From a virus: 64,000 nucleotides of DNA. The notes beneath the pieces are model-generated. The model did not search any database. It saw nothing but the letters and a program-made list of their open reading frames with translations, and was not told where the DNA came from. The stretch covers positions 50,095-114,094 of IMG/VR virus record IMGVR_UViG_3300021961_000037; one strand, written 5' to 3'. The position numbers and the translations under genes are program-made. Each line of letters starts with the position of its first letter. Within the stretch, counting starts at the first letter, position 1. This document shows, piece after piece, positions 1 to 64,000 of this stretch.

Positions 1-2
1 TC

Positions 3-482
3 GAAACATATGTGATGGACAACAATCATGTTGGTGTTCCAATGTCATCTTTCCTTTACAACTATGACGATGTCGGAACGCATGAAATGATGAATGTTGC
101 CCAACCGCCAGTGACTGTTTATTTGGACAACTCTCCAGTTGCATCTGTTAACTCGGTTAAAATTGTGCACCCGAACGATGCAACCGAAATAACACAGGTT
201 GAAGGTCGTGACTACATTGTCCGTAAATACGGGATTGATTTGTATACCGCTTTTTCGAACGACAAAGTTATTGTTGATTATGAGGCTGGTCTTGATGGGG
301 AAAACATCAAGATGTTCAAGTTGATGATTCTGCGTGCTGGGACACGAGAGATGCAAAATATGCATGACGATGTTGTCGGAGTGAAAGACCTTGAAACACG
401 AAATGTTGCTCCACTTGAAACGGGATTTTTGGAAAAAGAACTTCTCGCAGTTAAGCGGTGGCGTCGAAACAGAATAGCCTGA
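3..482 (+). CDS. Head-tail connector-like structural protein, 5' end outside window
   Basis: The reading frame is already open at the first bases of the window, so this is probably the 3' part of a longer gene; a GTG at 12 and an ATG at 15 are possible internal starts. The protein has alternating beta-type segments followed by a helical stretch with MILRAGTREMQNMHDD and ends in a basic tail (KRWRRNRIA). Its place, directly before a virion-morphogenesis protein and two genes further from the sheath operon, fits a neck or head-tail adaptor protein that joins the portal to the tail. The function is inferred mostly from order. The stop lies two bases before the next start, so the two genes are probably translationally coupled. 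Confidence 0.6.
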   Translation, partial: ETYVMDNNHVGVPMSSFLYNYDDVGTHEMMNVAQPPVTVYLDNSPVASVNSVKIVHPNDATEITQVEGRDYIVRKYGIDLYTAFSNDKVIVDYEAGLDGENIKMFKLMILRAGTREMQNMHDDVVGVKDLETRNVAPLETGFLEKELLAVKRWRRNRIA

Positions 483-483
483 C

Positions 484-942
484 ATGACTGTTGAAGTGCG
501 TGTACGAGTTTTTGCTGAAGCGGCTATCCGGCGTATGCGCGATATGGAGCGCAGGTCTAAGGATTTCAGACCAGTTCTCAGATGGGCGAAGCGTGAAATT
601 GAAAAAGCAAACGCCCGAAACTTTGCTGCCAGCGGACTTCCTGTTGGTGGGTGGGCACCGCTTGATGCAAGGTACGCAGCGTGGAAAGCAACAAACTTTC
701 CTGGACGCCCAATCATGGAAGTGAACGGCAGGTTGGCGGACAGTCTTACGAGGCTGGATGGTCCGGTGAACAAAATACGGTTGAAGTCGGCAGAGTTTGG
801 CACCGATGTGGAATACGCAAAGTTTCATCAGTACGGAACAAGCAGGATGCCGAAGCGTCAAATTGTTTATGAGCCAAAGGGTTTTGCGAGGACATTGGCA
901 GAGCACACTGGCGAGTATGTTGTTTATGGGCGGTTCCGATGA
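484..942 (+). CDS. Phage virion morphogenesis / tail-completion protein
   Basis: A 152-residue basic protein. The segment YAKFHQYGTSRMPKRQIV, preceded by a helix with many Arg and Lys, is typical of the virion-morphogenesis family (Mu gpG and HK97 gp10-like neck proteins), which completes the tail-to-head joint. Length is normal for the family. The start follows the upstream stop by one base, and the stop overlaps the next ATG (ATGA at 939). Neighbours are all tail-neck genes, which supports the assignment. Confidence 0.75.
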   Translation: MTVEVRVRVFAEAAIRRMRDMERRSKDFRPVLRWAKREIEKANARNFAASGLPVGGWAPLDARYAAWKATNFPGRPIMEVNGRLADSLTRLDGPVNKIRLKSAEFGTDVEYAKFHQYGTSRMPKRQIVYEPKGFARTLAEHTGEYVVYGRFR

Positions 943-1526
943 CAGAGTTAATGCAGGGCGCACAATTCGCCAAAGCGTATGTAAATAATTACCTAAACGC
1001 TGACTTACCGTCTCGTTTAGTTAAGTATCGCAGCGGGTGGAATCTTGACGACCGTGAACTGCCGAATCCAGAACTTTTCCTCACATACGAGCCGATTGCT
1101 TTGGATCACTGGCCGACGGTAATAACTGTCGCTATTTCAACGAATCGCTTTGAGAGGTTGATGCTTGGCGCGGAGGGCGACCCCCTTTACAGAGTTAATT
1201 ACAACATGAGGACATATATCTGGACGAAAACAGAGGGTTCAGAAGAAGTGACCCTTATGCGAGACAGATTGACAACCGTACTTCGTTCGGCATTGCTTGA
1301 CAGACCCTCTCTTAATCGTCATGACGCGACATATGGATGTGATGCCCAGATTGATGAAGAAAGTCTCACCGAAGAATTTTCCGACTTGACCCTAATCAAG
1401 GGCGACCGCGTCTTGGCGGGAGCATATTTAGGGTATGATTTAATGTTGACAGAAGTTATTTATAGAGACCAAGTTGGTAGTCTCTCGGAAATCAGTACAG
1501 AAGTATATAACCTTCGTGGAGAGTAG
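939..1526 (+). CDS. Putative tail terminator / neck protein
   Basis: A 195-residue protein starting in a four-base overlap with the previous gene. It is a mixed alpha/beta protein with no catalytic motif. In contractile-tailed phages the gene between the virion-morphogenesis protein and the sheath often encodes the tail terminator or a tail-completion factor, and residues such as MRDRLTTVLRSALLD (a helix between beta strands) are compatible with that fold. The assignment comes from order and general look; I do not recognise a specific family. Confidence 0.5.
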   Translation: MTELMQGAQFAKAYVNNYLNADLPSRLVKYRSGWNLDDRELPNPELFLTYEPIALDHWPTVITVAISTNRFERLMLGAEGDPLYRVNYNMRTYIWTKTEGSEEVTLMRDRLTTVLRSALLDRPSLNRHDATYGCDAQIDEESLTEEFSDLTLIKGDRVLAGAYLGYDLMLTEVIYRDQVGSLSEISTEVYNLRGE

Positions 1527-1532
1527 TTTCAG

Positions 1533-1961
1533 ATGCGTGTTATAACGGATAAAACATTTGGTGGTGAAGACGGGATGGTTCGTATTTGGAACCAGACTGC
1601 TGGCCTCGTACAAGTTACGCCAGATGGTCATCTGTTGGGCGCCCATCAGTCTGCTTGGGTTGACGACAATGAGACTGTTCAGCACCTGATTGAAATCAAC
1701 CATGTCGTAGTTACTGCTGGGACATCAAAGAAAACCGCAAAAAAAAATACAAAAGCCAAAGCAAAGCCGATAGACCAGCCCCAGAAAGATACCTCAGAGG
1801 TTCTTCCTGTTGTCCTGGAGCAAGACCCTGAGGTAACTCAGGTTAATGAAACACAGCAAGAAACAGCAACAACTGATAATACTGCAATACTTGACAGTTT
1901 TGTTTTGGATAGTTCGCCTATCGCAGACAATACTGAAAGTGTTTCAGTCGAGAACATCTAA
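1533..1961 (+). CDS. Hypothetical protein with charged low-complexity tail
   Basis: A 142-residue protein. The first 70 residues look like a small beta-rich domain (MRVITDKTFGGEDGMVRIWN...). The rest is a Lys/Ala stretch (SKKTAKKNTKAKAKP) followed by an acidic Thr/Gln/Glu/Asp-rich tail without predicted structure. It sits six bases after the preceding stop and is the last gene before the sheath operon, so it may be a small structural or assembly factor. No family recognised. Confidence 0.55.
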   Translation: MRVITDKTFGGEDGMVRIWNQTAGLVQVTPDGHLLGAHQSAWVDDNETVQHLIEINHVVVTAGTSKKTAKKNTKAKAKPIDQPQKDTSEVLPVVLEQDPEVTQVNETQQETATTDNTAILDSFVLDSSPIADNTESVSVENI

Positions 1962-1967
1962 CTAATG

Positions 1968-1973
1968 TATACT
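1968..1973 (+). promoter_or_regulatory. Possible -10 element (TATACT) upstream of sheath gene
   Basis: The 62-base gap between 1961 and 2024 contains TATACT about 50 bases before the sheath start. No good -35 hexamer is visible at 16-18 bases, so this is weak on its own. The same kind of -10-only signal recurs in other gaps of the structural region. Confidence 0.25.
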
Positions 1974-2023
1974 CGCTGTAAGCAATATTTCCTGAGTTGC
2001 ATCAAGACGACGGAGGATGCCGG

Positions 2024-3484
2024 ATGCCCGGAGTAACAATTTCCACAGCAGTTCGCACAGGTGCGGTTAATACAGGTGTGGCGCCAGCCGCTACCTTCTT
2101 CGTCGTCGGTGAGACGACACGAGGAATCGACACTGAAGCAGTTCTCGTTACATCACTTGAGGATTACGAGACCAAGTTTGGCGCTCATACCACTGGTCAA
2201 TACACCTGGTACTCACTCCGAACATTCTTTGAAGAGGGCGGTGTCAACGCCTATGTTGGCCGCGCAACAGCAAGCGATGCGGTTGCTGCAAGTGCAGCCC
2301 TTCTTGACAGCACATCTGGTGCTGGTCTGACGTTGACAGCGGTCGGCGATGGATCATGGGGAAATGACCTCGAAGCCGTCGTTACTGTTGACGGTTCTGA
2401 GTTCACACTAACTGTCTCATACGAAGGTAGTGAAATTTTCTCTGGCACATACACAAGTCTTTCGGGTGCGCTTACGGGAATCAACTTCTCAAGCGGTGCA
2501 GCAAACTATTTCACCGCTGCTTACACGGTTGGTGCAGACCCGACTGAAACACTTGAAGCAAATGCTGGCGAGGCGTTCACATCTGGCGACAACGGAACAA
2601 TTGCGAAGTCGGACTTTGTTTCTGCTCTTGATTTGTTCAGCGCCGAACTTGGCTCTGGCTGTGTTGCGGCACCTGGTGTCGTGACTGGTTCGTCGGACGA
2701 CTCTGTGTACACGGGATTGCGTGAGCACGCAGTGGCAATGAACCGAATTGCGCTTTGCAGTTTCTCAACTGGGACATCGCTTTCTGGCGCACGTTCCGCT
2801 TCGGAGGCATACACCGGAACAGAGGGTCATGAGCACATGGCTTTCTATCACCCGTGGGTAGTGATTCCTTCTGGAACTGTTACCGTCAGCATTCCGCCCG
2901 AGGGCTATGTCGCTGGCGCACGTTCGCGCTCGCACAACCAAGTTGGTCCGTGGCGAGCATTCGCTGGCGTGAACTCTGAGGCTCAGTTTGTCTCTGGTCT
3001 CGACATGTCTGTCAGCCGATCCGAGGGAGACCTCATGGAGGCAGCACGTGTCAATCCGCTCCGTGTAATCAACGGACGCGTTCGTATCTACGGCGCACGG
3101 TCACATTCAACTGTCACCGAGCAGTGGCGTTTCATCACTGCACGAGACACAATCAACTACATTGTTGTTGAGGCTGAGAAGCGTCTTGAGGATCTCGTGT
3201 TCTCCACAATTGACGGACGTCAAACACTGTTTGCAAACATCATCAATGCTTGCCAAGCAGTTCTTGAGCCGGTTCGCATCAACGGTGGATTGTACGAGGG
3301 CTTTACCGCCGATGGTCGCCGAATTGACTACGGATACACGGTCAAGTGTGATTCTTCAATCAACCCGCTTTCGCAACTTGAGGCTGGCACGGTGAGGTGC
3401 CGTGTTGGTGTACGAGTTTCGAGCGTCGGTGACAAGATTGAAGTTGAACTCATCAAGTCAAACCTCACAACAGCATTGGCATAA
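2024..3484 (+). CDS. Contractile tail sheath protein
   Basis: A 486-residue protein. The ATG at 2024 is chosen over an upstream in-frame TTG at 1997 because GGAGGA at 2012-2017 is a strong ribosome site at proper spacing. The N-terminus (MPGVTISTAVRTG) and the following ATFFVVGETTRG resemble the start of phage tail sheaths, where the first strands join neighbouring subunits. The C-terminal part, with RVNPLRVINGRVRIYGARS, VEAEKRLEDLVF and an anti-parallel beta end (RCRVGVRVSSVGDKIEVELI), is the conserved sheath C-terminal domain. The sheath surrounds the tube and contracts to drive it through the envelope. A tube-like gene follows directly. Confidence 0.9.
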   Translation: MPGVTISTAVRTGAVNTGVAPAATFFVVGETTRGIDTEAVLVTSLEDYETKFGAHTTGQYTWYSLRTFFEEGGVNAYVGRATASDAVAASAALLDSTSGAGLTLTAVGDGSWGNDLEAVVTVDGSEFTLTVSYEGSEIFSGTYTSLSGALTGINFSSGAANYFTAAYTVGADPTETLEANAGEAFTSGDNGTIAKSDFVSALDLFSAELGSGCVAAPGVVTGSSDDSVYTGLREHAVAMNRIALCSFSTGTSLSGARSASEAYTGTEGHEHMAFYHPWVVIPSGTVTVSIPPEGYVAGARSRSHNQVGPWRAFAGVNSEAQFVSGLDMSVSRSEGDLMEAARVNPLRVINGRVRIYGARSHSTVTEQWRFITARDTINYIVVEAEKRLEDLVFSTIDGRQTLFANIINACQAVLEPVRINGGLYEGFTADGRRIDYGYTVKCDSSINPLSQLEAGTVRCRVGVRVSSVGDKIEVELIKSNLTTALA

Positions 3485-3496
3485 CGGAGGAAGTAA

Positions 3497-3982
3497 ATGG
3501 CACGCCCAGTTCTTTTTAAGAACCTCGCTACACAGCGTCAGGTTGTCGCAAAGATTACACCGAGCAACGCTGGTGGTGACCTTCCGACGTTCCCCGACTA
3601 CTTCACACAGGTGAGTGGTGGTGAAATCACAGCCGCTGTTGAAAAGGTTTACCACGGTGGCGACATTTTCCCAGAGACCCTGTGCGCTCCTTCGGAAATT
3701 GGTGACGTAACACTTACTGGCTACCTGTCCGCAGATGCCGATTTCTTGAGCCGTCTCCAGCAGTTGCGCCAGATGGTCGGTCGTGTCCGCTACAACATTG
3801 ATGTCCATGTGTTTGACTGCGATATTGCTGTTCCTGGCGCTGACCGCTCTTACACGAATGCGCTTCTGGTTGGTTTGACAGAGCCCGACGGTGATGCCAC
3901 CTCGGGAACCCCTGCAACCTTTGCGATGACTTTCAGCATCTCAACGGTTTCGGTGGCTCGTAACCCGCTCGCCGCTGGCTGA
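3497..3982 (+). CDS. Tail tube protein
   Basis: A 161-residue beta-rich protein starting MARPVLFKNLATQRQ after a clear site (GGAGGAAGTAA). Size and place, directly after the sheath and before a terminator and the tail chaperone, match the inner tail tube of myoviruses. The protein contains a KVYHGGDIFPE loop and a FAMTFSISTVSVARN C-terminal strand, consistent with a beta-barrel tube subunit. Sheath and tube end with a rho-independent terminator, which suits the very high copy number both need. Confidence 0.8.
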   Translation: MARPVLFKNLATQRQVVAKITPSNAGGDLPTFPDYFTQVSGGEITAAVEKVYHGGDIFPETLCAPSEIGDVTLTGYLSADADFLSRLQQLRQMVGRVRYNIDVHVFDCDIAVPGADRSYTNALLVGLTEPDGDATSGTPATFAMTFSISTVSVARNPLAAG

Positions 3983-3984
3983 TA

Positions 3985-4009
3985 AACCCCCTTTCGGGGT
4001 TCCATTTTT
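3985..4009 (+). terminator. Rho-independent terminator after tail tube gene
   Basis: A perfect 6-bp stem AACCCC / GGGGTT (3985-3990 with 3996-4001), loop CTTTC, followed by CCA and a run of five T (4005-4009). It starts two bases after the tube stop codon. Confidence 0.85.
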
Positions 4010-4038
4010 GATGGCATGGCTGTGTTAGTGTTGCCCGC

Positions 4039-4548
4039 ATGAGCAACGACTTTACTTTCACAAGCGGAAATAATGCTGATGCCGAGGCTGCGGATAGCAA
4101 TGTCCTGAATCAGTTGAAGGCGGTTATTCAGAAGACCACGAAGCGTGAGGATATCTTCATTCAGGTTCCTGAGCGTGACGGTGTTCTTGTCCGGGTTTCA
4201 CCGAATATCACGCAGAACCAGTTGCGTGCATGGCGTCGTAACGCTGGAGATGACACGAAGAAGGGTTTGGATACCCTGAAGTTTTCGTGCAACGTTATTG
4301 CTGCCACGTGCACTGGCATCATGATTAACGATGAGATTGTCACCAACGACATGGGTGTTGAGGTGACTTTTGCTTCTCAGGAAATCATGCAGATGACTGG
4401 TACTTCGCGTCCGCACCCAGATTGTGTTCAAGCATTTTTTGGTTTGGAGCCACACATTGAGGCGGCGGCTGTCGCCATCATTGAGGCTTCTGGATATGGT
4501 GACGCAGTTGAGGCTGTGGACCCTACGAAGAGGTCTTCGGAGAACTAG
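4039..4548 (+). CDS. Tail assembly chaperone (zero-frame product)
   Basis: A 169-residue acidic protein between the tube and the tape measure gene, the canonical place of tail assembly chaperones. These bind the tape measure protein while the tube polymerises. The protein has a compact alpha/beta core (REDIFIQVPERDGVLVRVS) and a C-terminal helical part (PHIEAAAVAIIEASGYG). The zero frame ends at TAG 4546-4548, but a second frame stays open and codes well to 4724; see the next entry. A long and a short form from one start is the rule for this family. Confidence 0.75.
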   Translation: MSNDFTFTSGNNADAEAADSNVLNQLKAVIQKTTKREDIFIQVPERDGVLVRVSPNITQNQLRAWRRNAGDDTKKGLDTLKFSCNVIAATCTGIMINDEIVTNDMGVEVTFASQEIMQMTGTSRPHPDCVQAFFGLEPHIEAAAVAIIEASGYGDAVEAVDPTKRSSEN

Positions 4549-4724
4549 TCAGCGACGACCGCATCAAAATTGCGGCTCGGCTCGGAGACCTCTTTCATTG
4601 CGACCCGATTAAGTTGCTTGACTGTGATATTGATGAATGGCTGATTCGCCTTGCCTGTGCTAAAGTTATAGAGCAGGATAGAGAAAAACAGGAAGCAGAA
4701 GCAAAGCGTCAATCCAAACGCTGA
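4512..4724 (+). CDS. -1 frame extension of the tail assembly chaperone
   Basis: The -1 frame is open from 4512 (after TGA 4509-4511) to TGA 4722-4724. Read from the zero-frame stop it gives LVSDDRIKIAARLGDL and then a helical, charged end (REKQEAEAKRQSKR), with clear coding character but no ATG, GTG or TTG start before about 4611. This is the arrangement of the lambda G-GT type chaperone pair, so the longer product is probably made by programmed frameshifting within 4512-4545. I see no canonical X-XXY-YYZ slippery heptamer there; GGACCCT (4518-4524), where Pro-tRNA could slip from CCT to CCC, is the best candidate. Confidence 0.65.
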   Translation, partial: GCGPYEEVFGELVSDDRIKIAARLGDLFHCDPIKLLDCDIDEWLIRLACAKVIEQDREKQEAEAKRQSKR

Positions 4725-4768
4725 TTCCGCTGGAGCGCTCAATATCCGTCTAATCAACGGAGATATGT

Positions 4769-7700
4769 ATGGCACGAGAGCGCGTAGTTATCAATATCGA
4801 GGTCAACTCGGATATTGCGACGATTGAGGCTACCCGTGCGGCTTTGGAGCGTCTTACTAAACAAAACCGTGACCTTAACGACGAGTATGACCGTCATAAG
4901 AAACGCATCACGGAAGTAACTAAAGAGAACAAGCGCCTTAACCGTGATAGTGACATGGTTGGCAATTCGTTGCGCAATCTTGGTAAGCATACGGCGACAT
5001 CCAGTAGGCGGTTTGCCGGTTTGCGTAAGTCTGTTTTGAGTTTGCGTAAGGATATTGGAACACTAATTAGCGCTTTTGGTGGAATGATTGGGGTTGTAAA
5101 CAAACTTTCTTTGATTGAGATTCCTCTTCTCGCTCTCGGCATGGCTGGCATAACGTCCTTGTTTAAGAGTGGTACAGGGTTTGTGAACCTTTATAGAGCG
5201 GCGATGAGTTCGCTTGCGTACACCGCTGCTGGCGTCGGTGTTGCTGTCACCACGGTTATATCTGCATTGCGTGAGTTCCAGTCAGTTCAATTTGCGCCAA
5301 TGTACGTGGATGGTGCGATAAATACCGAGGATCGTTTTGCTGCTGCGTCTGGGGCGATGCGAATGTTTGTTGATAATACGAGACTTGCTGTTGTTGGGTC
5401 CGAGTCGCTTCAGAAGGCTTTCGGTACTTTGAGTAAACAGAAGCCAGTGACTGGTGGAACTGTTGCTGCGTTTGAGGGCTTGATGAATATTGTCGCCGGT
5501 AGCGGTGGGGATATTGGGAAGGGAAGCGAGAAACTTGCAACATTTTTGGCGCAGGTTCAAAAGGGTGGACTCGGGAGTGCCGCTTCAGCAGCCAAAGACC
5601 TTGGTCCTGACTTTGAGAAAATCATTAAAGAAGCGCAAGCGCTTGGTTTAAAGACATCTGACGAGTTTTTTAAGGCGGCTGCTGACGGTGCTCTTGGTGA
5701 GACTTTTCAGAAGAAATATGCGGGCCAGTTGGATGCTCTTAACGACACCCTGATTGGTCGTTTTAAGACTGCTTTACAGAGCACAAAAAATCTTTTGGGC
5801 GATATTGGTGACCAGTTTCTGCAGCCTACTGGTGAAGCGGTAATCAAGATTCAGAGGATTATTGAGCGGACGATACTGCAACTTACTCCCATGTTGCGTC
5901 AGTTCGGAACCGACACATTTTTGGGTGATGTCGTTAATCTGATTGACAAGGTATCTGTCAAGTTTGTTGGTTTGATGAATAAATATCTTGGTACCACTCC
6001 AGGTTTGTTTGAAAAACTTGGCGAATACATGGATGCGATTGGTAAAAGGTTTGAGAAGGTTCAGGATTGGGCTCGACAGTTTGTTGATGCTGGTCAGTTA
6101 ATTACAGACAATTTTATTAAACCGATTTTTGAAGGTTTGATGGACAAGTTTGGTGGAGGAATGAATGTTCTCGCTAGTTTGGTTGAGGCTAATGCGCCGT
6201 TGCTGAGGTCTCTCGCTGACAGCATTGTTGATGTTATTGCTGCAATTGGTGAGTACGGGAACATGCTTAAAGAGGCGTTTATTGCGGTCATTCCGCTTCT
6301 CAATGTTTTCTTGAAGGTCACTGAAAAGATTTTTTCTATTTGGACGAAAATAAGTAAAGGTTTGTTGAGTGTTTTCGGTGGTATCGGTGGTGGTATCGGT
6401 AAGGCTCTTGCTGCTGTTCCTGTTCTATATGGCTCACTTATTCTTTTCAGTCGTTTTTTCAAAGTTTTTGGCGGAATGTTCGGGAAAGATATGAGCATTA
6501 AGGCGAACAATGTTTTCGTCAACGGTAGAGGTATTGGTGGTGGGCCGATGGGTGGACCTATGGGTGGCCCAGGCGGAAGGCCTATGGGTGGACCTGGGAT
6601 ACGAGGTCGAATGGGGTACTCATACAACCTTGCACGTAACAGTGGTGTGGGGATAGCGAGGTCTGCTCAGGCGGGTTTGCGATCTGGTTACGCTGGCGTA
6701 AAAGGTCTTGGTGGTTCTGGGGCATTCAACCAGTTGTACGGCTTGGGGAATATGGGTTTGATGCTCGGTGGAACTGCCTTGATGGGTGCTGGTCAAAAAA
6801 TGGGTGGGACATCAACTGCTGGTGGAGCAGCGCTCACTGGTTTGGGTGCGGCAGCAAATCTTGGCGCAGCGGGTTCAATGCTTGGTTTGGGGGAATTGAC
6901 ATTTGGTACTGGAAGTGCAGTCGGTACCGGCGCAATTCTTGGTGGCGCTGCCGCTATCGGCGGAGGTTATGCGGCTGGCTCGTATATTGGTTCTAAATTC
7001 ACAGATGATTCCGTTAGGTCGCGCGCAATGTCAGCAGCGACATCAGCGGCAGTTGGCGCTGCAATCGGAAGTGTTGTTCCTGGAATCGGAACTGCGGTTG
7101 GTGCTGGATTGGGTGCTGTTGTCGGTGGTGCTGTTGGGTATTGGAAGGCTGGCGCGGCGCGTAGAGATGCACGCAAAGCAGCAAAAGGCGTCATGGACAA
7201 CTTTTTCATGGAAACAGAAGACGCATTCGCGGCTGGAGATGTTGAGAAACTGAAGGCCCAACTTGAAGGATTGAACGCCGAAATCGCCAAAGCAGCAACT
7301 GGCGATATTGACTACTACAACAAAAAGATTGACGAGCAACGCAAAAAGATTGACGAAACAGCAAAACAGATTGATAACTATTCAAGGAACGCTGATCTTG
7401 CTGAAAGAATGTTTGGGAAGAGCACCGATGCGTTGAACAAACTAGCCGAAGAAGCCGGCATCAATGTGCGCGACAAGGTTCTTAATTTCACTGAAATGCT
7501 GAAACTTGTTGGGAAAACTTCCGAGGAGCAGACTCGACTGGTTAAGCAATTTTGGGGAACTCTCGGCGGTCAGGCTCTTGGTGGTGCGCTCGGAAAACTT
7601 GACAAAATCAGGGAGCGTCGAGATACACAAAACGCTCTGGATGCTTCACAGGCGTCGCTTTTGGGTGGAAATGTTTCTGGCGAGAATCTTCTTTCTTTCG

Positions 7701-8248
7701 TTGAAAATCAAATCAAGTTCTCTACGGCGGAGTACGGAGAATTGGGTGGTTTGGCTAATGCCTATGAATCAATCATTGCTGGTTTGTCTGGTGAAACCTT
7801 GGGCAAACTTGATGATAAAACAAAAGAAAAGTTGATGGCGCTTGCCAACGACATACTTGACCCAACAGCGTTGGTCAAATCAATGGATCAGGAAATGCTT
7901 GCGACAATGGTCGGCGGTGCGAGTGCGCTTGCTGGTATGTCTTCGTCAGACATACTTTCTTTGGTTAATCAAAAGATGAAGACAGATCCGAACTTCCTTG
8001 CGAATTTCGGCGCATATCAAAGTCGAAATAACATGACTCAAATGAATGCAATGATTACTGGTCAGGGTGGCATTGTTGGCGCTTCGTCTCCGTATGGTTT
8101 TATGCCTCAGATTACGGTGAATGTCAATGCTCCGGTAATTGACCCAGAAGTTGTTCGTCAGATTCGCCTAGAACTTGAAGCATCGTTGCGCACGGCAAGG
8201 GAAAAGGGTGGCACCTTCACTGGTGGTGCAGGGACGTTTAGGCGTTAA
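4769..8248 (+). CDS. Tail tape measure protein
   Basis: A 1159-residue protein, the longest gene of the tail module, starting after CGGAGA. Residues about 20-62 form a coiled coil (LERLTKQNRDLNDEYDRHKK). Residues about 97-165 are hydrophobic and membrane-like. A Gly/Met/Pro-rich linker (repeated PMGGP) lies near 590-610, and a second very hydrophobic Gly/Ala stretch spans roughly 690-795. The C-terminal third is helical. This mix is typical of tape measures, which set tail length, fill the tube and leave with the DNA, with hydrophobic parts possibly entering the host membrane. I see no peptidase or lysozyme motif. Confidence 0.9.
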   Translation: MARERVVINIEVNSDIATIEATRAALERLTKQNRDLNDEYDRHKKRITEVTKENKRLNRDSDMVGNSLRNLGKHTATSSRRFAGLRKSVLSLRKDIGTLISAFGGMIGVVNKLSLIEIPLLALGMAGITSLFKSGTGFVNLYRAAMSSLAYTAAGVGVAVTTVISALREFQSVQFAPMYVDGAINTEDRFAAASGAMRMFVDNTRLAVVGSESLQKAFGTLSKQKPVTGGTVAAFEGLMNIVAGSGGDIGKGSEKLATFLAQVQKGGLGSAASAAKDLGPDFEKIIKEAQALGLKTSDEFFKAAADGALGETFQKKYAGQLDALNDTLIGRFKTALQSTKNLLGDIGDQFLQPTGEAVIKIQRIIERTILQLTPMLRQFGTDTFLGDVVNLIDKVSVKFVGLMNKYLGTTPGLFEKLGEYMDAIGKRFEKVQDWARQFVDAGQLITDNFIKPIFEGLMDKFGGGMNVLASLVEANAPLLRSLADSIVDVIAAIGEYGNMLKEAFIAVIPLLNVFLKVTEKIFSIWTKISKGLLSVFGGIGGGIGKALAAVPVLYGSLILFSRFFKVFGGMFGKDMSIKANNVFVNGRGIGGGPMGGPMGGPGGRPMGGPGIRGRMGYSYNLARNSGVGIARSAQAGLRSGYAGVKGLGGSGAFNQLYGLGNMGLMLGGTALMGAGQKMGGTSTAGGAALTGLGAAANLGAAGSMLGLGELTFGTGSAVGTGAILGGAAAIGGGYAAGSYIGSKFTDDSVRSRAMSAATSAAVGAAIGSVVPGIGTAVGAGLGAVVGGAVGYWKAGAARRDARKAAKGVMDNFFMETEDAFAAGDVEKLKAQLEGLNAEIAKAATGDIDYYNKKIDEQRKKIDETAKQIDNYSRNADLAERMFGKSTDALNKLAEEAGINVRDKVLNFTEMLKLVGKTSEEQTRLVKQFWGTLGGQALGGALGKLDKIRERRDTQNALDASQASLLGGNVSGENLLSFVENQIKFSTAEYGELGGLANAYESIIAGLSGETLGKLDDKTKEKLMALANDILDPTALVKSMDQEMLATMVGGASALAGMSSSDILSLVNQKMKTDPNFLANFGAYQSRNNMTQMNAMITGQGGIVGASSPYGFMPQITVNVNAPVIDPEVVRQIRLELEASLRTAREKGGTFTGGAGTFRR

Positions 8249-8250
8249 TT

Positions 8251-9042
8251 ATGGCTACTACTGTAACTGCGTGGGTCCGCATAAACCCTGCCCTGACAAA
8301 TGCTTCAGCATTAACACAAAATGATTCAGTGCAGAATGTTGTCCCACTTATTATTCGTCTTCTTCCAGCAACACCAGACCAAATTGCAGAAGATTTCCAA
8401 CTTCCATACAACCCGTTGCAGGTTACTTACGGTGATCTATCTGATGAGGTTACGCAAATTGCGCGACCTGGAACTACACCGATTATTGCTTTCAAGTCAC
8501 ATCGGTTGATGACTGTTGACTTTTCGTTCATAGTTGCGCAACCAGGCGACGGGCTTGCCACGAGTGTTGATAGTTCTTTGCAGAATTTGCGTAAATTTGC
8601 TGCGAGCAGTAATAGGGTTATTTCTTTACTCAATTTTGATTCGTTGACAAACACGCCTTTTGTTTTCCGTAATTCCACTCAGGAACGTCTTACTGATGGA
8701 CTGTTTTTCAATATTGTTTCTCTTGAAATTCAGAGTGTCAGAAGGAACAAAAACAATGAGATAACTCAGGCGAATGTCAACATTAGTCTCGTTGAAAACA
8801 GGAACCCGCTGATTAATGTTGCGTTCATTCCGCCACTGAAGTACACAAAAAAACCAGAAAAATGTTCCAATAAAAAGTATCGGCGGAATAATCCGGGGAA
8901 ATGCCCCAAGAAGACCGAGAAGGTTACCTCTCCTTCGCAGTCCGAATTGTCAAGAGCGACGGCTGCAAATAATGCCTATGCGCAAAAAGATGGATTTACG
9001 CGATGCTTCTTTAACGCAGATGGATCAATGGTCTGTTCCTGA
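8251..9042 (+). CDS. Baseplate / tail-tip structural protein, tube-initiator position
   Basis: A 263-residue protein starting three bases after the tape measure stop and overlapping the next start (TGATG). The N-terminal ~200 residues are beta-rich (VVPLIIRLLPATPDQIAEDF, HRLMTVDFSFIV). They are followed by a basic linker with KKPEKCSNKKYRRNNPGKCPKK and a short Cys-containing end. The place between tape measure and hub protein is that of tube-initiator or LysM-type baseplate proteins (T4 gp53 / PBSX XkdP-like). I cannot see a true LysM repeat, so the name is positional. Confidence 0.55.
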   Translation: MATTVTAWVRINPALTNASALTQNDSVQNVVPLIIRLLPATPDQIAEDFQLPYNPLQVTYGDLSDEVTQIARPGTTPIIAFKSHRLMTVDFSFIVAQPGDGLATSVDSSLQNLRKFAASSNRVISLLNFDSLTNTPFVFRNSTQERLTDGLFFNIVSLEIQSVRRNKNNEITQANVNISLVENRNPLINVAFIPPLKYTKKPEKCSNKKYRRNNPGKCPKKTEKVTSPSQSELSRATAANNAYAQKDGFTRCFFNADGSMVCS

Positions 9043-10028
9043 TGATTACTTCCGATGTTCTTTCAATACAAAACCACGATACTTTGCAGAAAGTGGAATT
9101 CGCACAAGCGGTGACTGAATTGCGTGTAAATTATGACATCAATGGGTGTTCGCAGTTAACCGTGAACGTCGCTGATTACAAAATGCGAATGTGGGATAAC
9201 AACTATTTCCAAGTGAGCACACCAGTTTTGTTTAAGGGTGAACGATTTCGCATAGCATCAACCGAAATTTCGCAGGCTGATGGTGAATATGTAAATGTTA
9301 AACTGGAAATTCGCACTGAGGCTGTGCAAAAAATGAAAGAAGACAAGACGCCACAGTCCTACAGATCGTCAACTGGTTTCGAATTTGCAAGAAAGGTAGC
9401 GAACAAGTTCGGACTTGAGCCGATAATTCAGGAGGTCGCTGGTGTAAAACAGGCGACAATCAAAGTAAAAGAAAAAAACAATAAAGAGTCTGTTTGGGAT
9501 GTCCTGCAAAGATCAGCGCAAGATATCCAATTCATGTGCTTCGTTGCGGATGGAAGATTGTTTTATGCTTCACCGCAGTGGCTTCTCGGAAGATGGGGTT
9601 TGGAGTCAACGCCTGGGGCAACATTCGAGGTGTATAGGGGAAAAACGGAAAAACGAACTCTTCTGTATATTCCGTTGATTTATCCAGCAGACCCAAAGTT
9701 GAACTTTTTCTTGTTGCAAATGCCAAACATGCGAAGGTCTGAAGACTCGCCGAAGGAGTCGGAGGGGACAGCGCAATTGTGGGCTGGTGACCGCTACGAG
9801 GAGGGAATTGGGAGCGCCTATAATATTCGTGCTGGGATGACAGTTGTTGTGTATGGGGTTAGTGGATTTAATCAAGCATATTTAGTTACTTCGGTTGATT
9901 ATCAGTATGGGCTTTCGGAACCTGTTGAGGTTGCTTTTGCTACTGTGGCTAAGTTGGCTCCCGCCGATAAAGCGAAGATTGATGAAAAGGTTTCTGAGGT
10001 AACTGTGATTTCGGGAACTGGAGGATGA
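9042..10028 (+). CDS. Baseplate hub protein (gpD / XkdQ / gp27-like)
   Basis: A 328-residue protein. The sequence has the layout of hub proteins of contractile tails: an N-terminal beta domain (VTELRVNYDINGCSQLTVNV), a middle domain with SSTGFEFARKVANKFGLEP and SVWDVLQRSAQDIQFMCFVADGRLFYA, and a C-terminal beta barrel (AGMTVVVYGVSGFNQAYLVTSVDY). The middle motif, a helix then W-D-V-L-Q-R-x-A followed by a G-R-L-x-F/Y strand, is common to the gpD/XkdQ family. Such proteins form the trimeric hub that holds the spike. It overlaps its upstream neighbour and is two bases from the spike gene. Confidence 0.75.
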   Translation: MITSDVLSIQNHDTLQKVEFAQAVTELRVNYDINGCSQLTVNVADYKMRMWDNNYFQVSTPVLFKGERFRIASTEISQADGEYVNVKLEIRTEAVQKMKEDKTPQSYRSSTGFEFARKVANKFGLEPIIQEVAGVKQATIKVKEKNNKESVWDVLQRSAQDIQFMCFVADGRLFYASPQWLLGRWGLESTPGATFEVYRGKTEKRTLLYIPLIYPADPKLNFFLLQMPNMRRSEDSPKESEGTAQLWAGDRYEEGIGSAYNIRAGMTVVVYGVSGFNQAYLVTSVDYQYGLSEPVEVAFATVAKLAPADKAKIDEKVSEVTVISGTGG

Positions 10029-10029
10029 T

Positions 10030-10443
10030 GTGGTTGTAAATTTAAATGACGGTTTTGAAAACTTCCAGCGTGCAGATTCGCTTCAGAGAATTGATATTGA
10101 TTTTTCGTCTATACACATCGGCGTCGTGACCGCTGTTGGGTCAGCCACGAACACTGTTTTTGTGAAGATTCCGGCAATCAACGAGAATGCCGAATTGGGT
10201 CCTTTTAAGTGTCTTCAACCTTTTACAAATGTTGTTGAAACACCAGTCCAGCAAACATTGACGACCACATCTGGCTCCGACCCTGATGGCGGAACATTTC
10301 TTACGAGTGCAAGTTTAAGTTCAACCACAACAGACATTCAGGGTGTCTACGGTACTCTTAATTTGCCGAGTGTGGGCAACCGTGTTTTGGTCGTATTAAT
10401 GAATAATTCGTTTGATGAAGGTGCGGTGATTGGGAAACTATGA
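10030..10443 (+). CDS. Baseplate spike protein with OB-fold (gp5/gpV-like)
   Basis: A 137-residue protein with GTG start preceded by GGAGG at 10020-10024. The segments SIHIGVVTAVGSATNTVFVKIP, GTLNLPSVGNRVLVVLMNN and DEGAVIGKL are the strands of the OB-fold found at the N-terminus of cell-puncturing spike proteins. There is no lysozyme domain and no long beta-helix, so this is a short spike or hub plug. It lies between hub and gp25, the usual order. Confidence 0.7.
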   Translation: MVVNLNDGFENFQRADSLQRIDIDFSSIHIGVVTAVGSATNTVFVKIPAINENAELGPFKCLQPFTNVVETPVQQTLTTTSGSDPDGGTFLTSASLSSTTTDIQGVYGTLNLPSVGNRVLVVLMNNSFDEGAVIGKL

Positions 10444-10742
10444 ACACTTTAAGACTCCCCATCCGTTTTAAGACAAATTATTCAATGGAAACCATTTCTG
10501 ATGCCACCGACGAATATTATGCAAAACTGTTGGCAGATTCGCTCCGCATTGAGCCTGGTGAACTCCCGATTAGTACATCATTCGGTGTTCTTGACCCGTC
10601 CTTTGAATACCAGACACCGCTAAAAGCGGTTCAGAACGCTGCCCGCCATATCCCAGAAATTTCTGTAACAAATGTTTCGTCTAAACTGGATGATACGGGG
10701 AAAATCCTGCTCAAAGTTGATTTTACGATTAAGGAATCCTGA
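10440..10742 (+). CDS. Baseplate wedge protein, gpW/gp25 family
   Basis: A 100-residue protein. The core YYAKLLADSLRIEPGELP followed by TSFGVLDPSFEY is the hallmark of the gpW/gp25 baseplate wedge family; length is typical. It overlaps both neighbours by a few bases (ATGA junctions), so translation is coupled. Gp25 starts sheath assembly at the baseplate. Confidence 0.85.
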   Translation: MNTLRLPIRFKTNYSMETISDATDEYYAKLLADSLRIEPGELPISTSFGVLDPSFEYQTPLKAVQNAARHIPEISVTNVSSKLDDTGKILLKVDFTIKES

Positions 10743-11917
10743 TGGCTTCACCAGATTTTTCAGACTACGTTGACCTAACGCTTTTTGATACGACGGCGAA
10801 CACTATCTACAATGAGGCGATTGAGTACGCAAAGACAGCGTTCCCAGAGTTTTCTCCACGTGTCGGAACCGTTGAAAATGCAATTCTTGAAGCGTTTGCT
10901 CATGCTTCGTTCAATTTGACGACAACCATAAACAGGCTTCCTGATGGTTTGATGGAAGGTCTACTCAAACTCATGGGATTCTCCCGGATTGAAGCAACTC
11001 CAGCGGCTGGCGTAGTCAGTATTGAGGTGACGATAAATACTGGTGTAACAATTTCTGCTGGAACAATCGTTTCGTTTGATGTTTTTGACACTGGTGGCGT
11101 ACTCACACAGTACCTATTTGAAACAACCGAGGATTTGATAATTTCATCCGGAAATACCAGTGGAACGGTAAATGTTGTCGCCGTTTCAGCAGAGGAATAT
11201 CCGGATATACCAGTTCCCCAGGCGCTTACACTCGTTTCGACTACGCCATATATTTTTCAAGTTGAATTGCAAAGCGTGAGTACGGTCGGAACAAATACGG
11301 AATCAGATGAAGAATATTTTAATCGTGCCTCCAGATACCTTGCATCGCTGTCAAGTGCTCTAGTTACAGCAAATCAGATGACCAACTACATTTCCACAAT
11401 GTACCCAACGGTTTCACGATTCAAAGTGTACGACCTTACGGAATCTGTGGACATGGATTTCAGCGCTGCGGACGCCGCTGGAGAGGTCACCGTGGCAATG
11501 TGTGACAGTATTGGCGACCCGATTGATAGTGCTCAAAAAACAATCATCCAAGACGATCTTGAATCAAAAGTTATTGCAGGTCTCAATGTGGGTCTGTATG
11601 ACATGCAAATATTTGATGTTGATGTCGTAGCAGAGGTTGTTGTTGAGACAAATTATTCAACTGCAACAGTTTCTCTTGCCGTGTCCGCAGCAATCGAAAG
11701 TTATCTTTCAATCGCTGGTTGGGATTGGCAGGAAGGCGTTGCATCTAACAGACTTTCTGCTATCGCTGCCCGTGTTCCTGGTGTCAAGTATGTCGTTTCA
11801 ATGTCGTCTACTTTGCCTACTTCCGTGCCTAGCCTTGCCTCTGAGTCGGCTGGAGAAATCACCATAATCGAAAAGGGAGCAATCCCAATAGGCTCGTGCA
11901 CAACAACAGCGGTTTAA
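10742..11917 (+). CDS. Baseplate wedge protein J-like (gp6/gpJ family)
   Basis: A 391-residue protein directly after the gp25 gene, the standard J position. Seen features are an N-terminal helical part (VGTVENAILEAFAHASFNLTTTINRLPDG), the segment FSRIEATPAAGVVSIEVT, the ETTEDLIISSGNT loop, TESDEEYFNRASRYLASLSSALVT, and a C-terminal domain with AARVPGVKYVVSM. These match baseplate J-like proteins, which with gpI/gp53 form the wedges around the hub. Confidence 0.85.
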   Translation: MASPDFSDYVDLTLFDTTANTIYNEAIEYAKTAFPEFSPRVGTVENAILEAFAHASFNLTTTINRLPDGLMEGLLKLMGFSRIEATPAAGVVSIEVTINTGVTISAGTIVSFDVFDTGGVLTQYLFETTEDLIISSGNTSGTVNVVAVSAEEYPDIPVPQALTLVSTTPYIFQVELQSVSTVGTNTESDEEYFNRASRYLASLSSALVTANQMTNYISTMYPTVSRFKVYDLTESVDMDFSAADAAGEVTVAMCDSIGDPIDSAQKTIIQDDLESKVIAGLNVGLYDMQIFDVDVVAEVVVETNYSTATVSLAVSAAIESYLSIAGWDWQEGVASNRLSAIAARVPGVKYVVSMSSTLPTSVPSLASESAGEITIIEKGAIPIGSCTTTAV

Positions 11918-11918
11918 T

Positions 11919-13205
11919 ATGCTCCCAACAGTAAACTATATTGATGAATCTGAGCGCAGATTTGTTGAGTCAGCGTACTTTGCAACGCTTTTGGGCGGAA
12001 TATGGAAATCAGATGCGACTATTACCGAGGATCCGTTAACATATCAAGATTTTGCTTTTGGGTCAATTTTTGTTGACGCAGTTGCCGAATCGGAAACAAC
12101 CTACAACATCTGGTCAAACCCGTCAACAGATGTGCCGTCACAGTATGCAATCACAACAGACATAGAAAACACAGATTATATTGAGGCGTTTTGCTGGGTT
12201 CGTCCGACAAAAAATTGCACAGTAAATATCAACACTCAGTTGACGGAGGTGTACCTTGATGAACCAACAAACAATTTCATGCTTTCATCTGACACAAACG
12301 ATGTTTTTGAGGGCAATGTTGGTTCTCACATAATTGCTGTTGGTGGCGCCGACGAACCAATATGGCATTTGGTTAGAGCAAAACTGATTCAAATCCCGTC
12401 CGGTGACGCGCAATATTCAATTGGTTTGAAAATAAATGTCGTATTTGATGATGATGCATCGCCTGGTGAATTGAACATTTCAAGGCCAACGATTATCAGA
12501 ACTCATGCCATCTTTGAAAACGAGGCACTACAGGAAACATATCTATTCATACCAGATGTGTTTTTGGAGCAAGACACCGCAGATTTCACCTCCAACGAGG
12601 TCACATATCCGCTAATGCGTTTAATTGACGTCGCCTCTGACACTGCGCATGATGTTGCACAAAAAATTGATGAAATCAAATATATGGATATTGAATCAGG
12701 GTTTGACAGTACAGATACCGAAACATATAGCACCTTGATTAATCCTCTGTATTCGGATGTTCCGACACTCGGGTGGCTTTCTCAATTCCGAGGAAGAAAT
12801 CTTGTCGTCACATATGAGCCATCTACCGATGGAGAAGAGTGGGAACAGTTTATTCTGGATTCATCAACTCTTGACGGAACTGATGTTATGGCAACATCAT
12901 CAATTTCAACCTCTGGGATTTCGGGTGGAGTTGAAGAATATTTTCGCTGGCAGGTAGACACTGGGTATTACGGTCACAATGCCGGAACCATTTCATCAAT
13001 GCTTTCAGCAATCCAACTATTTCTTACTGGCGATAAAACAATCAATTATGTAGCCACGCCAACAAGCATCCATTTTCAAACAAGTATCACAGAAACGTAC
13101 GGATCAGATGCTTTGGCAATTGGTGACCCGAACCCGTACATTCTTGCGGTTATTGAACCAGCAAGACCACTTGGAATGATTGCGACCCACGAATTAGTTG
13201 CCTAG
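11919..13205 (+). CDS. Baseplate tail protein, gpI-like with added beta domain
   Basis: A 428-residue acidic protein after the J gene. The C-terminus (LAVIEPARPLGMIATHELVA) resembles the end of P2 gpI-type proteins, where a final beta domain packs against J. The middle part is beta-rich with many Thr, Asp and Val and looks like a carbohydrate-binding-type jelly roll (residues about 60-200). P2 gpI is much shorter, so this is an enlarged version, probably also the attachment point for fibres, which begin soon after. Confidence 0.65.
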   Translation: MLPTVNYIDESERRFVESAYFATLLGGIWKSDATITEDPLTYQDFAFGSIFVDAVAESETTYNIWSNPSTDVPSQYAITTDIENTDYIEAFCWVRPTKNCTVNINTQLTEVYLDEPTNNFMLSSDTNDVFEGNVGSHIIAVGGADEPIWHLVRAKLIQIPSGDAQYSIGLKINVVFDDDASPGELNISRPTIIRTHAIFENEALQETYLFIPDVFLEQDTADFTSNEVTYPLMRLIDVASDTAHDVAQKIDEIKYMDIESGFDSTDTETYSTLINPLYSDVPTLGWLSQFRGRNLVVTYEPSTDGEEWEQFILDSSTLDGTDVMATSSISTSGISGGVEEYFRWQVDTGYYGHNAGTISSMLSAIQLFLTGDKTINYVATPTSIHFQTSITETYGSDALAIGDPNPYILAVIEPARPLGMIATHELVA

Positions 13206-13225
13206 ATATTTACTTTCATATTTGG

Positions 13226-13253
13226 TTGGCATAAAAAGGTAAACTTGTAGTAT
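13226..13253 (+). promoter_or_regulatory. Sigma70-like promoter
   Basis: TTGGCA (13226-13231), 16-base spacer, TAGTAT (13248-13253), 20 bases before the ATG at 13273 in the first gap of more than 60 bases after the baseplate genes. It would start a new transcript for the small proteins and fibres. Confidence 0.5.
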
Positions 13254-13272
13254 CCCTAAAGACGGGAGAAAT

Positions 13273-13539
13273 ATGGACGATCAAGAAAACATTGACGATC
13301 CAGCAATCGTTGAAGTTGACACCGAAATGGATGAATTGCGCAAGGTATTGCGTAATACCATGTCGGAAAAACTCATAACGAATTTCGTCATTATTGCCGA
13401 AGTTACCGATGAGGATGGTCAATCGCTGTCCCTGTCCGTATCTGACAGCATTACGCCATGGCTGGCGTATGGGATGATTAACAGCGCTCTGGCGATGCTA
13501 GGGTCTGGAGAATACCAATTCCCTTCAACGGAAGAATGA
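13273..13539 (+). CDS. Hypothetical acidic protein
   Basis: An 88-residue protein with GGGAGAA before its ATG. The N-terminus is very acidic (DDQENIDDPAIVEVDTEMDE), followed by a beta/alpha part (ITNFVIIAEVTDEDGQSLSLSVSD) and a helix. It overlaps the downstream small membrane protein gene region. I do not recognise it; similar small acidic proteins are frequent between baseplate and fibre genes in actinophages. Confidence 0.6.
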   Translation: MDDQENIDDPAIVEVDTEMDELRKVLRNTMSEKLITNFVIIAEVTDEDGQSLSLSVSDSITPWLAYGMINSALAMLGSGEYQFPSTEE

Positions 13540-13547
13540 GGCTAATA

Positions 13548-13784
13548 ATGGATAAAAACATCAAAATGAACCTTGGCGACCAGGCGGTTAAGGGTGCAGT
13601 TCTCGGCGCTCTTGCGTACTTTGGCGACGCTTTCGGTTTGGATGCCACGCAGGTTGCGGTCGCCATGCCGGTTGCACTGACAATCCTCGCTTGGGTTTCT
13701 ACGAAGATTGGTGACAAGGGCACGACAGTCTTGTTCCGTGTTGTCAAGCAAGCGGCAGCAGCACAGGCAAAGAAAAGCAAGTAG
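13548..13784 (+). CDS. Small membrane protein, holin-like
   Basis: A 78-residue protein. The ATG at 13548 is preferred to one at 13536 because GAGG (13538-13541) lies six bases before it. One clear membrane segment (VAVAMPVALTILAWVS) is preceded by a hydrophobic Gly/Ala helix (AVKGAVLGALAYFGDAFG), and the C-terminus is basic and Ala/Lys-rich. This is holin-like, but the lysis genes proper are 40 kb away, so it could instead be a tail-associated membrane protein. Confidence 0.5.
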   Translation: MDKNIKMNLGDQAVKGAVLGALAYFGDAFGLDATQVAVAMPVALTILAWVSTKIGDKGTTVLFRVVKQAAAAQAKKSK

Positions 13785-13810
13785 TTTCAAGCCACGCGCA
13801 TTTGCTACCT

Positions 13811-13840
13811 TATACTTGTAGACGACACAAAATGTCGTCT
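13811..13840 (+). promoter_or_regulatory. -10-like TATACT followed by an 8-bp stem-loop
   Basis: TATACT (13811-13816) is followed at once by a perfect 8-bp hairpin: AGACGACA (13820-13827), loop CAAAA, TGTCGTCT (13833-13840). No T run follows, so it is not a classical terminator. It lies in the leader of the gene at 13859 and could protect the 5' end of the transcript or be a protein-binding site. Confidence 0.4.
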
Positions 13841-13858
13841 CCGAGTGTGGGGTAGTAA

Positions 13859-14209
13859 ATGCTTGCTGGAAGGTACAACATAGTCTGTGACCAAGGGTCA
13901 ACCTTTCAAAGGGTCATAGAGATTAAAGGTTTAGACAATTCTATTCTCAACCTTTCTGGATACACAGCCAGAATGCAGGTTCGTCGAGAAATTGACTCAA
14001 CAACTACGCTGATTGAACTGACCACAGAAAACGGTCGAATCACCATTTACCCATCCCTTGGAACGATTGAACTCAATCTCACCTCAACCGAAACTGCGGA
14101 ACTGGCACGGGGCGGCTATTACGACTTGGAGATAATTGACACCTCCAGTGGGGATGTCCAGAAAGTACTTCGTGGAGAGTTCAGGCTTGAAAAAGAGGTC
14201 ACCCGATGA
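13859..14209 (+). CDS. Tail structural protein, BppU-like N-terminal type
   Basis: A 116-residue beta protein. GRYNIVCDQGSTFQRVIEIKG, then SGYTARMQVRREID, a segment with RITIYPSLGTIELNL and YYDLEIIDTSSGDVQKVLRG-EFRLEKEVTR form the usual strand order of the small N-terminal domain of upper baseplate/fibre proteins, which docks fibres to the baseplate. It overlaps the next start (ATGA). Confidence 0.6.
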   Translation: MLAGRYNIVCDQGSTFQRVIEIKGLDNSILNLSGYTARMQVRREIDSTTTLIELTTENGRITIYPSLGTIELNLTSTETAELARGGYYDLEIIDTSSGDVQKVLRGEFRLEKEVTR

Positions 14210-14415
14210 CCACTCCAACACCCATCACTATTGGCGTGACTCTCCCTGATGGAAATTTTAATGCTGTAGTTGAAGATCAGAGAAACATTGTAACCATAAA
14301 CGAAGAAACCCCCAATACGGTTATTGTTACCGTGCCAGGGATAAACGCCTCAATTTATAGTGCTTCTATTGTTTACGGTAGCGGTGCGCCTTGGACTATT
14401 GAGGTTGAAATCTAA
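14206..14415 (+). CDS. Small beta-rich tail protein
   Basis: A 69-residue protein, all short beta strands (ITIGVTLPDGNFNAVVEDQ, TVIVTVPGIN). It overlaps its upstream neighbour by four bases and its downstream neighbour by one base, so the three genes 13859-14765 are translated as a unit. Probably a minor baseplate-distal or fibre-linking protein; no family recognised. Confidence 0.55.
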   Translation: MTTPTPITIGVTLPDGNFNAVVEDQRNIVTINEETPNTVIVTVPGINASIYSASIVYGSGAPWTIEVEI

Positions 14416-14765
14416 TGCCCACATACATTCCGTCCGATTACGGCAATATCGGAGATATTTACATTGATGTTGAGACCGGAGATTTCTACGGTCCGAAGAC
14501 TGAGAGTGGTTGGCCAGATACACCATTTTTTACGGCTTTAACATCTGTAACTGTTGATGCGGCGGTTCTAAATGACCGACATGTACATAGCCAACCAGTG
14601 GCGAGTGCTACTTGGGTGATTACCCATGCACTCGGAGGACGGCCATCAGTAACGGTCGTTGACTCTGGTTTGACGAAAGTATACGGGGAAATAGTGTATG
14701 ATAGTGACACACAAGTAAGAGTTATTTTTTCGGCTCCTTTCAGCGGTTTCGCGTATTTAACGTGA
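14415..14765 (+). CDS. Tail fibre-associated protein
   Basis: A 116-residue protein. The C-terminal ~65 residues (ASATWVITHALGGRPSVTVV, VYGEIVYDSD, VRVIFSAPFSGFAYLT) form a small beta domain seen again and again in phage collar and fibre proteins. The N-terminal part (SDYGNIGDIYIDVETGDFYGP) is the kind of short repeat that describes a fibre shaft. It is translationally coupled to the gene before and lies eight bases before the first fibre gene. Confidence 0.6.
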   Translation: MPTYIPSDYGNIGDIYIDVETGDFYGPKTESGWPDTPFFTALTSVTVDAAVLNDRHVHSQPVASATWVITHALGGRPSVTVVDSGLTKVYGEIVYDSDTQVRVIFSAPFSGFAYLT

Positions 14766-14773
14766 GGTAAATA

Positions 14774-16066
14774 ATGGCGCAAAAGTTCCTAACAAACCTT
14801 GATCTTAACCAGAACCAACTGGTTAATGCAACATTTGAGGTTCTTGCAACCGACCCCAGCAGTGGGAACTTTGAGGGTCGCCTTATTTACAACTCCACCG
14901 AAGACACAATCAAGGTTTATTCGGGTTCAGCATGGCGGAAAATGCTCCATGACGTCGTTGCTGGTGGCTCTTATACTGATGCGCTCACGATTTCTGAATC
15001 CAATGGGCAGATAACACTCACCCTAAACCTTGCTGACACCGACAGCGCTGGTCTTCTTTCAAGCACATTCTGGAATGACCTCAATGATGCGACCTCTGCT
15101 GCTACGGCAAGCAAACTCGTCAAGCGCGACGCCAATGGAAATATCAGCGTTGCCGACCCGACATCTGATTCGCATGCCGCAACCAAGGGCTATGTTGATG
15201 CCGCTCGTTCTGGTCTGGATGTTAAGCAGTCTGTTCGTGTTGCGACAACGAGCGCAATCAATATTGCGACAGATTTGGAAGACGGCGACACCATTGACGG
15301 TGTCACCCTTGCGACTGGTGATCGAGTCCTTGTCAAGAACCAGAGCACTGCCTCAGAAAACGGCATCTATGTTGTCGTCGCTTCTGGTGCGGCAAGCCGC
15401 TCAACGGATGCAGACAGCAATGCTGAAGTCACGGCAGGAATGTTCACCTTCGTTTCTGAAGGTTCAACCAATGCTGATTCGGGATGGGTTCTTACTACCA
15501 ATGACACAATCACGCTTGGGAGCACCTCTCTTGACTTTGCACAGTTCTCTGGTGCTGGTCAAGTAACAGCAGGTGACGGTCTAACTAAGACCGGCAACAC
15601 CCTTGATGTTGTTGGAACAACCGACAGAATCACAGTAAATGCTGACAGTGTTGATATTGCATCTACTTATGTTGGTCAATCAAGCATCACCACGCTCGGC
15701 ACAATTTCCACGGGAACATGGGAAGCCACGGATGTTGGTGTCGCACATGGTGGTACTGGCGCCTCCACTGAATCTGGTGCCAGAACAAATTTGGCTTCTG
15801 CGTCGTCGGAAGCATCAGGTCGAACAACGAGCACACCGACACTTTCTCGTGTTTCCAAGCAGGGTTGTGCTGCGAGCGTGGGCGGTGTTTCAACAACGAC
15901 CGTAACCCACAACTTCAACACTGTTGATGTCGTTGTTCAAGTTTACGAAGTTGCAACTGGCGCCACGGTAATCGGTGATGTAACACGAGCAAACTCAAAT
16001 ACGGTGTCAGTTGTTCTTAACGGAACTATTAGCGCGAACGACTACACCATCGTCGTCACGGGCTAA
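14774..16066 (+). CDS. Tail fibre protein
   Basis: A 430-residue protein starting MAQKFLTNLDLNQNQLVNA, a common fibre N-terminus. The body has the HAATKGYVDAARSGLDVKQSV, GDRVLVKNQSTASENGIYVV and DSGWVLTTND segments of a widespread shaft domain, then VAHGGTGASTESGARTNLA. The last ~70 residues (GCAASVGGVSTTTVTHNFNT) form a small C-terminal beta domain similar in style to the gene before it. Likely a trimeric host-binding fibre. No chaperone gene is evident next to it. Confidence 0.8.
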   Translation: MAQKFLTNLDLNQNQLVNATFEVLATDPSSGNFEGRLIYNSTEDTIKVYSGSAWRKMLHDVVAGGSYTDALTISESNGQITLTLNLADTDSAGLLSSTFWNDLNDATSAATASKLVKRDANGNISVADPTSDSHAATKGYVDAARSGLDVKQSVRVATTSAINIATDLEDGDTIDGVTLATGDRVLVKNQSTASENGIYVVVASGAASRSTDADSNAEVTAGMFTFVSEGSTNADSGWVLTTNDTITLGSTSLDFAQFSGAGQVTAGDGLTKTGNTLDVVGTTDRITVNADSVDIASTYVGQSSITTLGTISTGTWEATDVGVAHGGTGASTESGARTNLASASSEASGRTTSTPTLSRVSKQGCAASVGGVSTTTVTHNFNTVDVVVQVYEVATGATVIGDVTRANSNTVSVVLNGTISANDYTIVVTG

Positions 16067-16073
16067 TATCAAC

Positions 16074-16093
16074 ATTGGCTTCGAGGAGCCAAT
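16074..16093. promoter_or_regulatory. 7-bp stem-loop between fibre genes
   Basis: ATTGGCT (16074-16080), loop TCGAGG, AGCCAAT (16087-16093): a perfect hairpin in the 55-base gap between two fibre genes. No T run follows, so it is a weak terminator at best; it may be a processing or attenuation site that changes the ratio of the two fibres. Confidence 0.4.
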
Positions 16094-16121
16094 GACAATA
16101 TAACCGAAAGCGATTGAGGTC

Positions 16122-19100
16122 GTGGCGCAAAAATTTACTGTACCTATCACTATCAAGCAGTTGGCGTCTGCTGGCTCAGATGCGCTCACGGTTTTTGTAA
16201 ACGGTGAAGTTTACGGTCGCGTAAAAATTGAGGCTGGCGGTCGCTTATCGTGGAGCGACGGCACTGGTGTCTATGACACAAATCTTTATCGTGATGGCGC
16301 AAATACGCTCGCCACTGACGACATCTTCAAGGCGCTCACGGCACTGGTTTCTCCGACAACCAATGGTGCTCCGTCGGTAAGCGTCCCAGATGGAGCGATT
16401 GCGGTTGATAACACAAACAACCGCCTATATTTCAGGTCAAACTCAACATGGCGTGTTGTTGAGGGTGGGGCAACGGTTTCCGCAACTGCTCCAAGCAACC
16501 CACTCGAAGGCGCTCTGTGGTTTGACACTAGCGATGACACGCTTTATATCCGTCAGGGAAGCGCATGGGTTGTCGCTGGAGGTGGCGGTGCTTCGGTAGA
16601 GGTTGGAGCAACTGCCCCTTCTTCCCCCAGTGAGGGGGATATGTGGTGGGATTCCAACCTTCTTGAACTTTTCATTTACTACTCGTCAGCCTGGGTTCAG
16701 GTAACACCAAGTAGTGAATATTTTGACCTAGCAGACCTTGGCGACGTTTCCAGCACACCGCCAACAAATGGTCAAGTCCTCGTATTCAATAATTCAACTG
16801 GTGAGTATGAGCCGACAACTTTATCCACTAGCAGTTCACTTGATGGGCTAACCGACACAACATTAACCAGCCCAACATCTGGGGAATTCCTTAAGTACAA
16901 CGGAAGCGCATGGGTTAATGATGCAATTGACCTTGGAACAGACACAACAGGTAATTATGTTTCCGATGTAAGCGGAGGAACAGGTGTCACGGTTACCCAC
17001 ACACCAGGAGAAGGATCAACGCCATCGGTGGCGATTGGTCAGGATGTTGGGACAACCGCGGACGTAACTTTCAATACGGTCACCGCAGACCTCACGGGGA
17101 ATGCTGATACGGCAACTGCTCTACAGACTTCCAGGACGATTGAACTTACTGGTGATGTAACCGGTTCTGCATCGTTTGACGGAACAGCAAATGCGACATT
17201 GAGTGTCACGATTTCGTCCGACTCTGTCGCCCTCGGCACAGACACGACAGGTGACTATGTTCAGAACCTCGTCGCGGGTACTGGTGTCACGCTTGGTGCA
17301 AACTCGGGTGAAGGCGCAACACCAAGCATCGCCATCGGTCAAGATGTCGGAACAACAGCCGACGTCACGTTCAACACCGTAACTGCCGACCTTACGGGTG
17401 ACGTGACTGGAAATGCCGATACAGCCACATCGCTGGAGACCGCCAGAACAATCTCTCTTGGGGGTGACCTCTCTGGTTCGGCATCGTTCAATGGAACCGC
17501 CGATGTAACGATTACCGCAACGGTGCAGCCGGACTCGATTGCCCTTGGTACGGACACCACTGGCAACTACATGTCGGGTGTTACGGCTGGAACTGGAATC
17601 AGTGTCACCCACACACCAGGTGAAGGCTCAAATGCGACGATTGCACTTGATGCTGACCTGAGCAGTTTGGGTGACATAACCGTTACGAGTCCTGAACAAT
17701 ATCAGACATTGGTGTATGACGGTTCTGAGTTCATTAACGAATATCCGACAACAGTAAGCAATGTACAAAACGCAGAAACAACCACCCTCACTGTTGGAAC
17801 TGTTGTCTATCTGTTTGGCGGAACTGGTGACCGCGCATCGGTAAAGAGGGCAGACAATTCATCTGACACAACGTCGTCAAAGACTGTTGGAGTCGTTGCT
17901 TCTTCTATCAATTCTAGTGCCAACGGTCCAGTTGTCACTCGCGGATATGTGAATGGCATAAACCTAAGCAGTGGATATGCGGCAGGCGATATTCTTTGGC
18001 TTGGCTCAAACGGTCAATTCACTGCAACGAAGCCATCCACCCCCGACCATCTTGTCTTTGTCGGCGTTGTTGTTCGAGCAACAAACAATGGAATTGTATA
18101 TGTAGCAACACAGAACGGCTACGAACTTGAAGAACTCCATGATGTAAAAGTTAGTAGCCTCGCCAATAAAGACGTATTGGTGTGGAACAGCGCATCGGCT
18201 GTTTGGGTCAACGGACAAATTAACCTCGGAACAGACACAGTTGGTGACTACGTTCAGAACCTTGTTGCCGGAACTGGCGTAACCATAACAGATAACTCTG
18301 GCGAAGGAACAACGCCAACAGTTGCTATAGGTCAAGACGTTTCAACAAGCGCTTCTGTGTTGTTTGCAGAAGTAGAGACAACTGGAGATTTTACCGTTGG
18401 CGGCGACCTGTTCGTCACTGGAACACTTACAACTGTCAACGAAACAAACCTTGCGATTGAAGATACGTTCATATATCTCAACGATGGTTCGACAGTCACC
18501 AACCCGGATTTGGGAATCGTTGGCAACTACAACGACGGAACCTACGCACACTCTGGTGTGTTCCGTGACGCAACCGATGGTAAGTGGAAGTTCTTTGACT
18601 CGTACACCCCGGAGCCAACGGACCCGATTAACACTGGGCATGCCTCTTATGCTCCTGCGCCAGTCGTAGCCGAAACATTTGAGAGCACGGTATCCACTGG
18701 CACCGCACCGTTCACCGTTTCCTCAACGACTGAAGTAACAAACCTTCATGCTGATACTGCAAGTTCGCTGCACACAGCCCGCAACATTTCGCTTGGTGGA
18801 GATATTGCTGGCTCAGCCTCGTTTGACGGGTCTGGCGATGTCACCATCACCGCAACCGTTCAAGCGAACTCCGTTGCGCTCGGCACCGATACAACTGGCA
18901 ACTACATGGTTGACATCGCTGAGGGAACAGGTGTCACCATCACCCACACACCGGGTGAGGCGTCAACTGGAACAATCGCAATTGGTCAAGACGTTGGAAC
19001 AACTGCGGACGTTACTTTCAATACCGTCACGGCAGATGTAACCGGCGACCTGACGGGAAATGTCACGGGCAACGCCGACACTGCCACTACACTGCAAACT

Positions 19101-21917
19101 TCCCGAACTATCTCGTTGGGTGGAGACCTTTCGGGTTCTGCTTCCTTCAATGGTTCTGCGGACGTAACCATCACCGCAACGATTGGTGCCGACTCGGTTG
19201 CCCTTGGAACTGACACCACTGGCAATTACGTTCAGAATCTTGTCGCTGGTACGGGAATAACACTCACCAACAACACCGGTGAAGGTGCAACCCCAACGGT
19301 TGCTGTCACCGCAAACACATACGAAGCATTCGGTGCAGTTGCCACCCACGAATCAGACACAACCAACATTCACGGTATAACGGACACTGCCGCCCTTGTC
19401 ACTTTGGCTGGGACACAGACCCTCACCAACAAGACGCTTACCAGTCCAGTCATCACTGGTGTGTCTCCGCAAATAACCCTTGCTGGAGATTTGACTGGCT
19501 CAGTAACCCTGACCGACCTTGGCAACGGAACGCTTACGGCAACGATTGCCGCCAACTCCGTTGCTCTCGGCACAGACACAACGGGCAACTATGTAAACGA
19601 TGTAACGGCAGGTACGGGCGTCACAGTCACTCATACACCAGGTGAAGGCTCCAGCCCAACAATTGCAATTGGTCAGGCAGTTGGAACAACAAGCGACGTT
19701 ACCTTCAACACAGTTACAGCCGACTTGACGGGTGATGTAACTGGAAATGCAGATACCGCAACGACCCTTGCCGCTGCGCGGACGATTTCACTTGGTGGTG
19801 ACCTGAGTGGCTCGGCATCCTTTAACGGCTCGTCGGATGTAACAATCACGGCGACCATTGGTGCAGACTCCGTAACCCTCGGCACAGACACCACAGGAAA
19901 CTACGTCAACGACGTAACGGCTGGCACTGGCGTAACTGTTACTCACACCCCAGGAGAAGGTTCGAGCCCGACCGTGGCAATCGGTCAGGCAGTGGCCACA
20001 TCGGACAGCCCAACATTTGCAGGTGCAACTCTTGATGCAGTCCAAATTGGAATCACTGCTGCTGGAGAGATTGACACATCTTCTGGCAATCTCACAATTG
20101 ACTCTGCTGGCGGAACCGTAACGGTTGACGACAACCTGATTGTTTCTGGCGACCTCACCGTTTCTGGAACTACAACGACGGTAAATACCGAGACAATCAA
20201 TTTGGCTGACAACATCATCACGCTCAACAGCAATGAAACTGGCACCCCAAGCCAAAACGCTGGTCTTGAGGTTGAGCGTGGCACCTCAACAAATGTGCAA
20301 CTACGTTGGAATGAGACCAGCGACAAGTGGGAACTTTCCGAAGACGGTTCTAATTACTATGACATCGCTACCGAGGCATATGTTGATGGACAGACAATCA
20401 CATCGCTGGATGACGTAGGTGATGTAACAATCACCTCTGCCACATCTGGGGATTTCCTAAAGTGGAACGGTACGGCATGGGTCAATGACCCAGTGAACTT
20501 GGGTACGGATACGACTGGAGACTATGTCGGTTCGCTCGTCGCTGGCACTGGTGTTACCCTCACGAATAACTCCGGAGAAGGCGCAACACCGACCGTAGCA
20601 ATCGGTCAAGCGGTTGGCACGACAGACAACGTCACATTCAACAGCGTTACCGCCAGTCTCACGGGCAATGCAGATACTGCAACCACGCTGGCAACTTCAC
20701 GAACGATTGCCCTCGGCGGAGATTTGTCTGGTTCGGCATCGTTTGACGGCTCGGCAAACATCACCATCACTGCAACGATTGGTGCAGATTCAGTTGCCCT
20801 CGGAACGGACACCACCGGGAACTACATGGAGGATGTCTCGGCTGGAACGGGCATCTCGGTCACCCACACGCCAAGTGAGGGTTCCACGGCAACGGTTGCA
20901 CTCAACGCAACGTTGGACAACCTGAGCAATGTAAACGCCCCCGCACCTTCGGATGGTCAGTTCCTCAAGTACGTCTCTGCCTCGTCCGAATGGCAACCAG
21001 CGGCAATCCCCACCATCAACAACCTTGACGATGTCGGCGATGTAAACATCACGTCCGCAACATCGGGCGATTTCTTGAAGTGGAACGGGTCTGCGTGGGT
21101 TAACGACCCAGTAAACCTTGGAACCGATACAACAGGCGATTATGTGCAATCACTGGTCGCTGGAACCGGTATCTCTCTTGCGAATAACTCTGGCGAAGGT
21201 GCGACACCGACGGTAACGCTGAACGCAGCGATTGATGACCTTTCCGATGTGTCTGCGGCAGCCCCAACGAGCGGAGATGTTCTTTCGTGGAACGGGTCAG
21301 CATGGGTGTCGTCTGCACCATCAAGCGGCGCATCACTCACGGTTTCTGCGACAGCACCGTCGTCACCGTCCGAAGGGGACATGTGGTTTGAGTCCGATAC
21401 GGGTCGCACGTACGTGTACTACGACAGCGCATGGGTGGAAATCGGAGCCATTTCCGCAGGGTCGCGTGTCTCTATTTCTGCAAATGCACCGTCCAACCCG
21501 ACGGCTGGAGACACATGGTTTGACTCAGATACTGCCCAAACCTTCATCTATTACGACAGCCAGTGGATTGAAATTGGTGCCTCGGCAATGGCTGCCACCA
21601 TTGCCGGAACCGCCCCAAGCAATGCGATTGGCGGTCAAATATGGTTTGACTCCAACACAGGCGGCACCTATGTCTATTTCAACTCCACATGGGTGGAGGT
21701 TGGCGCATCTGCCCTTGACACGCTCCTCAACACGATTGAGGCAAAGGGCGACATCCTCGTTGGAACTGCAGACAATGCGGTAGACAACCTGACGGTTGGC
21801 TCCAACGGGCAGATTCTCGTGGCAGACTCGGCAGAGGCAACTGGTCTAAAATGGGAAACGCCAAACTACGCGTCAACAGGTAAAGCCATCGCAATGGCAA
21901 TCGTCTTCGGAGGATAA
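16122..21917 (+). CDS. Giant repeat-containing tail fibre (1931 residues)
   Basis: GTG start at 16122 (MAQKFTVPITIKQLAS), matching the style of the fibre before it; GAGG lies unusually close. After a ~100-residue head come short W-containing modules, then a shaft of repeats of about 100 residues. Each carries LGTDTTGNYV, AGTGVTVTHTPGEGS, VTFNTVTADLTG, NADTATTL and ISLGGDLSGSASF. I count 11 LGTDT motifs. Near residues 1300-1420 is a module with DNIITLNSNETGTPSQNAGL, repeated in the fibre at 35338. The end has four SATAPSSPSEGDMWF-like modules. It is probably the long side fibre. Its size and internal repeats make it prone to length change by recombination. Confidence 0.85.
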   Translation: MAQKFTVPITIKQLASAGSDALTVFVNGEVYGRVKIEAGGRLSWSDGTGVYDTNLYRDGANTLATDDIFKALTALVSPTTNGAPSVSVPDGAIAVDNTNNRLYFRSNSTWRVVEGGATVSATAPSNPLEGALWFDTSDDTLYIRQGSAWVVAGGGGASVEVGATAPSSPSEGDMWWDSNLLELFIYYSSAWVQVTPSSEYFDLADLGDVSSTPPTNGQVLVFNNSTGEYEPTTLSTSSSLDGLTDTTLTSPTSGEFLKYNGSAWVNDAIDLGTDTTGNYVSDVSGGTGVTVTHTPGEGSTPSVAIGQDVGTTADVTFNTVTADLTGNADTATALQTSRTIELTGDVTGSASFDGTANATLSVTISSDSVALGTDTTGDYVQNLVAGTGVTLGANSGEGATPSIAIGQDVGTTADVTFNTVTADLTGDVTGNADTATSLETARTISLGGDLSGSASFNGTADVTITATVQPDSIALGTDTTGNYMSGVTAGTGISVTHTPGEGSNATIALDADLSSLGDITVTSPEQYQTLVYDGSEFINEYPTTVSNVQNAETTTLTVGTVVYLFGGTGDRASVKRADNSSDTTSSKTVGVVASSINSSANGPVVTRGYVNGINLSSGYAAGDILWLGSNGQFTATKPSTPDHLVFVGVVVRATNNGIVYVATQNGYELEELHDVKVSSLANKDVLVWNSASAVWVNGQINLGTDTVGDYVQNLVAGTGVTITDNSGEGTTPTVAIGQDVSTSASVLFAEVETTGDFTVGGDLFVTGTLTTVNETNLAIEDTFIYLNDGSTVTNPDLGIVGNYNDGTYAHSGVFRDATDGKWKFFDSYTPEPTDPINTGHASYAPAPVVAETFESTVSTGTAPFTVSSTTEVTNLHADTASSLHTARNISLGGDIAGSASFDGSGDVTITATVQANSVALGTDTTGNYMVDIAEGTGVTITHTPGEASTGTIAIGQDVGTTADVTFNTVTADVTGDLTGNVTGNADTATTLQTSRTISLGGDLSGSASFNGSADVTITATIGADSVALGTDTTGNYVQNLVAGTGITLTNNTGEGATPTVAVTANTYEAFGAVATHESDTTNIHGITDTAALVTLAGTQTLTNKTLTSPVITGVSPQITLAGDLTGSVTLTDLGNGTLTATIAANSVALGTDTTGNYVNDVTAGTGVTVTHTPGEGSSPTIAIGQAVGTTSDVTFNTVTADLTGDVTGNADTATTLAAARTISLGGDLSGSASFNGSSDVTITATIGADSVTLGTDTTGNYVNDVTAGTGVTVTHTPGEGSSPTVAIGQAVATSDSPTFAGATLDAVQIGITAAGEIDTSSGNLTIDSAGGTVTVDDNLIVSGDLTVSGTTTTVNTETINLADNIITLNSNETGTPSQNAGLEVERGTSTNVQLRWNETSDKWELSEDGSNYYDIATEAYVDGQTITSLDDVGDVTITSATSGDFLKWNGTAWVNDPVNLGTDTTGDYVGSLVAGTGVTLTNNSGEGATPTVAIGQAVGTTDNVTFNSVTASLTGNADTATTLATSRTIALGGDLSGSASFDGSANITITATIGADSVALGTDTTGNYMEDVSAGTGISVTHTPSEGSTATVALNATLDNLSNVNAPAPSDGQFLKYVSASSEWQPAAIPTINNLDDVGDVNITSATSGDFLKWNGSAWVNDPVNLGTDTTGDYVQSLVAGTGISLANNSGEGATPTVTLNAAIDDLSDVSAAAPTSGDVLSWNGSAWVSSAPSSGASLTVSATAPSSPSEGDMWFESDTGRTYVYYDSAWVEIGAISAGSRVSISANAPSNPTAGDTWFDSDTAQTFIYYDSQWIEIGASAMAATIAGTAPSNAIGGQIWFDSNTGGTYVYFNSTWVEVGASALDTLLNTIEAKGDILVGTADNAVDNLTVGSNGQILVADSAEATGLKWETPNYASTGKAIAMAIVFGG
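16930..21200 (+). repeat. Protein-coding tandem repeats of fibre shaft (about 300 bp units)
   Basis: Units marked by LGTDTTG(N/D)Y and HTPGEGS or NNSGEGA segments recur 11 times inside the giant fibre gene. At DNA level they have diverged by many silent changes, so the repeats are old or selected to avoid recombination while the protein pattern is kept. Confidence 0.75.
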
Positions 21918-21920
21918 TTT

Positions 21921-22274
21921 ATGACAGCACCAAACATCGTCGGAGTCACGACCATAACGGGAAAGACGGCAGTCCTTGTCGTCACCACGAGTGCGACGGC
22001 TATTGTGGAGAACACAGCATCAAGCGGCAAAGTGTTCAAGGTGAACGCTTTGTATGTTTCCAACGTCGACGGAACGAATGCAGCAGATGTGAATGTTGAT
22101 ATTTACCGTTCTTCTACGGCATACCACATCGCCAAGACGGTTTCAGTTCCCGCAGATGCAACATTGGATGTGATTGCCAAGTCCATTTACCTTGAGGAAG
22201 GTGATGCCCTGCGCCTCACGGCAAACGCAAACTCCGACCTTGAGGCGGTCTGCTCTTACGAAGAGATTAGTTAG
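21921..22274 (+). CDS. Small beta-rich tail protein (family C, copy 1)
   Basis: A 117-residue protein with strands such as TAVLVVTTSATAIVENTAS, KVFKVNALYVSNVDG and ADVNVDIYRSS, ending EEISYL-like in acidic residues. Four similar-sized proteins follow at 23865, 27876, 32286 and 37496. They share the plan 'response to boundary, then NxDxxxRxxSLxIG, then VxPxxDTLVLDT' but have diverged. The role is unknown. Each copy sits next to a glycine-rich or other adhesin gene, so they may be adaptors or tip proteins. Confidence 0.6.
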   Translation: MTAPNIVGVTTITGKTAVLVVTTSATAIVENTASSGKVFKVNALYVSNVDGTNAADVNVDIYRSSTAYHIAKTVSVPADATLDVIAKSIYLEEGDALRLTANANSDLEAVCSYEEIS

Positions 22275-22276
22275 TC

Positions 22277-23146
22277 ATGGCGCAAATAGGCGGGATTATC
22301 GGTCCGAAGAAATCAGTAAGCATTTCTGAAGCATCCGGTGTTTGGAGCCTGGGTTTTGCCCAAAAAGAGCGAGGCGCTTCAAACTGGCCCACCTTTATTC
22401 CACAAATCAATGTTGAGTATTTAGTTATTGCTGGAGGTGGCAGCGGCGGACCAGGCGGTGGTGGAGAACGTGGTGGTGGAGGCGCTGGTGGTTACAGAAA
22501 TTCGGTTAGCGGTGAATTATCTGGTAGAAACTCGGCTGCGGAATCGCCACTAACTTTTGGTGCTGGAACATACACAGTCACGATTGGTGCTGGTGGTGCT
22601 GGTGGAAGCGGTATTCATAATAACGGAAACAATTCCGTTTTCCATACAATAACCTCCATTGGCGGTGGAAGAGGTGACTCTGGTGGCGGTGGACAAAACG
22701 TTGGAAGCGGTGGCTCAGGAGGAGGTGGTGGCGGTGCGGGGACTGCTGGACAAGGATTCAATGGAGGCACATCAATAAACAACTCTTCTGGCGGTGGTGG
22801 TGGCGGCGCAGGTGGCGCTGGAGGAAATGCCCCATCTGGAGTTGGTGGAGCAGGCTTGGCATCTTCAATAACTGGAACTTCTGTTGGTAGGGCAGGTGGA
22901 GGTGGTGCTGGAAATCCCAACTCTAATGGAGGAGGAAGTGGTGGTGGAAATGGCAATGTCAGCGGAACCGCCAATACAGGCGGAGGCGGAGGCGGCGCTG
23001 GTGGAAGCGGCGGCTCTGGAATCGTTATTGTTAGGTATTTGACCTCGGAAGCATCATGGGCATCGGTGACTGGTGGGACTGTAACTACTTCAGGCTCCTA
23101 CACAGTTCACACATTCACCACCAGCGGCACGCTAAGCATTTCGTAG
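22277..23146 (+). CDS. Glycine-rich tail adhesin (copy 1)
   Basis: A 289-residue protein. After ~50 residues with a VEYLVIAGGGSGG entry strand comes about 180 residues of Gly runs with Ser, Ala and Asn (GGGGGAGGAGG), then GGSGIVIVRYLTSEAS and a closing domain TSGSYTVHTFTTSGTLSIS. Gly-rich runs of this type form polyglycine-II helix bundles in the S16-type receptor-binding tip, so a host-binding role is plausible. Start follows the upstream stop by two bases. Related copies are at 24200, 28218, 29168 (two units) and 32664. Confidence 0.75.
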   Translation: MAQIGGIIGPKKSVSISEASGVWSLGFAQKERGASNWPTFIPQINVEYLVIAGGGSGGPGGGGERGGGGAGGYRNSVSGELSGRNSAAESPLTFGAGTYTVTIGAGGAGGSGIHNNGNNSVFHTITSIGGGRGDSGGGGQNVGSGGSGGGGGGAGTAGQGFNGGTSINNSSGGGGGGAGGAGGNAPSGVGGAGLASSITGTSVGRAGGGGAGNPNSNGGGSGGGNGNVSGTANTGGGGGGAGGSGGSGIVIVRYLTSEASWASVTGGTVTTSGSYTVHTFTTSGTLSIS

Positions 23147-23163
23147 GTTTTAGTACTATGTTC

Positions 23164-23169
23164 TATAAT
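23164..23169 (+). promoter_or_regulatory. -10-like TATAAT in intergenic gap
   Basis: TATAAT lies in the 54-base gap before the gene at 23201, about 30 bases before its start. No convincing -35 hexamer. The gap and the perfect hexamer make a promoter plausible. Confidence 0.4.
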
Positions 23170-23200
23170 GTAAGCACAAACATCACAGGAGAGTAAAGAA

Positions 23201-23569
23201 ATGGCTCATTTTGCCCAAATCAACGCCGACAACGTGGTGACACAGGTAATCGTCGTTTCCAACGATGATTGCGCTGGTGGCGACTATCCGACAAGCGACG
23301 CACCAGGTGCGGCATTCTGCAACAACCTGCTCGGCGGCACGTGGAAACAAACCTCGTATAACGGGAACTTCCGCAAGCGCTATGCAGGAATCGGTTACAC
23401 ATTCAATGCCGACCTTGATGCATTCATTGCCCCACAGCCCTACCCCTCTTGGACGCTGAACGAAGAAACTGCCGACTGGGAAGCACCTGTTGCACGACCA
23501 GCAGAAGGCATGTGGACGTGGAATGAAGCAAATCAGGAGTGGGATGAAGTCGCATCGACAGGGGTGTAA
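23201..23569 (+). CDS. PQPYPSW-type tail protein (copy 1)
   Basis: A 122-residue protein with ribosome site GGAGAG. It has HFAQINADNVVTQVIVVSND, KQTSYNGNFRKRYAGIGYTF, FIAPQPYPSWTLNEETADW and a W-x-x-P-x-x-R-P-x end. This family is frequent in fibre regions of cyanophages and other aquatic phages and is thought to be a virion protein. A shorter copy is at 33599. Confidence 0.7.
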   Translation: MAHFAQINADNVVTQVIVVSNDDCAGGDYPTSDAPGAAFCNNLLGGTWKQTSYNGNFRKRYAGIGYTFNADLDAFIAPQPYPSWTLNEETADWEAPVARPAEGMWTWNEANQEWDEVASTGV

Positions 23570-23572
23570 CCC

Positions 23573-23842
23573 ATGGCGCTTTCGTTCCCTGCTAATCCTT
23601 CGGTAAACGACACATACACGGAGGGAAGCCGTTCCTGGAAATGGAACGGCACAAAGTGGGAACTTGTTATCAGCACACTTGTTGCTGGTTCGGTATCTAC
23701 TGCTGAGATAAACAACGGCGCTGTTACTACGGCAAAACTCGCCGATGGTGCTGTGACCGCAGTCAAACTTGGTCCTGGTATTGGTGGCGGTCTTGACACC
23801 GAGGCTGAGGGTGCGATTTCAATAATGGATATAGGTTCATAA
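23573..23842 (+). CDS. Short fibre protein of the W-x-W-N-G type (copy 1)
   Basis: An 89-residue protein beginning MALSFPANPSVNDTYTEGSR followed by SWKWNGTKWEL, and then a short shaft (NNGAVTTAKLADGAVTAVKL). Similar openings are found at 27495, 31840 and 35158. The W-x-W-N-G-x-x-W motif is a small beta module typical of fibres. Four bases separate it from the preceding gene. Confidence 0.65.
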   Translation: MALSFPANPSVNDTYTEGSRSWKWNGTKWELVISTLVAGSVSTAEINNGAVTTAKLADGAVTAVKLGPGIGGGLDTEAEGAISIMDIGS

Positions 23843-23864
23843 TTAAGAGAGCGGAGTAGATGTT

Positions 23865-24200
23865 ATGGCGATTTCAAGAACAGAAACAAGACTGGGCGGT
23901 CCTACTTCGCTCGGTACCTCTACGACCGCAATTTGTTCTGCCAGTGCAGGCGTAACGGAGGTCATCAAGCAGTTGCTCATCTGCAATACGGATACTGTTG
24001 AGCGCACTTTTAGTCTCGCCATCGGTACTGCGGCGACGGCTACGAACCGTTTCTTTTCCGCCATGCCGATTGGCGCGAATGACACGATTGTTTTGGATAC
24101 TGCGATAGTTCTTGCTCCAACGGAAACACTTGAGGGTTTGGCTGATACGGCAAGCAAGGTCGTTGTTACTGCTCTTGGCTGGGAAAAGACGACTACCTGA
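23865..24200 (+). CDS. Small beta-rich tail protein (family C, copy 2)
   Basis: A 111-residue protein: TETRLGGPTSLGTSTTAIC, EVIKQLLICNTDTVERTF-SLAIG, and DTIVLDTAIVLAPTETLEG. It is clearly homologous to the copy at 27876 (TETRLGGPTQLGTSTTTVC), more distantly to the others. Stop and next start overlap by one base (TGATGG), tying it to the Gly-rich adhesin behind. Confidence 0.65.
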   Translation: MAISRTETRLGGPTSLGTSTTAICSASAGVTEVIKQLLICNTDTVERTFSLAIGTAATATNRFFSAMPIGANDTIVLDTAIVLAPTETLEGLADTASKVVVTALGWEKTTT

Positions 24201-25231
24201 TGGCTCTTTCTGCTGGTCTCGGCGCAGGCGGTAATCGACCTGGTGTTTGCACTAGCAGTACTCGCCCTGCTTCGCCCTATCTCGGGCAGACAATTTTTGA
24301 GACTGACACCAACAAAATGAAAGTTTGGTTAGGTTCAAATTGGTCATCTGGTACTGCACATACCACACCATTCGCAGTTGAATACCTTGTGGTTGCTGGC
24401 GGTGCTGGCGGTGGCTACACCCATGGTGGTGGTGGCGGTGCTGGCGGTTATAGGTCGTCGGTTTCTGGTGAGTCATCTGGTGGAGGTGGTTCAGCAGAAA
24501 CAACATTGGCTTTAGATTTGGGAACATACACCGTCACCGTAGGTGCTGGCGGAGCGGCTGGAACAACCTCCAATGCGACTGGTGTAAATGGTTCTAATTC
24601 GGTTTTTTCCTCTATTACTTCTACTGGTGGTGGTTACGGAAACAGTTACAACAACAGCCCTGCAAATGGAAACTCTGGTGGTTCTGGCGGTGGCGGTGCT
24701 GGTGCCAATACCGCTGGCAACGGTGGTGCAGGAACGTCAAGCCAGGGCTATGCAGGTGGTAACGCAAGTTCTAATGGTACGGCAGGTAACGGCGGCGGTG
24801 GTGGTGGTGCTGGTGCTGTTGGTGCTAATGCTACTGGTGCTATAGGGACGGGTTCTGCTGGTAATGGTGGTGATGGTGTGAGTTCTTCCATCAACGGTAC
24901 GGCTACCACTCGTGCTGGTGGTGGTGGTGGTGGTAGATGGAGTTCAGGAACTTTTGGTTCTGGTGGTTCTGGCGGTGGCGGGCGTGGAGGGTATCCATCG
25001 AATGTTGCAACTGCTGGAACGGCAAATACGGGTAGCGGTGGCGGTGGCGGTGGTGACGGCGATACGCCTGTCGGCGGTGCGGGTGGTTCTGGAATCGTTA
25101 TTATTCGCTATTTGACTGCCGATGCAAGCGGCTACACAGTCACAGGCGGAACAAAAGTGGTTGGTCCAACTGGAGCAACCTCTTACACCGTTCACACATT
25201 CACATCTAGTGGAAGTTTGGTGATTGCATGA
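24200..25231 (+). CDS. Glycine-rich tail adhesin (copy 2)
   Basis: A 343-residue protein. It begins with a 45-residue head (NRPGVCTSSTRPASPYLGQT) also found at 25228, 26105 and 30969, then the Gly-rich tip: VEYLVVAGGAGGG, long Gly/Ser/Ala/Asn runs, GSGIVIIRYLTADAS, and the end SYTVHTFTSSGSLVIA. The head probably attaches to a shared partner while the tip differs between copies. Starts in a one-base overlap with the family C gene. Confidence 0.75.
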   Translation: MALSAGLGAGGNRPGVCTSSTRPASPYLGQTIFETDTNKMKVWLGSNWSSGTAHTTPFAVEYLVVAGGAGGGYTHGGGGGAGGYRSSVSGESSGGGGSAETTLALDLGTYTVTVGAGGAAGTTSNATGVNGSNSVFSSITSTGGGYGNSYNNSPANGNSGGSGGGGAGANTAGNGGAGTSSQGYAGGNASSNGTAGNGGGGGGAGAVGANATGAIGTGSAGNGGDGVSSSINGTATTRAGGGGGGRWSSGTFGSGGSGGGGRGGYPSNVATAGTANTGSGGGGGGDGDTPVGGAGGSGIVIIRYLTADASGYTVTGGTKVVGPTGATSYTVHTFTSSGSLVIA

Positions 25232-25890
25232 CCGTCTCAGCAACAAGCAACGGTCTCCGTCCAGGAGTATGCACCTCAACTAATCGTCCGTCTACGCCGT
25301 TCGACGGAATGGTTATTTATGAGACGGATACGGATTTGGTGAAGGCGTATAACGGTTCGTCATGGGAAACCGTCGGACCTACTACGGCTAGCGGACTTTC
25401 CTATCTCACGGGTGCATCATTTAGCGCGGTGTCGACCGTCAGTTTTGCATCGGGCGTATTCACATCGACGTACCAGAACTATGTAGTGACGCTAAATCTG
25501 ACGGCATCAAGCACAGACCAAGATATTTCAATTCGCGTCAATAACGCTGGTACACCGCGAACCGCCGCAAACTATTACGGTTCCAAAACGACTATCACCG
25601 GCCCGGGTACGTCAACAAATACCGGAACCAATGGCGGAACGTCCCATAACGCTATGCGAACATTAAGCGCATACATAACATTGGGCGCAACTATTCAGGT
25701 TTATTCACCATTGGCAACGGGAACCAATACGTCGTGGACGGTTCAGGCGTTCGGCGCGGAATCAGTTAGCAGCGCAAACATTGTTAGCGGTTGTACGTAC
25801 AACGCACTAGAGGCGCATGATGGTCTAACTTTCGTTGTTGGTGGCACGATTACCGGCAATTACCGCGTGTACGGTATTGCGAACAGTTAG
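25228..25890 (+). CDS. Tail fibre tip protein with GVCTS head
   Basis: A 220-residue protein. The head LRPGVCTSTNRPSTPFDGMVIY-type segment with ETDT and NGSSWE is shared with 24200, 26105 and 30969. The rest is a beta domain (FASGVFTSTYQNYVVTLNLTAS, DISIRVNNAG) ending NYRVYGIANS. The protein at 30969 shows the same plan and end (GSYTIYGYAKV), so the two are paralogues. Likely receptor-binding or tip protein. Overlaps the previous gene by four bases. Confidence 0.65.
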   Translation: MTVSATSNGLRPGVCTSTNRPSTPFDGMVIYETDTDLVKAYNGSSWETVGPTTASGLSYLTGASFSAVSTVSFASGVFTSTYQNYVVTLNLTASSTDQDISIRVNNAGTPRTAANYYGSKTTITGPGTSTNTGTNGGTSHNAMRTLSAYITLGATIQVYSPLATGTNTSWTVQAFGAESVSSANIVSGCTYNALEAHDGLTFVVGGTITGNYRVYGIANS

Positions 25891-25898
25891 GAGTCATC

Positions 25899-26105
25899 AT
25901 GTCTAAACCACTAATCCAAATTGGCGACGAGGTTCGCGAGATGAACGACGCAGAAGTCGCGCAACGGCAACTTGACATTCAGACCGCCGAAGCAGTGAAA
26001 GCAGAAGCAGAAGCGGCAGCCGCTATTCGCCAGTCAGCACTTGCCAAACTTGCCGCTATCGGTCTAACCGACGACGAAATCAACGCAATCGTTGGGGGTG
26101 TCTAA
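25899..26105 (+). CDS. Small helical protein, LTDDEINAI end (copy 1)
   Basis: A 68-residue protein, mostly one Ala/Glu-rich helix, ending AAIGLTDDEINAIVGGV. A paralogue at 31631 ends AALGLTDDEINAIIGGV. Both directly follow a GVCTS-headed tip gene, so the pair moves together. It could be an assembly helper or a tip cap; there is no known function. Its stop overlaps the next ATG. Confidence 0.6.
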   Translation: MSKPLIQIGDEVREMNDAEVAQRQLDIQTAEAVKAEAEAAAAIRQSALAKLAAIGLTDDEINAIVGGV

Positions 26106-27313
26106 TGCCGTTATCTAATGTAATCGGTGCCTCATCCATCCTGAAGCCAGGTGTCTGCACGTCGTCAACTCGCCCTGCCTCCCCGTATGACGGGCAAGTT
26201 ATTTACGAGACAGACACGAACCTGACGCTTGTGTATGAGGGCTCAGAGTGGGCGGTATTGAATCAACAGGTTTTTGGCAGTCGCAACGTGGTTATCAATG
26301 GCGCGATGCAGGTGGCACAACGAGGAACAAGTACGGCGGGCATCACGACAAGCGGCTATTTCACGGCGGATAGGTGGCGAGTGAACTACTCGTCGCTTGG
26401 GACATGGACTCAAAGCGTTGAGAATGATGCGCCGACTGGTTCGGGTCTGCGCCAATCGCTAAAAATGCTTTGTACTACGGCTAATGCCGCACCTGCGGCA
26501 GGTGATGTTCTATTTATGCAGTACCGATTTGAGGGTCAAAATGTGCAACAGTTTCTCAAAGGAACTGCGTCAGCCAAATCTTTCATGCTGACGTTCTGGG
26601 TCAAATCAAATGTGACGGGAACTTTTATTGCTGAGGTTGCCGACGTTGACAACACTCGCCAAGTTTCCAAGTCATACACGATTTCGGCTTCGGAAACTTG
26701 GGAAAAGAAAACCATTGATTTCGGCGCAGACACAACGGGTGTGTTTGATAACGATAATGCTGGTTCGCTGTTTCTGAACTTTCACATGGGCGCAGGAACC
26801 AATTACACATCAGGAACACTAAACACGAATTGGGCAACAACCGTTACCGCAAACCGTGTTATCGGTCAAGTCAATGTCGCCGCCGCCACGAACAATTATT
26901 TCCAAATCACTGGTGTTCAGTTGGAAGCAGGTTCGGTGGCGACACCGTTTGAGTTTGAGGACTACGGAACGACACTTGCCAAATGCCAGCGGTACTACTG
27001 GCGACTTGTTGAAGGTTCAGGAGCCGAAAGAATCTCTGTTGCCGCAGCGCACAGTTCGTCTGATGCGAGAGCCGTAATAACATTTCCAACCACTATGCGA
27101 ACGAGTCCCACCCTAGAAATCGCAACTGGTGCCTACTATTCGTTTGAAAGAAACAATGCAGACGACGACATTACGAGCCTCACAATAGCCCAGGCTTCAA
27201 AAAGCAGTTGTTTGATTTACAACAACACGGAAATATCCTCAACCGCAGGACACGCTGGTAATTTTCGTGCAACCAGCGCATCTGCAAGACTATCGTTTAC
27301 TGCGGAACTGTGA
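26105..27313 (+). CDS. Tail fibre protein with carbohydrate-binding-like domain
   Basis: A 402-residue protein. The head has KPGVCTSSTRPASPYDGQ and then NVVINGAMQVAQRGTS, SGYFTADRWRVNY, followed by a jelly-roll-like region (FMLTFWVKSN, FIAEVADVDNTRQ, FQITGVQLEAGSVATPFEF) and a C-terminal domain starting LAKCQRYYWRLVEGSG. The 'INGAMQVAQRG ... DRWR ... QLEAG.VATPFE' pattern is widespread in phage fibres and resembles carbohydrate-binding modules. Likely a receptor-binding tail fibre. Confidence 0.75.
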   Translation: MPLSNVIGASSILKPGVCTSSTRPASPYDGQVIYETDTNLTLVYEGSEWAVLNQQVFGSRNVVINGAMQVAQRGTSTAGITTSGYFTADRWRVNYSSLGTWTQSVENDAPTGSGLRQSLKMLCTTANAAPAAGDVLFMQYRFEGQNVQQFLKGTASAKSFMLTFWVKSNVTGTFIAEVADVDNTRQVSKSYTISASETWEKKTIDFGADTTGVFDNDNAGSLFLNFHMGAGTNYTSGTLNTNWATTVTANRVIGQVNVAAATNNYFQITGVQLEAGSVATPFEFEDYGTTLAKCQRYYWRLVEGSGAERISVAAAHSSSDARAVITFPTTMRTSPTLEIATGAYYSFERNNADDDITSLTIAQASKSSCLIYNNTEISSTAGHAGNFRATSASARLSFTAEL

Positions 27314-27495
27314 TGAGAAAATATTACAAACAATCCATTATTGGCGGAGTATGGTCAATTTGGTATGAGGAAAACGGTTTTCGTTACTCTTTCACCGAAA
27401 CAAATTCCGAAAACGCCGACTATCAGGCGTACCTTGCGTGGGTTGCTGAAGGCAACACCGCAGAAGAATGGCAACCAGACGGCGGAGGTGAATAA
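27313..27495 (+). CDS. Small hypothetical fibre-region protein
   Basis: A 60-residue protein (MRKYYKQSIIGGVWSIWYEE...), rich in aromatic residues, with an acidic Gly end (PDGGGE). The ATG at 27313 overlaps the previous stop; a GTG three bases earlier is also possible. Its stop overlaps the next ATG. No family recognised, no copy elsewhere in the window. Confidence 0.5.
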   Translation: MRKYYKQSIIGGVWSIWYEENGFRYSFTETNSENADYQAYLAWVAEGNTAEEWQPDGGGE

Positions 27496-27872
27496 TGGCT
27501 ATTGATTTCCCCAACTCCCCCACGAACGGTGACCTGTTCTCTGCTGGTGGAAAGAACTGGCAGTACAACGGAACCGCTTGGGTTCTTCTAGGCATCATCC
27601 CCAACGTAAGACTTCTTGACGACGTAGGTGACGTAACAATCACCTCAGCAACATCTGGGGACTTCCTCAAATGGAACGGCTCTGCATGGGTCAATGACAC
27701 TATTCCGACCATCAACAACTTGAACGACGTGGGTGACGTAACGATTACATCTGCCGCTTCCGGAGAGTTTCTCAAATGGAACGGAAGCGCATGGGTCAAT
27801 GCCGTCGCTTCCACGGATGTCATGACAGACACCAAGAATGCGGCAATAATCACCATGGATATAGGAGCGTAA
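27495..27872 (+). CDS. Short fibre protein of the W-x-W-N-G type (copy 2)
   Basis: A 125-residue protein: MAIDFPNSPTNGDLFSAGGK, WQYNGTAWVLLG, then two copies of the module DDVGDVTITSA(T/A)SG(D/E)FL-KWNGSAWVN. The same module occurs in the giant fibre (near 20400 and 21030) and three times in the fibre at 35338. Ends in DTKNAAIITMDIGA, like the end of copy 1 (AISIMDIGS). Confidence 0.65.
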   Translation: MAIDFPNSPTNGDLFSAGGKNWQYNGTAWVLLGIIPNVRLLDDVGDVTITSATSGDFLKWNGSAWVNDTIPTINNLNDVGDVTITSAASGEFLKWNGSAWVNAVASTDVMTDTKNAAIITMDIGA

Positions 27873-27875
27873 GTT

Positions 27876-28214
27876 ATGGCAGTTGGCGACAGGACAGAGA
27901 CACGGCTTGGCGGACCCACACAGTTGGGTACGTCGACCACGACGGTTTGCACGGCTGCGTCAGGTTACGCAGAAATAATCAAGCAAATCATCATCACGAA
28001 CACTGACACGGTGGACCGCACGTTCAGTCTTGCCATTGGCTCGGCTGCAACGGCGGCAAACAGAATCATTTCTCAGTTGCCCATTGGCGCCAACGACATA
28101 ATGGTCTTGGACACTGCTTTGGTGTTGAATGCCACGGAAACCCTTGAGGGTCTTGCTGATGCTGCGAGCGTCGTGAATGTCACGGCGATTGGCTGGGAAA
28201 AGCAGGTTTCGTAA
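27876..28214 (+). CDS. Small beta-rich tail protein (family C, copy 3)
   Basis: A 112-residue protein: DRTETRLGGPTQLGTSTTTVC, EIIKQIIITNTDTVDRTF-SLAIG, IMVLDTALVLNATETLEGL, ending TAIGWEKQVS. Closest relative is copy 2 at 23865. As there, it stands between a short W-x-W-N-G protein and a glycine-rich adhesin, which shows that this three-gene set was duplicated as a unit. Confidence 0.65.
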   Translation: MAVGDRTETRLGGPTQLGTSTTTVCTAASGYAEIIKQIIITNTDTVDRTFSLAIGSAATAANRIISQLPIGANDIMVLDTALVLNATETLEGLADAASVVNVTAIGWEKQVS

Positions 28215-28217
28215 ACC

Positions 28218-29168
28218 ATGGGCGTTTCCACACCGTATGGCATTCAAGGGCTGAAGAACTATGTAAGGGTCACCACGCCTACGAGCATTGAATATCTGCT
28301 TGTTGGCGGTGGTGGAGCAAGTAGTGCTTCAAATGGTGGTGGCGGAGGTGGTGGCGGTGTTCTGTCTGGAACTACATCTGTTACTGGCGGTTCTGAATAC
28401 ACAATAACTGTTGGTGGTGGCGGGTCTGGTGCTGGTTCAACTGGAGTAAATAATGTCAAAGGCAATAACGGGTCAGACACGGTCGCTTTTTCTTTGACTG
28501 CTGGTGGCGGTGGTGCAGGCAACAGCCTAAACAACAGCGCTGGTGGTTCAAATGGACGAGCAAGCAATGGTTCTGGTGGCGGTGGGTCGGTGACAAACGC
28601 CGGTATAACGGCTGCTCATAATGCTGGTTCTGGAAACGGAACAGGGAAAAACGGAGGCGCTGGGCTTGGCGACATTGCTTCGGGTGGCGGAGGCGGTGCT
28701 GGTGCTGCTGGAACTGCCGGAACATCAACAAATGGCGGTACGGGTGGAAACGGTGTTCAAAATTCAATAAATGGAACAAACTTGTATTGGGCTGGCGGCG
28801 GCGGTGGAACAAGTAATGGAACTGCGGGGAATGGCGGTCTTGGTGGTGGAGGTGGCGGAGCAACCAATACTGGAACACCTGGTCAAGGCGGTGGGTCGGC
28901 ACTTAACTCTGGCGGCAATGGTGGTACTGGTACTGGGAATGATGGCGGAAATGGCGGCGACAATACTGGTGGCGGTGGTGGCGGTTCTGGTTGTCAACAG
29001 AATCAAGTAGCATCGGCAGTCGGTGCAAACGGTGGCTCTGGTGTAGTCATTATTAAATATCCAGATATTTACAGCGCTGCAACCTCTACGACTGGTTCTG
29101 TATCGCTGAGCACGGTAAACGGATACAAAATATATACATTCACCACTAGCGGAAGCATCACCTTCTAA
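28218..29168 (+). CDS. Glycine-rich tail adhesin (copy 3)
   Basis: A 316-residue protein. Short head with TPYGIQGLKNYVRVTTPTS, entry strand IEYLLVGGGGAS, Gly-rich region with Asn/Ser/Ala, a single Cys near SGCQQNQ, then GGSGVVIIKYPDIYS and a closing strand pair (GYKIYTFTTSGSITF). The tip lengths and loop residues differ from the other copies while entry and exit strands are kept, as expected when the Gly-rich loops vary in binding specificity. Confidence 0.75.
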   Translation: MGVSTPYGIQGLKNYVRVTTPTSIEYLLVGGGGASSASNGGGGGGGGVLSGTTSVTGGSEYTITVGGGGSGAGSTGVNNVKGNNGSDTVAFSLTAGGGGAGNSLNNSAGGSNGRASNGSGGGGSVTNAGITAAHNAGSGNGTGKNGGAGLGDIASGGGGGAGAAGTAGTSTNGGTGGNGVQNSINGTNLYWAGGGGGTSNGTAGNGGLGGGGGGATNTGTPGQGGGSALNSGGNGGTGTGNDGGNGGDNTGGGGGGSGCQQNQVASAVGANGGSGVVIIKYPDIYSAATSTTGSVSLSTVNGYKIYTFTTSGSITF

Positions 29169-30940
29169 TGAGTATCTCAGGCGCACGTAAACCAAGACTC
29201 GCTACAGAGTACGGTATTGCATCTGGCGGTACTGAATCAGATATAACCGTTTCAGGTGTCTCATACAAACTTCATACATTTGCGGCAACAGGTACGCTTT
29301 CGGTTACTCAACCCGGTTGGTTTGATGTGCTTACCATCGCTGGTGGCGGTGGAGGCGGTGGAAGCAATGGGAGCGACTTCCATGGCGGAGGCGGTGGCGG
29401 TGGCGGAGCCCAACTAACGACAATGTACCTATCCTCCAACGCAACAGTGACGGTCGGTGCTGGAGGAAATGGTGGTGCAATAGGTGGAGGAACAAAACCC
29501 TCAGATGGAACATCATCATCTGTCGGCGGTGCTGTTCTTTCAAATGGAGTTGCTGCTGCTGGTGGTGGTGCTGGCGCTGACGGTTGGGGTAACAAGAATT
29601 CCAATGGTGGTTCAGGTGGCGGTGGAGGAATGGAGGCATCAAGTACAAAAGGTTTTGGTATCCCAACACAAGGTAATGATGGTGGTGCAGGATTTAATAG
29701 CAGGGGTCCAGGAAACGGCGCTGGCGGTGGTGGTGGTGCGGGTGGAGTCGGTGGAGCCGGCACTTCGTCTGCTGGTGGCGCTGGTGGCGATGGCGTTGAC
29801 ATATCTTCGTGGCTTGGAAGTGGAGCCCCTTCGTCTCCGTACTACATGGCGGCTGGGGGAGGTGGAGCAAGATACAGCGGAAGTAGCGGTGCTGGCGGTT
29901 CCTCTATTGGCGGCAATGGTGGCTCCAATACGACAGGAAGCGCAGCGACTGCAAGCAGGGCTTCTGGTGGCGGTGGTGCTTCTGGTGCTGGATACAACTC
30001 TGGAGGAAACGGTTCTGGAGGAATCGTCTATATCCGTAGAAGAGTCTCTGGATCTGCTGTAGGAACGCTGACGTATCTCCCGGTTTTGAATAATGTCGAG
30101 TATTTGATTATCGGTGGCGGTGGCGGTGGGGGAGGACGTCATGGTGGTGGCGGTGGTGCTGGTGGTTACCGTTCATCGGTGAGCGGAGAATCCTCTGGCG
30201 GTGGCGCATCCGCCGAAGACAAATTATTATTTACTGCTGGAAGCACATACTCAATCACTGTTGGCGCTGGCGGTCCAGGTGGTACTGCAAACAATAACGG
30301 AACGCTCCCAAGAGCAACATCGGGTAGCAATAGTTCTGCTTTTGGTATTACATCAACTGGTGGCGGCGCGGGTGGAAACGGGAATGTTGCTGGTGAAGCA
30401 AATGGAATTGCTGGCGGTTCTGGTGGTGGCAGTGTTCCTTCTGGTACTGGTGGCGCTGGTACTGCAAATCAGGGGTATGCCGGAGGAAATGGCGGCAGTA
30501 CTTATCTTGGTGGCGGTGGAGGTGGTGCATCTGCTGCTGGTTCAAATTACTCTGGTTCGACTGCAGGCAATGGTGGCAATGGACTTGCGTCAAGCATCAC
30601 TGGCTCCTCCATAACCCGTGCTGGAGGTGGCGGAGGTGGTGGATGGACTGGCAACACTGCTGGAACTGGCGGTTCCGGTGGAGGCGGTGCTGGTGTCGCC
30701 AACTCTGGAACAAAAGCAACAAGTGGCACTGCCAACACTGGTAGCGGTGGCGGAGGTGGAGGCACTGACTCTGCCCCAAATGCTGGTGGTGGTGACGGTG
30801 GTGCAGGTGTCGTCATCGTTCGTTACCCGACAGCAAACGCCACTGGTCTATCGGTAACTGGCGGAACTATTACAACATCGGGCAGTTACACCATTCATAC
30901 ATTCAACGCAACTGGAACCTTCACGGTGGCACGGGCATGA
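29168..30940 (+). CDS. Double glycine-rich tail adhesin (copy 4, two units)
   Basis: A 590-residue protein with two Gly-rich units in one chain. Unit 1 starts near FDVLTIAGGGGG and closes at NGSGGIVYIRRRVSG. Unit 2 runs from NNVEYLIIGGGGGG through long Gly/Ser/Ala/Asn runs to GAGVVIVRYPTANA and a SYTIHTFNATGTFTVA end. This looks like an in-frame fusion or duplication of the single-unit genes. The start ATG overlaps the stop of the previous gene. Confidence 0.75.
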   Translation: MSISGARKPRLATEYGIASGGTESDITVSGVSYKLHTFAATGTLSVTQPGWFDVLTIAGGGGGGGSNGSDFHGGGGGGGGAQLTTMYLSSNATVTVGAGGNGGAIGGGTKPSDGTSSSVGGAVLSNGVAAAGGGAGADGWGNKNSNGGSGGGGGMEASSTKGFGIPTQGNDGGAGFNSRGPGNGAGGGGGAGGVGGAGTSSAGGAGGDGVDISSWLGSGAPSSPYYMAAGGGGARYSGSSGAGGSSIGGNGGSNTTGSAATASRASGGGGASGAGYNSGGNGSGGIVYIRRRVSGSAVGTLTYLPVLNNVEYLIIGGGGGGGGRHGGGGGAGGYRSSVSGESSGGGASAEDKLLFTAGSTYSITVGAGGPGGTANNNGTLPRATSGSNSSAFGITSTGGGAGGNGNVAGEANGIAGGSGGGSVPSGTGGAGTANQGYAGGNGGSTYLGGGGGGASAAGSNYSGSTAGNGGNGLASSITGSSITRAGGGGGGGWTGNTAGTGGSGGGGAGVANSGTKATSGTANTGSGGGGGGTDSAPNAGGGDGGAGVVIVRYPTANATGLSVTGGTITTSGSYTIHTFNATGTFTVARA

Positions 30941-30968
30941 AATCGTTTATCATTGAGGTGAGGTAATC

Positions 30969-31628
30969 ATGCCGTTTTCTTCAGTTTTAGGTGCATCTTC
31001 GGTCATCAAGCCTGGTGTCTGCACGTCCTCAACCCGCCCAACGGTTCCCTATGAGGGGCAGTTGATTTATGAGACGGATACAGACAGGGTTGCTTCTTGG
31101 AACGGCTCTGCTTGGGTATATACGGCGACTGGAGGGCTAATCACAGTAAAGGGGGAGACGGCATTCTCCAATGTCGCAAATGTGACCGCTGACGGCGTAT
31201 TCACTAGCGCATACACGAACTACCGAATGATTATTCGTTTTCAGATAAGTGTTGGGCAACTCTCGTTTCAGTTACGTGCCGCAACGGTTGACGCAACAAC
31301 GAATTATTCAACGCAAAGCATAGTCGCAAACGGTGCAACGCTATCAGGAGCACGTACAACAAGCACATCAAACGCAAACATCGGAAACAATGGTAACGGA
31401 GCGTTTTGGGGATTGGCAGTTGTGGAATTGAGCGGTCCACAACTAGCCGAGCCGACGCTTTACCAATCGCAATTTTTGCGACAAGACGGAAACTACACAA
31501 CGGCTACAGTAATTCAAAACTACTACGGTAATCATTCAGATTCAACAAGTTATGACGGCATAAAATTATTGGGTACTAGCGCCAACATTACGGGCAGTTA
31601 CACCATCTATGGATACGCAAAGGTCTAA
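30969..31628 (+). CDS. Tail fibre tip protein with GVCTS head (paralogue of 25228)
   Basis: A 219-residue protein with strong site GAGGTGAGG. The head is IKPGVCTSSTRPTVPYEGQ, then ETDTDRVASWNGSAWVY. The tip has FTSAYTNYRMIIRFQISVGQ and ends TGSYTIYGYAKV, parallel in every element to the gene at 25228. It is followed, as there, by the LTDDEINAI small protein. Confidence 0.65.
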   Translation: MPFSSVLGASSVIKPGVCTSSTRPTVPYEGQLIYETDTDRVASWNGSAWVYTATGGLITVKGETAFSNVANVTADGVFTSAYTNYRMIIRFQISVGQLSFQLRAATVDATTNYSTQSIVANGATLSGARTTSTSNANIGNNGNGAFWGLAVVELSGPQLAEPTLYQSQFLRQDGNYTTATVIQNYYGNHSDSTSYDGIKLLGTSANITGSYTIYGYAKV

Positions 31629-31630
31629 CC

Positions 31631-31840
31631 ATGAGAACCAACGACAACGGAATTGACCGAGAAATGACAGCAGAAGAAGCCGCAGCACATACTGCTTGGA
31701 TGACAGTAGCGGCACAAGAAGCAGAAGAACTCGCCCAAGCCGAAGCCGCTCGCATCGCCGCCAAGGAATCCGCCAAAGCCAAACTCGCAGCCCTTGGTCT
31801 AACTGATGACGAAATCAACGCAATCATTGGAGGTGTGTGA
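31631..31840 (+). CDS. Small helical protein, LTDDEINAI end (copy 2)
   Basis: A 69-residue helical protein (AEEAAAHTAWMTVAAQEAEE...) ending LAALGLTDDEINAIIGGV. Paralogue of 25899. The conserved end in otherwise diverged helices suggests that the last ~18 residues carry the function, for example binding to the neighbouring tip protein. Confidence 0.6.
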   Translation: MRTNDNGIDREMTAEEAAAHTAWMTVAAQEAEELAQAEAARIAAKESAKAKLAALGLTDDEINAIIGGV

Positions 31841-32028
31841 TGCCTATTGACTTTCCTGGCTCCCCATCCACTGGTGACCACTACTCCTACGACGAGCGCA
31901 CATGGAGATGGGATGGCTCTACATGGCGATTAGTGGTCAGTGGTACCATTGACTACAACATCGACGGGGGTGGAGCCGCCACTGTTTATGGTGGACAAAG
32001 TGTTATTGACGGAGGAGGCGTAGCGTAA
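31840..32028 (+). CDS. Short fibre protein of the W-x-W-N-G type (copy 3)
   Basis: A 62-residue protein, start ATG 31840 with GGAGG at 31829-31833. MPIDFPGSPSTGDHYSYDER, WRWDGSTWRLVV, and a Gly/Asp end (DGGGAATVYGG). The copy at 35158 ends similarly (YIYDGGTA), and both are followed by an Mtd-N-like head. Confidence 0.6.
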   Translation: MPIDFPGSPSTGDHYSYDERTWRWDGSTWRLVVSGTIDYNIDGGGAATVYGGQSVIDGGGVA

Positions 32029-32277
32029 ATGGCTGTAAGAATTCAGTTCAGGCGAGGCACTGCCTCTGAGTGGACCTCTGCCAACCCGACCCTTGCACAG
32101 GGCGAGTTTGCCCTAGAGACGGACACCGGCTACTACAAGGTCGGTGACGGTTCCACGGCATGGACTTCTCTCTCTTATGGGGGGACAACCGGTCAGCCAG
32201 GTACAAACGGAACAAATGGTCTTGATGCGGTATACGATACTGATCAAGCAGTAATAAGTGCACGAGTTTTTAGTTAG
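32029..32277 (+). CDS. Fibre protein with Mtd-N-like head
   Basis: An 82-residue protein: VRIQFRRGTASEWTSANPTL, AQGEFALETDTGYYKVGDGS, TAWTSLSYGG, then a short collagen-like GQPGTNGTNGLD stretch. The first part is the small domain found at the N-terminus of the BPP-1 major tropism determinant and many fibres. The protein is very short, so it may be a free adaptor or the remains of a longer fibre. A full-length relative is at 35338. Confidence 0.65.
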   Translation: MAVRIQFRRGTASEWTSANPTLAQGEFALETDTGYYKVGDGSTAWTSLSYGGTTGQPGTNGTNGLDAVYDTDQAVISARVFS

Positions 32278-32285
32278 GGGAAAAT

Positions 32286-32645
32286 ATGGCTACATTTGCA
32301 AAAACTATTCTGAGTGGTTCAACGGATGGAAAACTCATCAAGGTTGTTCAGACGGCAACTGCTGGAACCACAATCCATACTGGTCCGACTGACACCTCGC
32401 ATTTCCACGAAGTATGGCTGTACGCAGTCAATAGTGATACGACCGATCGCAAGTTGACGATTGAGTGGGGTGGCACTACGTCGCCCGACGATTTAATCGA
32501 GTACACAGTCAAAGCAGAAAACGGTCTATATTTGATTGTTCCTGGATTTATTCTTAAAGGTAATGCCACACCTCTTGTTGTGCGAGCATTCTGCGCTTCG
32601 GCAAACGTGGTGTCTGTGGGCGGATACGTTAACACGATTACCTGA
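32286..32645 (+). CDS. Small beta-rich tail protein (family C, copy 4)
   Basis: A 119-residue protein: AKTILSGSTDGKLIKVVQTA, then a segment with TSHFHEVWLYAVNSDTTDRK-LTIEWG and GLYLIVPGFILKGNATPLVV. The plan matches the other copies, but the sequence has moved further. Followed by a glycine-rich adhesin, as with copies 1, 2 and 3. Confidence 0.6.
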   Translation: MATFAKTILSGSTDGKLIKVVQTATAGTTIHTGPTDTSHFHEVWLYAVNSDTTDRKLTIEWGGTTSPDDLIEYTVKAENGLYLIVPGFILKGNATPLVVRAFCASANVVSVGGYVNTIT

Positions 32646-32663
32646 TTGGGAGGGTGATTAGTT

Positions 32664-33602
32664 TTGCCAGGTCAATCACGGAACACGCAGGGCGGAAAAT
32701 CGCTTGCAACGCAGTTGAGTCCTCGCAATATGCGGACTGGAACTGGTCAAGTGAACGCATTGTGGCAGGGTCAAGGTCCACCGTTTCTTGCTACTGGTGG
32801 TACTGGAACAACGCTGAACGGATTTAGGTATTTGGTATTCACAAGCAGCAGCACTCTTACCGTTACTGACGGTGGGACCGCAGAGGTTCTTGTTGTCGCT
32901 GGTGGCGGCGGTGGCGCATCAAACAACGGTGCTGGTGGTGGTGGAGGCGGTATCCGCACTAGTACTGGGCTTACTTATCAAAGTTTGGAATTCTCGTCCG
33001 GAACCTATTCCGTGACGGTCGGGAGTGGCGGCACAGCACCTGGCGATGGAGTCGTAGGCAATGGAGGCAAGGGCGGTAATAGCAGCATTGTTCACAGCGG
33101 TGGCACTCTTTCTGCAACTGGTGGCGGAGCAGGAGTTTACGTTGGCGATGGTGGTGATGGTGGTTCGGGTGGTGGCAGAAACCAATACAATGGTGGCAGT
33201 CGTGGCGGTTTAGGCAACCAAGGTGGCTACACGCCGTCAGAAGGAAATAATGGTTCTGCTGGCGGCTCACCGAATGGTATCGGTGGCGGAGGTGGTTTCA
33301 ATGCTGCAACCAGTACCGGTCACGGAGCACAAGGTTTGACAGTAAATAACCTTGATTCCAACTTGTCAACGATTCTCGGTTATACGGTTATTTCGTCTGG
33401 TGGTGGTGGTTCTGGTAACTGCAACGCTGGTGGAACAAACGGCGCTGGTGGAACAGGTGCAGGAGGAGGCGGATACGGCAATAATGCTGGTGCTGGTGTT
33501 TCCTATGGTTCTGGCGGAGGTGGAGGAAATAACTGTTTCGGCTCCGTCTATCACGGCGGTGTTGGAAAATCAGGTGTCGTTGTGGTGAGGTTCCCAGCGT
33601 GA
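32664..33602 (+). CDS. Glycine-rich tail adhesin (copy 5)
   Basis: A 312-residue protein with TTG start at 32664, GGAGG ten bases before. A ~75-residue head leads to AEVLVVAGGGGGASN, long Gly/Ser/Asn/Ala runs with some aromatic residues, two Cys (SGNCNAGG, NNCFGS), and a final GVVVVRFPA strand. The C-terminal closing domain of the other copies is absent. Oxygenase genes begin 300 bases further on. Confidence 0.7.
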   Translation: MPGQSRNTQGGKSLATQLSPRNMRTGTGQVNALWQGQGPPFLATGGTGTTLNGFRYLVFTSSSTLTVTDGGTAEVLVVAGGGGGASNNGAGGGGGGIRTSTGLTYQSLEFSSGTYSVTVGSGGTAPGDGVVGNGGKGGNSSIVHSGGTLSATGGGAGVYVGDGGDGGSGGGRNQYNGGSRGGLGNQGGYTPSEGNNGSAGGSPNGIGGGGGFNAATSTGHGAQGLTVNNLDSNLSTILGYTVISSGGGGSGNCNAGGTNGAGGTGAGGGGYGNNAGAGVSYGSGGGGGNNCFGSVYHGGVGKSGVVVVRFPA

Positions 33603-33895
33603 GCAAAATGTATGCCGAACTAGAAGGCTCTGTTGTTGTCAACATCATCGTTGCCGATGAATCATTTGTGAATAGTCAAGAAAATCCAGAACGATTTGTT
33701 GAATACACGGAGCAAAATCCAGCATTCATAGACGGAGATTATGTTGGAGGCTACTTCTATGCGCCACAGCCGTATCCGTCGTGGAGCAGGAACGGCGCTG
33801 GGTTGTGGGTTGCTCCAGTTGAACGTCCTCAGTATGCCGATTACTGGGATGAGGAAAATCAGCAGTGGGTTTTGTTAACTGAACTTCCCGACTAA
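33599..33895 (+). CDS. PQPYPSW-type tail protein (copy 2)
   Basis: A 98-residue protein with GTG start overlapping the previous stop and GAGG eight bases before. Contains VVVNIIVADESFVNSQ, YAPQPYPSWSRNGAGLW and APVERPQYADYWDEENQQW. Shorter paralogue of 23201 lacking the Cys-containing loop. Confidence 0.65.
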   Translation: MSKMYAELEGSVVVNIIVADESFVNSQENPERFVEYTEQNPAFIDGDYVGGYFYAPQPYPSWSRNGAGLWVAPVERPQYADYWDEENQQWVLLTELPD

Positions 33896-33904
33896 CATGT
33901 ATTT

Positions 33905-34438
33905 GTGCTTCAATTATTCGAAGACCTATTAGACCCGGATTATGCAAAAACTATTGAAAAAACAATGCTGTCAAACGCATTCCCATACTATTTCTTCGCC
34001 GACATTGATTATGGGAAAGGCAATGATGTTTATAACTTTGGATTTTCCCACACATTCGTTGACCAGTTTGCCGAATCACGAAGTGATTTTTTAGAACTTG
34101 TTTTGCCTGTTGCTTTTGCAATCGGTGATGCACTTGATCTGAAACTTACGCAACTTATACGAATTCGTGGGGTTATGTTGACACCAATTGGCATCGGATA
34201 CAACCATGTCCGACATACGGACTTGGCCAGTGACCCAGACTCATTGACTGCCGTGTACTATGTGAACGATTCGGATGGGGCGACCACCATATACAACGGA
34301 GAAGATGTAGTGAGTGTCAATCCAAAGCAAAACAGTGCTGTCGTATTTGATACACATATGGAACATCATGGTGCAAAACCCGTAAAAACAGCATCACGGG
34401 TGGTTTTGAATATAAACTTCAGAGGTGAACCACAATGA
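33905..34438 (+). CDS. 2OG-Fe(II) oxygenase, prolyl-hydroxylase-like (1)
   Basis: A 177-residue protein, GTG start. The double-stranded beta-helix motif is complete: H104-T-D106 in HVRHTDLASDP, distal His at 154 or 155 (HMEHHGAKP), and R165 for 2-oxoglutarate. The strands AVYYVNDSDGATTIYNG and SAVVFDT fit the P4H-like fold. Such enzymes hydroxylate Pro, Lys or other side chains using O2, Fe(II) and 2-oxoglutarate. It follows adhesin genes and overlaps the next oxygenase by four bases. Confidence 0.8.
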   Translation: MLQLFEDLLDPDYAKTIEKTMLSNAFPYYFFADIDYGKGNDVYNFGFSHTFVDQFAESRSDFLELVLPVAFAIGDALDLKLTQLIRIRGVMLTPIGIGYNHVRHTDLASDPDSLTAVYYVNDSDGATTIYNGEDVVSVNPKQNSAVVFDTHMEHHGAKPVKTASRVVLNINFRGEPQ

Positions 34439-35049
34439 CTTCCAAACCCATTATTGAGCAGTGGTTCCCTAAACCTTTATATATTGTGAATGACTTCATG
34501 GTCGATGAGTTGGTGATGTATAAAAAATGGTTATACGAACTGTTTTCTTTAAATGATGACATGAAGAGGACGGAAGAATTAAATGTAAATAGCACGCATA
34601 ACATGACAACTCTTCATACGCAGGATATTTTCAGGAACTTGTCAAACGAGATAACGAAGAATGCAACTCAATTCGTGAGAATGCTCGGGTATTCTGGCGA
34701 CCTTTTCATTAACAACATGTGGGCTAATCATGTTGTCAAGGGTGAATACTTATTCCCCCACAACCATCCGAACAGCATGTTGAGCGGCGCCTACTATGTT
34801 GAGTCTGACCACCCCGAAGATGTAATCAAATTTTACGATAATCCCATGAACATGCTTCCTGCGCCAGACGAGTACACATCACTTAGTTACGATTATTGTG
34901 CATACAGATGCCAGCCTGGAAGACTGATTCTCTTTAAGAGCGATTTCATTCATGGCTGCCCTGCCCTAAAAGGGGAAAGCAAAATTGTGATGTCTTTCAA
35001 TATTGGGTTTGTCGGTTCTTTTGATTTTGAGGTCACCAAACCCGCATAA
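34435..35049 (+). CDS. 2OG-Fe(II) oxygenase, HxH family (2)
   Basis: A 204-residue protein. The motif FPHNHPNSMLSGAYYVES (H109, H111), the distal H173 in SDFIHGCPALKGES, and K183 are the signs of the second family of phage 2OG-Fe(II) oxygenases (the type named 2OG-FeII_Oxy_5), seen often in cyanophages. Coupled to the previous oxygenase by an ATGA overlap. Substrate unknown. Confidence 0.75.
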   Translation: MTSKPIIEQWFPKPLYIVNDFMVDELVMYKKWLYELFSLNDDMKRTEELNVNSTHNMTTLHTQDIFRNLSNEITKNATQFVRMLGYSGDLFINNMWANHVVKGEYLFPHNHPNSMLSGAYYVESDHPEDVIKFYDNPMNMLPAPDEYTSLSYDYCAYRCQPGRLILFKSDFIHGCPALKGESKIVMSFNIGFVGSFDFEVTKPA

Positions 35050-35120
35050 AACTCAATGAGTATTTGCCCCAAATCACCTTAACTGCTAGTTTATTTCAAA
35101 TCAAATACATCTAAATGGTG

Positions 35121-35126
35121 TAAAAT
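35121..35126 (+). promoter_or_regulatory. -10-like TAAAAT in AT-rich gap
   Basis: The 108-base gap 35050-35157 is AT-rich and carries no gene. TAAAAT at 35121-35126 is about 30 bases before the start at 35158. No clear -35. A restart of transcription for the last fibre genes is plausible. Confidence 0.35.
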
Positions 35127-35157
35127 TAGGTAACTTCTGATTTGTTTGGAGACCCAG

Positions 35158-35334
35158 TTGAGTATCGCATTTCCGAGCGCCCCTTCCAACGACCAAGAAT
35201 TCATTGCCGCGGGGAAAGCATGGACATGGAACGGCTCACGGTGGCTCAGGTCTGAATACTCCATAATTGATGGTGGCAATTCGGGAAGTGAACAGAATAC
35301 CGCAAAATATATTTACGACGGTGGGACGGCATAA
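35158..35334 (+). CDS. Short fibre protein of the W-x-W-N-G type (copy 4)
   Basis: A 58-residue protein. TTG at 35158 is preferred to TTG 35146 because GGAG (35148-35151) is six bases upstream and the product then starts M-S-I-A-F-P-S-A-P like its paralogues (MAIDFPNSP, MPIDFPGSP). It contains KAWTWNGSRWLRSE and ends YIYDGGTA. An Mtd-N-headed fibre follows by three bases. Confidence 0.55.
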   Translation: MSIAFPSAPSNDQEFIAAGKAWTWNGSRWLRSEYSIIDGGNSGSEQNTAKYIYDGGTA

Positions 35335-35337
35335 CTT

Positions 35338-37494
35338 ATGACAGTTCGCAGAATACGACTAAGACGAGATACTGCTTCGGCGTGGACCTCTGCTAACCCA
35401 ACCCTTGCGCTTGGTGAAATTGCATGGGAGTCGGACACATCCAAGATAAAAATAGGTGACGGTACTACTGCATGGACTTCCCTTGCCTATTACAATGCCT
35501 CACTCAACAGCATTGGCGATGTTACGATTACTGACGTAGCCAACGGCGACTTTTTGCGTTGGAACGGTTCGGCATGGATTAATGACGCCGTAAACCTGTC
35601 AACGGACACGGTCGGCGATTTTGTCCAATCCCTTGTGGCGGGTACTGGTGTTACCGTTTCCAATAACAGTGGAGAAGCAGCCACACCAACAATTCAAATT
35701 GGGCAAGCCGTCGGCACGACAGACAATGTAACTTTCAATACCGTCACCGCCGATCTCACCGGTGATGTAACCGGAAATGCAGACACCGCAACAACTCTAG
35801 AGACGGCAAGAACAATCTCGCTCGGCGGGGACCTGAGCGGCTCAGCATCGTTTGACGGTTCAGCAGACATAACGATTACCGCCACGATAAGTGCCGACTC
35901 AACAGTCCTTGGCACTGATACAACTGGAGATTACGTTGAGTCACTTGTCGCAGGTACTGGCGTAACTCTCACAAACAACACAGGCGAGGGGGCAACCCCT
36001 ACGGTTGCAATCGGCCAAGCAGTCGAAACCACAAGCGATGTCACATTCAATACCGTCACCGCCGACTTGACGGGCAACGCCGACACTGCGACGACCCTTG
36101 AGACTGCTCGCACCATCTCGCTTGGTGGAGATTTGTCGGGCTCAGCATCATTTGATGGCTCGTCCGACGTCACAATAACTGCAACCATCGGTGCTGACTC
36201 TGTTGCCCTGGGTACCGACACGACTGGAAACTATGTTTCCGATGTAACTGGCGGAACAGGCGTAACGGTAACACATACTCCGGGTGAAGGTTCGAGCCCG
36301 TCAGTTGCCATTGGTCAGGCTGTTGGAACTGCAGATGATGTCACATTCAATACGGTGACTGCAGATTTGACTGGCGATGTCACAGGCAATGCTGACACAG
36401 CAACCACACTTGAAACCGCCAGAACAATTTCTCTCGGTGGTGACCTTTCGGGGTCTGCCTCGTTTAACGGTTCTGCAGATGTCACAATCACGGCGACGAT
36501 TGGCGCTGACTCGGTTGCACTTGGCACTGACACAACTGGCGACTACGTTGGTTCGCTCGTTGCTGGCACGGGTGTCACCTTGTCCAACAACTCTGGTGAG
36601 GGAGCCACACCAACGGTCGCCATCGGTCAGTCGGTAGGAACATCCGATAGCCCAACCTTTGCTGGAGCGACATTGGATGCAGTACAAGTTGGAATCACGG
36701 CAGCGGGAGAGATTGACACCGCCTCGGGCAACTTGACCATTGACTCTGCTGGTGGCACGGTAACCGTTGACGACAATTTGGTTGTAACAGGAGATTTGAC
36801 GGTTTCGGGAACGACCACAACGGTCAACACCGAAACTATCAACCTTGCCGACAATATCATCACCCTAAACAGCAATGAAACTGGTACTCCGAGTCAGAAT
36901 GCCGGTCTTGAAGTAGAGCGTGGAACATCGGCAAATGTTGAGTTGCGCTGGAACGAGACAAGCGATAAATGGGAATTGACAGAAGATGGAAGCACCTATT
37001 ACGACATTGCGACAGAATCCTATGTTGATGCGCAGTCCATTGCTTCACTTGATGATGTCGGCGATGTCACGATTACCTCTGCGGCTTCGGGCGAGTTCCT
37101 CAAGTGGAACGGCTCGGCGTGGGTAAATGATTCAATTCCAACAATCAACACGCTTGATGATGTCGGCGACGTCACGATTACCTCGGCGGCTTCGGGTGAG
37201 TTCCTTAAGTGGAACGGTAGTGCATGGGTAAACGATTCAATTCCGACAATCAACACGCTTGATGACGTCGGCGACGTAACGATTACATCGGCAGCGTCTG
37301 GCGACTTTCTCAAGTGGAATGGTTCTGCGTGGGTCAATGACCCAATTAACCTCGGCACGGACACCACTGGCAACTATATGGTCAATGTTTCTGCCGGAGA
37401 CGGAATAAATGTTTCACACACACAGGGTGAGGGTTCAACAGCAACAATATCCGCAAGGGATACTTTGGTAAGGTTCTACATGGAGGTCATCTGA
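35338..37494 (+). CDS. Repeat tail fibre with Mtd-N-like head (718 residues)
   Basis: Head: RRIRLRRDTASAWTSANPTL, IKIGDGTTAWTSLAYY. Then a shaft of the same ~100-residue repeats as the giant fibre (five (L/S)TDT motifs by my count), the TGTPSQNAGLEVERGTS module, and near the end three nearly identical 35-residue modules (LDDVGDVTITSAASG). It ends soon after HTQGEGSTATISARDTLV. It looks like a shorter mosaic of the giant fibre at 16122 on another head. Probably an alternative side fibre. Confidence 0.8.
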   Translation: MTVRRIRLRRDTASAWTSANPTLALGEIAWESDTSKIKIGDGTTAWTSLAYYNASLNSIGDVTITDVANGDFLRWNGSAWINDAVNLSTDTVGDFVQSLVAGTGVTVSNNSGEAATPTIQIGQAVGTTDNVTFNTVTADLTGDVTGNADTATTLETARTISLGGDLSGSASFDGSADITITATISADSTVLGTDTTGDYVESLVAGTGVTLTNNTGEGATPTVAIGQAVETTSDVTFNTVTADLTGNADTATTLETARTISLGGDLSGSASFDGSSDVTITATIGADSVALGTDTTGNYVSDVTGGTGVTVTHTPGEGSSPSVAIGQAVGTADDVTFNTVTADLTGDVTGNADTATTLETARTISLGGDLSGSASFNGSADVTITATIGADSVALGTDTTGDYVGSLVAGTGVTLSNNSGEGATPTVAIGQSVGTSDSPTFAGATLDAVQVGITAAGEIDTASGNLTIDSAGGTVTVDDNLVVTGDLTVSGTTTTVNTETINLADNIITLNSNETGTPSQNAGLEVERGTSANVELRWNETSDKWELTEDGSTYYDIATESYVDAQSIASLDDVGDVTITSAASGEFLKWNGSAWVNDSIPTINTLDDVGDVTITSAASGEFLKWNGSAWVNDSIPTINTLDDVGDVTITSAASGDFLKWNGSAWVNDPINLGTDTTGNYMVNVSAGDGINVSHTQGEGSTATISARDTLVRFYMEVI
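37051..37365 (+). repeat. Three tandem copies of a 105-bp fibre module
   Basis: Copies start at 37051, 37156 and 37261, each coding DDVGDVTITSAASG(E/D)FL followed by KWNGSAWVND. They are nearly identical in DNA, unlike the older repeats of the shaft, which points to recent duplication. Confidence 0.8.
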
Positions 37495-37495
37495 T

Positions 37496-37858
37496 ATGTC
37501 ATTGACACAAAAACGACTGGTTGGTCCAACCCAACTCACGACGACGACAAGCACGGTCCTATACACCGTGCCGCAAAGCACGACGACCATCGTGAAGCAG
37601 ATTATCCTCTGCAACACGACTGGTTCTGCAGTAACCGTGACGCTGGTTTGCAAGCCGTTGAACGTCGCTCAGGCTTCTTCGCAGAACTTCTTCAACACCC
37701 TGTCGGTTGGGGCAAACGAAACATTGACCTTCCAAACCAACTTGGTTCTGACAAACAACGGAAGCACAGCAAACGCAACGAACAGTGACCAAATCATTGG
37801 TTCCGCAAGTGCAAACACCGCCATCAACATCATCATGAACGGAGTCGAAGAAGCGTAA
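37496..37858 (+). CDS. Small beta-rich tail protein (family C, copy 5)
   Basis: A 120-residue protein: TQKRLVGPTQLTTTTSTVLY, TIVKQIILCNTTGSAVTVTL, VGANETLTFQTNLVLTNNG, ending INIIMNGVEEA. Fits the same plan as copies 2 and 3. Starts one base after the fibre stop and shares a base with the next start (TAATGG). Confidence 0.6.
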   Translation: MSLTQKRLVGPTQLTTTTSTVLYTVPQSTTTIVKQIILCNTTGSAVTVTLVCKPLNVAQASSQNFFNTLSVGANETLTFQTNLVLTNNGSTANATNSDQIIGSASANTAINIIMNGVEEA

Positions 37859-38595
37859 TGGTCGCTAGTTTTGTTCGCCTGAACAACTCGTCACTTTCGA
37901 CAGCAGAGTCAACATCAAGCATTTCTGGCTCGCTGGTGAATTTGGCAAGTTATCTGAACCTTCCAGACCCTGTCTATGGGACTGGAGCGGATGGCGACGC
38001 AACCATTTCGGCTGACACCACGCTGACAAGCGACAAGTTCTACAAGAACCTCACGATTAACGCCAACATAAAACTAAACCCAGGCGGGTACAGAATATTC
38101 GTACAGAATGTTTTGACCCTAAACAGCGGTTCGGAGATTGGCTACACCACTGGATTTTCCACGGCTGGGACTCTCGCTCAAGGCGGAGCAACAAATACGG
38201 CAGTTACGCACAGCCTTGGTGGTTCTAGTGGCGCACAGACGGCGACTGCGCCAACGGCCGCCCTTGGTGGTTCTGCGTACTACCAGCAGCCCCTACAAGC
38301 GATTCGTGGCTGGGCGGTAACAGCAGCCTCAACTACTCCGACGTTCTTGCGTGGTGGTGCTGGCGGCTCGTCTGGCGCTGGTGGCGGAGTTGTTCTTATT
38401 TCGGCTCGCTATATCACCGTTTCTTCGGGTACTGCGTATTTCAAGGCGCCTGGAACTGCTGGTTCCGGTGGCGGTGGTGGCGGGGTCATTCTTGTTGTTT
38501 CCTCTGCGTCGGTACTTAATGCAAGTGTTTCCACTGATGTAACTGGAGGAACTGGCGCATCGGCTGGCACGGTGAACTACATGCAGGTGGCGTGA
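37858..38595 (+). CDS. Tail adhesin with parallel-strand head (paralogue of 38597)
   Basis: A 245-residue protein. The head YGTGADGDATISADTTLTSD, FYKNLTINANIKLNPGGYRI and FVQNVLTLN is a short beta-solenoid-like domain found in many phage tip proteins. Then a Gly-rich part (FLRGGAGGSSGAGGG, APGTAGSGGGGGG) with strands GVVLISARYITVS and GVILVVSSASVLN. Head and plan are shared with the next gene. Confidence 0.7.
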   Translation: MVASFVRLNNSSLSTAESTSSISGSLVNLASYLNLPDPVYGTGADGDATISADTTLTSDKFYKNLTINANIKLNPGGYRIFVQNVLTLNSGSEIGYTTGFSTAGTLAQGGATNTAVTHSLGGSSGAQTATAPTAALGGSAYYQQPLQAIRGWAVTAASTTPTFLRGGAGGSSGAGGGVVLISARYITVSSGTAYFKAPGTAGSGGGGGGVILVVSSASVLNASVSTDVTGGTGASAGTVNYMQVA

Positions 38596-38596
38596 C

Positions 38597-39673
38597 ATGG
38601 CATTTGAGAGGCTTGGAGCAGACAGGAATCCCGTACAGAAGACGGGAACCGACAAATTGTTCGGTGCTGGCAGCGACGGAACAGTAACCATCTCCACGAA
38701 CACGTCGCTTTCACGCGACATGTATTACGCCAACCTCACTGTGAACTCTGGAATCACGCTTTTTACCAACGGATTCAAGATTTTTGTTAGCGGGAACTTG
38801 GTAAACGACGGCACAATAGGAATGCCTACTGGAACAGCACAGACGACTTCGGTCATGGCAGGAACGACCATGACGAGAATTGACGGTAATGCTGGGTATG
38901 TTTCGGGCGATGCCTTGTCGGGAACAATGACGATTGCCGAGGTCCGTGACATTGAAGCGCTTGTCACGGGCGTAATGCAAAAAGGTGCCACGCGAAGGGT
39001 GTGGTGGTCTGGTGCTACTGGAACTGCTGGCACTAGCGGAACCGCAAACCCCGGTGGTGGCGGAAATGCAACTGCTGGTACTGCGGGAACTGGTGGTTCG
39101 GCAGGTCAGGGCGGTGGCTCCGTTGTCGTTCTCGCCAAGTCAATTAGTGGGTCTGGAACATTTGTGAGCGAAGGAACTGCTGGAACTTCGGGAAATCCAG
39201 GAACCGCTGGAAGCAACGCACCGGGAAACCCAGGGCATAACCCCGGCGGGCATGCTGGCGCACATAATCCTGGCGGTCATGCACAAGGACATAACCCCGG
39301 CGGAACTGGCCATAACCCACCCGGTCACTTCCATCACCCCGGTCACCATCAGGCGCCGAATTGCGGAGTCCATGAAGTTTGGGGCTGCTCGCATCATCAC
39401 CCCGGTCACCACAACCCCGCGCACCAACACACAAACCCTGGAAACTCCTTCTCACATCCAGGAAACCCATTCCACTACTCACATCCAGGAAACCCATTCC
39501 ATTACAGTCACCCCGGCAACCCGTTCCACAACCCATCTTATTCTGGTGGCACTGCCAACCCAGGAAATGCAGGAAACCCAGGAAATGCTGGAAGTCTCGT
39601 TGTTTTGACCCGAGGAATCACTACCCATGTCGCAACCTCCAACTTGACATACGTGGAGGACCTAGATGACTAA
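38597..39673 (+). CDS. Histidine-rich X-Pro-Gly tail adhesin
   Basis: A 358-residue protein. Residues 1-140: beta-solenoid-like head (FGAGSDGTVTISTNTSLSRD, YYANLTVNSGITL) as in the gene before. Residues 140-210: Gly/Thr/Ala-rich strand pair with GGGSVVVLAKSISG. Residues 211-311: an extreme region of NPGGH, HNPGG and HPGH motifs, two Cys (256, 264) and three tandem HPGNPFHYS units; I count 25 His in residues 214-311. Residues 312-358: NPGNAG repeats and a final beta strand. The X-P-G triplets look like collagen-type or polyproline/polyglycine helices, the His could bind metal, and the prolines are possible targets of the nearby prolyl-hydroxylase-like enzymes (inference). Confidence 0.75.
   Translation: MAFERLGADRNPVQKTGTDKLFGAGSDGTVTISTNTSLSRDMYYANLTVNSGITLFTNGFKIFVSGNLVNDGTIGMPTGTAQTTSVMAGTTMTRIDGNAGYVSGDALSGTMTIAEVRDIEALVTGVMQKGATRRVWWSGATGTAGTSGTANPGGGGNATAGTAGTGGSAGQGGGSVVVLAKSISGSGTFVSEGTAGTSGNPGTAGSNAPGNPGHNPGGHAGAHNPGGHAQGHNPGGTGHNPPGHFHHPGHHQAPNCGVHEVWGCSHHHPGHHNPAHQHTNPGNSFSHPGNPFHYSHPGNPFHYSHPGNPFHNPSYSGGTANPGNAGNPGNAGSLVVLTRGITTHVATSNLTYVEDLDD
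39455..39529 (+). repeat. 27-bp tandem repeat coding HPGNPFHYS
   Basis: Two full and one partial copy (starts 39455, 39482, 39509). They encode the His/Pro/aromatic end of the adhesin. Differences between copies are few and mostly silent. Confidence 0.75.
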
Positions 39674-39680
39674 TATCGAC

Positions 39681-39686
39681 TATAAT
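39681..39686 (+). promoter_or_regulatory. -10-like TATAAT before the small gene at 39738
   Basis: TATAAT 52 bases before ATG 39738, just after the adhesin stop. TTGACA at 39644 is 31 bases upstream, too far for a normal spacer. Could begin the transcript of the enzyme island. Confidence 0.35.
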
Positions 39687-39737
39687 GGTAATGTCAACAG
39701 TGCAGTAACAAACGCAAGTTATTGGAGGATACCTAGG

Positions 39738-39974
39738 ATGCCATACGATTTTTCAAGCCTTTCAGCAGATGACGTTGCACAGGCAAAAGCCCGTGTAAAA
39801 AAGGAACTTGAGCGACAGATGTACGAGGCAACCCTCAAACTGGAACTCAACCCCGCGACATATGACTACGATGCCCACACCATTCCGGAAGACGAGTTTG
39901 CGCCGGGATATGCGTACAAACTGCAGATTTCTGCATGTTTGAGCCAAATTGCCTTCATTAATGGCATGGAGTAA
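39738..39974 (+). CDS. Small helical hypothetical protein
   Basis: A 78-residue protein (MPYDFSSLSADDVAQAKARV...), charged and helical, with GGAGG at 39724-39728. An in-frame ATG at 39666 with its own GGAGG would add 24 residues and overlap the adhesin stop; I prefer 39738 because a -10-like element lies between the two. No family recognised. Small helical proteins of this kind are common at the end of fibre blocks. Confidence 0.55.
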   Translation: MPYDFSSLSADDVAQAKARVKKELERQMYEATLKLELNPATYDYDAHTIPEDEFAPGYAYKLQISACLSQIAFINGME

Positions 39975-39996
39975 ACCTCTGGTTTGCTAGTCTTTT
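39973..39996 (+). terminator. Possible weak terminator before the enzyme island
   Basis: AAACC (39973-39977), loop TCT, GGTTT (39981-39985), then a run of five T at 39992-39996. The stem is short, so this is only a candidate. Confidence 0.3.
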
Positions 39997-39999
39997 TGC

Positions 40000-40602
40000 A
40001 TGGACCATACAGAACTAGCGCCTTGCCTTGTCTTGTTCGAGGACGTTTTCAAGCCCGGTAACTTCATTGAGTTGCTTGAGGCTGAATGTCAACAGCAGTG
40101 GGGGTATCTGTCGTGGTACCTCACAACCGTTGGGCAGGGTCAAACACGGGTTGAGTACAGGTCATCTCTTGCGTGTGAACTTGGGGCATTGGGTCAACCG
40201 CTAAATGAAATAGCGGAACCGCGAATAATGCCGCTAGCAGAAAAATGGCACGACATTCACAATGACCTGCAAAAGTGTATATGGTCGTATAGAAACATGT
40301 ACGACATTGACGTAAAAGAAGACGAAGGAATGACGGTGCTCAAGTACAGCAAGGGTGCAGAGTACCGAGGACATGTTGACCACGCTCCGTCAAACCAAAG
40401 AGTTTTTAGCATCGTTGCGTTCGCAAATGACAACTTTGACGGAGGTGAATTGACATTCCCGATATTTGATGTGACAGTAAAGCCAAAGGCTGGAAGTGCG
40501 GTTTTGTTTCCTTCAAACTTCCCGTATTTCCACTACGCGCAGGCTGTCGGTTCAACGAACAACACAGACACCAAGTACTCATTTGTAACTTGGTTTAGGT
40601 AG
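40000..40602 (+). CDS. 2OG-Fe(II) oxygenase, prolyl-hydroxylase-like (3)
   Basis: A 200-residue protein. Motif YRGHVDHAPSNQRVFSIVAF gives H125-x-D127. The strand FDGGELTFP and the stretch KAGSAVLFPSNFPYFHYAQAV give the distal H178, and K192 in TKYSFVTWFR is the likely 2-oxoglutarate anchor. All P4H landmarks are present. It begins the enzyme island and is four bases from the halogenase start, so they are co-translated and may serve one pathway. Confidence 0.85.
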   Translation: MDHTELAPCLVLFEDVFKPGNFIELLEAECQQQWGYLSWYLTTVGQGQTRVEYRSSLACELGALGQPLNEIAEPRIMPLAEKWHDIHNDLQKCIWSYRNMYDIDVKEDEGMTVLKYSKGAEYRGHVDHAPSNQRVFSIVAFANDNFDGGELTFPIFDVTVKPKAGSAVLFPSNFPYFHYAQAVGSTNNTDTKYSFVTWFR

Positions 40603-40606
40603 ACCG

Positions 40607-42070
40607 ATGCTGCCGAGGGTATGCATTGTAGGTTCTGGAACCTCCGGATTGGTTACCGCCTTGATGTTGAGGGCGTTTTTCCCCAACATCAAGGTGACGG
40701 TTATATCTTCCAAAGACATCGGGATAATTGGTGTCGGCGAGGGTTCTACTGAGCACTGGCGTCATTTTTTTCAGCAGCCATGCGATATAGACGCTGGAGA
40801 GATGGTTGCCCGGTGCGCCGCCACCCATAAATACGGAATCAAATTTGAGGGCTGGACTACACACACTCCAATCTATTACCACAGCATTAGCGGAGAGGGT
40901 CACGGACCAAATAACTTTAACGCTGTTTACTCTTTCGCCCACTTCAACGACTGGTTGCTAACGCCATCAATGATTCCACACCTGGATAATGACATGGTTG
41001 TAGATGACGTCAAGCAACCCCATGGCACCACAAATCAGTTTCACTTTGACACTCATAAACTAAACAACTTTTTGACGTATCTTGCCGAAAAACGTGGCGT
41101 AACATTTGGCGACGGGAAGATTGTAAAAATTGACAGGAATTCAGAAACGGGTTTTATTGAGTCGGTAACAACTGACACAAACATTAAGTGCGAGGCAGAT
41201 TTCTTCGTTGATGCAAGCGGATTTGCAAGAGTGCTGATGAGTAAACTTGTTGAAAACGATGAGTTTGTCAGTTACAGAAAATACCTGCCGTGCGACTCAG
41301 CAGCCGTGTTCCAGACGGAATCTGACCCATCTGGGAAAATCCACCCATATACGAGGGCTCGCGCGATGCCGCATGGCTGGATGTGGGAAATACCGACACA
41401 GGAGCGCAGAGGAAACGGCTATGTATTTGCCTCAGATTTCTGCTCCGACGAGCAGGCAGTCAAGGAACTGTCCGAGGCTCATGGTAGGGACATAGAGCCG
41501 GCAAGAATAATTAGATTCAAGTCTGGCTACTACAAGCACGGTATTGCATTTAACTGTGCGGCTGTCGGTCTTTCTAGTTCATTTGTGGAACCGCTTGAGG
41601 CGACCGCAATAAGCACCAGCATTCAGCAATCACGCATGATTGCGGCAATTTTGCCGACCTTCATGCGTGGCAATAAGGCACAAACAAAGAACTATCAGCA
41701 ACGCTACGAAAGTTTGCTTGAAAATATTGTCACGATGATTTCTCTCCACTACATCTCGGATAGAAATGATTCAGAGATGTGGAAGGCGCAACAACATGCC
41801 GAACTTCCGGAAACACTGAAGGTGCTCCTCGAATTGTGGAAGGAGAGAATGCCCGAAAAATACGATGTTCCGCATTTCGGGTATGAACTGTTTCTTTCAG
41901 AGCATCTTTGGCATGTTGCACAGGGTCAAGGAGTTCTTGATAAGTCTGTTGCCCTGGACCAATTAAACGCCTACTGCTCACATGACCCGTGTGCAAAAAT
42001 TTTCTCCTCCAAAAAACTGCAGGCAGCAGCAACAAGGAAAATTGACCATGCGCTTCTCTATAAGGCGTAA
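40607..42070 (+). CDS. Flavin-dependent (tryptophan-type) halogenase
   Basis: A 487-residue protein, full length for the family. FAD site: GSGTSG (9-14) in the first beta strand-helix; GVGEGST (42-48). The likely catalytic Lys is K75 in CAATHKYGIKFEGW. The halogenase signature W-x-W-x-I-P is present as WMWEIP (258-263), and the conserved Glu motif as VEPLEATAIS. These enzymes use FADH2, O2 and halide to make HOX, which halogenates an aromatic substrate held near the Lys. A flavin reductase is needed and none is seen, so a host reductase would supply FADH2. A cyanophage halogenase (VirX1) is known. Neighbouring oxygenases suggest a joint modification pathway, substrate unknown. Confidence 0.85.
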   Translation: MLPRVCIVGSGTSGLVTALMLRAFFPNIKVTVISSKDIGIIGVGEGSTEHWRHFFQQPCDIDAGEMVARCAATHKYGIKFEGWTTHTPIYYHSISGEGHGPNNFNAVYSFAHFNDWLLTPSMIPHLDNDMVVDDVKQPHGTTNQFHFDTHKLNNFLTYLAEKRGVTFGDGKIVKIDRNSETGFIESVTTDTNIKCEADFFVDASGFARVLMSKLVENDEFVSYRKYLPCDSAAVFQTESDPSGKIHPYTRARAMPHGWMWEIPTQERRGNGYVFASDFCSDEQAVKELSEAHGRDIEPARIIRFKSGYYKHGIAFNCAAVGLSSSFVEPLEATAISTSIQQSRMIAAILPTFMRGNKAQTKNYQQRYESLLENIVTMISLHYISDRNDSEMWKAQQHAELPETLKVLLELWKERMPEKYDVPHFGYELFLSEHLWHVAQGQGVLDKSVALDQLNAYCSHDPCAKIFSSKKLQAAATRKIDHALLYKA

Positions 42071-42908
42071 ATCGCCAACGGTTAAGCCTGGAATCTGGGA
42101 AAACCTTCCAGTCCCAAAACCAAACCAGTTATTTGCCGCCCCTGTTGACAATCGTTTGTGGCATCCGAAATTGGCGATTAGACCATCTCGCTCCAAAACA
42201 CCTGAATGGTTTAAGGATATTCCGCAAGGCGAGGCGAGCCTCAAGCGATGCTACGGGGTTGCAGACTATCTAAGAACTGGATACGTGGTTCCGATGTGGG
42301 CGACGTTGGACGTAAGAATGCCCCTAAATAAATTGGATAAAAGATGGGAAGCACGTTTTGATATACCAGCGTCCCATCTATTTACCGCAGAGATAGCAAC
42401 CGACCTTTCCGAGCAAGACAATAACTACTACTTTAGTTATGAATCATTGATGCGAAATCAATTTCCGATTCACCAAACGGGGAGTGAGTGCCCGGTTGCA
42501 AAACAAAAAAACCGCGAGTCTTCATACCTAAAATTACCAAGTCCCTGGGTGGTGAGAACTGCGCCCGGATGGTCCTCCCTCTTCCTGCCAACCCTCTGGG
42601 AGCCAAATGATGACTATGAGGTTCTTGGAGCCGTGGTGCATACGGATTACTATCCGAACGCCAACTGTGTAATAAACATAAAGACAAACAGACCGCTAAG
42701 GATTGAGGAGGGAACAATCATGCAACACATAATCCCCTTCAAGCGAGACGCATCAATCTTGGAGACAGAGGTAATACGAGGAGACCAAACCGCCCATACA
42801 CTGTTGAGGGATACTGGATTCGGTCCAGTTTTCACAACAAAAGAAGACACGCACGGCGGGTACAAAAAAGAACAACGCAGAATGGATGGATTGGTTTCTG
42901 ATGTATAG
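42048..42908 (+). CDS. Conserved hypothetical protein, DUF6065-like
   Basis: A 286-residue protein; ATG 42048 (MRFSIRRKSPTVKPG) with AAGGA before it, overlapping the halogenase end by 23 bases. Segments LKLPSPWVVRTAPGWSSLFLPT, VVHTDYYPNANCVIN and EEGTIMQHIIPFKRD recall a family of unknown function found beside oxygenases and aminotransferase-like genes in phages and bacteria (my recollection is DUF6065). It looks like a beta-sandwich. Possible role: substrate carrier or binding partner for the oxygenases/halogenase; no catalytic residues can be named. Confidence 0.6.
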   Translation: MRFSIRRKSPTVKPGIWENLPVPKPNQLFAAPVDNRLWHPKLAIRPSRSKTPEWFKDIPQGEASLKRCYGVADYLRTGYVVPMWATLDVRMPLNKLDKRWEARFDIPASHLFTAEIATDLSEQDNNYYFSYESLMRNQFPIHQTGSECPVAKQKNRESSYLKLPSPWVVRTAPGWSSLFLPTLWEPNDDYEVLGAVVHTDYYPNANCVINIKTNRPLRIEEGTIMQHIIPFKRDASILETEVIRGDQTAHTLLRDTGFGPVFTTKEDTHGGYKKEQRRMDGLVSDV

Positions 42909-43353
42909 AGTCATATTTTGCCCTCAAGAAAAACCAGTTGAAGATGCCTACGACATGGCAAAAGAGTGGGGGTTGTCCATACAGCACGGTGACTCGGCGC
43001 GCACCGAGGACATGGAGTTTGACAGGACGGAAGTGCAAGTTCTCTCCATTCCAATTCAGCGCGGATTTGATGCGGAAAGAATTGAGTGTTTGGTCAATAT
43101 GCCGGTGTCGGTAAAGTACTCAAACGATTGGGACGACGTTTCTGATTACACATTTCTACTGCGCCCAACTGGTATGCGTGTCGGCAAAACCAACTGGGGT
43201 GTCCCATCGATACTTATGGACAAACATAGGGCGGTAATGAACATTGCCGTTAGTTTCCCTGGCTCATACGAACTTGTCTCTGTCAAGGATGGAGTAGATA
43301 GAGAAATATCCGAGTTTATAGCGATGGAGCGCGAAGGGGAATATCCAGAGTGA
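42901..43353 (+). CDS. Hypothetical protein of enzyme island
   Basis: A 150-residue protein starting MYRVIFCPQEKPVEDAYDMA at 42901; ATG 42886 is also possible. Alpha/beta with KYSNDWDDVSDYTFLLRPTG and an acidic end. Its start overlaps the previous stop and its stop overlaps the next GTG, so it is part of the same translation chain as halogenase and oxygenases. No family recognised. Confidence 0.55.
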   Translation: MYRVIFCPQEKPVEDAYDMAKEWGLSIQHGDSARTEDMEFDRTEVQVLSIPIQRGFDAERIECLVNMPVSVKYSNDWDDVSDYTFLLRPTGMRVGKTNWGVPSILMDKHRAVMNIAVSFPGSYELVSVKDGVDREISEFIAMEREGEYPE

Positions 43354-44057
43354 TTGAATTTATCGGTCACAAATCAACACACATAGCAGTAGTCCCAGAC
43401 ATAATTCCTCCTGACTTGTGCAATGGCTTGATTGATGCATGCAAGCGCGACTGGAATTCTTTGTTTTACCAAGGCCCGACACTTTCTGGTGTGGATACAT
43501 CAATTAAGTACACGATGGATTTTGACTTCAGCGGGAAACAAGCACAGGAAAAAGGTTGTGATTACGACCTTTACAAAAATTACGAAGACAGAATCACGCA
43601 ATGCCTGTGGACCGCAGTATCTCTTTACGTTGAGGCGTATTCAGAAATGCGGGCTGCCCCAGGATTGTGGGATACCGGATATCGTCTTCAGACCTACAAG
43701 CAAGGAACTGGATATTATCGGTCGCACCACGACGGCGCGCCTTGGGACCCAGAACCGACAAGTCTTCGCGTGTTGGGTGTAGTGATGTATTTGAATACTG
43801 TTGAGCGTGGAGGAGAAACCGGCTTCCCTATCCACGACCTCAAAGTAAAGGCTAATGCTGGCTCAATAGCCCTTTTCCCAGCATCTTGGACACATCCTCA
43901 TCAGTCATGTGTTCCTGTTTCTTGCGACAAATGGATAATTAGCACCTTCATCGTATCTAATCGACGCCAGCCGACAATTAACGAACCAAGCCAACAAGTT
44001 CCAGTTACGGTCATTGACACCAATCCAGAGAATCAGGGAAATGAGGAGGGAACATGA
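43350..44057 (+). CDS. 2OG-Fe(II) oxygenase, prolyl-hydroxylase-like (4)
   Basis: A 235-residue protein, GTG start (GTGA overlap). Metal motif YYRSHHDGAPWD with H126-x-D128; strands VLGVVMYLNTVERGGETGFP; then NAGSIALFPASWTHPHQS with distal His at 182 or 184, and K194 in CDKWIISTFI. This is a canonical P4H-like arrangement. The last ~30 residues are a Pro/Glu-rich tail without structure. Overlaps the next oxygenase by four bases. Confidence 0.85.
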   Translation: MIEFIGHKSTHIAVVPDIIPPDLCNGLIDACKRDWNSLFYQGPTLSGVDTSIKYTMDFDFSGKQAQEKGCDYDLYKNYEDRITQCLWTAVSLYVEAYSEMRAAPGLWDTGYRLQTYKQGTGYYRSHHDGAPWDPEPTSLRVLGVVMYLNTVERGGETGFPIHDLKVKANAGSIALFPASWTHPHQSCVPVSCDKWIISTFIVSNRRQPTINEPSQQVPVTVIDTNPENQGNEEGT

Positions 44058-44704
44058 AATCCAAGTTCCCCCTAGTCATAAAGCAACTTGTTCCAAGCGC
44101 TGAAGTCCGAAAATTCATATCCGACACACAAGGCAGTCAAAGAACAGTCAAAAGCACTGGGTGGGGTCGTGCCACCAATGACATACCGATAATAAAAGAC
44201 ATGTCAACCCAAACTATTGGTGGTTCGTTTTGGGACATTATGTATTCTTGCGCCAAGGAGCACTTTGGTGAAACGGCGCTCCCTTCATACTGGAAGTGGT
44301 CTCGCTATTCGCCAAAATACGGGGCGCCGAATATTCCACCACACATTGACATAAATGCGTGTACTTACACAATTGATTTGCAGTTGATGGGGGATGTTGA
44401 GTGGGAGATATTTGTTGAAGGGACACCATACACAATGCAAGACGGTGACGCCCTTTTATACCTTGGCTCTGAGCAAATGCATTGGCGACCCAAATACCCG
44501 AATCGCAACTATAAATCATTCTTGGAAATGTGTTTTATTCATTTTGTTGAACCCGGGCACTGGTATCACGAAAATGGTCCAAAGTGGATAGATTCAGATG
44601 ATGTGAGATTGCCGTGGAGAGAGAAAATGATGCATTTGCTGCCAAAATATAAGTGCGACACATATCAGCCATTTGAGGACCCAACTGAATTTCCCGGGTA
44701 CTAG
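44054..44704 (+). CDS. 2OG-Fe(II) oxygenase-like protein (5)
   Basis: A 216-residue protein. NIPPHIDINACTYTIDLQL gives H97-x-D99, and GDALLYLGSEQMHWRP gives the distal H143; the 2-oxoglutarate anchor could be R151 or K154. Overall layout is a double-stranded beta-helix, but the flanks differ from the P4H type, so the substrate may be different (small molecule or protein surface). Coupled to the previous gene. Confidence 0.7.
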   Translation: MKSKFPLVIKQLVPSAEVRKFISDTQGSQRTVKSTGWGRATNDIPIIKDMSTQTIGGSFWDIMYSCAKEHFGETALPSYWKWSRYSPKYGAPNIPPHIDINACTYTIDLQLMGDVEWEIFVEGTPYTMQDGDALLYLGSEQMHWRPKYPNRNYKSFLEMCFIHFVEPGHWYHENGPKWIDSDDVRLPWREKMMHLLPKYKCDTYQPFEDPTEFPGY

Positions 44705-44713
44705 GATTACCAG

Positions 44714-45466
44714 ATGGCAAATAACAAAATCACTGTTTACTGGTCCCCATCACACGCACTGGGAAGCCAGTATGAGTACAATCACCTCTACCCGTTCCCT
44801 GACTCTCTATATCAGGAGTTGGCACCGCTCAAGGCTGACCTAAAAGAAAACCGGGATGATTTTCTGAGGTGTCCAGCAGTAGGCAACAAAATGAAGAAAA
44901 CATTTGTGTTTAGGTCCTCCACAGATACGCATGTGAAGATTGTTGACGGACAGTACGTATCGTATTGGGTCAACTCGGAAGACGACAAACGGCGTCATCA
45001 AACCACGGTTGAACTGCTTCATTCCCCAACTCTTTTGAATCATTTTTTGTTGAACTACCTACATCCGGTTATTTTTTTTACGGATGTTGATTCATTGATT
45101 ATGTCTCTTACTCCGCCGTATTTTCACAAAACAACCCATTCGCAATACGGTGCAATCGTTCCTGGGGAGTTTGACATTGCTTCATGGTTTCGACCAATAA
45201 ATTTTGAATTTCAACTATGGGAGGGAGTTGACGAACTAATCGTTCCTGCTGGCGAGCCGTTGGGGTATGTGGATTTCCATACGAGCAGTCAGGTTGAATT
45301 GCGCAGGTTTAACATGACTCAAAATTTAAAGAAGATATCAAGTTCGCTTGTTCACGTCTCGCCTCACCGAAGGTATGCAAAGTTGTCTGAGAAGTACAAG
45401 TTGTTCCGCAATGCCCGCATATCCCAAGGAATCCTCAGAGAGATACGCGACAACCTTGTTGGCTAG
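44714..45466 (+). CDS. Conserved hypothetical protein of enzyme island
   Basis: A 250-residue protein. Beta-rich middle: VIFFTDVDSLIMSLTPPYF, GEFDIASWFRPINFEFQLWE, DELIVPAGEPLGYVDFHTS. The order 'body, PxG(E/T)P(L/I)xxxxF' is similar in style to the protein at 42048, so both could be distant relatives with the same fold. Last + strand gene before the minus-strand block. Function unknown. Confidence 0.55.
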   Translation: MANNKITVYWSPSHALGSQYEYNHLYPFPDSLYQELAPLKADLKENRDDFLRCPAVGNKMKKTFVFRSSTDTHVKIVDGQYVSYWVNSEDDKRRHQTTVELLHSPTLLNHFLLNYLHPVIFFTDVDSLIMSLTPPYFHKTTHSQYGAIVPGEFDIASWFRPINFEFQLWEGVDELIVPAGEPLGYVDFHTSSQVELRRFNMTQNLKKISSSLVHVSPHRRYAKLSEKYKLFRNARISQGILREIRDNLVG

Positions 45467-45487
45467 CGCAACATTGCTGAAATTGCA

Positions 45488-45646
45488 CTACCACTTACCG
45501 ATGGGGCATTTTGCATCTGGCAGTCGAGTTTTTATTTTCATAAAACATCCGCATTCCTTGCATTGAACTGTGGGCTTAAAAAGCCTGGGACATTGGTTAC
45601 AAATCATCAGTCTTTTCATGTGGATTGGGGTGTTGTTTTGTTCCAC
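45488..45646 (-). CDS. Small Cys-rich (zinc-ribbon-like) protein, copy 1
   Basis: A 52-residue protein not found by simple length cut-offs. GTG start at 45646 with GAAGG seven bases upstream; stop TAG at 45490-45488. It has CNQCPRLFKP, then QCKECGCFMKIKTRLPDAKCPIGKW-type spacing (C-x2-C ... C-x2-C-x-C ... C). The copy at 47027 keeps all Cys and the CPIGKW end. The Cys pattern suggests a zinc-binding ribbon. It follows the oxygenase gene by 27 bases, so it is probably the last gene of the minus-strand operon. Confidence 0.65.
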   Translation of the reverse strand: MEQNNTPIHMKRLMICNQCPRLFKPTVQCKECGCFMKIKTRLPDAKCPIGKW

Positions 45647-45673
45647 TGGTTTGCCTTCTTGTTGTAAATGTTT

Positions 45674-46429
45674 TTAGCACTCGCCAAACGGGATTTTTGC
45701 GCTTTGCCGTATTCTTGAAATAACAGGTTCTACGGTGTTCCATTTAATGTTAGTCCCCCATGTTGAAGATATTGTGTATCTCGTGCATCCACCTATTTGG
45801 GTGACGCCGTGCAAGTGGTTGTTATCGGGGTCGTGCGCAAAAACCTTGCCTTTTTGGGGAATCATTGATTTTTCAAAAAATGGGTAAAATGTTTCTCCCC
45901 CAGAGTAATCATCATTCAAATAGATAACAGAACCGCATATTCTGTCCATTCCGTCAACATGGTCAATGTGTGTCATCTGATAACTTCCGGGCTCCCATCT
46001 GACTATTCCAATTTGGTCACAATACACATTTTCCCCATCGGCAAGTTGTTTACTGAATAAATCACGCAGACGATCATGTATGTCAATTACTAGTTTTTTA
46101 TATTTAGAATCTTGGTCATCGGACAGCATTGATTCACATAACAGTGGGGTATTTCTATCTTCCCAGAAACCAAAAGTTTGTTTTTTGGTGAGCCAAGCGT
46201 TTTTTGTTTTTGCACGATTAATCAAATAATCGCATTCTTCTGCTGACAAAAAATTTTCTTGCTCTACGCCTTTGAATGTTATTTCTTCGAATTTTGGCGC
46301 ATAACCGTATTCATATGTGTGTAAATGTTTCTTTAGATATTTTATGCTGAATGGTCTATTAGTTTTTGTGTCTACATAGCGAATAAAGTTTTGGTACTCG
46401 GCGGTTGATTTATCGGAAAAATCAAACAT
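45674..46429 (-). CDS. 2OG-Fe(II) oxygenase, prolyl-hydroxylase-like (6)
   Basis: A 251-residue protein. Residues 50-90 include NFLSAEECDYLINRAKT, the usual first helix of P4H-like enzymes. Metal motif MTHIDHVDGMDR gives H154-x-D156; strand SVIYLNDDYSGGETFYPFF; then FAHDPDNNHLHGVTQIGG with distal H207 and R217 in CTRYTISSTW. All catalytic positions are present. Its ATG directly follows the stop of the degenerate relative upstream. Confidence 0.85.
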   Translation of the reverse strand: MFDFSDKSTAEYQNFIRYVDTKTNRPFSIKYLKKHLHTYEYGYAPKFEEITFKGVEQENFLSAEECDYLINRAKTKNAWLTKKQTFGFWEDRNTPLLCESMLSDDQDSKYKKLVIDIHDRLRDLFSKQLADGENVYCDQIGIVRWEPGSYQMTHIDHVDGMDRICGSVIYLNDDYSGGETFYPFFEKSMIPQKGKVFAHDPDNNHLHGVTQIGGCTRYTISSTWGTNIKWNTVEPVISRIRQSAKIPFGEC

Positions 46430-47002
46430 TTATCTAACCACTGGTTGCTCCGGCTGCTGGCACGCCTGCATGTAGTTGTGCATTTTGGAGATGTCTTCCC
46501 TGTAGGTTTCTTGTGTATTGTCAAAACTCCACAATGATGAAATCACAAATATATCTTGGTTGGATAAATATGTAATGCCGTATTGTTCCGCATTTGTTAT
46601 TTCATCCGCTAAAACGCTACCAACATTTGGATAAAGTTTGTTCTTGTTGTTTTCAAGAATGATTTGATGATTGTCTGGTGCGCTTATGAATACGGCACAG
46701 TGAGCGCTGTCGTCTGGTTGATTAATGCAATATGTTGAAAGTATGTTTTTATTTTTCTCGTTCACCTTGAGAATGTCCATTTTTGTGCAGAACATTTCCT
46801 TACTAAACGATTTACCCATAAACTCTTTTGTTTTTGCGTGAGTTCTGAGTATCAGTTGGACTGTATGTTGCGACGAGTACTTTCTTATCGGCAACATTTT
46901 GAAAAATGAAAGGGTGTCATCGACCCATACATTTTCCGCTTCACATAACCAAACCAGATAATCACATTCTTCCGTGCTAAGCATGTGTTCCTTGAAATAC
47001 AT
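46430..47002 (-). CDS. Degenerate 2OG oxygenase paralogue
   Basis: A 190-residue protein. The start (MLSTEECDYLVWLCEAENVW) and the end (GSVLADEITNAEQYGITYLS, IFVISSLWSFD) line up with the neighbouring oxygenase at 45674, where the same places read LSAEECDYLINRA, HLHGVTQIGG and YTISSTW. The H-x-D motif is gone (TYCINQPDD region) and the distal His and the Arg are replaced. It is likely catalytically inactive and may act as a partner subunit, or be decaying. The reading frame is intact, which argues for a kept function. Confidence 0.55.
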   Translation of the reverse strand: MYFKEHMLSTEECDYLVWLCEAENVWVDDTLSFFKMLPIRKYSSQHTVQLILRTHAKTKEFMGKSFSKEMFCTKMDILKVNEKNKNILSTYCINQPDDSAHCAVFISAPDNHQIILENNKNKLYPNVGSVLADEITNAEQYGITYLSNQDIFVISSLWSFDNTQETYREDISKMHNYMQACQQPEQPVVR

Positions 47003-47026
47003 AAAAGACCGTACACCTCGTACTGG

Positions 47027-47254
47027 TTACCATTTACCTATCGGGCACACGGCTTCAGCAAGTTTGGTTTTCATGTTCATGAAGCATCCGCATTCTTTAC
47101 ATTGTTTGGTTAATTTGACAAAACGGGGACATGCTTCGCAGATTGAGTAACGTCTTTCTGCTTCCGCCTCCGATATGCGCTGCACATTCGGGTTGACCAT
47201 ATCCCAAGGTCGGGTTGTGCCCAATTTTTGCTTGTATTCCTTCCAAGCGCTCAT
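47027..47254 (-). CDS. Small Cys-rich (zinc-ribbon-like) protein, copy 2
   Basis: A 75-residue protein: a basic N-terminal helix (SAWKEYKQKLGTTRPWDMVN), SEAEAERRYSICEACPRFVK, and KQCKECGCFMNMKTKLAEA then VCPIGKW. Same Cys pattern as 45488, with a longer N-terminus. Proteins of this look stand next to oxygenase genes in several aquatic phages. Probably binds zinc; role unknown. Confidence 0.65.
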   Translation of the reverse strand: MSAWKEYKQKLGTTRPWDMVNPNVQRISEAEAERRYSICEACPRFVKLTKQCKECGCFMNMKTKLAEAVCPIGKW

Positions 47255-47266
47255 GTGCTTACATTA

Positions 47267-47527
47267 TCACGATGGTTCAGTGAATGTTCGTGTTTCCGCA
47301 TTCCATAGTGAACCCAATACAACCCCAATTGTTTCTGATCTTTCTTGCAATGGGATGATTTCTGGGTTTGATGACAGCCCTGCAATCAGTGGCTCCATGT
47401 TGGGGATATCTGGTATTCCGAATGTCCCTGTGTATTCTCCGTCAACGAGTACCGCAAAAAACTTCGGTGCCGTGATGTCGGCGTTTTCTGGCGGCGTTGG
47501 GTCTGATGGTGTTGGTGTATCTGACAT
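47267..47527 (-). CDS. Small hypothetical tail-region protein
   Basis: An 86-residue protein. Pro/Thr/Ser-rich opening (TPTPSDPTPPENAD), then KFFAVLVDGEYTGTFGIPD and an amphipathic end. The 'VLVDGEYxGTF.IPD' segment looks like small virion-associated proteins of cyanophages. Part of the minus-strand operon, 12 bases from the Cys-rich gene. Confidence 0.55.
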   Translation of the reverse strand: MSDTPTPSDPTPPENADITAPKFFAVLVDGEYTGTFGIPDIPNMEPLIAGLSSNPEIIPLQERSETIGVVLGSLWNAETRTFTEPS

Positions 47528-47556
47528 GTTGTCTCCTAATATTTGAACTTATGTTA

Positions 47557-48276
47557 TCAGCAAGCGATGTAAGTGTTATTCCATGCACCCCAATCGGTGA
47601 ATGCTGGGCAACTGCATGTGGTGCAAGCCCCAGAGCAACCTGTTCCACTTGCACCACTTGCACCGCATGAGCCGTCATACGAAGTTCCGTATCTGTACCT
47701 CAGGCTGAAACCTGGCCCGTTGCAATCTTCTTGGTAAACAGTTGTCCCAACACAGCAGACACAGCCCGGCAGTGGTGGCGGCGCCGTATAGCCACATACG
47801 CCATCTCGGTATGCTCCGTTGTATCCTCCGGTTCCTGGGCATGTCTGGCTACATCCACAGTCATAGTATTGGTACGAGAGTGTGCCGTCACATGTATATC
47901 CAACGTATGAACAGTTGTTCGGCCACGGTTCTGGAGCGCACGAACATGGCGGTGGCGGCGGTGGTGGCGGTGGTCCAGGTGCCACGGGTGTTACGGAGTT
48001 TGAAGCACTGGATGTTTTACTTACTCCATATCCAGTCACTGTTGTTACCGTAAATGTATACGCTGTGCCATTTGACAAACCGCTCACGGTTATGGGTGAA
48101 GATGCCCCAGAACCTGTTGCTCCGCCAGGGCTCGCCGTCACAACATATGTTGCATTACCTTTTCCATCGTAGGCGGGGAGAGTGAAAGAAACAGTTGCTT
48201 GACCATTCCCAGCCGATGCGCTTACGGATGTTGGAGAATCAGCGTATTTGCCTCCACCTGAAAAACCAGGAATCAT
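47557..48276 (-). CDS. FnIII / poly-Pro / Cys-rich adhesin
   Basis: A 239-residue protein. Residues about 13-98 form a fibronectin type III domain (SVSASAGNGQATVSFTLPAY, YVVTASPGG, LSNGTAYTFTVTTV). Residues 102-110 are nine Pro in a row. Residues 111-239 are Cys-rich: I count 18 Cys, in pairs such as CSC, CGC, CVCC, CTTCSC, with repeated Y-D-G and R-Y-R-Y. Such a tip could be held by disulfides and bind host surface sugars or proteins. The gene follows a fibre gene with a one-base overlap, so it is probably a tail tip protein. Confidence 0.65.
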   Translation of the reverse strand: MIPGFSGGGKYADSPTSVSASAGNGQATVSFTLPAYDGKGNATYVVTASPGGATGSGASSPITVSGLSNGTAYTFTVTTVTGYGVSKTSSASNSVTPVAPGPPPPPPPPPCSCAPEPWPNNCSYVGYTCDGTLSYQYYDCGCSQTCPGTGGYNGAYRDGVCGYTAPPPLPGCVCCVGTTVYQEDCNGPGFSLRYRYGTSYDGSCGASGASGTGCSGACTTCSCPAFTDWGAWNNTYIAC

Positions 48277-48983
48277 TATGCGCTCAAATCACCAACGAGA
48301 ACCCATGTATCAGTTGCCCTCTTGATAAGAGTTGCTGCAGACCATTGTGTACGCAGTTTCAAGCCTGGGGTGCCATTTACAGTAACCCCACCGGAACCAG
48401 CAACGGTTACTTGCCCTGCGCCGGTTTGCAAAAGATCAATTCTATCCCCGACAGCAAATGCGACAGAACTGTTTGATGGGACGGTCAGCGTGATAGAGGA
48501 AGCATTATTGAGTTCAACCAGTTTTGACAAGTCAGTCAATACGAGTGTGTATGTTGTCCCAGTCTGAGGATTTTGCACAGACCTGAAACCTGCTTGTGGC
48601 GTGCCTGTGCCCAGTTTTGTTTGAGTTACAGCCCCAGAACCGATTGTTGTGGCGCCAGTGTTGGTGATTGTTACATCGCCAGACATGTTTACTGATGTCG
48701 GGGAACCACCGCTGCTGAATACAACGATTTGACCAGATGTTCCAGAAAGCGAAATGCCAACCTCAACCCATGAACTTCCGTTATAAACATAGACCTTGTT
48801 GTCTGAGTCAAGGTACGCCAAACGCCCTTCCGAAAGGGTCGGCTCCCCCAGTCCGCCAAACGAAGCGTCACGGGTAGCAGCGTCTGGGAAGCGTGCAACG
48901 ACCTGATCCATCAGGTATCCGTTAACTTGGGATGCGGTTAAAACGCTCCCTGCCGTGAAAAGTCTTACGCCTGCGCCAGCCAT
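48276..48983 (-). CDS. Tail fibre protein (minus-strand block)
   Basis: A 235-residue protein, ATG at 48983 with GGGAG five bases upstream. Head: RLFTAGSVLTASQVNGYLMD and DQVVARFPDAATRDASFGG; then a short shaft (GDVTITNTGATTIGSGAVTQ); C-terminal domain SSITLTVPSNSSVAFAVGDR, IDLLQTGAGQVTVAGSGGV, TLIKRATDTWVLVGDLSA. That C-terminal domain is very common in phage fibres, where it may bind carbohydrate. It leads the minus-strand operon that continues into adhesin and oxygenase genes. Confidence 0.75.
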   Translation of the reverse strand: MAGAGVRLFTAGSVLTASQVNGYLMDQVVARFPDAATRDASFGGLGEPTLSEGRLAYLDSDNKVYVYNGSSWVEVGISLSGTSGQIVVFSSGGSPTSVNMSGDVTITNTGATTIGSGAVTQTKLGTGTPQAGFRSVQNPQTGTTYTLVLTDLSKLVELNNASSITLTVPSNSSVAFAVGDRIDLLQTGAGQVTVAGSGGVTVNGTPGLKLRTQWSAATLIKRATDTWVLVGDLSA

Positions 48984-49018
48984 GAAAACTCCCAATTCTT
49001 ATGGGTAAGAGTTAAGCA

Positions 49019-49047
49019 ATTATACCCTAATTGCAGTTGCTGAATAA
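49019..49047 (-). promoter_or_regulatory. Promoter of the minus-strand fibre operon
   Basis: On the minus strand: TTATTC (49047-49042), 17-base spacer, TATAAT (49024-49019), about 35 bases before ATG 48983. The -10 is perfect, the -35 poor. Confidence 0.5.
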
Positions 49048-49055
49048 AAAGTGTT

Positions 49056-49586
49056 CTATTTGAAAGGTTTACCAGTGGCCCATGCAACGAGTGCCCATCT
49101 TGTTCCGCTGGTTATCGGTCTAACTCTATGAACCGCCCAAGACGGGAAAACTGTAGCCACCCCGCGTTCACTCGGAACAACTCTAGAAACTGGGCCATCC
49201 AGTATTTCAACTTCTCCACCTTCATATTCGGAAGGGTCGGAAAGTTGTATGGTGATCGACAGTTTTCGTTTTTTGTTGTTTACCGGCGACCAGTCCGTGT
49301 GCCAATCGTAATGGTCTCCTATTTCATATTTGAAAATTTGAAGTTGCTCCATACCCGAAAGTTCAAATTCAAGTGAATTGAGTTTCTTGAACTGTGAGAA
49401 AACAAATTGCCGCATTGATTCGGTTTCAATTTCTGTCCCTTTGACTGATCGAATCTTGTTTTGCTCAATTCCTTTAGCGTAAAAAACGGATGCTTCCTGA
49501 AGCGGTTTTTTCTGTGTTTGCGAAATAAGGTAATCGCACTCCGTTTCGGACAAAACAAGTGCACTTTGAACGCCGTCTATGAGCAT
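49056..49586 (-). CDS. 2OG-Fe(II) oxygenase, PKHD type (7)
   Basis: A 176-residue protein. LVLSETECDYLISQTQ is the first helix; GDHYDWHTDWSPVNNKKRKL gives H96-x-D98; strand ITIQLSDPSEYEGGEVEI; then GVATVFPSWAVHRVRPITSG with distal H153, and R163 in GTRWALVAWATGKPFK. This is the layout of PKHD-type hydroxylases. It lies just upstream of the fibre promoter and faces away from the giant surface protein gene, whose start is 60 bases off. Confidence 0.85.
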   Translation of the reverse strand: MLIDGVQSALVLSETECDYLISQTQKKPLQEASVFYAKGIEQNKIRSVKGTEIETESMRQFVFSQFKKLNSLEFELSGMEQLQIFKYEIGDHYDWHTDWSPVNNKKRKLSITIQLSDPSEYEGGEVEILDGPVSRVVPSERGVATVFPSWAVHRVRPITSGTRWALVAWATGKPFK

Positions 49587-49645
49587 GCCCTTTTATTGTA
49601 GTTGGGCAACGTGATGTAGAATTGTTAAGTTCTTGGGGGTGGTGG

Positions 49646-52600
49646 ATGCGTTCCGGGCGCTTATTGTATATAAATCTCATATTTTTGAGTGCGCTTGCTT
49701 TGGTGCTTATGTTCCTGCCTGTCTCTGCAAGTGCTTCGGATGGCAACAAACTCGTCTTTTCGTGGTCGTCGGCAACAGTCTCCCAGCAAGTGAGTGTTCC
49801 GGAAGGCTGGGCGAGCGCGACCTCGGTAACCGCAACGGTTAGTGCCGCTGAAGCACAGGACTGGAAAGAAGCGTCCGACAAACTCATCATTGGAATCTCC
49901 CTGTATGGAGATGGTGGCGGGTTGATGTATAGCCACGACACAGGGCAAATAACACTTACTGATAACGGGTCATACAACGACTACACATTAAGCGTTACCT
50001 CTGAAGGAGTGGGTTCTGGTTGGGCGGATGTTGCATCTGTAAAAATATCAATCACAGGACAAGATGGCGAGTTATGGGCGGGCAACTATGGAACCGCTGT
50101 TGAGTCCGCATCGCTTCAACTGAATGATGGAACCGAACTTCTTAGCAATACTGAATTCACGTCCAATGCTGGCTGGGTGTCTTCTGCTGGATGGCAAACA
50201 TGTTCTGGTGATTCTGGTTCTCTGCCATGCGTGGGCATAAGCGCAGTTGAGATTGCTGCCGCTGCGACAACCACCACAACGACTACCACAACGGTTCCAG
50301 AGGTTGCGTTGTACTACCCATCTGGACCTCAACTCAATATAAGCAAGTCCACTGTCACCGATGGCGGGTGGTCACTTTGCTACTCGGGAACCTACGGTGC
50401 GACTGCCTCGCTAACCACAATTGAGTCCGACTGCGACGGCGAATACCTCATCCTTGCCGGTGGTCAAACCGGCTCAGACACCCTGATGCTTCTTGCTGCT
50501 GCCCCAAGGTCGGATGTGTTCACAAATACGACAACAGCCCACCTATCCAACGGGTCGTACTGGTACTACGGACGCGACCACAGTTCGTCAATCGGCTTTG
50601 CCCCAAATGCCACGATTCAGTTGAGCAGTGCAGACGTCTATAACACCTCTGACCAATACCGACTCTCCTGGCATACCAACTACTGCGGAAACCTGATGCT
50701 CTGTGGAGGCTGGCGTGTCGGTGCTGTCGTCGGTCTCAACTCAGGAGATTCATACACACGGTATGTGTATGAGTCTTCAGATGGTGCTTCGCCTACGACG
50801 ACTACAACTACTACAACTACTACGACAACTACAACTGTTCCAGCACCGACTTCCATTGAGGTGACCAACCTCTTGGATGACGGGTCAGAGGGAAGTCTTC
50901 GCTGGGCGATTACCCAAGCGAATGGAGCATCTGGTGGAGCCAATGACTCCATCACCTTCGCAGAGGGTCTTACTGGAACCATAACGCTCACATCAAACTT
51001 GCCAAATATCACCGACACCCTGACTATTGATTCCGACGATGCAATAACAATTGCTGGCAACTATCAGATGTACATATCAACCGGAGTGACCGCAACGGTT
51101 AACGACATGGGCTTTAGCCAGTCGTACATAACCAACGAGCGTGGAACCCTGTATGTGAACAGTTGCACCTTTACAAACCTTGGCAACTATGGGGTGGGCA
51201 ATAAGAATGGTGCGACCCTCACCTACATAGATGGAACCACATTTAATGGTGGAACACGAGGAGTCTGGTCAGACTGGGGAAATACGCCAAATCCGTTCAC
51301 CACGGACGACTCTGCATACCAGAACCGAATCTACGTAACAGACTCAACGTTCCAAAATCTGTCAGTTGGAATAGGAACCGAGCGTTCAGTATTTGTTTCT
51401 GGGTCGACATTTACGAATAACTCCACCCACATCAATGCAAGAGGAATAAACAAATACAGGATCACCAACAACACATTTAGCGGTGGAACTAACGGAATAA
51501 TCACGTTCTCCAACATCCCAGCGTGGGAAGGATTCTTTGCCAATAAATCAGTGGATGCAAACAATAGATACATCTCTGGGAATACGTTCACCAATGTTTC
51601 CAACTATGCAATTTATTTGGACGACTACTACGGCAGTGTTCCGGACCAGCAGGGTGCAACGATTAGGGACAACACATGGGACGAGACTGGTGTGTGGGTC
51701 AGTTGGAGGAATGCCAACGGAAGGTACAACGAAACAGAGGTTGACGGTGGAGAGTATCCGTATTATTCGTTGAGCAACACTTCCAGTGCTCCGCCGCCGA
51801 CTACCACGACAACCACAACCACTACAACTACAACAACAACTACAACAACTACTGTCGCTCCCGCTGCGCAGGAAGCGCCTCCCCCGACAACAATTGCTCC
51901 TCAGCCAGTAAGTCCTGAACCTGGGACGACGACAACGACGACCCTTGCCCCTGAGCCCGAGCCTGAGCCTGAGCCCGAGCCTGTTGAGACGACCATTCCC
52001 GAACAGCCCGATGAAGAGATATCACCTGAAGAAGACCAGCCCACGCCATCCGAAACAGGAACAACATTGCCTACTCTTCCTGAGGATGAGACTGACTTTC
52101 CTGACGAAGAAGAGGTGGATATCCCAGCCGATGAAGAAGAACAACAGCCCCAATCGCCAGAACCCCAACCAGAGGAAACATCAGAAGAAGAAGATTTTCC
52201 ATTTGATGTAAATATACCAAATCCAGAACTTGCCCAAGACCTAGAAGACGCTTTGGTTGATATTGGGGACGCATCAGCCGATGAACTTGATGAAGTCCTG
52301 TCCGACCTTATTGACGAAATACCTGACGACGAACTACTTGAATCCCTAGATGACGTGGTTGAGGCACTTCTAGAGAACGTTCCGGACGACCAGATTGACG
52401 AGGTGCTCGACAGTCTTGTTGAGGCAATCTTTGAGAACGTCCCGGAAGACGAGATTGCAGAAGCCCTAGAAGAAGTCATTGACGTTATTTCCGATGGGGT
52501 GAACGTAGATACCCTGACCGAAGAGCAAAAGCACGAAATTGCCACCGTAGTTGAAGCCATTATCGCCTCTGGCGTAACGGAAGAAGTCGCCGAAACGCTT

Positions 52601-53248
52601 GCCTCAAACGAGGCAGTTCTTGAGTCAATAAACACCGATGAGGCCGAGCAGGTGTTTGAGGTAATTGACGCAGAGGATTTGACCGATGAAGTAGCAGAAG
52701 AAATTGTGGCTGCCGTTCAGGATGCCCCAAGCGACATCCGTGAGGTCTTTGAAGATGTTGTTGACCTGTTTCAGGGTGTGTTTGACGATTATGTGATGCT
52801 TGGTTCAACAATTGATGTTGGTCAACGCCGAACCGTTGTTGCCGTTACCGCACTAACGACCGCCGTTGGTGGTGCTATTGCCTCTGGTGGGTCGCTTGGT
52901 GGTAGCCCATCTGGGGGGTCATCACCTTCCTCGCCGAACAATCCAAACGATGCGGCGCGAAAGGAAGATGAAGAAGAGGAACCTTCAGGAGAGATTGCTG
53001 GTGATGGGGTAGAATGGGTGAGGAACATACGAATCTTCAAGTATGTAAATGGGGTGAGAGTGGTGGATTGGAAAGCATTTATCAAGAAATTTGGTTACGG
53101 TGTTATGAATCTCGGGTTCACACTTGCTGGTTCCCTCGTGGTTTATTTGACACTTTCTGGGCCTATCCAAAGAATCGCTGGAATCACCACGCTTGCGGCG
53201 TTTGGTGCTGCGATGTGGATTCACATGAAGGAACCTGAAGGCGAATAA
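49646..53248 (+). CDS. Giant exported beta-helix protein with Thr linkers and C-terminal membrane anchor
   Basis: A 1200-residue protein; ATG 49646 with GGGGGTGG just before is preferred over TTG 49622. Residues 1-31 are a signal peptide (basic start, LIFLSALALVLMFLPVSASAS). Then two beta domains, separated by pure Thr runs ending VP (near 50270, 50800 and 51795). A right-handed beta-helix lies at about residues 415-680 (YVNSCTFTNLGNYG, ITNNTFSGGTNGI). Next come Pro/Glu-rich linkers (EPEPEPEPEPV), four acidic ~20-residue helical repeats (near 52260-52500), and a C-terminal end with two membrane segments. The protein is probably displayed on the infected cell surface; possible roles are adhesion, polysaccharide binding or superinfection block. 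It looks acquired from an actinobacterial host. Confidence 0.75.
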   Translation: MRSGRLLYINLIFLSALALVLMFLPVSASASDGNKLVFSWSSATVSQQVSVPEGWASATSVTATVSAAEAQDWKEASDKLIIGISLYGDGGGLMYSHDTGQITLTDNGSYNDYTLSVTSEGVGSGWADVASVKISITGQDGELWAGNYGTAVESASLQLNDGTELLSNTEFTSNAGWVSSAGWQTCSGDSGSLPCVGISAVEIAAAATTTTTTTTTVPEVALYYPSGPQLNISKSTVTDGGWSLCYSGTYGATASLTTIESDCDGEYLILAGGQTGSDTLMLLAAAPRSDVFTNTTTAHLSNGSYWYYGRDHSSSIGFAPNATIQLSSADVYNTSDQYRLSWHTNYCGNLMLCGGWRVGAVVGLNSGDSYTRYVYESSDGASPTTTTTTTTTTTTTTVPAPTSIEVTNLLDDGSEGSLRWAITQANGASGGANDSITFAEGLTGTITLTSNLPNITDTLTIDSDDAITIAGNYQMYISTGVTATVNDMGFSQSYITNERGTLYVNSCTFTNLGNYGVGNKNGATLTYIDGTTFNGGTRGVWSDWGNTPNPFTTDDSAYQNRIYVTDSTFQNLSVGIGTERSVFVSGSTFTNNSTHINARGINKYRITNNTFSGGTNGIITFSNIPAWEGFFANKSVDANNRYISGNTFTNVSNYAIYLDDYYGSVPDQQGATIRDNTWDETGVWVSWRNANGRYNETEVDGGEYPYYSLSNTSSAPPPTTTTTTTTTTTTTTTTTTVAPAAQEAPPPTTIAPQPVSPEPGTTTTTTLAPEPEPEPEPEPVETTIPEQPDEEISPEEDQPTPSETGTTLPTLPEDETDFPDEEEVDIPADEEEQQPQSPEPQPEETSEEEDFPFDVNIPNPELAQDLEDALVDIGDASADELDEVLSDLIDEIPDDELLESLDDVVEALLENVPDDQIDEVLDSLVEAIFENVPEDEIAEALEEVIDVISDGVNVDTLTEEQKHEIATVVEAIIASGVTEEVAETLASNEAVLESINTDEAEQVFEVIDAEDLTDEVAEEIVAAVQDAPSDIREVFEDVVDLFQGVFDDYVMLGSTIDVGQRRTVVAVTALTTAVGGAIASGGSLGGSPSGGSSPSSPNNPNDAARKEDEEEEPSGEIAGDGVEWVRNIRIFKYVNGVRVVDWKAFIKKFGYGVMNLGFTLAGSLVVYLTLSGPIQRIAGITTLAAFGAAMWIHMKEPEGE

Positions 53249-53331
53249 CCGCTAGGTTTCATTTTTGGTGTACAATGTTTAGACCTTTACGTCGCAAGCG
53301 CAGGCTTCAACGCCGCAAACGGGGGAAGAAC

Positions 53332-54165
53332 ATGGGAAAAGTTGCATGGGACTACATCAAGCCCGTAAAGCAACCAGCAGATGTTAAGGGATTCCAGCCT
53401 GGCAAGTTGCCGGACTCAATTCTGCGCCCTGTCAAGGGTGGCGGAAAAATGCATTGGATTGCTGCGTGCGCATGGGAAGCAATGGTTGAAAAAGCCAAAT
53501 CTGAGGGTCTTGAATTGAAGCCGACCTCAGCAGGCGACACATACCGATCATACGATTCCCAACTTGCCGGATTTAGACAACGCTACCAACTTCAGCCAAT
53601 TCCGGGAGCGAGCACTCGAACATTTGAAGGCAAAAAGTGGTATTTGAAAAAAGGATTTGCTCCTCTTGCTGCACCAGGCACATCGCAGCACAACACTGGA
53701 TTGGCGGTCGATGTGCATACCGCTGGAGAACCCAAGCGTCTCAACTGGCTAATCGCAAATGTCAAAGACTTTGGATTTTCATGGGAGGTTGTCCCACAAG
53801 AACCGTGGCACCTGCGCTACTGCGACGGCGATAATCCTCCGCCCGCAGTGAAGGCGTACATGGAAAAGAACGGCGTTACTGCGCCGGTCGCTGGAGCAAC
53901 CAGTTCTGCTTCTGTTCCAGCGGCTGGTTCTTCTGCACCATCGGTCAATGATGATGGTGGCGACTTGGAGAAGGGCGACAGCGGTCCACGCGTAACGAAA
54001 CTCCAAGAGGAACTTGCCGAAAGAGGCTTTTATAAAGGCAAGGCAGATGGTGATTTCGGTCCGAAAACTGCGGCTGCCGTAATTGCATACAAGGCGTCAA
54101 AGGGGTACGGCGCTGGTTCTAAGGCTGGCAAGCGAGTGCTGGATGATTTGGGGATTGGGCTATGA
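53332..54165 (+). CDS. Endolysin: M15 peptidase (VanY-like) with PG-binding domain
   Basis: A 277-residue protein; ATG 53332 with GGGGGAAG before it is preferred to ATG 53275, which would add a very basic 19-residue leader. The peptidase domain (about 35-170) has the zinc motif SQHNTGLAVDV (H120, D127) and EPWHLRY (E157, H160) of D-Ala-D-Ala carboxypeptidase/endopeptidases. A Ser/Ala/Pro linker leads to a peptidoglycan-binding type 1 domain (about 210-277; LEKGDSGPRVTKLQEELAER, GDFGPKTAAAVIAYK). It cuts peptide bonds of the wall at lysis. No signal peptide, so it needs a holin. Three membrane genes follow directly. Confidence 0.9.
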   Translation: MGKVAWDYIKPVKQPADVKGFQPGKLPDSILRPVKGGGKMHWIAACAWEAMVEKAKSEGLELKPTSAGDTYRSYDSQLAGFRQRYQLQPIPGASTRTFEGKKWYLKKGFAPLAAPGTSQHNTGLAVDVHTAGEPKRLNWLIANVKDFGFSWEVVPQEPWHLRYCDGDNPPPAVKAYMEKNGVTAPVAGATSSASVPAAGSSAPSVNDDGGDLEKGDSGPRVTKLQEELAERGFYKGKADGDFGPKTAAAVIAYKASKGYGAGSKAGKRVLDDLGIGL

Positions 54166-54413
54166 AAGATAAGACGATGTTCATTCTCGCCATCGGTGTG
54201 ATGGCGGCAATCCTCACCGCAATCGTTGGCGATTATTTGGTTGCCGCACTTGAAACACAGTCAACTGGTGAAGCAGTAGATGTTTCTGCAGAAGTAATGA
54301 CCCTCGTCCAAACGGCACTTGGTGGTGTAATCGGTATCCTCGGCGGATACTTCGGTGCCAAAGGCATGAAGAAAGACGGACACTGCGACAACTGTTCATG
54401 TGAGGACAAGTAG
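54162..54413 (+). CDS. Holin-like membrane protein (a)
   Basis: An 83-residue protein overlapping the endolysin stop. Two membrane segments: MFILAIGVMAAILTAIVGDYL and TALGGVIGILGGYFGAKG. The end is charged with CDNCSCEDK (possible metal or disulfide site). Typical size and layout of a class II holin next to an endolysin. Which of the three membrane proteins is the real holin cannot be decided from sequence. Confidence 0.65.
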   Translation: MKDKTMFILAIGVMAAILTAIVGDYLVAALETQSTGEAVDVSAEVMTLVQTALGGVIGILGGYFGAKGMKKDGHCDNCSCEDK

Positions 54414-54727
54414 TGGAATACTTGGTCGCCGCAATTTCCGCAGTCACGGCAATCGTAGTTGCTGTCGTTGAACGGCGAACCAGACGAGATGACGAGAAGT
54501 GGCAGCAAAATGCCGATGACCACAAGGCTCTTGTAGACAGAATGGACATGATTGGCTCGAATCTTGGTCGCTCACTTGACAGGGTTGAAGACAGCATCTC
54601 CCACCACATCATTCGTTTGGAAAACAAAGTTGAGCGCCACGATCAAGTTCTGTTTGACCATCTTGCATCTCATGCAGAATCTGACAAACCAGCAACTCCC
54701 CGGAAAAGGGCGGCGAAAAGAAAATGA
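54413..54727 (+). CDS. Membrane protein with coiled coil (DUF2746-like)
   Basis: A 104-residue protein, GTG start. One N-terminal membrane segment (YLVAAISAVTAIVVAVVE), then a charged coiled coil (DRMDMIGSNLGRSLDRVEDS) and a basic end (PRKRAAKRK). This layout resembles DUF2746 proteins of actinophage lysis cassettes and also i-spanin-like or antiholin-like proteins. Overlaps both neighbours. Confidence 0.55.
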   Translation: MEYLVAAISAVTAIVVAVVERRTRRDDEKWQQNADDHKALVDRMDMIGSNLGRSLDRVEDSISHHIIRLENKVERHDQVLFDHLASHAESDKPATPRKRAAKRK

Positions 54728-54996
54728 AAATGAACGAAACATTTAAAAACATTTTGATGCGCATTCTTGCAACATTCGCAGCCAGCGGTCTTGGTGTCAT
54801 CGGCGCAGGCACAATTGCCGGTGTTCCGGTTTGGAAAGCCGTGTTCATGGCGGGCATCGCTGGAGTCGCCACCGTTGTTGAGGGTTTGTCTCGGGCATTC
54901 CTTGATGATGGAAAATTGAGCGCCAAAGAAATCAATGAAGTGTTCGCCAAAGTTGACAAGAAAGCGAAGCGTTCATCCTCAGACGAGCAGGTGTAG
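54724..54996 (+). CDS. Holin-like membrane protein (b), r1t-type
   Basis: A 90-residue protein. ILATFAASGLGVIGAGTIAG and WKAVFMAGIAGVATVVEGLS are two hydrophobic helices followed by RAFLDDGKLSAKEIN and a basic end. The 'G-x-P-x-W-K-A ... A-G-x-A' pattern with a DDGKL tail is that of r1t-type holins of actinophages, so this is the best holin candidate of the three. Start overlaps the previous stop. Confidence 0.7.
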   Translation: MKMNETFKNILMRILATFAASGLGVIGAGTIAGVPVWKAVFMAGIAGVATVVEGLSRAFLDDGKLSAKEINEVFAKVDKKAKRSSSDEQV

Positions 54997-55184
54997 TGAA
55001 ACGCCTTATTTTTGTCTGTGCTTTACTTCTCGCTGGATGTGGATATGACGGACATTACCGCTACGAATGTCAAGACCCAGAAAATTGGGAAAACAAAGAG
55101 TGCAATCCACCAATATGCAAGGTAGACGGCGTTTGCTCCAAAGATTTGATTGGTTTCGACTGGGAAGGGGAGGAACAACCGTGA
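54996..55184 (+). CDS. Small lipoprotein, CGYDG type
   Basis: A 62-residue protein, GTG start. Signal with lipobox: RLIFVCALLLAGCGYDG, cleavage before Cys. The mature part holds YRYECQDPENWENKECNPP and more Cys (ICKVDGVC), a pattern seen in many aquatic phages. It is probably anchored to the outer face of the membrane; it may be an o-spanin-like or superinfection-immunity factor. Confidence 0.7.
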   Translation: MKRLIFVCALLLAGCGYDGHYRYECQDPENWENKECNPPICKVDGVCSKDLIGFDWEGEEQP

Positions 55185-55462
55185 AACAGCGTTTTACACC
55201 AGAAGACCTTGATGCACGATTGAAGTTCATCATCGGATGCATACTGGGCTGTGTTTTGCTCATCACTACGGTCGGCATTTTGTATGCCCTCGTTTTTGTT
55301 GCCCAGCCAACTGGAGTTCAGGCAGAGAATGACAAGATGTTCTTCAACGTGCTGTCATCGGTGGCGACGTTCATTACTGGGACGCTTGCTGGTTTGATGA
55401 TTTCTTCTGGTAAAACCAAGCCCGAGGCAAGCAGTGACGATACCACCGAAGAAACTGAATAA
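55181..55462 (+). CDS. Two-helix membrane protein
   Basis: A 93-residue protein, GTG 55181 with GGGGAGG upstream, overlapping the lipoprotein stop. Start KQRFTPEDLDARLKF, membrane segments IIGCILGCVLLITTVGILYA and NVLSSVATFITGTLAGLMIS, acidic tail (SSDDTTEETE). Similar proteins follow the CGYDG lipoprotein in cyanophages, so the pair seems to travel together. Role unknown, perhaps holin-like. Confidence 0.65.
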   Translation: MKQRFTPEDLDARLKFIIGCILGCVLLITTVGILYALVFVAQPTGVQAENDKMFFNVLSSVATFITGTLAGLMISSGKTKPEASSDDTTEETE

Positions 55463-55501
55463 ATCAGCCTAAAATAGCCATATTTCAGCACAATACCCGG
55501 C

Positions 55502-55530
55502 TTGTAAAACTGCCGATATTGCCCTAAAAT
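55502..55530 (+). promoter_or_regulatory. Promoter of subtilase gene
   Basis: TTGTAA (55502-55507), 17-base spacer, TAAAAT (55525-55530), about 30 bases before the ATG at 55561. Confidence 0.5.
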
Positions 55531-55531
55531 T

Positions 55532-55553
55532 ACCTCATTATTAAACATGAGGT
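55532..55553 (+). promoter_or_regulatory. Hairpin that covers the subtilase ribosome-binding site
   Basis: ACCTCAT (55532-55538) pairs perfectly with ATGAGGT (55547-55553), loop of eight bases. The second arm holds GAGG, the ribosome site of the gene starting at 55561. A folded hairpin would hide it. The mapped promoter would start RNA near 55537, inside the first arm, so only transcripts from upstream would be able to form it fully. Confidence 0.45.
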
Positions 55554-55560
55554 ATAACCA

Positions 55561-56979
55561 ATGCTTAAATATATTTTGGCTGTCTCGCTAAGCGCATCAG
55601 CCGTAGTATCGCAACCACTAGAAAATGACAGTGGGTGGAGACCTGCGTGGGGTCTTGACAGAATCAACCAGCGCACTTTGCCACTTGACGACATATACAC
55701 CCACGACCTCACTGGCTCTGGGGTGGATGTTTATGTATTTGATTCTGGAATAAATTCGTCGCACGAAGAGTTCGGTGGCAGAGTTTCTGATGGTTTCACT
55801 GTAATAGACGACGGGCATGGGACGGAAGATTGCTCAGGACATGGAAGCCATACGGCAAGCCTTGTCGGTGGAGAAACATATGGTGTCGCCAAAGATGTCA
55901 ATTTGATACCAGTTCGTGTCCTGAACTGCAGTAATGGAAACGGCTCCAGCGCAACACTTTACACAGCGATTGATTGGATTATTGAACACCACGAAGATGG
56001 GTCGCCAGCAATAGTGAACATGAGCATCGGCATGCTCAAATCAACAGCATTTAACGAGGCTATGCGTTCATTGATTGACGATGGTCTTATCGTCGTTGGG
56101 GCTGCTGGCAATCAGGGCAGAGATGCGTGTTCGTATTCTCCAGCGTCCGAACCAATGATTATTTCTGTTGGGGGAACAGATAAAACCGATGTTCGTGGAA
56201 CACAGTCAAACTATGGAGCATGTGTAGATATTTTTGCTCCGGGCTGGGATTTGGTCGGTGCATGGGTTGGTGGGGACGATGTCTATCGGTCAAGTAGCGG
56301 AACGTCAAATGCTTCACCAATCGTCAGCGGAATTGTTGCTCTAATGCTTGAAGACGACCCGACAATGACACAGGATGATGTTGCCAACCTTCTCATTGAC
56401 ACGGCGACAGTGGACGCACTCTCTGGGCTTGGGGATGGAAGCCCAAACCTTCTTGCTTTCACATACATGTTGGATTCCGTCGAAGCGTCTGAAATTACTA
56501 CGACAACCACAACTACCACTACCACAACGACGGTTCCGCCAACAACCACAACCACCGCTTTGACGACAACCACAACCGTTCCAGCAACCACAACCGCACC
56601 GGAAGCATCTGGCCCCTCATCTGATTCTGGCGGTTCAGAGAGTGTTGAATCCGAGGGCGGTCAAGACAACCCACAGGAAGACACCAGAGAGGTGGCAGTT
56701 ACCACAACCACCACAACCACTACGACAACCACGACAACCACAACGGTTGCCAACACCCCCAAAATCACCGATGAGCCGATCACGACAACGACAGTCGCAA
56801 AAACCCCACTAACCAAGAATCAAATCAAATGTTTACGGCTATTCAAAAACCCAAAGAACATTTCATCAAAACAATTGAAGTTGAAATTCAGGAAATTCAA
56901 ATGCGCTAGGGTGAATCTTGTAAAAGAAACGGTAGGTGCACACAATGGCGACAAAAAGACGGAAAGCAAGAAGAAATAG
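55561..56979 (+). CDS. Exported S8 serine protease (subtilase, proteinase K-like)
   Basis: A 472-residue protein. Short signal peptide (residues 1-~17), then at once the catalytic domain: D61 in VYVFDSGIN, H94 in CSGHGSHTAS, N184 in AAGNQG (oxyanion hole) and S249 in SSSGTSNASP. The usual ~80-residue I9 propeptide is missing. After residue ~305 come Thr-rich linkers with VP ends, an acidic Ser/Gly stretch, a second Thr run, and a basic C-terminal ~60 residues with two Cys. Probably acts outside the membrane, on host surface proteins or to help release. The linkers are like those of the protein at 49646. Confidence 0.85.
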   Translation: MLKYILAVSLSASAVVSQPLENDSGWRPAWGLDRINQRTLPLDDIYTHDLTGSGVDVYVFDSGINSSHEEFGGRVSDGFTVIDDGHGTEDCSGHGSHTASLVGGETYGVAKDVNLIPVRVLNCSNGNGSSATLYTAIDWIIEHHEDGSPAIVNMSIGMLKSTAFNEAMRSLIDDGLIVVGAAGNQGRDACSYSPASEPMIISVGGTDKTDVRGTQSNYGACVDIFAPGWDLVGAWVGGDDVYRSSSGTSNASPIVSGIVALMLEDDPTMTQDDVANLLIDTATVDALSGLGDGSPNLLAFTYMLDSVEASEITTTTTTTTTTTTVPPTTTTTALTTTTTVPATTTAPEASGPSSDSGGSESVESEGGQDNPQEDTREVAVTTTTTTTTTTTTTTTVANTPKITDEPITTTTVAKTPLTKNQIKCLRLFKNPKNISSKQLKLKFRKFKCARVNLVKETVGAHNGDKKTESKKK

Positions 56980-57673
56980 ACAAGAAACATATCTCTGCGG
57001 AATAGATGTCTCCCAATATCAAGGGGCTATTGCTTGGAAAAAGGTCGCAGAACACAAACTTGATTTTGCATACATTCGCAGCAATGTCGGAACAAAAGAA
57101 GACGAACGCCTTGAATACAACTCAAAACGAGTAAAGAAAAACAACATACCTTTCGGGTATTACGTTTATGTGAAGCCAGAACTTGATGCCGAAGAACAGG
57201 TTTCAATGCTTTTGGAGGCACACCACAAATATGGCGCAAATCTCATTCCACAAATTGATGTTGAACACCACGGCAACCTACACCCCAAACTGGTCAGACA
57301 GTCAGTTGACTACATTGTTCGCAGAGCAACAGAAGAACTAGGGAAACCACCGTCGATCTACAGCGGTGACTGGTTTTGGAATTCGCGCGTAAATTCACGT
57401 AGACACGGAAACTGCCCACTATGGGTTGCCAAATATGTTCAATACTCCAATGAGGCATTTGATAAAAACCCTGTTCCGGTTCCCCCATCAGAGTGGGCAA
57501 ATTGGGCTTTGTCTTTTTATAATCCCGCCCCACTCAAGGGGTGGAAAACGTGGGATGTCTGGCAATTTGCTGCTGGTTTCAACGGATGCGGAAAGCGGTA
57601 CGGTATGGTTTCAACAGATTTGGACCTGAATATCATGAAGGAACAGTCTTTTTCTAGATACCTATTGCAATGA
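56945..57673 (+). CDS. GH25 muramidase
   Basis: A 242-residue protein; ATG 56945 preferred over GTG 56936. It has the GH25 landmarks: CGIDVSQYQGAIAW (D21), YIRSNVGTKED, PFGYYVYVKPELDAEEQ and IPQIDVEHHG (D105, E107, the catalytic acid pair). It cuts the glycan chain of peptidoglycan. No signal peptide and a basic N-terminus. Overlaps the subtilase end. Together with the M15 endolysin this gives the phage two cell-wall enzymes of different bond type. Confidence 0.85.
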   Translation: MATKRRKARRNRQETYLCGIDVSQYQGAIAWKKVAEHKLDFAYIRSNVGTKEDERLEYNSKRVKKNNIPFGYYVYVKPELDAEEQVSMLLEAHHKYGANLIPQIDVEHHGNLHPKLVRQSVDYIVRRATEELGKPPSIYSGDWFWNSRVNSRRHGNCPLWVAKYVQYSNEAFDKNPVPVPPSEWANWALSFYNPAPLKGWKTWDVWQFAAGFNGCGKRYGMVSTDLDLNIMKEQSFSRYLLQ

Positions 57674-57834
57674 TTGTCATGTTCCCCTACTATGGGGACA
57701 TGAAGAAAAACCCAATCACATTTCTGAAGGTTGTTGTTTATCTTGTTTTCCCGTTCTTCATTGCTTACCCGATGATGAATTGGCGCAAGATACGGAAACG
57801 CTATTTGTACGGGAATCACCCGCTCCACGAGTAA
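57670..57834 (+). CDS. Small basic membrane protein
   Basis: A 54-residue protein from ATG 57670, overlapping the muramidase stop; ATG 57679 or 57700 (with GGGG just before) are also possible. One membrane segment (FLKVVVYLVFPFFIAYP) followed by a basic stretch (NWRKIRKRY). Could be a holin-like or regulatory peptide of the lysis block. A short hairpin (TCCCC/GGGGA) precedes ATG 57700. Confidence 0.5.
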   Translation: MIVMFPYYGDMKKNPITFLKVVVYLVFPFFIAYPMMNWRKIRKRYLYGNHPLHE

Positions 57835-57870
57835 ATGTTTGTTGTCACTCTGTGGCGGTTTGCATTGGGG

Positions 57871-57945
57871 TAAAATAGATACATGGGCAGTTGTGATGCC
57901 CGAAAGGGAAAAATAGGACTTCCCTGCGTGGGGGAGCCGAACCCG
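57871..57945 (+). ncRNA. Candidate structured RNA or leader with three stem-loops
   Basis: TAAAAT (57871-57876) could be a -10 with start near 57883. Directly after it stand GGGCA/TGCCC (57885-57889 with 57897-57901, 7-base loop), AGGGAA/TTCCCT (57905-57910 with 57920-57925, 9-base loop) and a weaker GGG/CCC pair (57930s with 57942-57944). The region has no reading frame of note. It could be a small phage RNA or a regulatory leader of the gene at 57988. The rest of the 153-base gap shows nothing more. Confidence 0.4.
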
Positions 57946-57987
57946 AATTTTGTAGTTTATAGCAAATATTTGGACTAGTGTTGTTTC

Positions 57988-58323
57988 ATGGTATTGACTG
58001 ACGAAGCAATGATTTGGCACAACGACGGCCACTCTGTGGGGTTGCGCATCAATAAAGAAAACTTAGAAGTCATATCTGTTGTCTGCCCTCACGAAAACAC
58101 TAAAGACCGCCCATGCGGACACTCAGACACGGAGTGTGTAGTTAGATGGTTTCTAACAACATACGGGATGGAATGCAATGTCGGTGTAAGTAAACCGACC
58201 GATCTGCTTGGTGTTGCTTGGACATTCGTCGGCGAAACATACAAAGACCTTGGATCATGTCAAGTTTGGGTAATCCCCACAGAAGATGAGGCTTTTTCGG
58301 CATGGATGGTAACTCAAAGTTAA
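57988..58323 (+). CDS. Hypothetical protein
   Basis: A 111-residue alpha/beta protein (MVLTDEAMIWHNDGHSVGLR...), with CPHENTKDRPCGHSDTECVV, which could bind a metal (C/H-rich), and WVIPTEDEAFSAWMVTQS at the end. No family recognised. Overlaps the next gene by 22 bases. Confidence 0.55.
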   Translation: MVLTDEAMIWHNDGHSVGLRINKENLEVISVVCPHENTKDRPCGHSDTECVVRWFLTTYGMECNVGVSKPTDLLGVAWTFVGETYKDLGSCQVWVIPTEDEAFSAWMVTQS

Positions 58324-58511
58324 TAGGCGGACTACTGCTCTTTGCCATAGGGGTGGTCGCCGGCGCAATCTCAATAATTTTCTATTCAATGTTCTCGGAA
58401 TATAAGCGTCTTGAACTTGATAGAAAACGTATCAGGGATGACAGTTTTGATCGAGCGCTCAACAAATTTCTTCGGGATTTAGAACACAAGAAGAACGAGG
58501 ACGATTTCTAA
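58302..58511 (+). CDS. Small single-span membrane protein
   Basis: A 69-residue protein. One membrane segment (LIGGLLLFAIGVVAGAISII) near the N-terminus, then a charged helix (YKRLELDRKRIRDDSFDRAL). Convergent with the gene at 58513, only one base apart. No function known. Confidence 0.5.
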   Translation: MDGNSKLIGGLLLFAIGVVAGAISIIFYSMFSEYKRLELDRKRIRDDSFDRALNKFLRDLEHKKNEDDF

Positions 58512-58512
58512 C

Positions 58513-58716
58513 TCAGCCGATTTTTCGTAAAAGGTCGTCAATGATGTCCAAACTCTTGCCGTTTGCATCAATCATTGCTATTGCGAGTTCCCTCCAGCGA
58601 TCACGGTCTATCTCAAGTGCGTCAATCTCTCCAACAAGTTCTGTATTGAGCAACACTTGTTGATCGTATTGTTCTTCAAGGATTTCGTTCACCTTGCAGT
58701 CGCAGTCTTCACCCAT
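58513..58716 (-). CDS. Small helical hypothetical protein
   Basis: A 67-residue protein (GEDCDCKVNEILEEQYDQQV...) that is almost all charged helix, likely coiled coil, with a CDC motif at the N-terminus. Overlaps the end of its upstream neighbour by eight bases, so the two are translated together. Confidence 0.55.
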   Translation of the reverse strand: MGEDCDCKVNEILEEQYDQQVLLNTELVGEIDALEIDRDRWRELAIAMIDANGKSLDIIDDLLRKIG

Positions 58717-58993
58717 TCAAATCACCAACCTCTACATCGGTTATTGTTTTGGAATCATACTGATATTTCTCATACATTGACATCAGGTTCTCTAGACACC
58801 TCATAAAGTTGGACCACCCATCCCGGTCTGACAAACCAACAAGCCCGTTCGTGGCTGTGACGGCGCGGGAAACCTGCCCCACCGACCATCGGTATTCAGC
58901 AAGTTCTTTTTCCAACTTTTCAACCTTGTATTCAAGGTCTTTCATTTGGCGAAATGTTTCCATATCCATTTTTGCTATCACTTTTTTAATCAT
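58709..58993 (-). CDS. Small coiled-coil hypothetical protein
   Basis: A 94-residue protein with a coiled coil (LEYKVEKLEKELAEYRW) and then GLVGLSDRDGWSNFMRCLEN. No family recognised. Lies downstream of tRNA-Thr in the same direction. Confidence 0.55.
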   Translation of the reverse strand: MIKKVIAKMDMETFRQMKDLEYKVEKLEKELAEYRWSVGQVSRAVTATNGLVGLSDRDGWSNFMRCLENLMSMYEKYQYDSKTITDVEVGDLNG

Positions 58994-59006
58994 TGCAGTT
59001 TCCTTC

Positions 59007-59082
59007 TGGAGCCCGAGGTGGGAATCGAACCCACTGTCTCCTCATTACAAGTGAGGTGCATGGCCGAATATGCTTCTCGGGC
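59007..59082 (-). tRNA. tRNA-Thr (anticodon TGT)
   Basis: Read on the minus strand: acceptor GCCCGAG/CTCGGGC, D stem GCAT/ATGC, anticodon stem CCTCA/TGAGG with loop CTTGTAA (anticodon TGT), T arm GTGGG TTCGATT CCCAC, discriminator T and encoded CCA. All four stems pair fully. It reads ACA and related Thr codons. Confidence 0.95.
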
Positions 59083-59262
59083 CTAAACCTGTTCGCTATC
59101 TGCCATCTCTTCGTATGCGTTAAGCGCAGACACTACCCGTAGTGTCAAGTCATCTTGTTCAAACTCTTCCTTGAACACGGTTGAAACATATAGCGTGTTG
59201 TAGAGAACCGTTGCGACATGCTTCCATGTTTTCTGCTCAGATGTCTTTTCCTGTGATATCAC
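59083..59262 (-). CDS. Small hypothetical protein before tRNA-Thr
   Basis: A 59-residue protein from GTG 59262 (a GTG at 59331 would add 23 residues but overlap the regulator gene by 95 bases). KTWKHVATVLYNTLYVSTVF and LRVVSALNAYEEMADSEQV are amphipathic helices. Stop lies directly next to the tRNA. Not recognised. Confidence 0.45.
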   Translation of the reverse strand: MISQEKTSEQKTWKHVATVLYNTLYVSTVFKEEFEQDDLTLRVVSALNAYEEMADSEQV

Positions 59263-59692
59263 TTCTGGTTGCGGTGATGAGTCGTTCAACTGTTCTGATG
59301 AGTCGTCTGAGGTCGGGGTGATATCTTGCACTTTTGTAGTTTATCCGATATTCGTACCGTCCGGACACTTTTGTTCTTGTAATCATTCTGTCTTTTCCCA
59401 GTAGGGCTAAGGCTCTTATTACTGCTGTTTCCGAGCATCCCAGTGTTACTGACATCTCACGGACTGTGAGCCCTGGGCGCTCCACAAGCATCACCAGGAG
59501 TCTTCCTGCTGGCGTGAAGAGGTTTACCTTGCTCTTGGCGGCGTAAGTAATCAAGTTCTGCTCGTCAAGTTCCAAAAGTATGGATTCAACTAATTCTTTT
59601 ACATCTGCATTGTTGGCTATTGCCTGAGCAACGACCTTTTCTAATGGTTGCCTAAGCACATGGTCACGTCTGTTGTCGTGTGCTGAGGTCAT
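59237..59692 (-). CDS. Winged-helix DNA-binding regulator
   Basis: A 151-residue protein from ATG 59692 (ATG 59737 would place the palindrome inside the gene). An N-terminal helical part is followed by a winged helix-turn-helix: LFTPAGRLLVMLVERPGLTV, REMSVTLGCSETAVIRALAL and the wing DRMITRTKVSGRYEYRINY. MarR/ArsR-like in layout. A palindrome just upstream (59696-59722) could be its operator, so autoregulation is likely. It is divergent from the early operon starting at 59848 and may control it. Confidence 0.7.
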   Translation of the reverse strand: MTSAHDNRRDHVLRQPLEKVVAQAIANNADVKELVESILLELDEQNLITYAAKSKVNLFTPAGRLLVMLVERPGLTVREMSVTLGCSETAVIRALALLGKDRMITRTKVSGRYEYRINYKSARYHPDLRRLIRTVERLITATRSDITGKDI

Positions 59693-59695
59693 AGT

Positions 59696-59722
59696 CGTGC
59701 ATCGTATCACTGTGATAGCACG
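59696..59722. promoter_or_regulatory. Operator-like palindrome
   Basis: TATCAC-T-GTGATA (59705-59717) flanked by CGTGC (59696-59700) and GCACG (59718-59722). Perfect inner arms with a one-base centre, placed four bases before the regulator ATG in the divergent gap. Confidence 0.55.
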
Positions 59723-59792
59723 CATGTTTTCCAACAAAAAATCAAAACATCGGATTTATTTACTTTTGTATTTGCAAACACCCAACCGATGC

Positions 59793-59821
59793 TTGACAAA
59801 ACAATGCACATCATAGAAATA
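59793..59821 (+). promoter_or_regulatory. Promoter of early + strand operon
   Basis: Perfect TTGACA (59793-59798). A -10 near 59814-59821 (TAGAAA or GAAATA) is poor. It lies 50 bases before ATG 59848. Confidence 0.45.
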
Positions 59822-59847
59822 TGTCATCATGGATACAAGGAGAAATC

Positions 59848-60141
59848 ATGACTAGTCAAGAGCAACCAAGAAAAGCCTTGCTTGGAAAACTCACGGAACT
59901 CACCGAAACAAGTGTGGATGCACCATGTCGAATCGGCGAAATCCACAAACAACTTGACCCGGAAACAGCACAAGCATTACTGAACGCTTTGCGCTCGGCG
60001 GCATCAACATCCGCCATCCACAAGGCAATCAAAGACGAAGGGTTACCACTCAGTAGGCACACCCTCAACCAAAAGAGGAAATGTTTCCGCCCACCCACAG
60101 ACGGGGAATGCCTCTGCTTCCCCAATAACACAGGAGCCTAA
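59848..60141 (+). CDS. Small HTH-type protein
   Basis: A 97-residue protein; ATG 59848 with AAGGAG upstream is preferred to ATG 59821. TSAIHKAIKDEGLPLSRHTL then NQKRKCFRPP looks like a helix-turn-helix that recognises DNA, with a Cys-containing end (ECLCFPNN). First gene of the early operon; similar short HTH proteins stand before metallophosphoesterase genes in other actinophages. Confidence 0.55.
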   Translation: MTSQEQPRKALLGKLTELTETSVDAPCRIGEIHKQLDPETAQALLNALRSAASTSAIHKAIKDEGLPLSRHTLNQKRKCFRPPTDGECLCFPNNTGA

Positions 60142-61344
60142 ATGTCTCTCCACGACAAACTTACCTCAATGACCCTAGATGCAAACGGCACCCCAGACGG
60201 CGACCGGGCATGGGCACAAGTAGAACTAGACGGAGGAGAGTTATCCACAGGAGCCCTCGCCATCCCCCTCACAGGAGACTGGGACGGCATACTCCGCTCA
60301 TTCGGACTAGACCCCAACGTATTTGAAATCGTAGACGACACCGTCCGGATGTCCAAATGGCAAACATCCAAACGCCTAGAAAACGGAGAAAGAGACCTCA
60401 TCTGGCTCTACTCCTACAGGGCACGCTTCCGCCGCAAAAACATCACCGCACTCCCAGAAGACGAAATAGACAAACTCCGCAAAACTGTACAGAAATGGAA
60501 ACCTTACAAACCCACACTCAAGAACCCTGATAGCAACCCATCAACCTTCGTAATCTGCTGGGCAGACCAACAAATCGGCAAATCAGCAGGAGGCGGCGTA
60601 AAAGCCACAGTAGACCGAATCCTCCAATCCTTCACAGACTGCGAAACCCGCATCAAAGAACTCCGCAAAACTGGGCGGAACATTGAGAAGATTGCCATCG
60701 TCAACATGGGAGACCCAGTAGAAGGCTGCGACGGCAACTACGCCAGCCAATTGTTTACAGTTGAATTAACCCAACGACAACAACTCCTACTAGCACTCGA
60801 CCTATGGGCACAAGGAGTCCGGCACCTCGCCCCACTCGCAGAATCCTCAGAATTCGTCTCCGTACTCTGCAACCACGGCGAATGGATGCGCAGAAACGGC
60901 AAATCCGTCACCTCAGACTCAGACAACGCAGGAGGCTTCCTCACCGACGCCCTACAACGAGTATTGGAAGGACGACCAGAAGTAGAACACCTAGAGTGGC
61001 GAATCCCCCACGACGAGTTCACCACAACAACCGTGCTATCAGGCATCAAAGTCGCATTCACACACGGCCACAAGATCACAGGCAAAGAAATTGAATGGCT
61101 CCGAGGACAATCCATCCGCATCCTCCGAGAAGAAGGACAAGAACCCGACATCTGGGTAACCGCCCACAAACACCACCTCAACGTCCAAGACTTCGGCCCC
61201 TGGTACCGCTTCCAATGCCCATCCAACGACGGCGGCTCCAAATGGTATACGGACATGAGCGGACAATGGTCAACCCCTGGAACCCTCACATTCCTCGTCG
61301 GAAACCACGACCCACGAGGCTGGTCAGATATGGCAGTCCTATGA
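60142..61344 (+). CDS. Metallophosphoesterase (calcineurin-like; exonuclease-type)
   Basis: A 400-residue protein. The phosphoesterase motifs appear in order: D142 in CWADQQIG, GDPVEG (D191), LCNHGEWMRR (N244, H245), FTHGHK (H308, H310) and TAHKHHLN (H342, H344). Domain covers about residues 133-390; the N-terminal 130 residues are a separate alpha/beta domain. Such proteins in phages are thought to be Mre11/SbcD-like nucleases or RNA/DNA phosphatases. The next tiny gene overlaps its stop. Confidence 0.8.
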   Translation: MSLHDKLTSMTLDANGTPDGDRAWAQVELDGGELSTGALAIPLTGDWDGILRSFGLDPNVFEIVDDTVRMSKWQTSKRLENGERDLIWLYSYRARFRRKNITALPEDEIDKLRKTVQKWKPYKPTLKNPDSNPSTFVICWADQQIGKSAGGGVKATVDRILQSFTDCETRIKELRKTGRNIEKIAIVNMGDPVEGCDGNYASQLFTVELTQRQQLLLALDLWAQGVRHLAPLAESSEFVSVLCNHGEWMRRNGKSVTSDSDNAGGFLTDALQRVLEGRPEVEHLEWRIPHDEFTTTTVLSGIKVAFTHGHKITGKEIEWLRGQSIRILREEGQEPDIWVTAHKHHLNVQDFGPWYRFQCPSNDGGSKWYTDMSGQWSTPGTLTFLVGNHDPRGWSDMAVL

Positions 61345-61421
61345 CCCTCACCTGCCCATGCCGATACACCAACATCTGGGGACACCGCCCAGTATGCGAC
61401 ACAGAAGACGACGATGAATAG
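61341..61421 (+). CDS. Tiny Cys-containing protein
   Basis: A 26-residue reading frame (MTLTCPCRYTNIWGHRPVCD...) with ATGA overlap to the previous gene. CPC and VC with His could bind zinc. Short, but coding strand composition matches its neighbours. The 126 bases after it hold no recognisable element. Confidence 0.4.
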   Translation: MTLTCPCRYTNIWGHRPVCDTEDDDE

Positions 61422-61547
61422 ACGCAACTTCCCCCATAAGCCCAACGATACCGATAGTTGCCGTCAGCGTCAACTCTACGCATCGCAGACACCTTGTGTA
61501 AAGCAACGCCGCATAATTCCTTCCACGATTCAAAAACGGGTATAAGC

Positions 61548-62162
61548 ATGACGACAGTTATCGGAATACAGGGAGACGAATACTGCCTCCTAGTAGCAGA
61601 CACCCGCATCTCCTCCACAACAGAAGACGGCATCCCCACCCAAATCAACACCCTCCGCTCAGACACCTCCAAAATCGCAGTAAACGGCAAATACCTCATC
61701 GCCACAGCAGGAGACCTCAGAGCCATCAACCTCCTCACCCACACACTCCAACTCCCCACCTGCCCACCCACACTAAAAGGCAAAAAACTAGACGAATTCA
61801 CCACCAACAAAATCATCCCCACCATCCGCCACCTCTTCGAAACACACGGCTACACCCACACCCCCACACAAGACAACCTCAAAGCCGGACACGACTCAGA
61901 ACTCCTCCTCGCCGTCAACAACACCCTCTACATCATTGACGGCGACTACGCCTGGTTCACCGACCAAAACAACACATACGCCATAGGCACAGGAGCCCCA
62001 TACGCCCTAGGAGCACTCAACGTACTCCCCCAACCCAAAAACCCCATCCAAGCACGCAAAAACGCCCTCAAAGCCATCGCCACCGCAGCCAAATACGACC
62101 CCAACACAGGACACCCATACCACACCCACATCCAACAAAACAGAAAAACTACAACAAAATGA
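61548..62162 (+). CDS. Proteasome/HslV-like Ntn hydrolase
   Basis: A 204-residue protein; ATG 61548 chosen because removal of Met leaves Thr as residue 1, as in proteasome beta subunits and HslV. TTVIGIQGDEYCLLVADTR then has Asp exactly at position 17, and the Lys of DTSKIAVNGKY (position 41 by my count) fits the catalytic K33 with a small insertion. YLIATAGDLRAINL, DSELLLAVNNTLYIIDGDYA and YAIGTGAPYALGAL match further strands and the G-x-G of this fold. It may be a phage peptidase, a decoy for the host proteasome or a self-processing enzyme. No propeptide. Confidence 0.7.
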   Translation: MTTVIGIQGDEYCLLVADTRISSTTEDGIPTQINTLRSDTSKIAVNGKYLIATAGDLRAINLLTHTLQLPTCPPTLKGKKLDEFTTNKIIPTIRHLFETHGYTHTPTQDNLKAGHDSELLLAVNNTLYIIDGDYAWFTDQNNTYAIGTGAPYALGALNVLPQPKNPIQARKNALKAIATAAKYDPNTGHPYHTHIQQNRKTTTK

Positions 62163-62476
62163 ACCACCAAAACCACACCCCACACCCCGATACACAAACA
62201 ACAAACAAATGGCAACAACACGCCAACTGCAAAGGCAAAACCAACCTCATGTTCCCCCAACACCACAAAGACATCACCTACATCATCAAAGCAAGAGAAC
62301 TCTGCTCCACCTGCCCAGTCACAACACAATGCCTCAACTACGCCCTCGAATACCACCCCATAGACATGCACGGCGTATGGGCAGGCATGACCAGCCGACA
62401 ACTCGCAGCAGAACAAAAACGACGAGGCATCAAACCAATACGCCCATCCATATCACAAATGTGGGAACTACTCTAA
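62159..62476 (+). CDS. WhiB-family iron-sulfur regulator
   Basis: A 105-residue protein overlapping the previous stop. Four cluster-binding Cys: C24, C49, C52 and C58 (CSTCPVTTQC), followed by the WhiB turn HGVWAGMTS and a basic end (EQKRRGIKPI). WhiB proteins are found only in Actinobacteria and their phages and bind RNA polymerase sigma factor; phage copies can alter host expression. This is the strongest host clue in the window. Confidence 0.9.
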   Translation: MNHQNHTPHPDTQTTNKWQQHANCKGKTNLMFPQHHKDITYIIKARELCSTCPVTTQCLNYALEYHPIDMHGVWAGMTSRQLAAEQKRRGIKPIRPSISQMWELL

Positions 62477-62533
62477 AACCCAAAAAAGTTCCCGCGTGCG
62501 TGGTTTTTTGTGGTTTGGTGTGGTTTTGTGTTT

Positions 62534-62606
62534 GCCCCTGTAACTCAGTGGTGAGAGTGGCACTCTTATAAGGTGTTGGTCGCAGGTTCGATTCCTGCCG
62601 GGGGCA
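62534..62606 (+). tRNA. tRNA-Ile (anticodon TAT)
   Basis: Acceptor GCCCCTG/CGGGGGC (one G-T pair), D stem ACTC/GAGT, anticodon stem GCACT/GGTGT (two G-T pairs) with loop CTTATAA, T arm GCAGG TTCGATT CCTGC, discriminator A, no encoded CCA. Anticodon TAT reads ATA, a rare Ile codon in GC-rich hosts. It sits between convergent operons. Confidence 0.9.
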
Positions 62607-62609
62607 CGG

Positions 62610-62945
62610 TTAGGTGAGGCGGATTCCGCAGGTGTTGCAGTAGGTGTTTTGGTTTAGTTTTGTGGGGGTTTTGTTGCAGGTGGTTTGTCCGCAGGGTTGG
62701 AGTGTTTTTTCGCCTGTGAGGTAGTCGAGTACGGGTTGGAGTGGGTTGGGTGGGGTGTTGTTTTGGAGTGGGGGTTGGTTGTTGTGGGTGCGGGTTGCGT
62801 TGGTGAGGGTGCGCACCACATATGTTTGTAAACTTTCTTCACAGTTTTGTGCTGTGGTGATGAGTTGGTTTTTGAGCCAGCCTGGGATGGGGATGGTGAG
62901 GTGGACGGTGTGGTCTTCTCGGGCGGGTTTAGGTTTGTGTGGCAT
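62610..62945 (-). CDS. Small protein with helical DNA-binding-like part and Cys end
   Basis: A 111-residue protein. VHLTIPIPGWLKNQLITTA then a second helix (ESLQTYVVRTLTNA) looks like a ribbon-helix-helix (strand-helix-helix) unit. A Pro/Asn/Thr linker leads to a C-terminal Cys-x-x-x-x-Cys ... Cys-x-x-Cys site (CGQTTC, YCNTCG), likely zinc-binding. Overlaps the next gene by 17 bases. Confidence 0.55.
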   Translation of the reverse strand: MPHKPKPAREDHTVHLTIPIPGWLKNQLITTAQNCEESLQTYVVRTLTNATRTHNNQPPLQNNTPPNPLQPVLDYLTGEKTLQPCGQTTCNKTPTKLNQNTYCNTCGIRLT

Positions 62946-63102
62946 CGCGTTCTATGAGGGTGGTTAAGTATTCGGTGATGGACATGTCGTATGCTTCGGC
63001 TTGTTCGATGAGTTGGGTTTTGACGGTTGAGGTGATGCGGAGGGTGAGGGTGGTGTTTCGGGTTGTGGGGGGTTTGGGTGGGCGTCCTGTGCGCTTCTTC
63101 AT
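62929..63102 (-). CDS. Ribbon-helix-helix DNA-binding protein
   Basis: A 57-residue protein from ATG 63102. Basic start MKKRTGRPPKPPTTRN, then NTTLTLRITSTVKTQLIEQA and EAYDMSITEYLTTLIERDA: a strand and two helices as in Arc/CopG proteins. Its ATG overlaps the previous stop (ATGA). A longer open frame to 63474 exists, but that part is a shadow of the gene at 63099. Confidence 0.65.
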   Translation of the reverse strand: MKKRTGRPPKPPTTRNTTLTLRITSTVKTQLIEQAEAYDMSITEYLTTLIERDATQT

Positions 63103-63521
63103 AGGTTTACCGTAGCATTGTAGGTTTCTGTGAAATGTAGTCGATCTGCGTTGGTGTGGAGGTTGAGGCCGACTTGTTGGATGATGGTTTGTAGTTTGGG
63201 GTGGATGCTGGTTGTTTCTATGGTGCCGGCGTTGACGGTGTCTCTGATGTGTGTGTATTGGTTCCAGGCTTGTGCTGCTGTTGGGGGTGCGTCGGGGAGG
63301 CTTCGCAGGTATTCGGCTTTGAGCATTCCTGGGGTGGGGAGGTATTGTTCTCTGGTGGCGAGACGGTCTGCTGCTTGGAGGATTCCGTCTTTGGGTGTGT
63401 CGGCGAGTAGCCGATGCCATGCTCTGTAAACGTTTTTTTGGTTGTCGGGGAGGTTGGGGAGTTCTTTGTTCCACATGGCGTAGATGATTTCTACTGTTTC
63501 GGTGAGTTCTTCTTTGTTCAT
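63099..63521 (-). CDS. Helicase-loader-like replication protein (G39P type)
   Basis: A 140-residue protein. ELTETVEIIYAMWNKELPNL, WHRLLADTPKDGILQAADRL and REQYLPTPGMLKAEYL follow the pattern of small phage helicase loaders/inhibitors such as SPP1 G39P (helical N-terminal domain with P-T-P-G-M-L). Stop overlaps the RHH start. In an early operon with other replication-type genes; assignment is by pattern only. Confidence 0.55.
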   Translation of the reverse strand: MNKEELTETVEIIYAMWNKELPNLPDNQKNVYRAWHRLLADTPKDGILQAADRLATREQYLPTPGMLKAEYLRSLPDAPPTAAQAWNQYTHIRDTVNAGTIETTSIHPKLQTIIQQVGLNLHTNADRLHFTETYNATVNL

Positions 63522-63557
63522 GTGCCGCTTTCCGCTACCGTCGCCTGTTGGATGGGG

Positions 63558-63941
63558 TTACCAGTTGGGGTCGTTGAGGAATTCTGTGCGGGCGTCCCGC
63601 TGTTCGCTGAGGGTGATGAAGCGTTCTACGTTGTCTGCGTGCCGGAAGATGAGTTCGATGTCGTTATATTTTTTGTTTCTGGGGTTGTGGCCCATGTGCC
63701 AGGGGGAGTTTTTGATGCCGTTGATGGCTTGTTTGCAGGCTTCGATTCCGTAGTCGTGGATTGCCCAACCGATGCGGATGGTGCGTTTGTCGTCTAGGAC
63801 GGCTTTGGAGGTGGGGTTGATGGTTTCTTTCCAGTGGGCGAACACTTGTTCTATGGCGTGTGGTGATACTTTGCGGGCTTTGGCTGCTTGTTGCCGGGTT
63901 TGTATGTGTGTTCGATCGGATTGTTTCACGGTAATCCCCAT
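63558..63941 (-). CDS. Replication-type hypothetical protein
   Basis: A 127-residue basic protein. The second half, with VFAHWKETINPTSKAVLDDK, RIGWAIHDYGIEACKQAING and WHMGHNPRNKKYNDIELIFR, is a conserved phage pattern found near replisome-organizer genes (helical, W-x-M/R ... L/I-F-R end). First gene of its operon; its ATG is only about seven bases from a -10 element, so the mRNA may be leaderless. Confidence 0.6.
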   Translation of the reverse strand: MGITVKQSDRTHIQTRQQAAKARKVSPHAIEQVFAHWKETINPTSKAVLDDKRTIRIGWAIHDYGIEACKQAINGIKNSPWHMGHNPRNKKYNDIELIFRHADNVERFITLSEQRDARTEFLNDPNW

Positions 63942-63947
63942 GATTGA

Positions 63948-63976
63948 ACTGTAACCGATAGTTTCAGTAAAGTCAA
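63948..63976 (-). promoter_or_regulatory. Promoter of early minus-strand operon, probably leaderless
   Basis: On the minus strand: TTGACT (63976-63971), 17-base spacer, TACAGT (63953-63948). The ATG begins at 63941, where transcription would start. No ribosome site lies between. Leaderless mRNA is common in Actinobacteria. Confidence 0.6.
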
Positions 63977-64000
63977 GTGATGTGGGAACGCTGGATATCT

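What the first reader, a model, noticed from the sequence alone, without database searches (positions are those of the whole stretch)
21921..39673. An array of recurring fibre/adhesin modules arranged as duplicated gene cassettes
About 27 genes are made from a few families: short W-x-W-N-G proteins (23573, 27495, 31840, 35158), ~115-residue beta proteins (21921, 23865, 27876, 32286, 37496), Gly-rich adhesins (22277, 24200, 28218, 29168, 32664), GVCTS-headed tips (24200, 25228, 26105, 30969), LTDDEINAI proteins (25899, 31631), Mtd-N heads (32029, 35338) and PQPYPSW proteins (23201, 33599). The order 'short W protein, beta protein, Gly-rich adhesin' occurs at 23573-25231 and 27495-29168, with variants elsewhere. 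This looks like stepwise cassette duplication that gives one phage many alternative or simultaneous host-binding tips. I do not know a described system of this size.
Basis: partly seen in the sequence, partly recalled or inferred. Interest (0 to 1): 0.85.

Follow-up and report, generated by a model that had tools for sequence, protein, structure and literature searches.

The report
Mosaic array of phage receptor-binding cassettes
This uncultured aquatic virus of bacteria carries about five interchangeable sets of attachment-tip genes in a row; the sets appear to have been collected from other phages rather than copied within this one, and close relatives keep the mounting parts while swapping the tips that probably touch the host.

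Summary
The span holds 28 tightly packed same-strand genes, 24 of them from recurring families. Of the five "beta proteins", 23865, 27876 and 37496 are one family, 32286 joins it by profile comparison, and 21921 is unrelated by sequence. The beta protein is predicted to be a small jelly roll. Two tips (25228, 30969) share a galectin/ConA-like domain; five proteins are Pfam Gly_rich_2. Across 47 non-redundant contigs the order is non-random: stem, then beta, then tip, and tip types have their own small downstream partners. A sister phage with about 95% identical baseplate DNA has a different cassette set, and conserved heads carry different tips. Five further pairs of relatives show similar swapping. 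Best reading: a host-recognition cluster (a known kind) enlarged by lateral collection of ready-made cassettes, probably displayed together on the tail. No reverse transcriptase or serine recombinase was found in the 114-kb record. What seems new is the cassette grammar and the beta jelly roll as shared connector; simultaneous display is inferred.

The parts
16122..21917 (+). long repeat fibre (1931 aa), probable stem; split in two in the sister phage by an inserted beta-661-69-W block
   Evidence: PHROG tail fibre hits
21921..22274 (+). betaA connector-like protein, own family
   Evidence: 95% identical in k388; not related to beta by hhalign
22277..23146 (+). Gly_rich_2 adhesin tip
   Evidence: PF21722 E 2e-17; only 50% identical in k388 next to 95-98% neighbours
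23201..23569 (+). PQP small partner of Gly-rich tips
   Evidence: phrog_7759; GLY->PQP adjacency 26 vs 9.1
23573..23842 (+). W-head protein
   Evidence: fused to the tip gene in k388
23865..24200 (+). beta jelly-roll connector; closest relative is in another phage (L005)
24200..25231 (+). GVCTS head + Gly_rich_2 tip
25228..25890 (+). GVCTS head + lectin-like (C0) tip
25899..26105 (+). LTDD small partner
   Evidence: C0->LTDD 11 vs 1.1; alignment
26105..27313 (+). GVCTS head + carbohydrate-binding-type fibre tip
   Evidence: phrog_4492 E 1e-55; cyanophage 'carbohydrate binding domain' homologues
27310..27495 (+). s61 small partner of the CBM tip
   Evidence: CBM->s61 7 vs 1.0
27495..27872 (+). 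W head + two fibre repeats (mini-stem)
27876..28214 (+). beta jelly-roll connector (modelled)
   Evidence: pLDDT 89.5
28218..29168 (+). Gly_rich_2 tip
   Evidence: 92% in k388
29168..30940 (+). double Gly_rich_2 tip; first domain diverged, second conserved in k388
30969..31628 (+). GVCTS head + galectin/ConA-like tip (modelled)
   Evidence: head about 90% identical but unrelated tip in k388
31631..31840 (+). LTDD small partner; absent in k388
31837..32028 (+). W head
32029..32277 (+). Mtd-N head protein
   Evidence: PF18454 E 8e-17
32286..32645 (+). betaC connector, distant member of the beta family
32664..33602 (+). Gly_rich_2 tip
33599..33895 (+). PQP small partner
35146..35334 (+). W head
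35338..37494 (+). Mtd-N head + second long repeat fibre
   Evidence: PF18454 E 6e-12; 64% to 16122
37496..37858 (+). beta connector, sister of L059
37858..39673 (+). two homologous terminal proteins (37858, 38597); same pair after beta in L059

Best explanation
The span is the host-recognition cluster of a contractile-tailed phage, built from about five exchangeable receptor-binding cassettes in one operon-like row. Each cassette reads: a stem (long fibre, or short W or Mtd-N head), a roughly 112-aa jelly-roll connector (beta), then one to several tips, many followed by a small partner specific to that tip type. Tip types are Gly-rich, lectin-like C0 and CBM-type. Proposed working: heads dock on the stem or connector, the tip binds surface sugars or proteins, and the partner folds or trimerises its tip as Tfa-like chaperones do. 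The phage enlarged its tip repertoire by taking whole cassettes from a pool shared among aquatic phages and by exchanging tips behind conserved heads. Shown: the families, the ordering, tip swapping between relatives, and closer kinship to other phages' cassettes. Inferred: tail location, connector and chaperone roles, simultaneous display.
For: Myovirus context: sheath and baseplate wedge. Families. Ordering on 47 non-redundant contigs (none of these reached in 500 shuffles): FIB->BETA 34 vs 8.8, W->BETA 17 vs 4.6, BETA->GLY 40 vs 16.7, C0->LTDD 11 vs 1.1, CBM->s61 7 vs 1.0, GLY->PQP 26 vs 9.1. Gain, loss and swaps: sister k388 is 95% identical from 1919 to 17497, then rearranged; W, beta and heads 89-98% with replaced or diverged tips; pairs L008/L016, L017/L043, L033/L051, L026/L029, L029/L037. 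34 of 57 pairs with heads >=80% identical carry tips with no detectable similarity under SEG masking. Origin: nearest relatives lie in other phages. Folds.
Against: No virion data. In podovirus-like relatives the module follows the major head protein, so a head position is possible. Jelly-roll and ConA-like matches are at Z 7-9, near background for beta folds. The partners have no recognisable chaperone homology. For several proteins (Gly tip of 24200, W 35146, Mtd-N of 35338, PQP 33599, LTDD 25899) the nearest outside relative is only marginally closer than the in-window copy.
Confidence: 0.72

Rival explanations
1. Stepwise tandem duplication inside this phage lineage produced the copies.
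For: Same W-beta-Gly order twice; beta 23865/27876 are 72% identical.
Against: 23865 groups with L005 at 100/96 support, and 27876 is nearest to k388 and L020; head 30969 is 90% to other phages vs 65% in-window; tip 25228 is 43% vs 24%. k388 lacks most of the 23865-27495 block. An ancient duplication in an ancestor of several phages is not excluded.
Confidence: 0.1
2. The products are head fibres or capsid decorations that help the particle stick to cells, not tail tips.
For: In L003, L059, L072 and L051 the module lies just after head genes. The beta fold resembles the HFTV1 turret and KHP40 cement proteins, Z 8.3 each. Some PHROG hits are labelled head decoration.
Against: In the window it follows the baseplate wedge and long fibre; phrog_1084-type genes, which also match tail-fibre-assembly phrog_3304, lie upstream of the fibre in both window and L072; Mtd_N and Gly-rich tips are tail-associated in studied phages (own knowledge; PMC9608196).
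Confidence: 0.15
3. The tips are alternatives, with only one expressed or assembled at a time through a switch (inversion, retroelement or frameshift).
For: Many similar heads could compete for one docking site.
Against: No reverse transcriptase or serine recombinase in the 114-kb record; no strong inverted-repeat pair flanking a segment; overlapping reading frames and no promoter or terminator excess inside. The record may be incomplete.
Confidence: 0.15

Closest known systems
Host recognition cluster (HRC) of pelagimyophages and cyanomyophages (PMC7029224); metaviromic islands (PMC3909814)
   Same: Hypervariable block in the structural region with fibres, ConA and Mtd domains, carbohydrate-binding proteins and 2OG oxygenases; differs between otherwise similar phages.
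   Different: In the passages I read, no repeated stem-connector-tip-partner cassette is defined. Here the order is quantified and cassettes are traced to other phages.
Synechococcus phage S-H34 fibre row (MT162467)
   Same: Consecutive fibre genes with six W heads and six proteins matching the CBM tip profile.
   Different: In the 31-kb stretch searched there is no beta connector (one marginal betaA hit only) and none of the LTDD, PQP or s61 partners.
Branched tail-spike complexes (Ackermannviridae, phiKp24; PMC11414711)
   Same: Many receptor-binding proteins sharing conserved N-terminal docking parts with variable C-terminal tips, jelly-roll (gp10-like) linkers, and recombination that swaps tips.
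   Different: There the linkers are domains of the spikes; here the jelly roll is a separate small gene and tips are Gly-rich or lectin-like.
Myocyanophage Pam3 gp24/gp25 and phage S16 gp38 (PMC9608196)
   Same: Gly-rich tip domain at the fibre end, with a dedicated chaperone gene beside the fibre in Pam3.
   Different: Single fibre; no sequence match between PQP or LTDD and solved structures.
Alteromonas phages A5/V22 shared host-recognition module (PMC10579305)
   Same: Fibre plus cognate chaperone shared between unrelated phage families.
   Different: As described in the abstract, one fibre-chaperone module, not a row of several.

Membership tests
Host recognition cluster / metaviromic island | fibre and adhesin genes clustered in the structural region | tested here: met
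Host recognition cluster / metaviromic island | region variable between phages otherwise near identical | tested here: met
   window vs k388, 95% flank then rearranged
Host recognition cluster / metaviromic island | T4-like (Tevenvirinae) backbone, as in the HRC paper | tested here: inconclusive
   sheath nearest Gordonia, Brevibacterium and Arthrobacter phages at 32-34%; terminase phrog_979
Gly-rich fibre tip (Gly_rich_2 PF21722) | match above Pfam gathering score | tested here: met
   five proteins, 53-133 bits vs cut-off 24.3
S16 gp38 / Pam3 gp24 | sequence similarity to solved fibre tips | tested here: inconclusive
   29168 has no PDB sequence match at E 0.01; fold not modelled
Tfa/gp25-type fibre chaperone (LTDD, PQP, s61) | dedicated gene next to its tip | tested here: met
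Tfa/gp25-type fibre chaperone (LTDD, PQP, s61) | homology to known chaperones | tested here: inconclusive
   no Pfam, PHROG or PDB match that names such a function
Branched spike complex (gp10/XD linkers) | gp10-like jelly-roll linker between receptor-binding proteins | tested here: inconclusive
   beta is a predicted jelly roll but matches many unrelated ones at similar Z
Mtd / diversity-generating retroelement | Mtd_N head | tested here: met
   32029, 35338
Mtd / diversity-generating retroelement | reverse transcriptase in the genome | tested here: not met
   no RVT_1 in the 114-kb record, which may be incomplete; controls ring
Invertible fibre system (Mu/P1) | serine invertase and inverted repeats flanking fibre ends | tested here: not met
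   no PF00239 match; no strong repeat pair

The most novel reading that the evidence does not exclude
The roughly 112-aa beta jelly roll is a standard connector shared across unrelated aquatic phages. It would let any stem be joined to any tip-partner pair, so that cassettes can be strung together and one particle shows eight or more different tips at once on a branched fibre.
Probability: 0.3. Interest if true: 0.72.

Novelty: new variant of a known kind. Interest (0 to 1): 0.5.

Why it matters
If right, it gives a readable grammar for annotating host-recognition genes that are now 'hypothetical' in aquatic phages. It pairs each tip type with a specific small partner, which can be tested by co-expression. 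It also points to lateral collection of ready-made cassettes, rather than duplication, as the way such phages change what they bind.

Tried and rejected
Nucleotide relatives in named phages: none. Named-phage relatives of beta 23865 or C0 tip 30969 by tblastn: none. Retroelement or invertase switching: no machinery found. Internal promoters or terminators: no excess over shuffles. The baseplate protein 11919 found only one close relative in viral contigs, so the close comparison rests on one sister phage. Foldseek on the C0 tip gave no match below E 0.001; the ConA-like reading rests on the VIA second look only. Literature searches for tandem fibre arrays in cyanophages gave nothing specific.
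Full report
OBSERVATION. The window is the last 64 kb of a 114-kb virus record. It encodes a tail sheath and baseplate wedge; portal, head protease and terminase genes lie upstream, so it is a contractile-tailed phage. Sheath relatives in named phages are only 32-34% identical (Gordonia, Brevibacterium and Arthrobacter phages in the listed rows, plus a few cyanophages), and no named phage matches the fibre region at the DNA level. The host is unknown.

The span 21921-39673 holds 28 genes on one strand, 98.7% coding. Ten of 27 junctions overlap and 22 are within 10 nt. Internal promoter- and terminator-like sites are no commoner than in shuffles. All-against-all comparison with low-complexity masking and composition correction supports the W, GVCTS, LTDD, Mtd-N and PQP families and the beta trio 23865/27876/37496. 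The Gly-rich proteins all pass the Pfam Gly_rich_2 cut-off. Protein 32286 belongs distantly to the beta family (hhalign 97.4%); 21921 does not (7.5%) but takes the same position in its cassette. The C-terminal parts of 25228 and 30969 are one family.

GRAMMAR. I scanned viral contigs with beta 27876 (80 loci), built iterated profiles for each family, and reduced the loci to 47 non-redundant ones. Neighbour pairs were compared with 500 within-span shuffles: fibre to beta 34 vs 8.8; W to beta 17 vs 4.6; beta to Gly-rich 40 vs 16.7; C0 tip to LTDD 11 vs 1.1; CBM tip to s61 7 vs 1.0; Gly-rich to PQP 26 vs 9.1. None of these was reached in any shuffle. So a cassette reads: stem (fibre, W or Mtd-N), beta, then tips, with tip types followed by their own small gene. 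Small relatives such as L016, L040, L051 and L072 have one such unit; the window has five beta-type positions, the most in the set.

GAIN, LOSS AND SWAPPING. Contig IMGVR_UViG_3300044681_000388 (k388; L082 and L002) is 95% identical to the window from 1919 to 17497. After that, the long fibre gene is interrupted in k388 by a block carrying a beta protein, a 661-aa and a 69-aa protein and a W-headed fibre; genes 23865 and 25228-27310 and the LTDD gene 31631 have no counterpart in place; and W 23573 is fused to a GVCTS/Gly-rich tip. In shared genes the W parts are 89-98%, beta 95% and head 30969 about 90% identical, while tip 30969 is unrelated, tip 22277 is 50%, and the first Gly-rich domain of 29168 is strongly diverged while the parts on either side are conserved. 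Five other pairs of relatives show the tip set replaced or diverged between better-conserved stem/beta and downstream genes. In L029/L037 one C0 tip (40%) and its LTDD partner (45%) differ together while the next genes are 98-100% identical; this is a single example, but it fits cognate pairing. Over all GVCTS-headed proteins, 57 pairs have heads at least 80% identical, and 34 of these have tips with no detectable similarity (SEG masking was on for tips, so similarity of Gly-rich pairs may be missed).

ORIGIN. Most window copies have nearer relatives in other phages than in the window. Beta 23865 pairs with L005 (100/96 support); 27876 is nearest to k388 and L020, 37496 to L059. The row therefore looks like separate cassettes joined by recombination: block 23573-27495 resembles L005; 27495-32277 resembles k388, L020, L006 and L010; 35146-42070 resembles L059, including the halogenase gene. 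Repeats shared by stems (16122, 27495, 35338) and near-identical heads are plausible recombination sites; this is inference. Ancient duplication in a common ancestor is not excluded, and for several short or Gly-rich proteins the margin between in-window and outside relatives is small.

MECHANISM. The beta model (pLDDT 89.5) is an eight-strand jelly roll; its matches include phage turret, cement and baseplate proteins but also unrelated nucleoplasmins at the same Z. Among predicted viral structures it matches many unnamed phage proteins and some labelled virion structural or tail-fibre-like, including ones of S-TIM5 and P-SSM2. I read it as a connector because of its fixed place between stem and tips. 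The 30969 tip (residues 55-219) matches galectins, legume lectins and GH32 C-terminal domains (Z 7-9), so sugar binding is likely. The small partners have no known homologue of function; a chaperone role is proposed by analogy with Pam3 gp24/gp25, where the fibre with a Gly-rich tip is helped to fold and trimerise by its neighbouring gene product (PMC9608196). Simultaneous display is favoured by the operon-like layout and the lack of a reverse transcriptase or serine recombinase, but is not shown. In podovirus-like relatives the module lies after the head genes, so a head location remains a minority possibility.

COMPARISON. Large variable fibre islands are known: metaviromic islands (PMC3909814) and host recognition clusters (PMC7029224). 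Phages with many receptor-binding proteins are known (phiKp24 with 14, cited in PMC11414711). Sharing of a fibre plus chaperone between phage families is known (PMC10579305). Cultured cyanophage S-H34 has a row of W-headed fibre genes with CBM tips. The finding is therefore a new variant of a known kind. The parts I did not find described are the cassette grammar, the tip-specific partners and the shared jelly-roll connector; the paper library covers only open-licence papers, so this absence is weak evidence.

Noticed in passing
window 40607-42070: Tryptophan halogenase-like gene (phrog_2928, E 1e-101) downstream of the array; 31-37% identical to cyanophage copies such as S-H38 and P-SSM2. L059 carries the same gene after the same beta/37858/38597 block.
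   Followed up: partly
window 33905-35049 and 40000-40602: Three 2OG-Fe(II) oxygenase genes in and beside the array. 33905 also matches phrog_274, labelled 'DNA endonuclease V', which conflicts with its Pfam 2OG match.
   Followed up: partly
window 38597-39673: Terminal protein with a His-rich region of repeated HNPGG and HPGNPF motifs, possibly metal binding.
   Followed up: no
L010 17374-18051: Two betaA copies fused in one open reading frame (225 aa), where the related contig L012 has a single 117-aa copy: a local duplication of a connector.
   Followed up: no
L087 17719-18852 (G000 upstream of the window): Phosphoadenosine phosphosulfate reductase gene (phrog_2302, E 4e-78) in the same phage record.
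   Followed up: no
L051 10274-11074 and L072 12310-13089, next to the tip genes: ORFs whose starts look like glycosyltransferases flank the fibre cassette in small relatives; read by eye only.
   Followed up: no

Follow-up and report, generated by a model that had tools for sequence, protein, structure and literature searches.

A recurring phage cassette of fibre, oxygenase and halogenase genes that may modify its own fibre tip

A cassette made of the genes F1, F2 and F3, the 2OG-Fe(II) oxygenase gene Oc, the halogenase gene HAL and the gene D1, often completed by Od, Oe and D2, recurs on dozens of contigs from divergent phages and is newly described here. The chances seem to us evenly balanced that the phage hydroxylates, and perhaps halogenates, the tip of its own fibre, and that region 37496-45466 is a fibre-maturation cassette. 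The window, a stretch of 64,000 nucleotides, belongs to a 114-kb contig on which a tail sheath is present. This contig is that of an aquatic bacterial virus. The genes of the cassette are as follows (positions in the window).

37496..37858, + strand: F1, small conserved cassette gene (47/68 halogenase loci)
37858..38595, + strand: F2, fibre protein with a GxDGxVTI..DMYYNNLT-type domain (55/68 halogenase loci)
38597..39673, + strand: F3, fibre protein with a variable His/Asn/Pro/Gly tip (57/68 halogenase loci; tip analysis below)
39666..39974, + strand: u, small cassette gene (56% identical in locus L009; 11 loci)
40000..40602, + strand: Oc, prolyl-hydroxylase-fold 2OG-Fe(II) oxygenase (PF13640, 8.2e-13)
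40607..42070, + strand: HAL, flavin-dependent halogenase, intact (PF04820, 6e-98)
41982..42908, + strand: D1, protein with a dUTPase-like beta-clip part (55/68 halogenase loci)
42886..43353, + strand: U1, small conserved cassette gene (44/68 halogenase loci)
43350..44057, + strand: Od, prolyl-hydroxylase-like 2OG-Fe(II) oxygenase (PF13640, 2.2e-9)
44054..44704, + strand: Oe, 2OG-Fe(II) oxygenase (phrog_2954, 1.9e-15)
44714..45466, + strand: D2 (phrog_17480, 5.5e-24; phrog_7084, 2.9e-7)

From F1 to D2, all genes are on one strand and either overlap or are separated by gaps of ≤25 nt. In locus L009, all genes of the block are retained with 44-82% identity (82% for F2) and the flanks are different. 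Recurrence was evaluated with 68 non-redundant halogenase loci, neighbours being counted when ≤8 genes from HAL. F2/F3 is found in 58/68 loci, an oxygenase in 65/68, D1 in 55/68 and all three in 46/68. Over a range of 43-75% halogenase identity, the same few enzyme families remain associated with the same fibre families. Gene order is less strict, since loci L073, L079 and L088 and a marine group with no HAL retain the contents in a changed order. Some phages with the cassette have a phrog_23 sheath, others have sheaths that match weakly, and in others still a sheath is undetectable; the cassette therefore appears transferable. At the scale of whole contigs, 33/45 PF13640 genes are found <5 kb from a halogenase, as compared to 4.7 expected, and 23/23 contigs of 64-203 kb have one halogenase each, with a PF13640 gene 8-1242 bp away. 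This test concerns the linkage of oxygenases to halogenases, which is a different question from the adjacency of HAL and fibres within a locus. In HAL-centred 20-kb loci, HAL is no nearer to fibre genes than other genes are (26 versus 24.4 expected, not significant), because the entire stretch is fibre-rich.

The catalytic residues of the cassette enzymes are strongly conserved. Oc belongs to the P4H-like PF13640 family: it has the iron triad, the basic 2OG residue and, as predicted, the double-stranded beta-helix fold. Among 78 relatives, H125 is present in 78/78, D127 in 76/78, H178 in 75/78 and K192 in 70/78 (R in 7). The best Foldseek matches of its AF2 model (pLDDT 93.2) are P4H/PHD structures (E 5.6e-10 at best, TM-score about 0.5-0.7), and its PDB profile matches are also P4Hs. 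Od carries the HxD/E...H triad and the basic 2OG residue of the same family (H126 43/43, D128 as D in 37 and E in 6, H184 43/43 and K194 43/43 in 43 relatives), and its PDB matches are P4H and, weakly, lysyl hydroxylase LH3. Several of the solved relatives of Oc and Od (P4H, PHD, LH3) have a bound peptide or protein. The closest solved relatives of these two enzymes are peptidyl-prolyl hydroxylases, not nucleic-acid oxygenases. In Oe, H97, D99, H143 and R145 are invariant in 18 relatives; its Pfam match, to an Asp/Arg hydroxylase, is borderline (0.2). A sequence search for PDB relatives of Oe gave none.

HAL shows the features of flavin-dependent halogenases of the PF04820 family, namely the GxGxxG and WxWxIP motifs and the catalytic Lys and Glu. 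G9, G11 and G14 of GxGxxG, K75, W258, P263, E328 and E331 are found in 91/91 relatives and W260 of WxWxIP in 79/91, with F in the other 12. HAL matches VirX1 at 5.8e-33 and is about 26-37% identical to annotated phage halogenases. HMMER alignments to PrnA/RebH end at about residue 416 of HAL.

F3 (358 aa) contains 16 Pro-Gly and 26 His and gave no family match in PHROG and Pfam searches. It ends with a variable low-complexity tip, which is His/Asn/Pro-rich in loci with the halogenase, Tyr/Asn/Pro-rich in those with an oxygenase only, and absent where these enzymes are absent. In HAL loci (n=17), the tip contains 6.6-13.2% His and 21-35% HNPY. With oxygenase/D1 but without HAL, His falls to 0-3.8% and HNPY is 23-31%; with neither enzyme near, HNPY is 6-15%. 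On the F3-domain tree, this match between tip and enzymes comes down to some 1-3 independent changes, for which a sign test is underpowered. The Tyr-rich tips, likelier targets of a halogenase, are found in the group without one. In the 135-aa tip of F3 itself, [HN]PG occurs 13 times as compared to 1.55 in shuffled tips. The earlier note had suggested, from the arrangement of enzyme and fibre genes, that the phage hydroxylates and perhaps halogenates its tail tips, and had mentioned Pro-Gly type sequences as targets of known prolyl-hydroxylase-like enzymes. This suggestion is partly supported. The link between enzymes and fibre genes is strengthened by the recurring cassette, the kept catalytic residues, the P4H-like relatives and a tip present only with the enzymes. 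Pro-Gly as a general target is not supported, as the tips of many relatives are His/Asn- or Tyr-rich with scarce Pro-Gly.

On both sides of the cassette are further oxygenase genes.

32664..33602, + strand: Gly-rich fibre/adhesin, Gly_rich_2 (PF21722, 4.9e-15; phrog_2295, 1.2e-28)
33599..33895, + strand: uA, small gene between the Gly-rich fibre and an oxygenase (position of homologues)
33905..34438, + strand: Oa, 2OG-Fe(II) oxygenase (PF13640, 7.5e-10; phrog_274)
34435..35049, + strand: Ob, 2OG-Fe(II) oxygenase-family protein (PF13759, 1.1e-14)
35338..37494, + strand: repetitive tail-fibre protein (tail/fibre PHROGs, best 8.6e-36)
45674..46429, - strand: Of, 2OG-Fe(II) oxygenase (PF13640, 5e-6; phrog_2297, 5.8e-19)
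46430..47002, - strand: Ox, ligand-less paralogue of Of (20% identity, 189 aa, E 1.2e-8)
47557..48276, - strand: putative adhesin, Fn3 and Pro/Cys-rich (PF00041, 1.7e-7)
48276..48995, - strand: tail-fibre/virion structural protein (phrog_8780 minor tail, 1e-19)
49056..49586, - strand: Og, 2OG-Fe(II) oxygenase of the PKHD/PiuC type (PF13640, 2.2e-15)

The eight enzyme genes initially noticed, seven 2OG-Fe(II) oxygenases and the flavin halogenase, are all intact open reading frames at the positions listed. Metal ligands had been reported in the seven oxygenases, but Ob reads F-P-H109-N-H111 and lacks the canonical HxD iron motif, while scoring 55 bits against its family (2OG-FeII_Oxy_5, PF13759) for a cut-off of 27. 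In Oa, H104, D106, H154 and R165 are invariant in a 7-row alignment, and no PDB relative was found by sequence. The PHROG labels “DNA endonuclease V” (phrog_274, Oa) and “ferrochelatase” (phrog_2954, Oe) are misnomers and were rejected because both families carry the 2OG-oxygenase triad. Og matches PKHD-type 3dkq (1.3e-15) and PiuC (9e-12) in PDB profile searches. Ox is an eighth gene with the oxygenase fold, without metal ligands; judged from its sequence, it is a pseudo-enzyme. Homologues of uA, perhaps a fibre chaperone, are similarly placed between a Gly-rich fibre and an oxygenase or HAL in loci L052, L058, L205, L220, L235, L251, L255 and L257. That the neighbours of the enzymes are fibre- or adhesin-like is borne out at 32664 (Gly_rich_2), 35338 (tail fibre), 38597 (Pro-Gly/His-rich), 47557 (Fn3 with a Pro/Cys-rich tail) and 48276 (minor tail/fibre). 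Support for the 33905/34435 and 45674-49586 groups is nevertheless thinner than for the 37496-45466 cassette. All five PF13640 matches of the 114-kb contig are inside the 16-kb stretch and none is outside. Such a number of oxygenases, first described as unusual, is uncommon, but the word was too strong: cultured T4-like cyanophages usually carry 1-5 such genes, and cyanophage S-SCSM1 has 24 (PMC9602691). A search of deposited phages brought up nothing related to the 1159-aa protein at 4769, an NCBIfam search gave zero matches above the cut-off, and promoter and terminator scans gave a signal at or below chance level.

D1, whose true start may be further inside the ORF, was modeled with AF2 (pLDDT 87). 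A dUTPase-like beta-clip is recognized by Foldseek (best E 5e-5, TM-score 0.42-0.65 depending on target length), and profile comparison gives one dUTPase-motif-like stretch (E 0.0014) out of the five conserved dUTPase motifs. The similarity spans about 90 of the 308 residues of D1, a partial fold. D1 and D2 share phrog_7084, and no PDB relative of D2 was found by sequence. A SapC-like identity was considered for both.

In the scenario that we favour, F1-F3 would be fibre or adhesin parts, with F3 bearing the variable repetitive tip. In the infected cell, Oc, Od and probably Oe would hydroxylate residues of this tip, using 2OG and Fe(II) of the host. HAL, with FADH2 supplied by a host reductase, would halogenate exposed side chains of the tip. 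D1, D2 and U1 are probably accessory proteins for presentation or scaffolding. The modified tip may be stiffer, or have altered metal or receptor binding. What is observed is the gene content and order, its recurrence across phages, the conservation of the active sites, the P4H fold predicted for Oc and the correspondence between enzymes and tip type; the protein nature of the substrate, its identification as F3, the residues modified, the timing and the function are inferred. More tentatively, the transferable cassette of many aquatic phages could write an oxidative and halogen-based post-translational code, by hydroxylation and halogenation, on their own receptor-binding fibre at its variable His/Asn/Pro-rich tip, the enzyme set (with or without halogenase) being matched to a His- or Tyr-rich tip.

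Alternatively, the enzymes may serve small-molecule or host-metabolism chemistry, the fibre linkage being an accident of genome layout. HAL would then act on indoles, phenols or another metabolite, like VirX1 of cyanophage Syn10 in vitro, and the oxygenases would act on host metabolites or deplete 2OG, as has been suggested in cyanophages. The halogenases and 2OG oxygenases of phages are commonly classed as auxiliary metabolic genes (PMC3037559, PMC9602691, PMC10452541), the solved relatives of HAL are mostly free-tryptophan enzymes, and the halogenase of P-SSM2 is near nrdAB, away from fibre genes. This chemistry predicts, however, neither the constant F2/F3 neighbourhood nor the match with tip composition nor the peptidyl-prolyl hydroxylase relatives of Oc and Od, and we consider it unlikely.

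It is also rather improbable that a fast-exchanging host-range fibre locus gathers cargo and that the enzymes travel without acting on the fibres, the low-complexity tip being a separate adaptation, perhaps to metal binding. The few independent events behind the tip-enzyme match and the chance-level adjacency of HAL and fibres would fit such hitch-hiking, and His-rich tips could bind metal unaided. The constancy of the enzyme and fibre partners across divergent halogenases and differing sheaths, as well as the whole-contig adjacency of oxygenase genes to HAL, argue against it. Finally, the beta-clip and motif-like stretch of D1 could point to a dUTPase-like enzyme, in a cassette for the hydroxylation or halogenation of nucleotides or DNA, and AlkB-like repair was once suggested for cyanophage 2OG genes (PMC2984593). 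We give very little credence to this possibility, considering the limited extent of the D1 similarity and the solved matches of Oc, Od and Og, none of which is related to AlkB or TET.

Aquatic viromes abound in phage 2OG oxygenases and halogenases, which have been treated as auxiliary metabolic or repair genes and left without an assigned substrate. Their conserved pairing with one fibre family provides a concrete, testable candidate substrate. If fibre modification is correct, a receptor-binding protein would be hydroxylated or halogenated by the phage, with consequences for host range, and these halogenases would be relevant as peptide-modifying biocatalysts. A literature search found no description of the F1-F3 fibre cassette with a His-rich tip.

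For both Oc and Od, the best sequence matches come from peptidyl-prolyl 4-hydroxylases (Chlamydomonas Cr-P4H, Bacillus anthracis P4H, PBCV-1 vCPH and Pseudomonas PPHD), which share HxD...H...K and, for Oc, also the predicted fold. The fold matches of Oc are 14-22% identical, and unlike these enzymes the putative hydroxylases Oc and Od are phage-encoded beside a fibre gene. HAL resembles VirX1, PrnA/RebH/PyrH and MibH in its FAD motif, WxWxIP and catalytic Lys and Glu. In Syn10, the source of VirX1, the halogenase genes follow Gly-rich fibre genes and precede a D1 homologue. The 2OG-Fe(II) auxiliary genes of cyanophages and pelagiphages (S-SCSM1, HTVC008M) are of the same families as here; in HTVC008M, five oxygenase-type genes are next to neck genes and one more adjoins a halogenase. 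The gp38 adhesins of T4-like phages are Gly-rich, repetitive and variable distal fibre proteins. F3 is alike, but without family match and with a tip enriched in His/Asn/Pro. Phage enzymes that modify their own virion are known in the case of phage-encoded virion glycosylation; where that system attaches sugars, the proposed cassette would rely on oxidative and halogen chemistry.

Seven 2OG-Fe(II) oxygenase genes and one halogenase gene, claimed in the earlier note, are all intact at their positions. The window (bases 50095-114094 of a 114,094-bp IMG/VR virus record) also encodes many fibre genes and two tRNA genes.

1997: tail sheath
10742: baseplate wedge
33599: gene uA
33905, 34435: oxygenases Oa, Ob
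37496, 37858, 38597: fibre genes F1, F2, F3
39666: gene u
40000: oxygenase Oc
40607: flavin-dependent halogenase HAL
41982, 42886: genes D1, U1
43350, 44054: oxygenases Od, Oe
44714: gene D2
45674, 49056: oxygenases Of, Og

Among deposited sequences, the enzymes have their nearest relatives mostly in cyanophages, below 60% identity. Pfam/PHROG profiles clearly support six oxygenases; Oe is weak in Pfam and clear in PHROG, with invariant ligands. Metal ligands had been described as visible in all seven; this needs amending for Ob (PF13759), which shows H-N-H in place of the classical HxD. All PF13640 matches of the contig lie inside the stretch carrying the enzyme genes. A paralogue of Of at 46430-47002 (-), adjoining its active-site-intact sister, lacks metal ligands and is possibly a pseudo-enzyme. 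Two PHROG families labelled "DNA endonuclease V" and "ferrochelatase", phrog_274 and phrog_2954, are 2OG oxygenase families; both names recur in L010-L015 and in the annotation of deposited cyanophage records.

The association of enzyme and fibre genes is real and wider than one window could reveal. A 12-kb viral contig, L009, carries F1-F2-F3-u-Oc-HAL-D1-U1-Od-Oe-D2 in identical order (44-82% identity); the minus-strand oxygenases past this cassette are unlike those of the window. A scan of IMG/VR with two halogenases gave at least 575 relatives. Around the best 80 of these, the common pattern is F1-F2-F3-(U1)-Oc-(unknown gene)-HAL-D1-(Od-Oe-D2). In 68 non-redundant loci we counted genes up to 8 genes from HAL: F2/F3 occur in 58/68, any oxygenase in 65/68 (Oc in 56), D1 in 55, U1 in 44 and Od in 29. 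In L073, L079 and L088 the fibres lie downstream of HAL rather than upstream, still beside it. L064 holds two F1-F2-F3-U1-Oc sets (7113-8723 and 16556-18685) with very unlike tips, one His-rich, the other NPG/Gly-rich. Downstream of their halogenase, L046, L052 and L058 encode signal-peptide-like proteins of 794-967 aa; in the window, the 1208-aa product of 49622-53248 begins like a signal peptide, contains long runs of Thr and has no PHROG match. A hairpin at 39970-39988 (+), AGTAAACC-TCT-GGTTTGCT with a T-rich tail, lies in the gap between u and Oc; counts in the scan were at chance level.

Oxygenase-halogenase linkage is demonstrated by 23 contigs of 64-203 kb, each with a single halogenase. 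A PF13640 gene lies 8-1242 bp away in 23/23, and 33/45 PF13640 genes fall within 5 kb of the halogenase, against 4.7 expected by random placement and never more than 13 across 5000 simulations. Within HAL-centred 20-kb loci, HAL did not lie significantly closer to fibre genes than expected (26 vs 24.4), because such loci are full of them. Judged by sheath matches, the phages carrying the linked genes differ from one another: phrog_23 matched across most of its profile in 10/23 contigs, only weakly and partially in 4/23 and not at all in 9/23, an absence that is only suggestive because the records may be fragments.

The flanking groups are looser. The Gly-rich fibre-uA-oxygenase arrangement (32664-35049) was found again in other contigs and sometimes runs into oxygenase/HAL arrays; many Oa genes have no adjoining fibre within the fetched stretches. 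Conservation is lower in the third group (45674-49586): different oxygenases take this place in L009, and no Og homologue was found in its 12 kb. The DUF6171-like gene 47027-47254 has a relative of its C-terminal part in a 52-aa ORF at 45488-45646 (-), perhaps a duplication remnant (69% over 42 aa between this ORF and the L009 homologue of that gene).

F3, the proposed substrate, combines an N-terminal domain common to its relatives with a C-terminal low-complexity region highly variable in length and sequence. Of the 135 tip residues in the window, 25 are His, 19 Asn, 22 Pro and 29 Gly, and the tip has 13 [HN]PG motifs vs 1.55 in shuffles. HNPGGH- and HPGNPFH-type repeats are kept in near relatives in varying copy number. 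Tips at other loci are extreme, with up to 108 His per 689 residues (L041). Control loci were fetched by a DNA pattern for the common F2/F3 domain (DMYYNNLT), blind to enzymes. Complete F3-type fibres fall into three classes by enzyme content. With HAL (n=17), tips have 6.6-13.2% His and 21-35% His+Asn+Pro+Tyr (HNPY); with oxygenase or D1 and no HAL (12 contigs), 0-3.8% His and 23-31% HNPY, with repeats such as GYSYPGNNYSY and NYGSNPTNYGSN; without nearby oxygenase (12), 6-15% HNPY. Such Tyr/Asn-repeat tips stand beside two oxygenases and D1 copies in L119, L122, L126, L128 and L162, where no halogenase was detected. L175 and L180 have an oxygenase elsewhere in the contig and none seen near the fibre. 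Whole-record search of 40 contigs selected for no visible halogenase found none in 39; the exception has HAL, Oc, U1 and D1 beside F3. The tip-enzyme match is not phylogenetically replicated, since the domain tree needs only three class changes.

Catalytic residues of Oc, Od, Oe and HAL are kept in all or nearly all relatives, and HAL carries the family motifs of flavin halogenases. Against all solved structures, the Oc profile gave good E-values only for prolyl hydroxylases: B. anthracis P4H (1.7e-13), PBCV-1 (8e-10), Cr-P4H (9e-8), human P4HA2 (1e-6) and PPHD (5e-5). Its predicted structure (pLDDT 93) is closest in fold to Cr-P4H with a (Ser-Pro)5 peptide. Od also matches prolyl hydroxylases, and weakly the lysyl hydroxylase LH3; Og matches PKHD/PiuC. 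No nucleic-acid oxygenase appears in the solved-structure match lists of Oc, Od and Og, including the Oc fold matches. A nucleotide role for D1 has low probability; a dUTPase-like beta-clip of ~90 residues in its model (pLDDT 87) and a profile match to one dUTPase-motif-like stretch (E 0.0014) leave room for it, and D1 as a scaffold protein is equally possible. Modification of the virion, as proposed earlier, is the best single explanation, and we give it roughly an even chance.

Searches of the open-access literature yielded no account of phages hydroxylating or halogenating fibres. In published work, phage 2OG oxygenases have been proposed to draw down 2OG, repair DNA or reprogram the host (PMC3037559, PMC2984593, PMC9602691). 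Natural peptides and sponge skeletons are known to contain halogenated His, Tyr and Trp (PMC8659048). Among the solved relatives of HAL is VirX1 of cyanophage Syn10.

Follow-up and report, generated by a model that had tools for sequence, protein, structure and literature searches.

A histidine-rich insert in a predicted phage tail-tip adhesin and its conserved pairing with halogenase and 2OG oxygenase genes

Gene block and anatomy of the adhesin

The window, a stretch of 64,000 nucleotides, belongs to a viral record of 114,094 bases in which sheath, baseplate and fibre genes are present, and the phage was therefore classified as contractile-tailed. Its terminase was nearest to those of Gordonia phages with an identity of about 40%, which is too distant to name a host. 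The genes around the predicted tail-tip adhesin are listed below by their positions in the window.

33905-34438, plus strand: 2OG-Fe(II) oxygenase encoded shortly before the fibre (PF13640, E 7.5e-10)
34435-35049, plus strand: further 2OG-Fe(II) oxygenase (PF13759, E 1.1e-14; phrog_81)
35338-37494, plus strand: long tail fibre whose N-terminal domain is Mtd_N (PF18454, E 5.8e-12; tail-fibre PHROGs)
37496-37858, plus strand: p120, conserved fibre-block protein of 120 aa (syntenic in relatives)
37858-38595, plus strand: p245, paralogue of the adhesin without the insert, 245 aa, beta-helix-like model (hhalign, AF2, fold comparison)
38597-39673, plus strand: tail-tip adhesin-like protein, 358 aa, bearing the His-rich insert (ORF, alignment of relatives)
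39233-39529, plus strand: His-rich insert, residues 213-311, between Gly-rich repeats, with two Cys mid-insert (AF2, composition, alignment)
39666-39974, plus strand: small ORF of 102 aa separating the adhesin and oxygenase genes, lacking a detected counterpart in some relatives
40000-40602, plus strand: predicted 2OG-Fe(II) oxygenase, P4H-like (PF13640, E 8.2e-13)
40607-42070, plus strand: predicted flavin-dependent (tryptophan) halogenase (PF04820, E 6e-98)
41982-42908, plus strand: p308, a phrog_7084 protein that weakly matches DUF6065 and is a constant member of the cassette (PHROG, synteny)
42886-43353, plus strand: p155, cassette protein of 155 aa without a family (synteny)
43350-44057, plus strand: second 2OG-Fe(II) oxygenase of the cassette (PF13640, E 2.2e-9; syntenic)
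44054-44704, plus strand: protein of a PHROG labelled ferrochelatase (phrog_2954, E 1.9e-15; no Pfam match)
44714-45466, plus strand: second phrog_7084-type protein (PHROG)
45674-46429, minus strand: 2OG-Fe(II) oxygenase, bringing those with a Pfam match near the fibre block to five

The ferrochelatase label of the phrog_2954 protein is probably a misnomer. The phrog_7084 proteins at 41982 and 44714 both belong to the constant part of the cassette beside the halogenase, and were weakly similar to the protein encoded behind the halogenase VirX1 in phage Syn10. Five tail-region proteins matched phrog_2295 (22277-23146, 24200-25231, 28218-30940, 32664-33602); the protein at 32664-33602 is Gly_rich_2 (PF21722), and the phrog_2295 proteins form a serial set of Gly-rich tail proteins. 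Among 50,697 deposited phage records, no match was obtained at the thresholds used for the adhesin, its paralogue, p120 and the tape-measure-like protein.

An adhesin-like tip protein had been proposed at 38597 by the first-pass annotation, and this is supported. No Pfam, NCBIfam or confident PHROG family was matched by the protein and, therefore, it was not filed as a gp38-type member. The position behind the fibre gene suggests a location at the receptor-contacting tip. The AF2 model, built on 13 relatives, had pLDDT values of 67-83 in most core blocks (residues 26-75, 141-212 and 312-335) and of about 30 over residues 213-311, the His segment, which is predicted to be disordered. The low pLDDT between modelled blocks suggests that the insert protrudes from the Gly-rich part just before the last strands. 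In the full-protein alignment the insert was located at the identical place in 13 of 13 relatives and its length differed widely. Absence of the segment from close relatives with the same host range had been proposed as evidence against a hydroxylated, metal-bound tip; the opposite was found for the relatives, since all 13 aligned over the full length carry the segment.

The paralogue shares the N-terminal domain with the adhesin family (hhalign probability 99.6 over 91 columns) and contains 0-4 His per 80 residues in most relatives. The pLDDT and pTM of its AF2 model were 90 and 0.84, respectively. The structural neighbours of this model were beta-helix proteins, including ice-binding proteins, at weak Z values of up to 6.3 obtained with a second aligner, and the best Z of the adhesin model was 6.7. 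Foldseek gave no PDB match with E below 1 for either model, and gp38 (PDB 6F45) was not among the fold-search results, which excludes nothing. BFVD matches to giant-virus collagen-like proteins (E 2e-6 to 1e-5, TM about 0.25) were distrusted because the matched model was mostly of low confidence. The models and repeats suggest that the core of the adhesin is beta-helical and Gly-rich. Insert-specific diversification by a DGR was set aside, as no PF00078 match indicating a reverse transcriptase was detected in the 114,094-base record, which may be a fragment.

A prolyl-hydroxylase-type oxygenase had been noted 330 bases downstream, and the gene at 40000 indeed starts 327 bases past the adhesin stop at 39673, with the 102-aa ORF intervening, and recurs as a neighbour in relatives. 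Its product was assigned as a putative P4H-like 2OG-Fe(II) oxygenase by a profile match above the cut-off and the H-x-D...H...K pattern. H125-x-D127, H178 and K192, which we take to be the catalytic residues, were invariant (13 of 13). The nearest solved structures were bacterial prolyl 4-hydroxylases (PDB 3ITQ and 5HV0, E 7e-11), the alignment being limited to the C-terminal catalytic part. Mere chance as the cause of the oxygenase's proximity was dropped because the pair recurs in relatives, though one origin may explain the recurrence.

The first-pass annotation had overlooked that the gene after the oxygenase encodes a halogenase and that the pairing spans a broad phage group. The product of this gene was assigned as a putative flavin-dependent halogenase by the Trp_halogenase profile, the GxGxxG and W-x-W-x-I-P motifs (present as GSGTSG and GWMWEIP), and K75 and E331, presumably the active-site Lys and Glu, which were invariant (13 of 13). 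VirX1 was among its PDB matches (E 2.6e-49). Weak NCBIfam matches to QhpG, LodB and GoxB, flavoproteins modifying residues of other proteins, were far below the cut-off and are a lead only.

Composition and conservation of the His-rich insert

Positions 39236-39529 encode exactly 98 residues of the adhesin, and direct counting gave the 25 His that the first-pass annotation had reported. The units NPGGH, HNPGG, HPGH and HPGNPFHYS and the two Cys described there are all present in the translation, and 16 Pro, 18 Gly and 11 Asn were counted in addition. In the 35 other ORFs of the window, His accounts for 164 of 13,688 residues (1.2%) and the densest 98-residue stretch contains at most 10 His, corresponding to a binomial P of about 5e-26 for the segment.

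A 27-nt repeat occurs in three copies at 39448-39528. These tandem copies and the large length differences among relatives would fit a functionless low-complexity filler arising from repeat slippage. Such an origin is scarcely credible, however, given that the dN/dS of the insert was 0.04-0.57 in 11 of 12 close pairs of relatives (undefined in one) and thus below 0.6 in each of the 11 computable pairs. Moreover, the insert persists across deeply diverged phages and its His were retained at 88% of the aligned positions compared to 71% for the other residues (28 close pairs, core identity 75-99.5%); the next-best retained were Gly (81%), Arg (81%) and Pro (80%). The dS of the insert was higher than that of the core in all the computable pairs, pointing to a loop whose DNA changes rapidly but whose protein keeps its His content. 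An origin of the His run from the minus strand or another frame was ruled out by the dN/dS values.

To describe the family, 240 unique ORFs with the N-terminal domain of the adhesin, paralogues included, were surveyed and scored by their largest His count per 80 residues. The counts were bimodal: 0-6 His in 160 ORFs, 9 in four and 11-38 in 76. In the His-densest 80 residues of the 76 His-rich inserts the mean His content was 27.4% and never fewer than 11 His were found. Pro-Gly was absent from 38 of these stretches, Trp from 57, Cys from 50, Tyr from eight, Pro from four and Asn from none. The conserved property of the insert is His, and Pro-Gly is not conserved.

An X-P-G periodicity with a collagen-like or polyproline helix had been proposed for the segment and did not hold up. 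The longest run of G-x-x triplets was 2 in the segment and 5 in the whole adhesin, with Gly spacings of 1 to 12, and Pro-Gly is dispensable in half of the related inserts. A collagen- or polyproline-like X-Pro-Gly helix that carries metal and is prolyl-hydroxylated by the oxygenase at 40000 could draw on the ten Pro-Gly pairs of the segment and on prolyl 4-hydroxylases being the nearest solved relatives of the enzyme. It is nevertheless very unlikely, considering the lack of a G-x-x register, the inserts devoid of Pro-Gly or even of Pro, and the AF2 model, which predicts no structure in the segment. Hydroxyproline also appears unlikely as the point of the system because the constant residues are His, at least 11 per 80, and Asn, present in 76 of 76 inserts.

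The inserts of six loci (L087, L090, L091, L092, L100 and L107) share a conserved aromatic stretch of the type HHPHNDGPHGG..HWW..PFPHYHQKPNGH, and a portion of their loop might fold into a metal site. At another locus, a fibre-like ORF (L070:7844-9901) contains dense H-x-H pairs, and a separate His-rich ORF with 37 His per 80 residues lies at the contig start.

Pairing of the insert with the enzyme genes

The gene order in the first adhesin-fetched loci with long enough contigs was fibre, p120, p245, His adhesin, 2OG oxygenase, halogenase, p308, p155 and second 2OG oxygenase. The loci L007-L010, which have the N-terminal domain without the insert, contained neither enzyme. For a sampling independent of the enzymes, viral contigs were scanned with the N-terminal domain alone, His-poor sequence first. 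The adhesin- and domain-seeded set consisted of 102 loci, of which 14 duplicates were dropped, and at least 4 kb of downstream sequence was required. Due to a short downstream flank, 24 His-poor loci and one His-rich locus were set aside; L196, among the former, ends before the insert; its twin L197 is His-rich and encodes both the halogenase and the oxygenase.

The halogenase and the P4H-like 2OG oxygenase were both found in 19 of 19 unique His-rich loci of this set, whereas none of the 41 His-poor loci had a halogenase or a 2OG oxygenase. The three 9-His loci L190, L191 and L193 contained the oxygenase only. Together with L194 they combine 9 His per 80 residues and a 2OG oxygenase with no halogenase match, and represent a natural intermediate with regard to the order of gains. 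In the domain tree, built from 143 rows over just 80 columns, four changes of the His-rich label were needed, one of them forced by well-supported branches, and there was one supported independent pair. The His-rich adhesins are close to one clade and the link rests on one or few origins, so that the 19 of 19 versus 0 of 41 contrast does not amount to many independent events. The association is a block held together over deep divergence, not a count of many independent gains.

In the opposite direction, the best 80 of at least 590 confirmed halogenase relatives, with identities to the window's halogenase down to about 42%, were used as seeds. Ten duplicates were dropped and at least 5 kb of upstream sequence was required, leaving out L061 (3.5 kb), L055, L079, L097, L099, L047 and one His-rich locus. 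Among the resulting 63 unique loci, a His-rich adhesin was found in 59, a 9-His adhesin in one (L125) and no such adhesin in three (L073, L074 and L084). The adhesin of L118, on the other strand and with 13 His per 80, was counted as His-rich.

The 74 unique His-rich adhesins came mostly from the halogenase scan and only their distances are informative. According to one tally, the halogenase lay no more than 2.5 kb downstream of 72 adhesins and 3-4 kb upstream of two; a finer tally put it less than 1.5 kb downstream for 40, between 1.5 and 3.2 kb downstream for 32 and upstream for two. A 2OG oxygenase was near 71 of the 74. The order was changed and the pairing kept in L053 and L119, with the oxygenase behind the halogenase, and in L095 and L101, with the halogenase upstream. 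In bacterial genome contigs, one locus (L207) encodes an insert that reaches 11 His per 80, and the genes after it were labelled 2OG-like and halogenase by eye from the translations. This locus is filed under a gammaproteobacterial MAG and is probably a stray viral contig.

A halogenase match was present in 82 deposited phage records, of which ten loci were examined. The halogenase was inside a tail-fibre block in only three of the ten, which counts against tailoring of a His-rich tip loop by the enzymes. In the cultured cyanophage Syn10, the characterised iodinase VirX1 (530 of 530 residues match PDB 6QGM) and a second halogenase are encoded after two Gly-rich proteins, whose His counts per 80 are 9 and 8; several 2OG/JmjC-type oxygenases follow. 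The layout of S-WAM1 was as in Syn10, with 7 and 6 His per 80 in the Gly-rich proteins. In S-SRM01, the halogenase lies between the fibre gene and the annotated gp37-gp38 adhesin tip; this adhesin (L216:10494-11582) has zero His in any 80-residue stretch and a Trp/Tyr/Cys-rich insert between Gly-rich parts; its lack of His also counts against such tailoring. A Gly-rich protein was located within about 4.6 kb of the halogenase in S-H38 and about 8 kb in HTVC008M, and no Gly-rich tip-type neighbour was seen near the halogenase in Syn1, S-PM2, P-SSM2, a single-cell virus and a faecal contig. The layouts of Syn10, S-WAM1 and S-SRM01 indicate that the tip-block setting extends beyond the phage group of the window, yet it is not universal.

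The Gly-rich fibre-block proteins L215:5330-6280 of Syn10 and L204:6554-7444 of S-H38 contain 35-36% Gly with C-x-x-C and C-H-C clusters, which are perhaps metal or disulphide sites. A His-rich ORF of S-H38 was rejected as kin of the adhesin, being an unrelated short protein that is apparently secreted. This unannotated 95-aa protein (L204:17832-18119) has a signal-peptide-like start and a His-rich remainder, and is a possible exported metal-binding protein.

The data could also be explained by a His-rich loop that acts only in metal binding or multivalent contact, the enzymes sharing the late block and serving a host metabolite, the envelope, DNA or cell protection. Halogenases without such an adhesin (L073, L074, L084, S-PM2, Syn1 and P-SSM2) are in agreement with separate purposes, as are the published guesses, host protection for phage prnA (PMC2984593, PMC9146016) and DNA repair for 2OG oxygenases (PMC9146016). 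However, the adhesin-seeded His-rich loci with enough flank always have the pair and their His-poor homologues never do, and the pairing persists where the order has changed. This explanation was considered unlikely, though a serious one.

Candidate function and comparison with known systems

The central finding is that a His-rich loop of the predicted phage tip and the genes for halogenase and 2OG oxygenase occur as a conserved pair. As the joint best explanation, for which the chances of being right and wrong were judged equal, a gp38-like tip would carry a His-rich metal-binding loop tailored by the co-encoded oxygenase and halogenase. The tip protein of the contractile-tailed phage would contact the receptor, its core holding out one long variable loop, as gp38 does, and this loop would be built from His instead of ordinary residues. 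The His would most likely bind a transition metal; the metal-bound loop would form a flexible, metal-cross-linked or metal-bridging sticky surface, leaving the other residues free to change. Before the virion leaves the cell, the 2OG oxygenase and the flavin halogenase would most likely tailor the loop, hydroxylating and/or halogenating its His, Tyr or Asn residues. The hydroxyl acceptor in the insert could be His, Asn or Pro. Since 57 of the 76 inserts lack Trp, a halogenase acting on the insert would have to use His or Tyr. Judged separately, metal binding by the loop is plausible from its composition, the gene association makes enzymatic tailoring plausible, and the loop may contact the receptor.

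Several observations led to the tailored-loop explanation. The adhesin gene follows that of the long fibre, and the tail block around them also contains sheath and baseplate genes; AF2 leaves exactly the His segment unstructured. The His counts are bimodal, the place of the insert is constant, His is retained preferentially and the dN/dS is low. The enzymes accompany the insert and are missing from the His-poor loci, and the layouts of Syn10 and S-WAM1 as well as L207 are in line with this. The explanation is weakened by the near-single clade, the scarcity of Trp, the S-SRM01 adhesin without His and the three halogenase loci without an adhesin. Phages carry many 2OG oxygenases anyway, which also counts against it, as does the fold search, in which no PDB match reached an E below 1.

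Instead of acting on the insert, the cassette might modify a neighbouring tip component, either the paralogue, which is poor in His, or the long fibre. It might also make a small halogenated ligand held by the His/metal loop. The paralogue and fibre are also in the block, and VirX1 accepts many small aromatic substrates (PMC8407142). Yet, when homologues with a common N-terminal domain are compared, the loci with the cassette differ from those without it in the His insert of the adhesin, and these alternatives were judged improbable.

In cyanophages, halogenase genes are common and the published suggestions of their role are speculative; in PMC2984593, PMC9146016 and PMC10452541 the phage halogenase gene is given either no known role or a protective one. 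No paper joining halogenase, His-rich loop and tail tip was found in full-text searches of open-licence literature. The pairing supplies a concrete candidate for a protein substrate of these halogenases, and in Syn10 the enzyme has already been purified and its structure solved. If the tailored loop is real, enzymatic tailoring and metal binding would be added to the ways in which a phage varies its receptor-binding surface, and the halogenase and many 2OG oxygenase genes would move from 'auxiliary metabolism' to virion assembly. A broader proposal, tentative and somewhat doubtful, is that phages chemically harden or functionalise their tail tips: a His-rich adhesin loop, elsewhere a Tyr/Trp-rich one, would be hydroxylated and halogenated by the products of adjacent genes and would bind metal, yielding a receptor-binding surface tailored after translation. 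Such tailoring would be the natural job of some viral flavin halogenases, VirX1 included.

Compared with a collagen-like triple helix, the segment of the window has no uninterrupted G-x-y repeats. The T4 gp37 needle holds His-coordinated iron near the fibre tip by regular H-x-H motifs in a trimer, whereas the His spacing in the segment is irregular. The Nereis jaw proteins Nvjp-1 and Nai11527 are His/Gly-rich and their zinc is held by His, and Nvjp-1 is described as halogenated and cross-linked (PMC13120676). As animal structural proteins they provide an analogy only, and no homology with the adhesin is claimed.

VirX1 is, like the enzyme of the window, a phage flavin-dependent halogenase encoded behind His-bearing Gly-rich tip-block proteins, and its substrates include diverse small aromatic compounds (PMC8407142). 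The halogenase of the window is distant from it, with 29% identity to the other Syn10 halogenase, and the Syn10 adhesins, which reach only 8-9 His per 80, seem to belong to another family.

The gp38 tips of T2-type phages (S16 and PP01) consist of a beta-helix domain and a polyglycine-II sandwich, and at the tip of the fibre they expose hypervariable receptor loops with Gly-rich motifs on either side (PMC12892980). Unlike gp38, the adhesin of the window has one very long His-rich loop, no Pfam match and adjacent oxygenase and halogenase genes. The resemblance of the layout is good: the model of the paralogue is beta-helix-like, the adhesin has Gly-rich repeats and a single variable loop, and it shares with gp38 the placement of the hypervariable loop between Gly-rich motifs.
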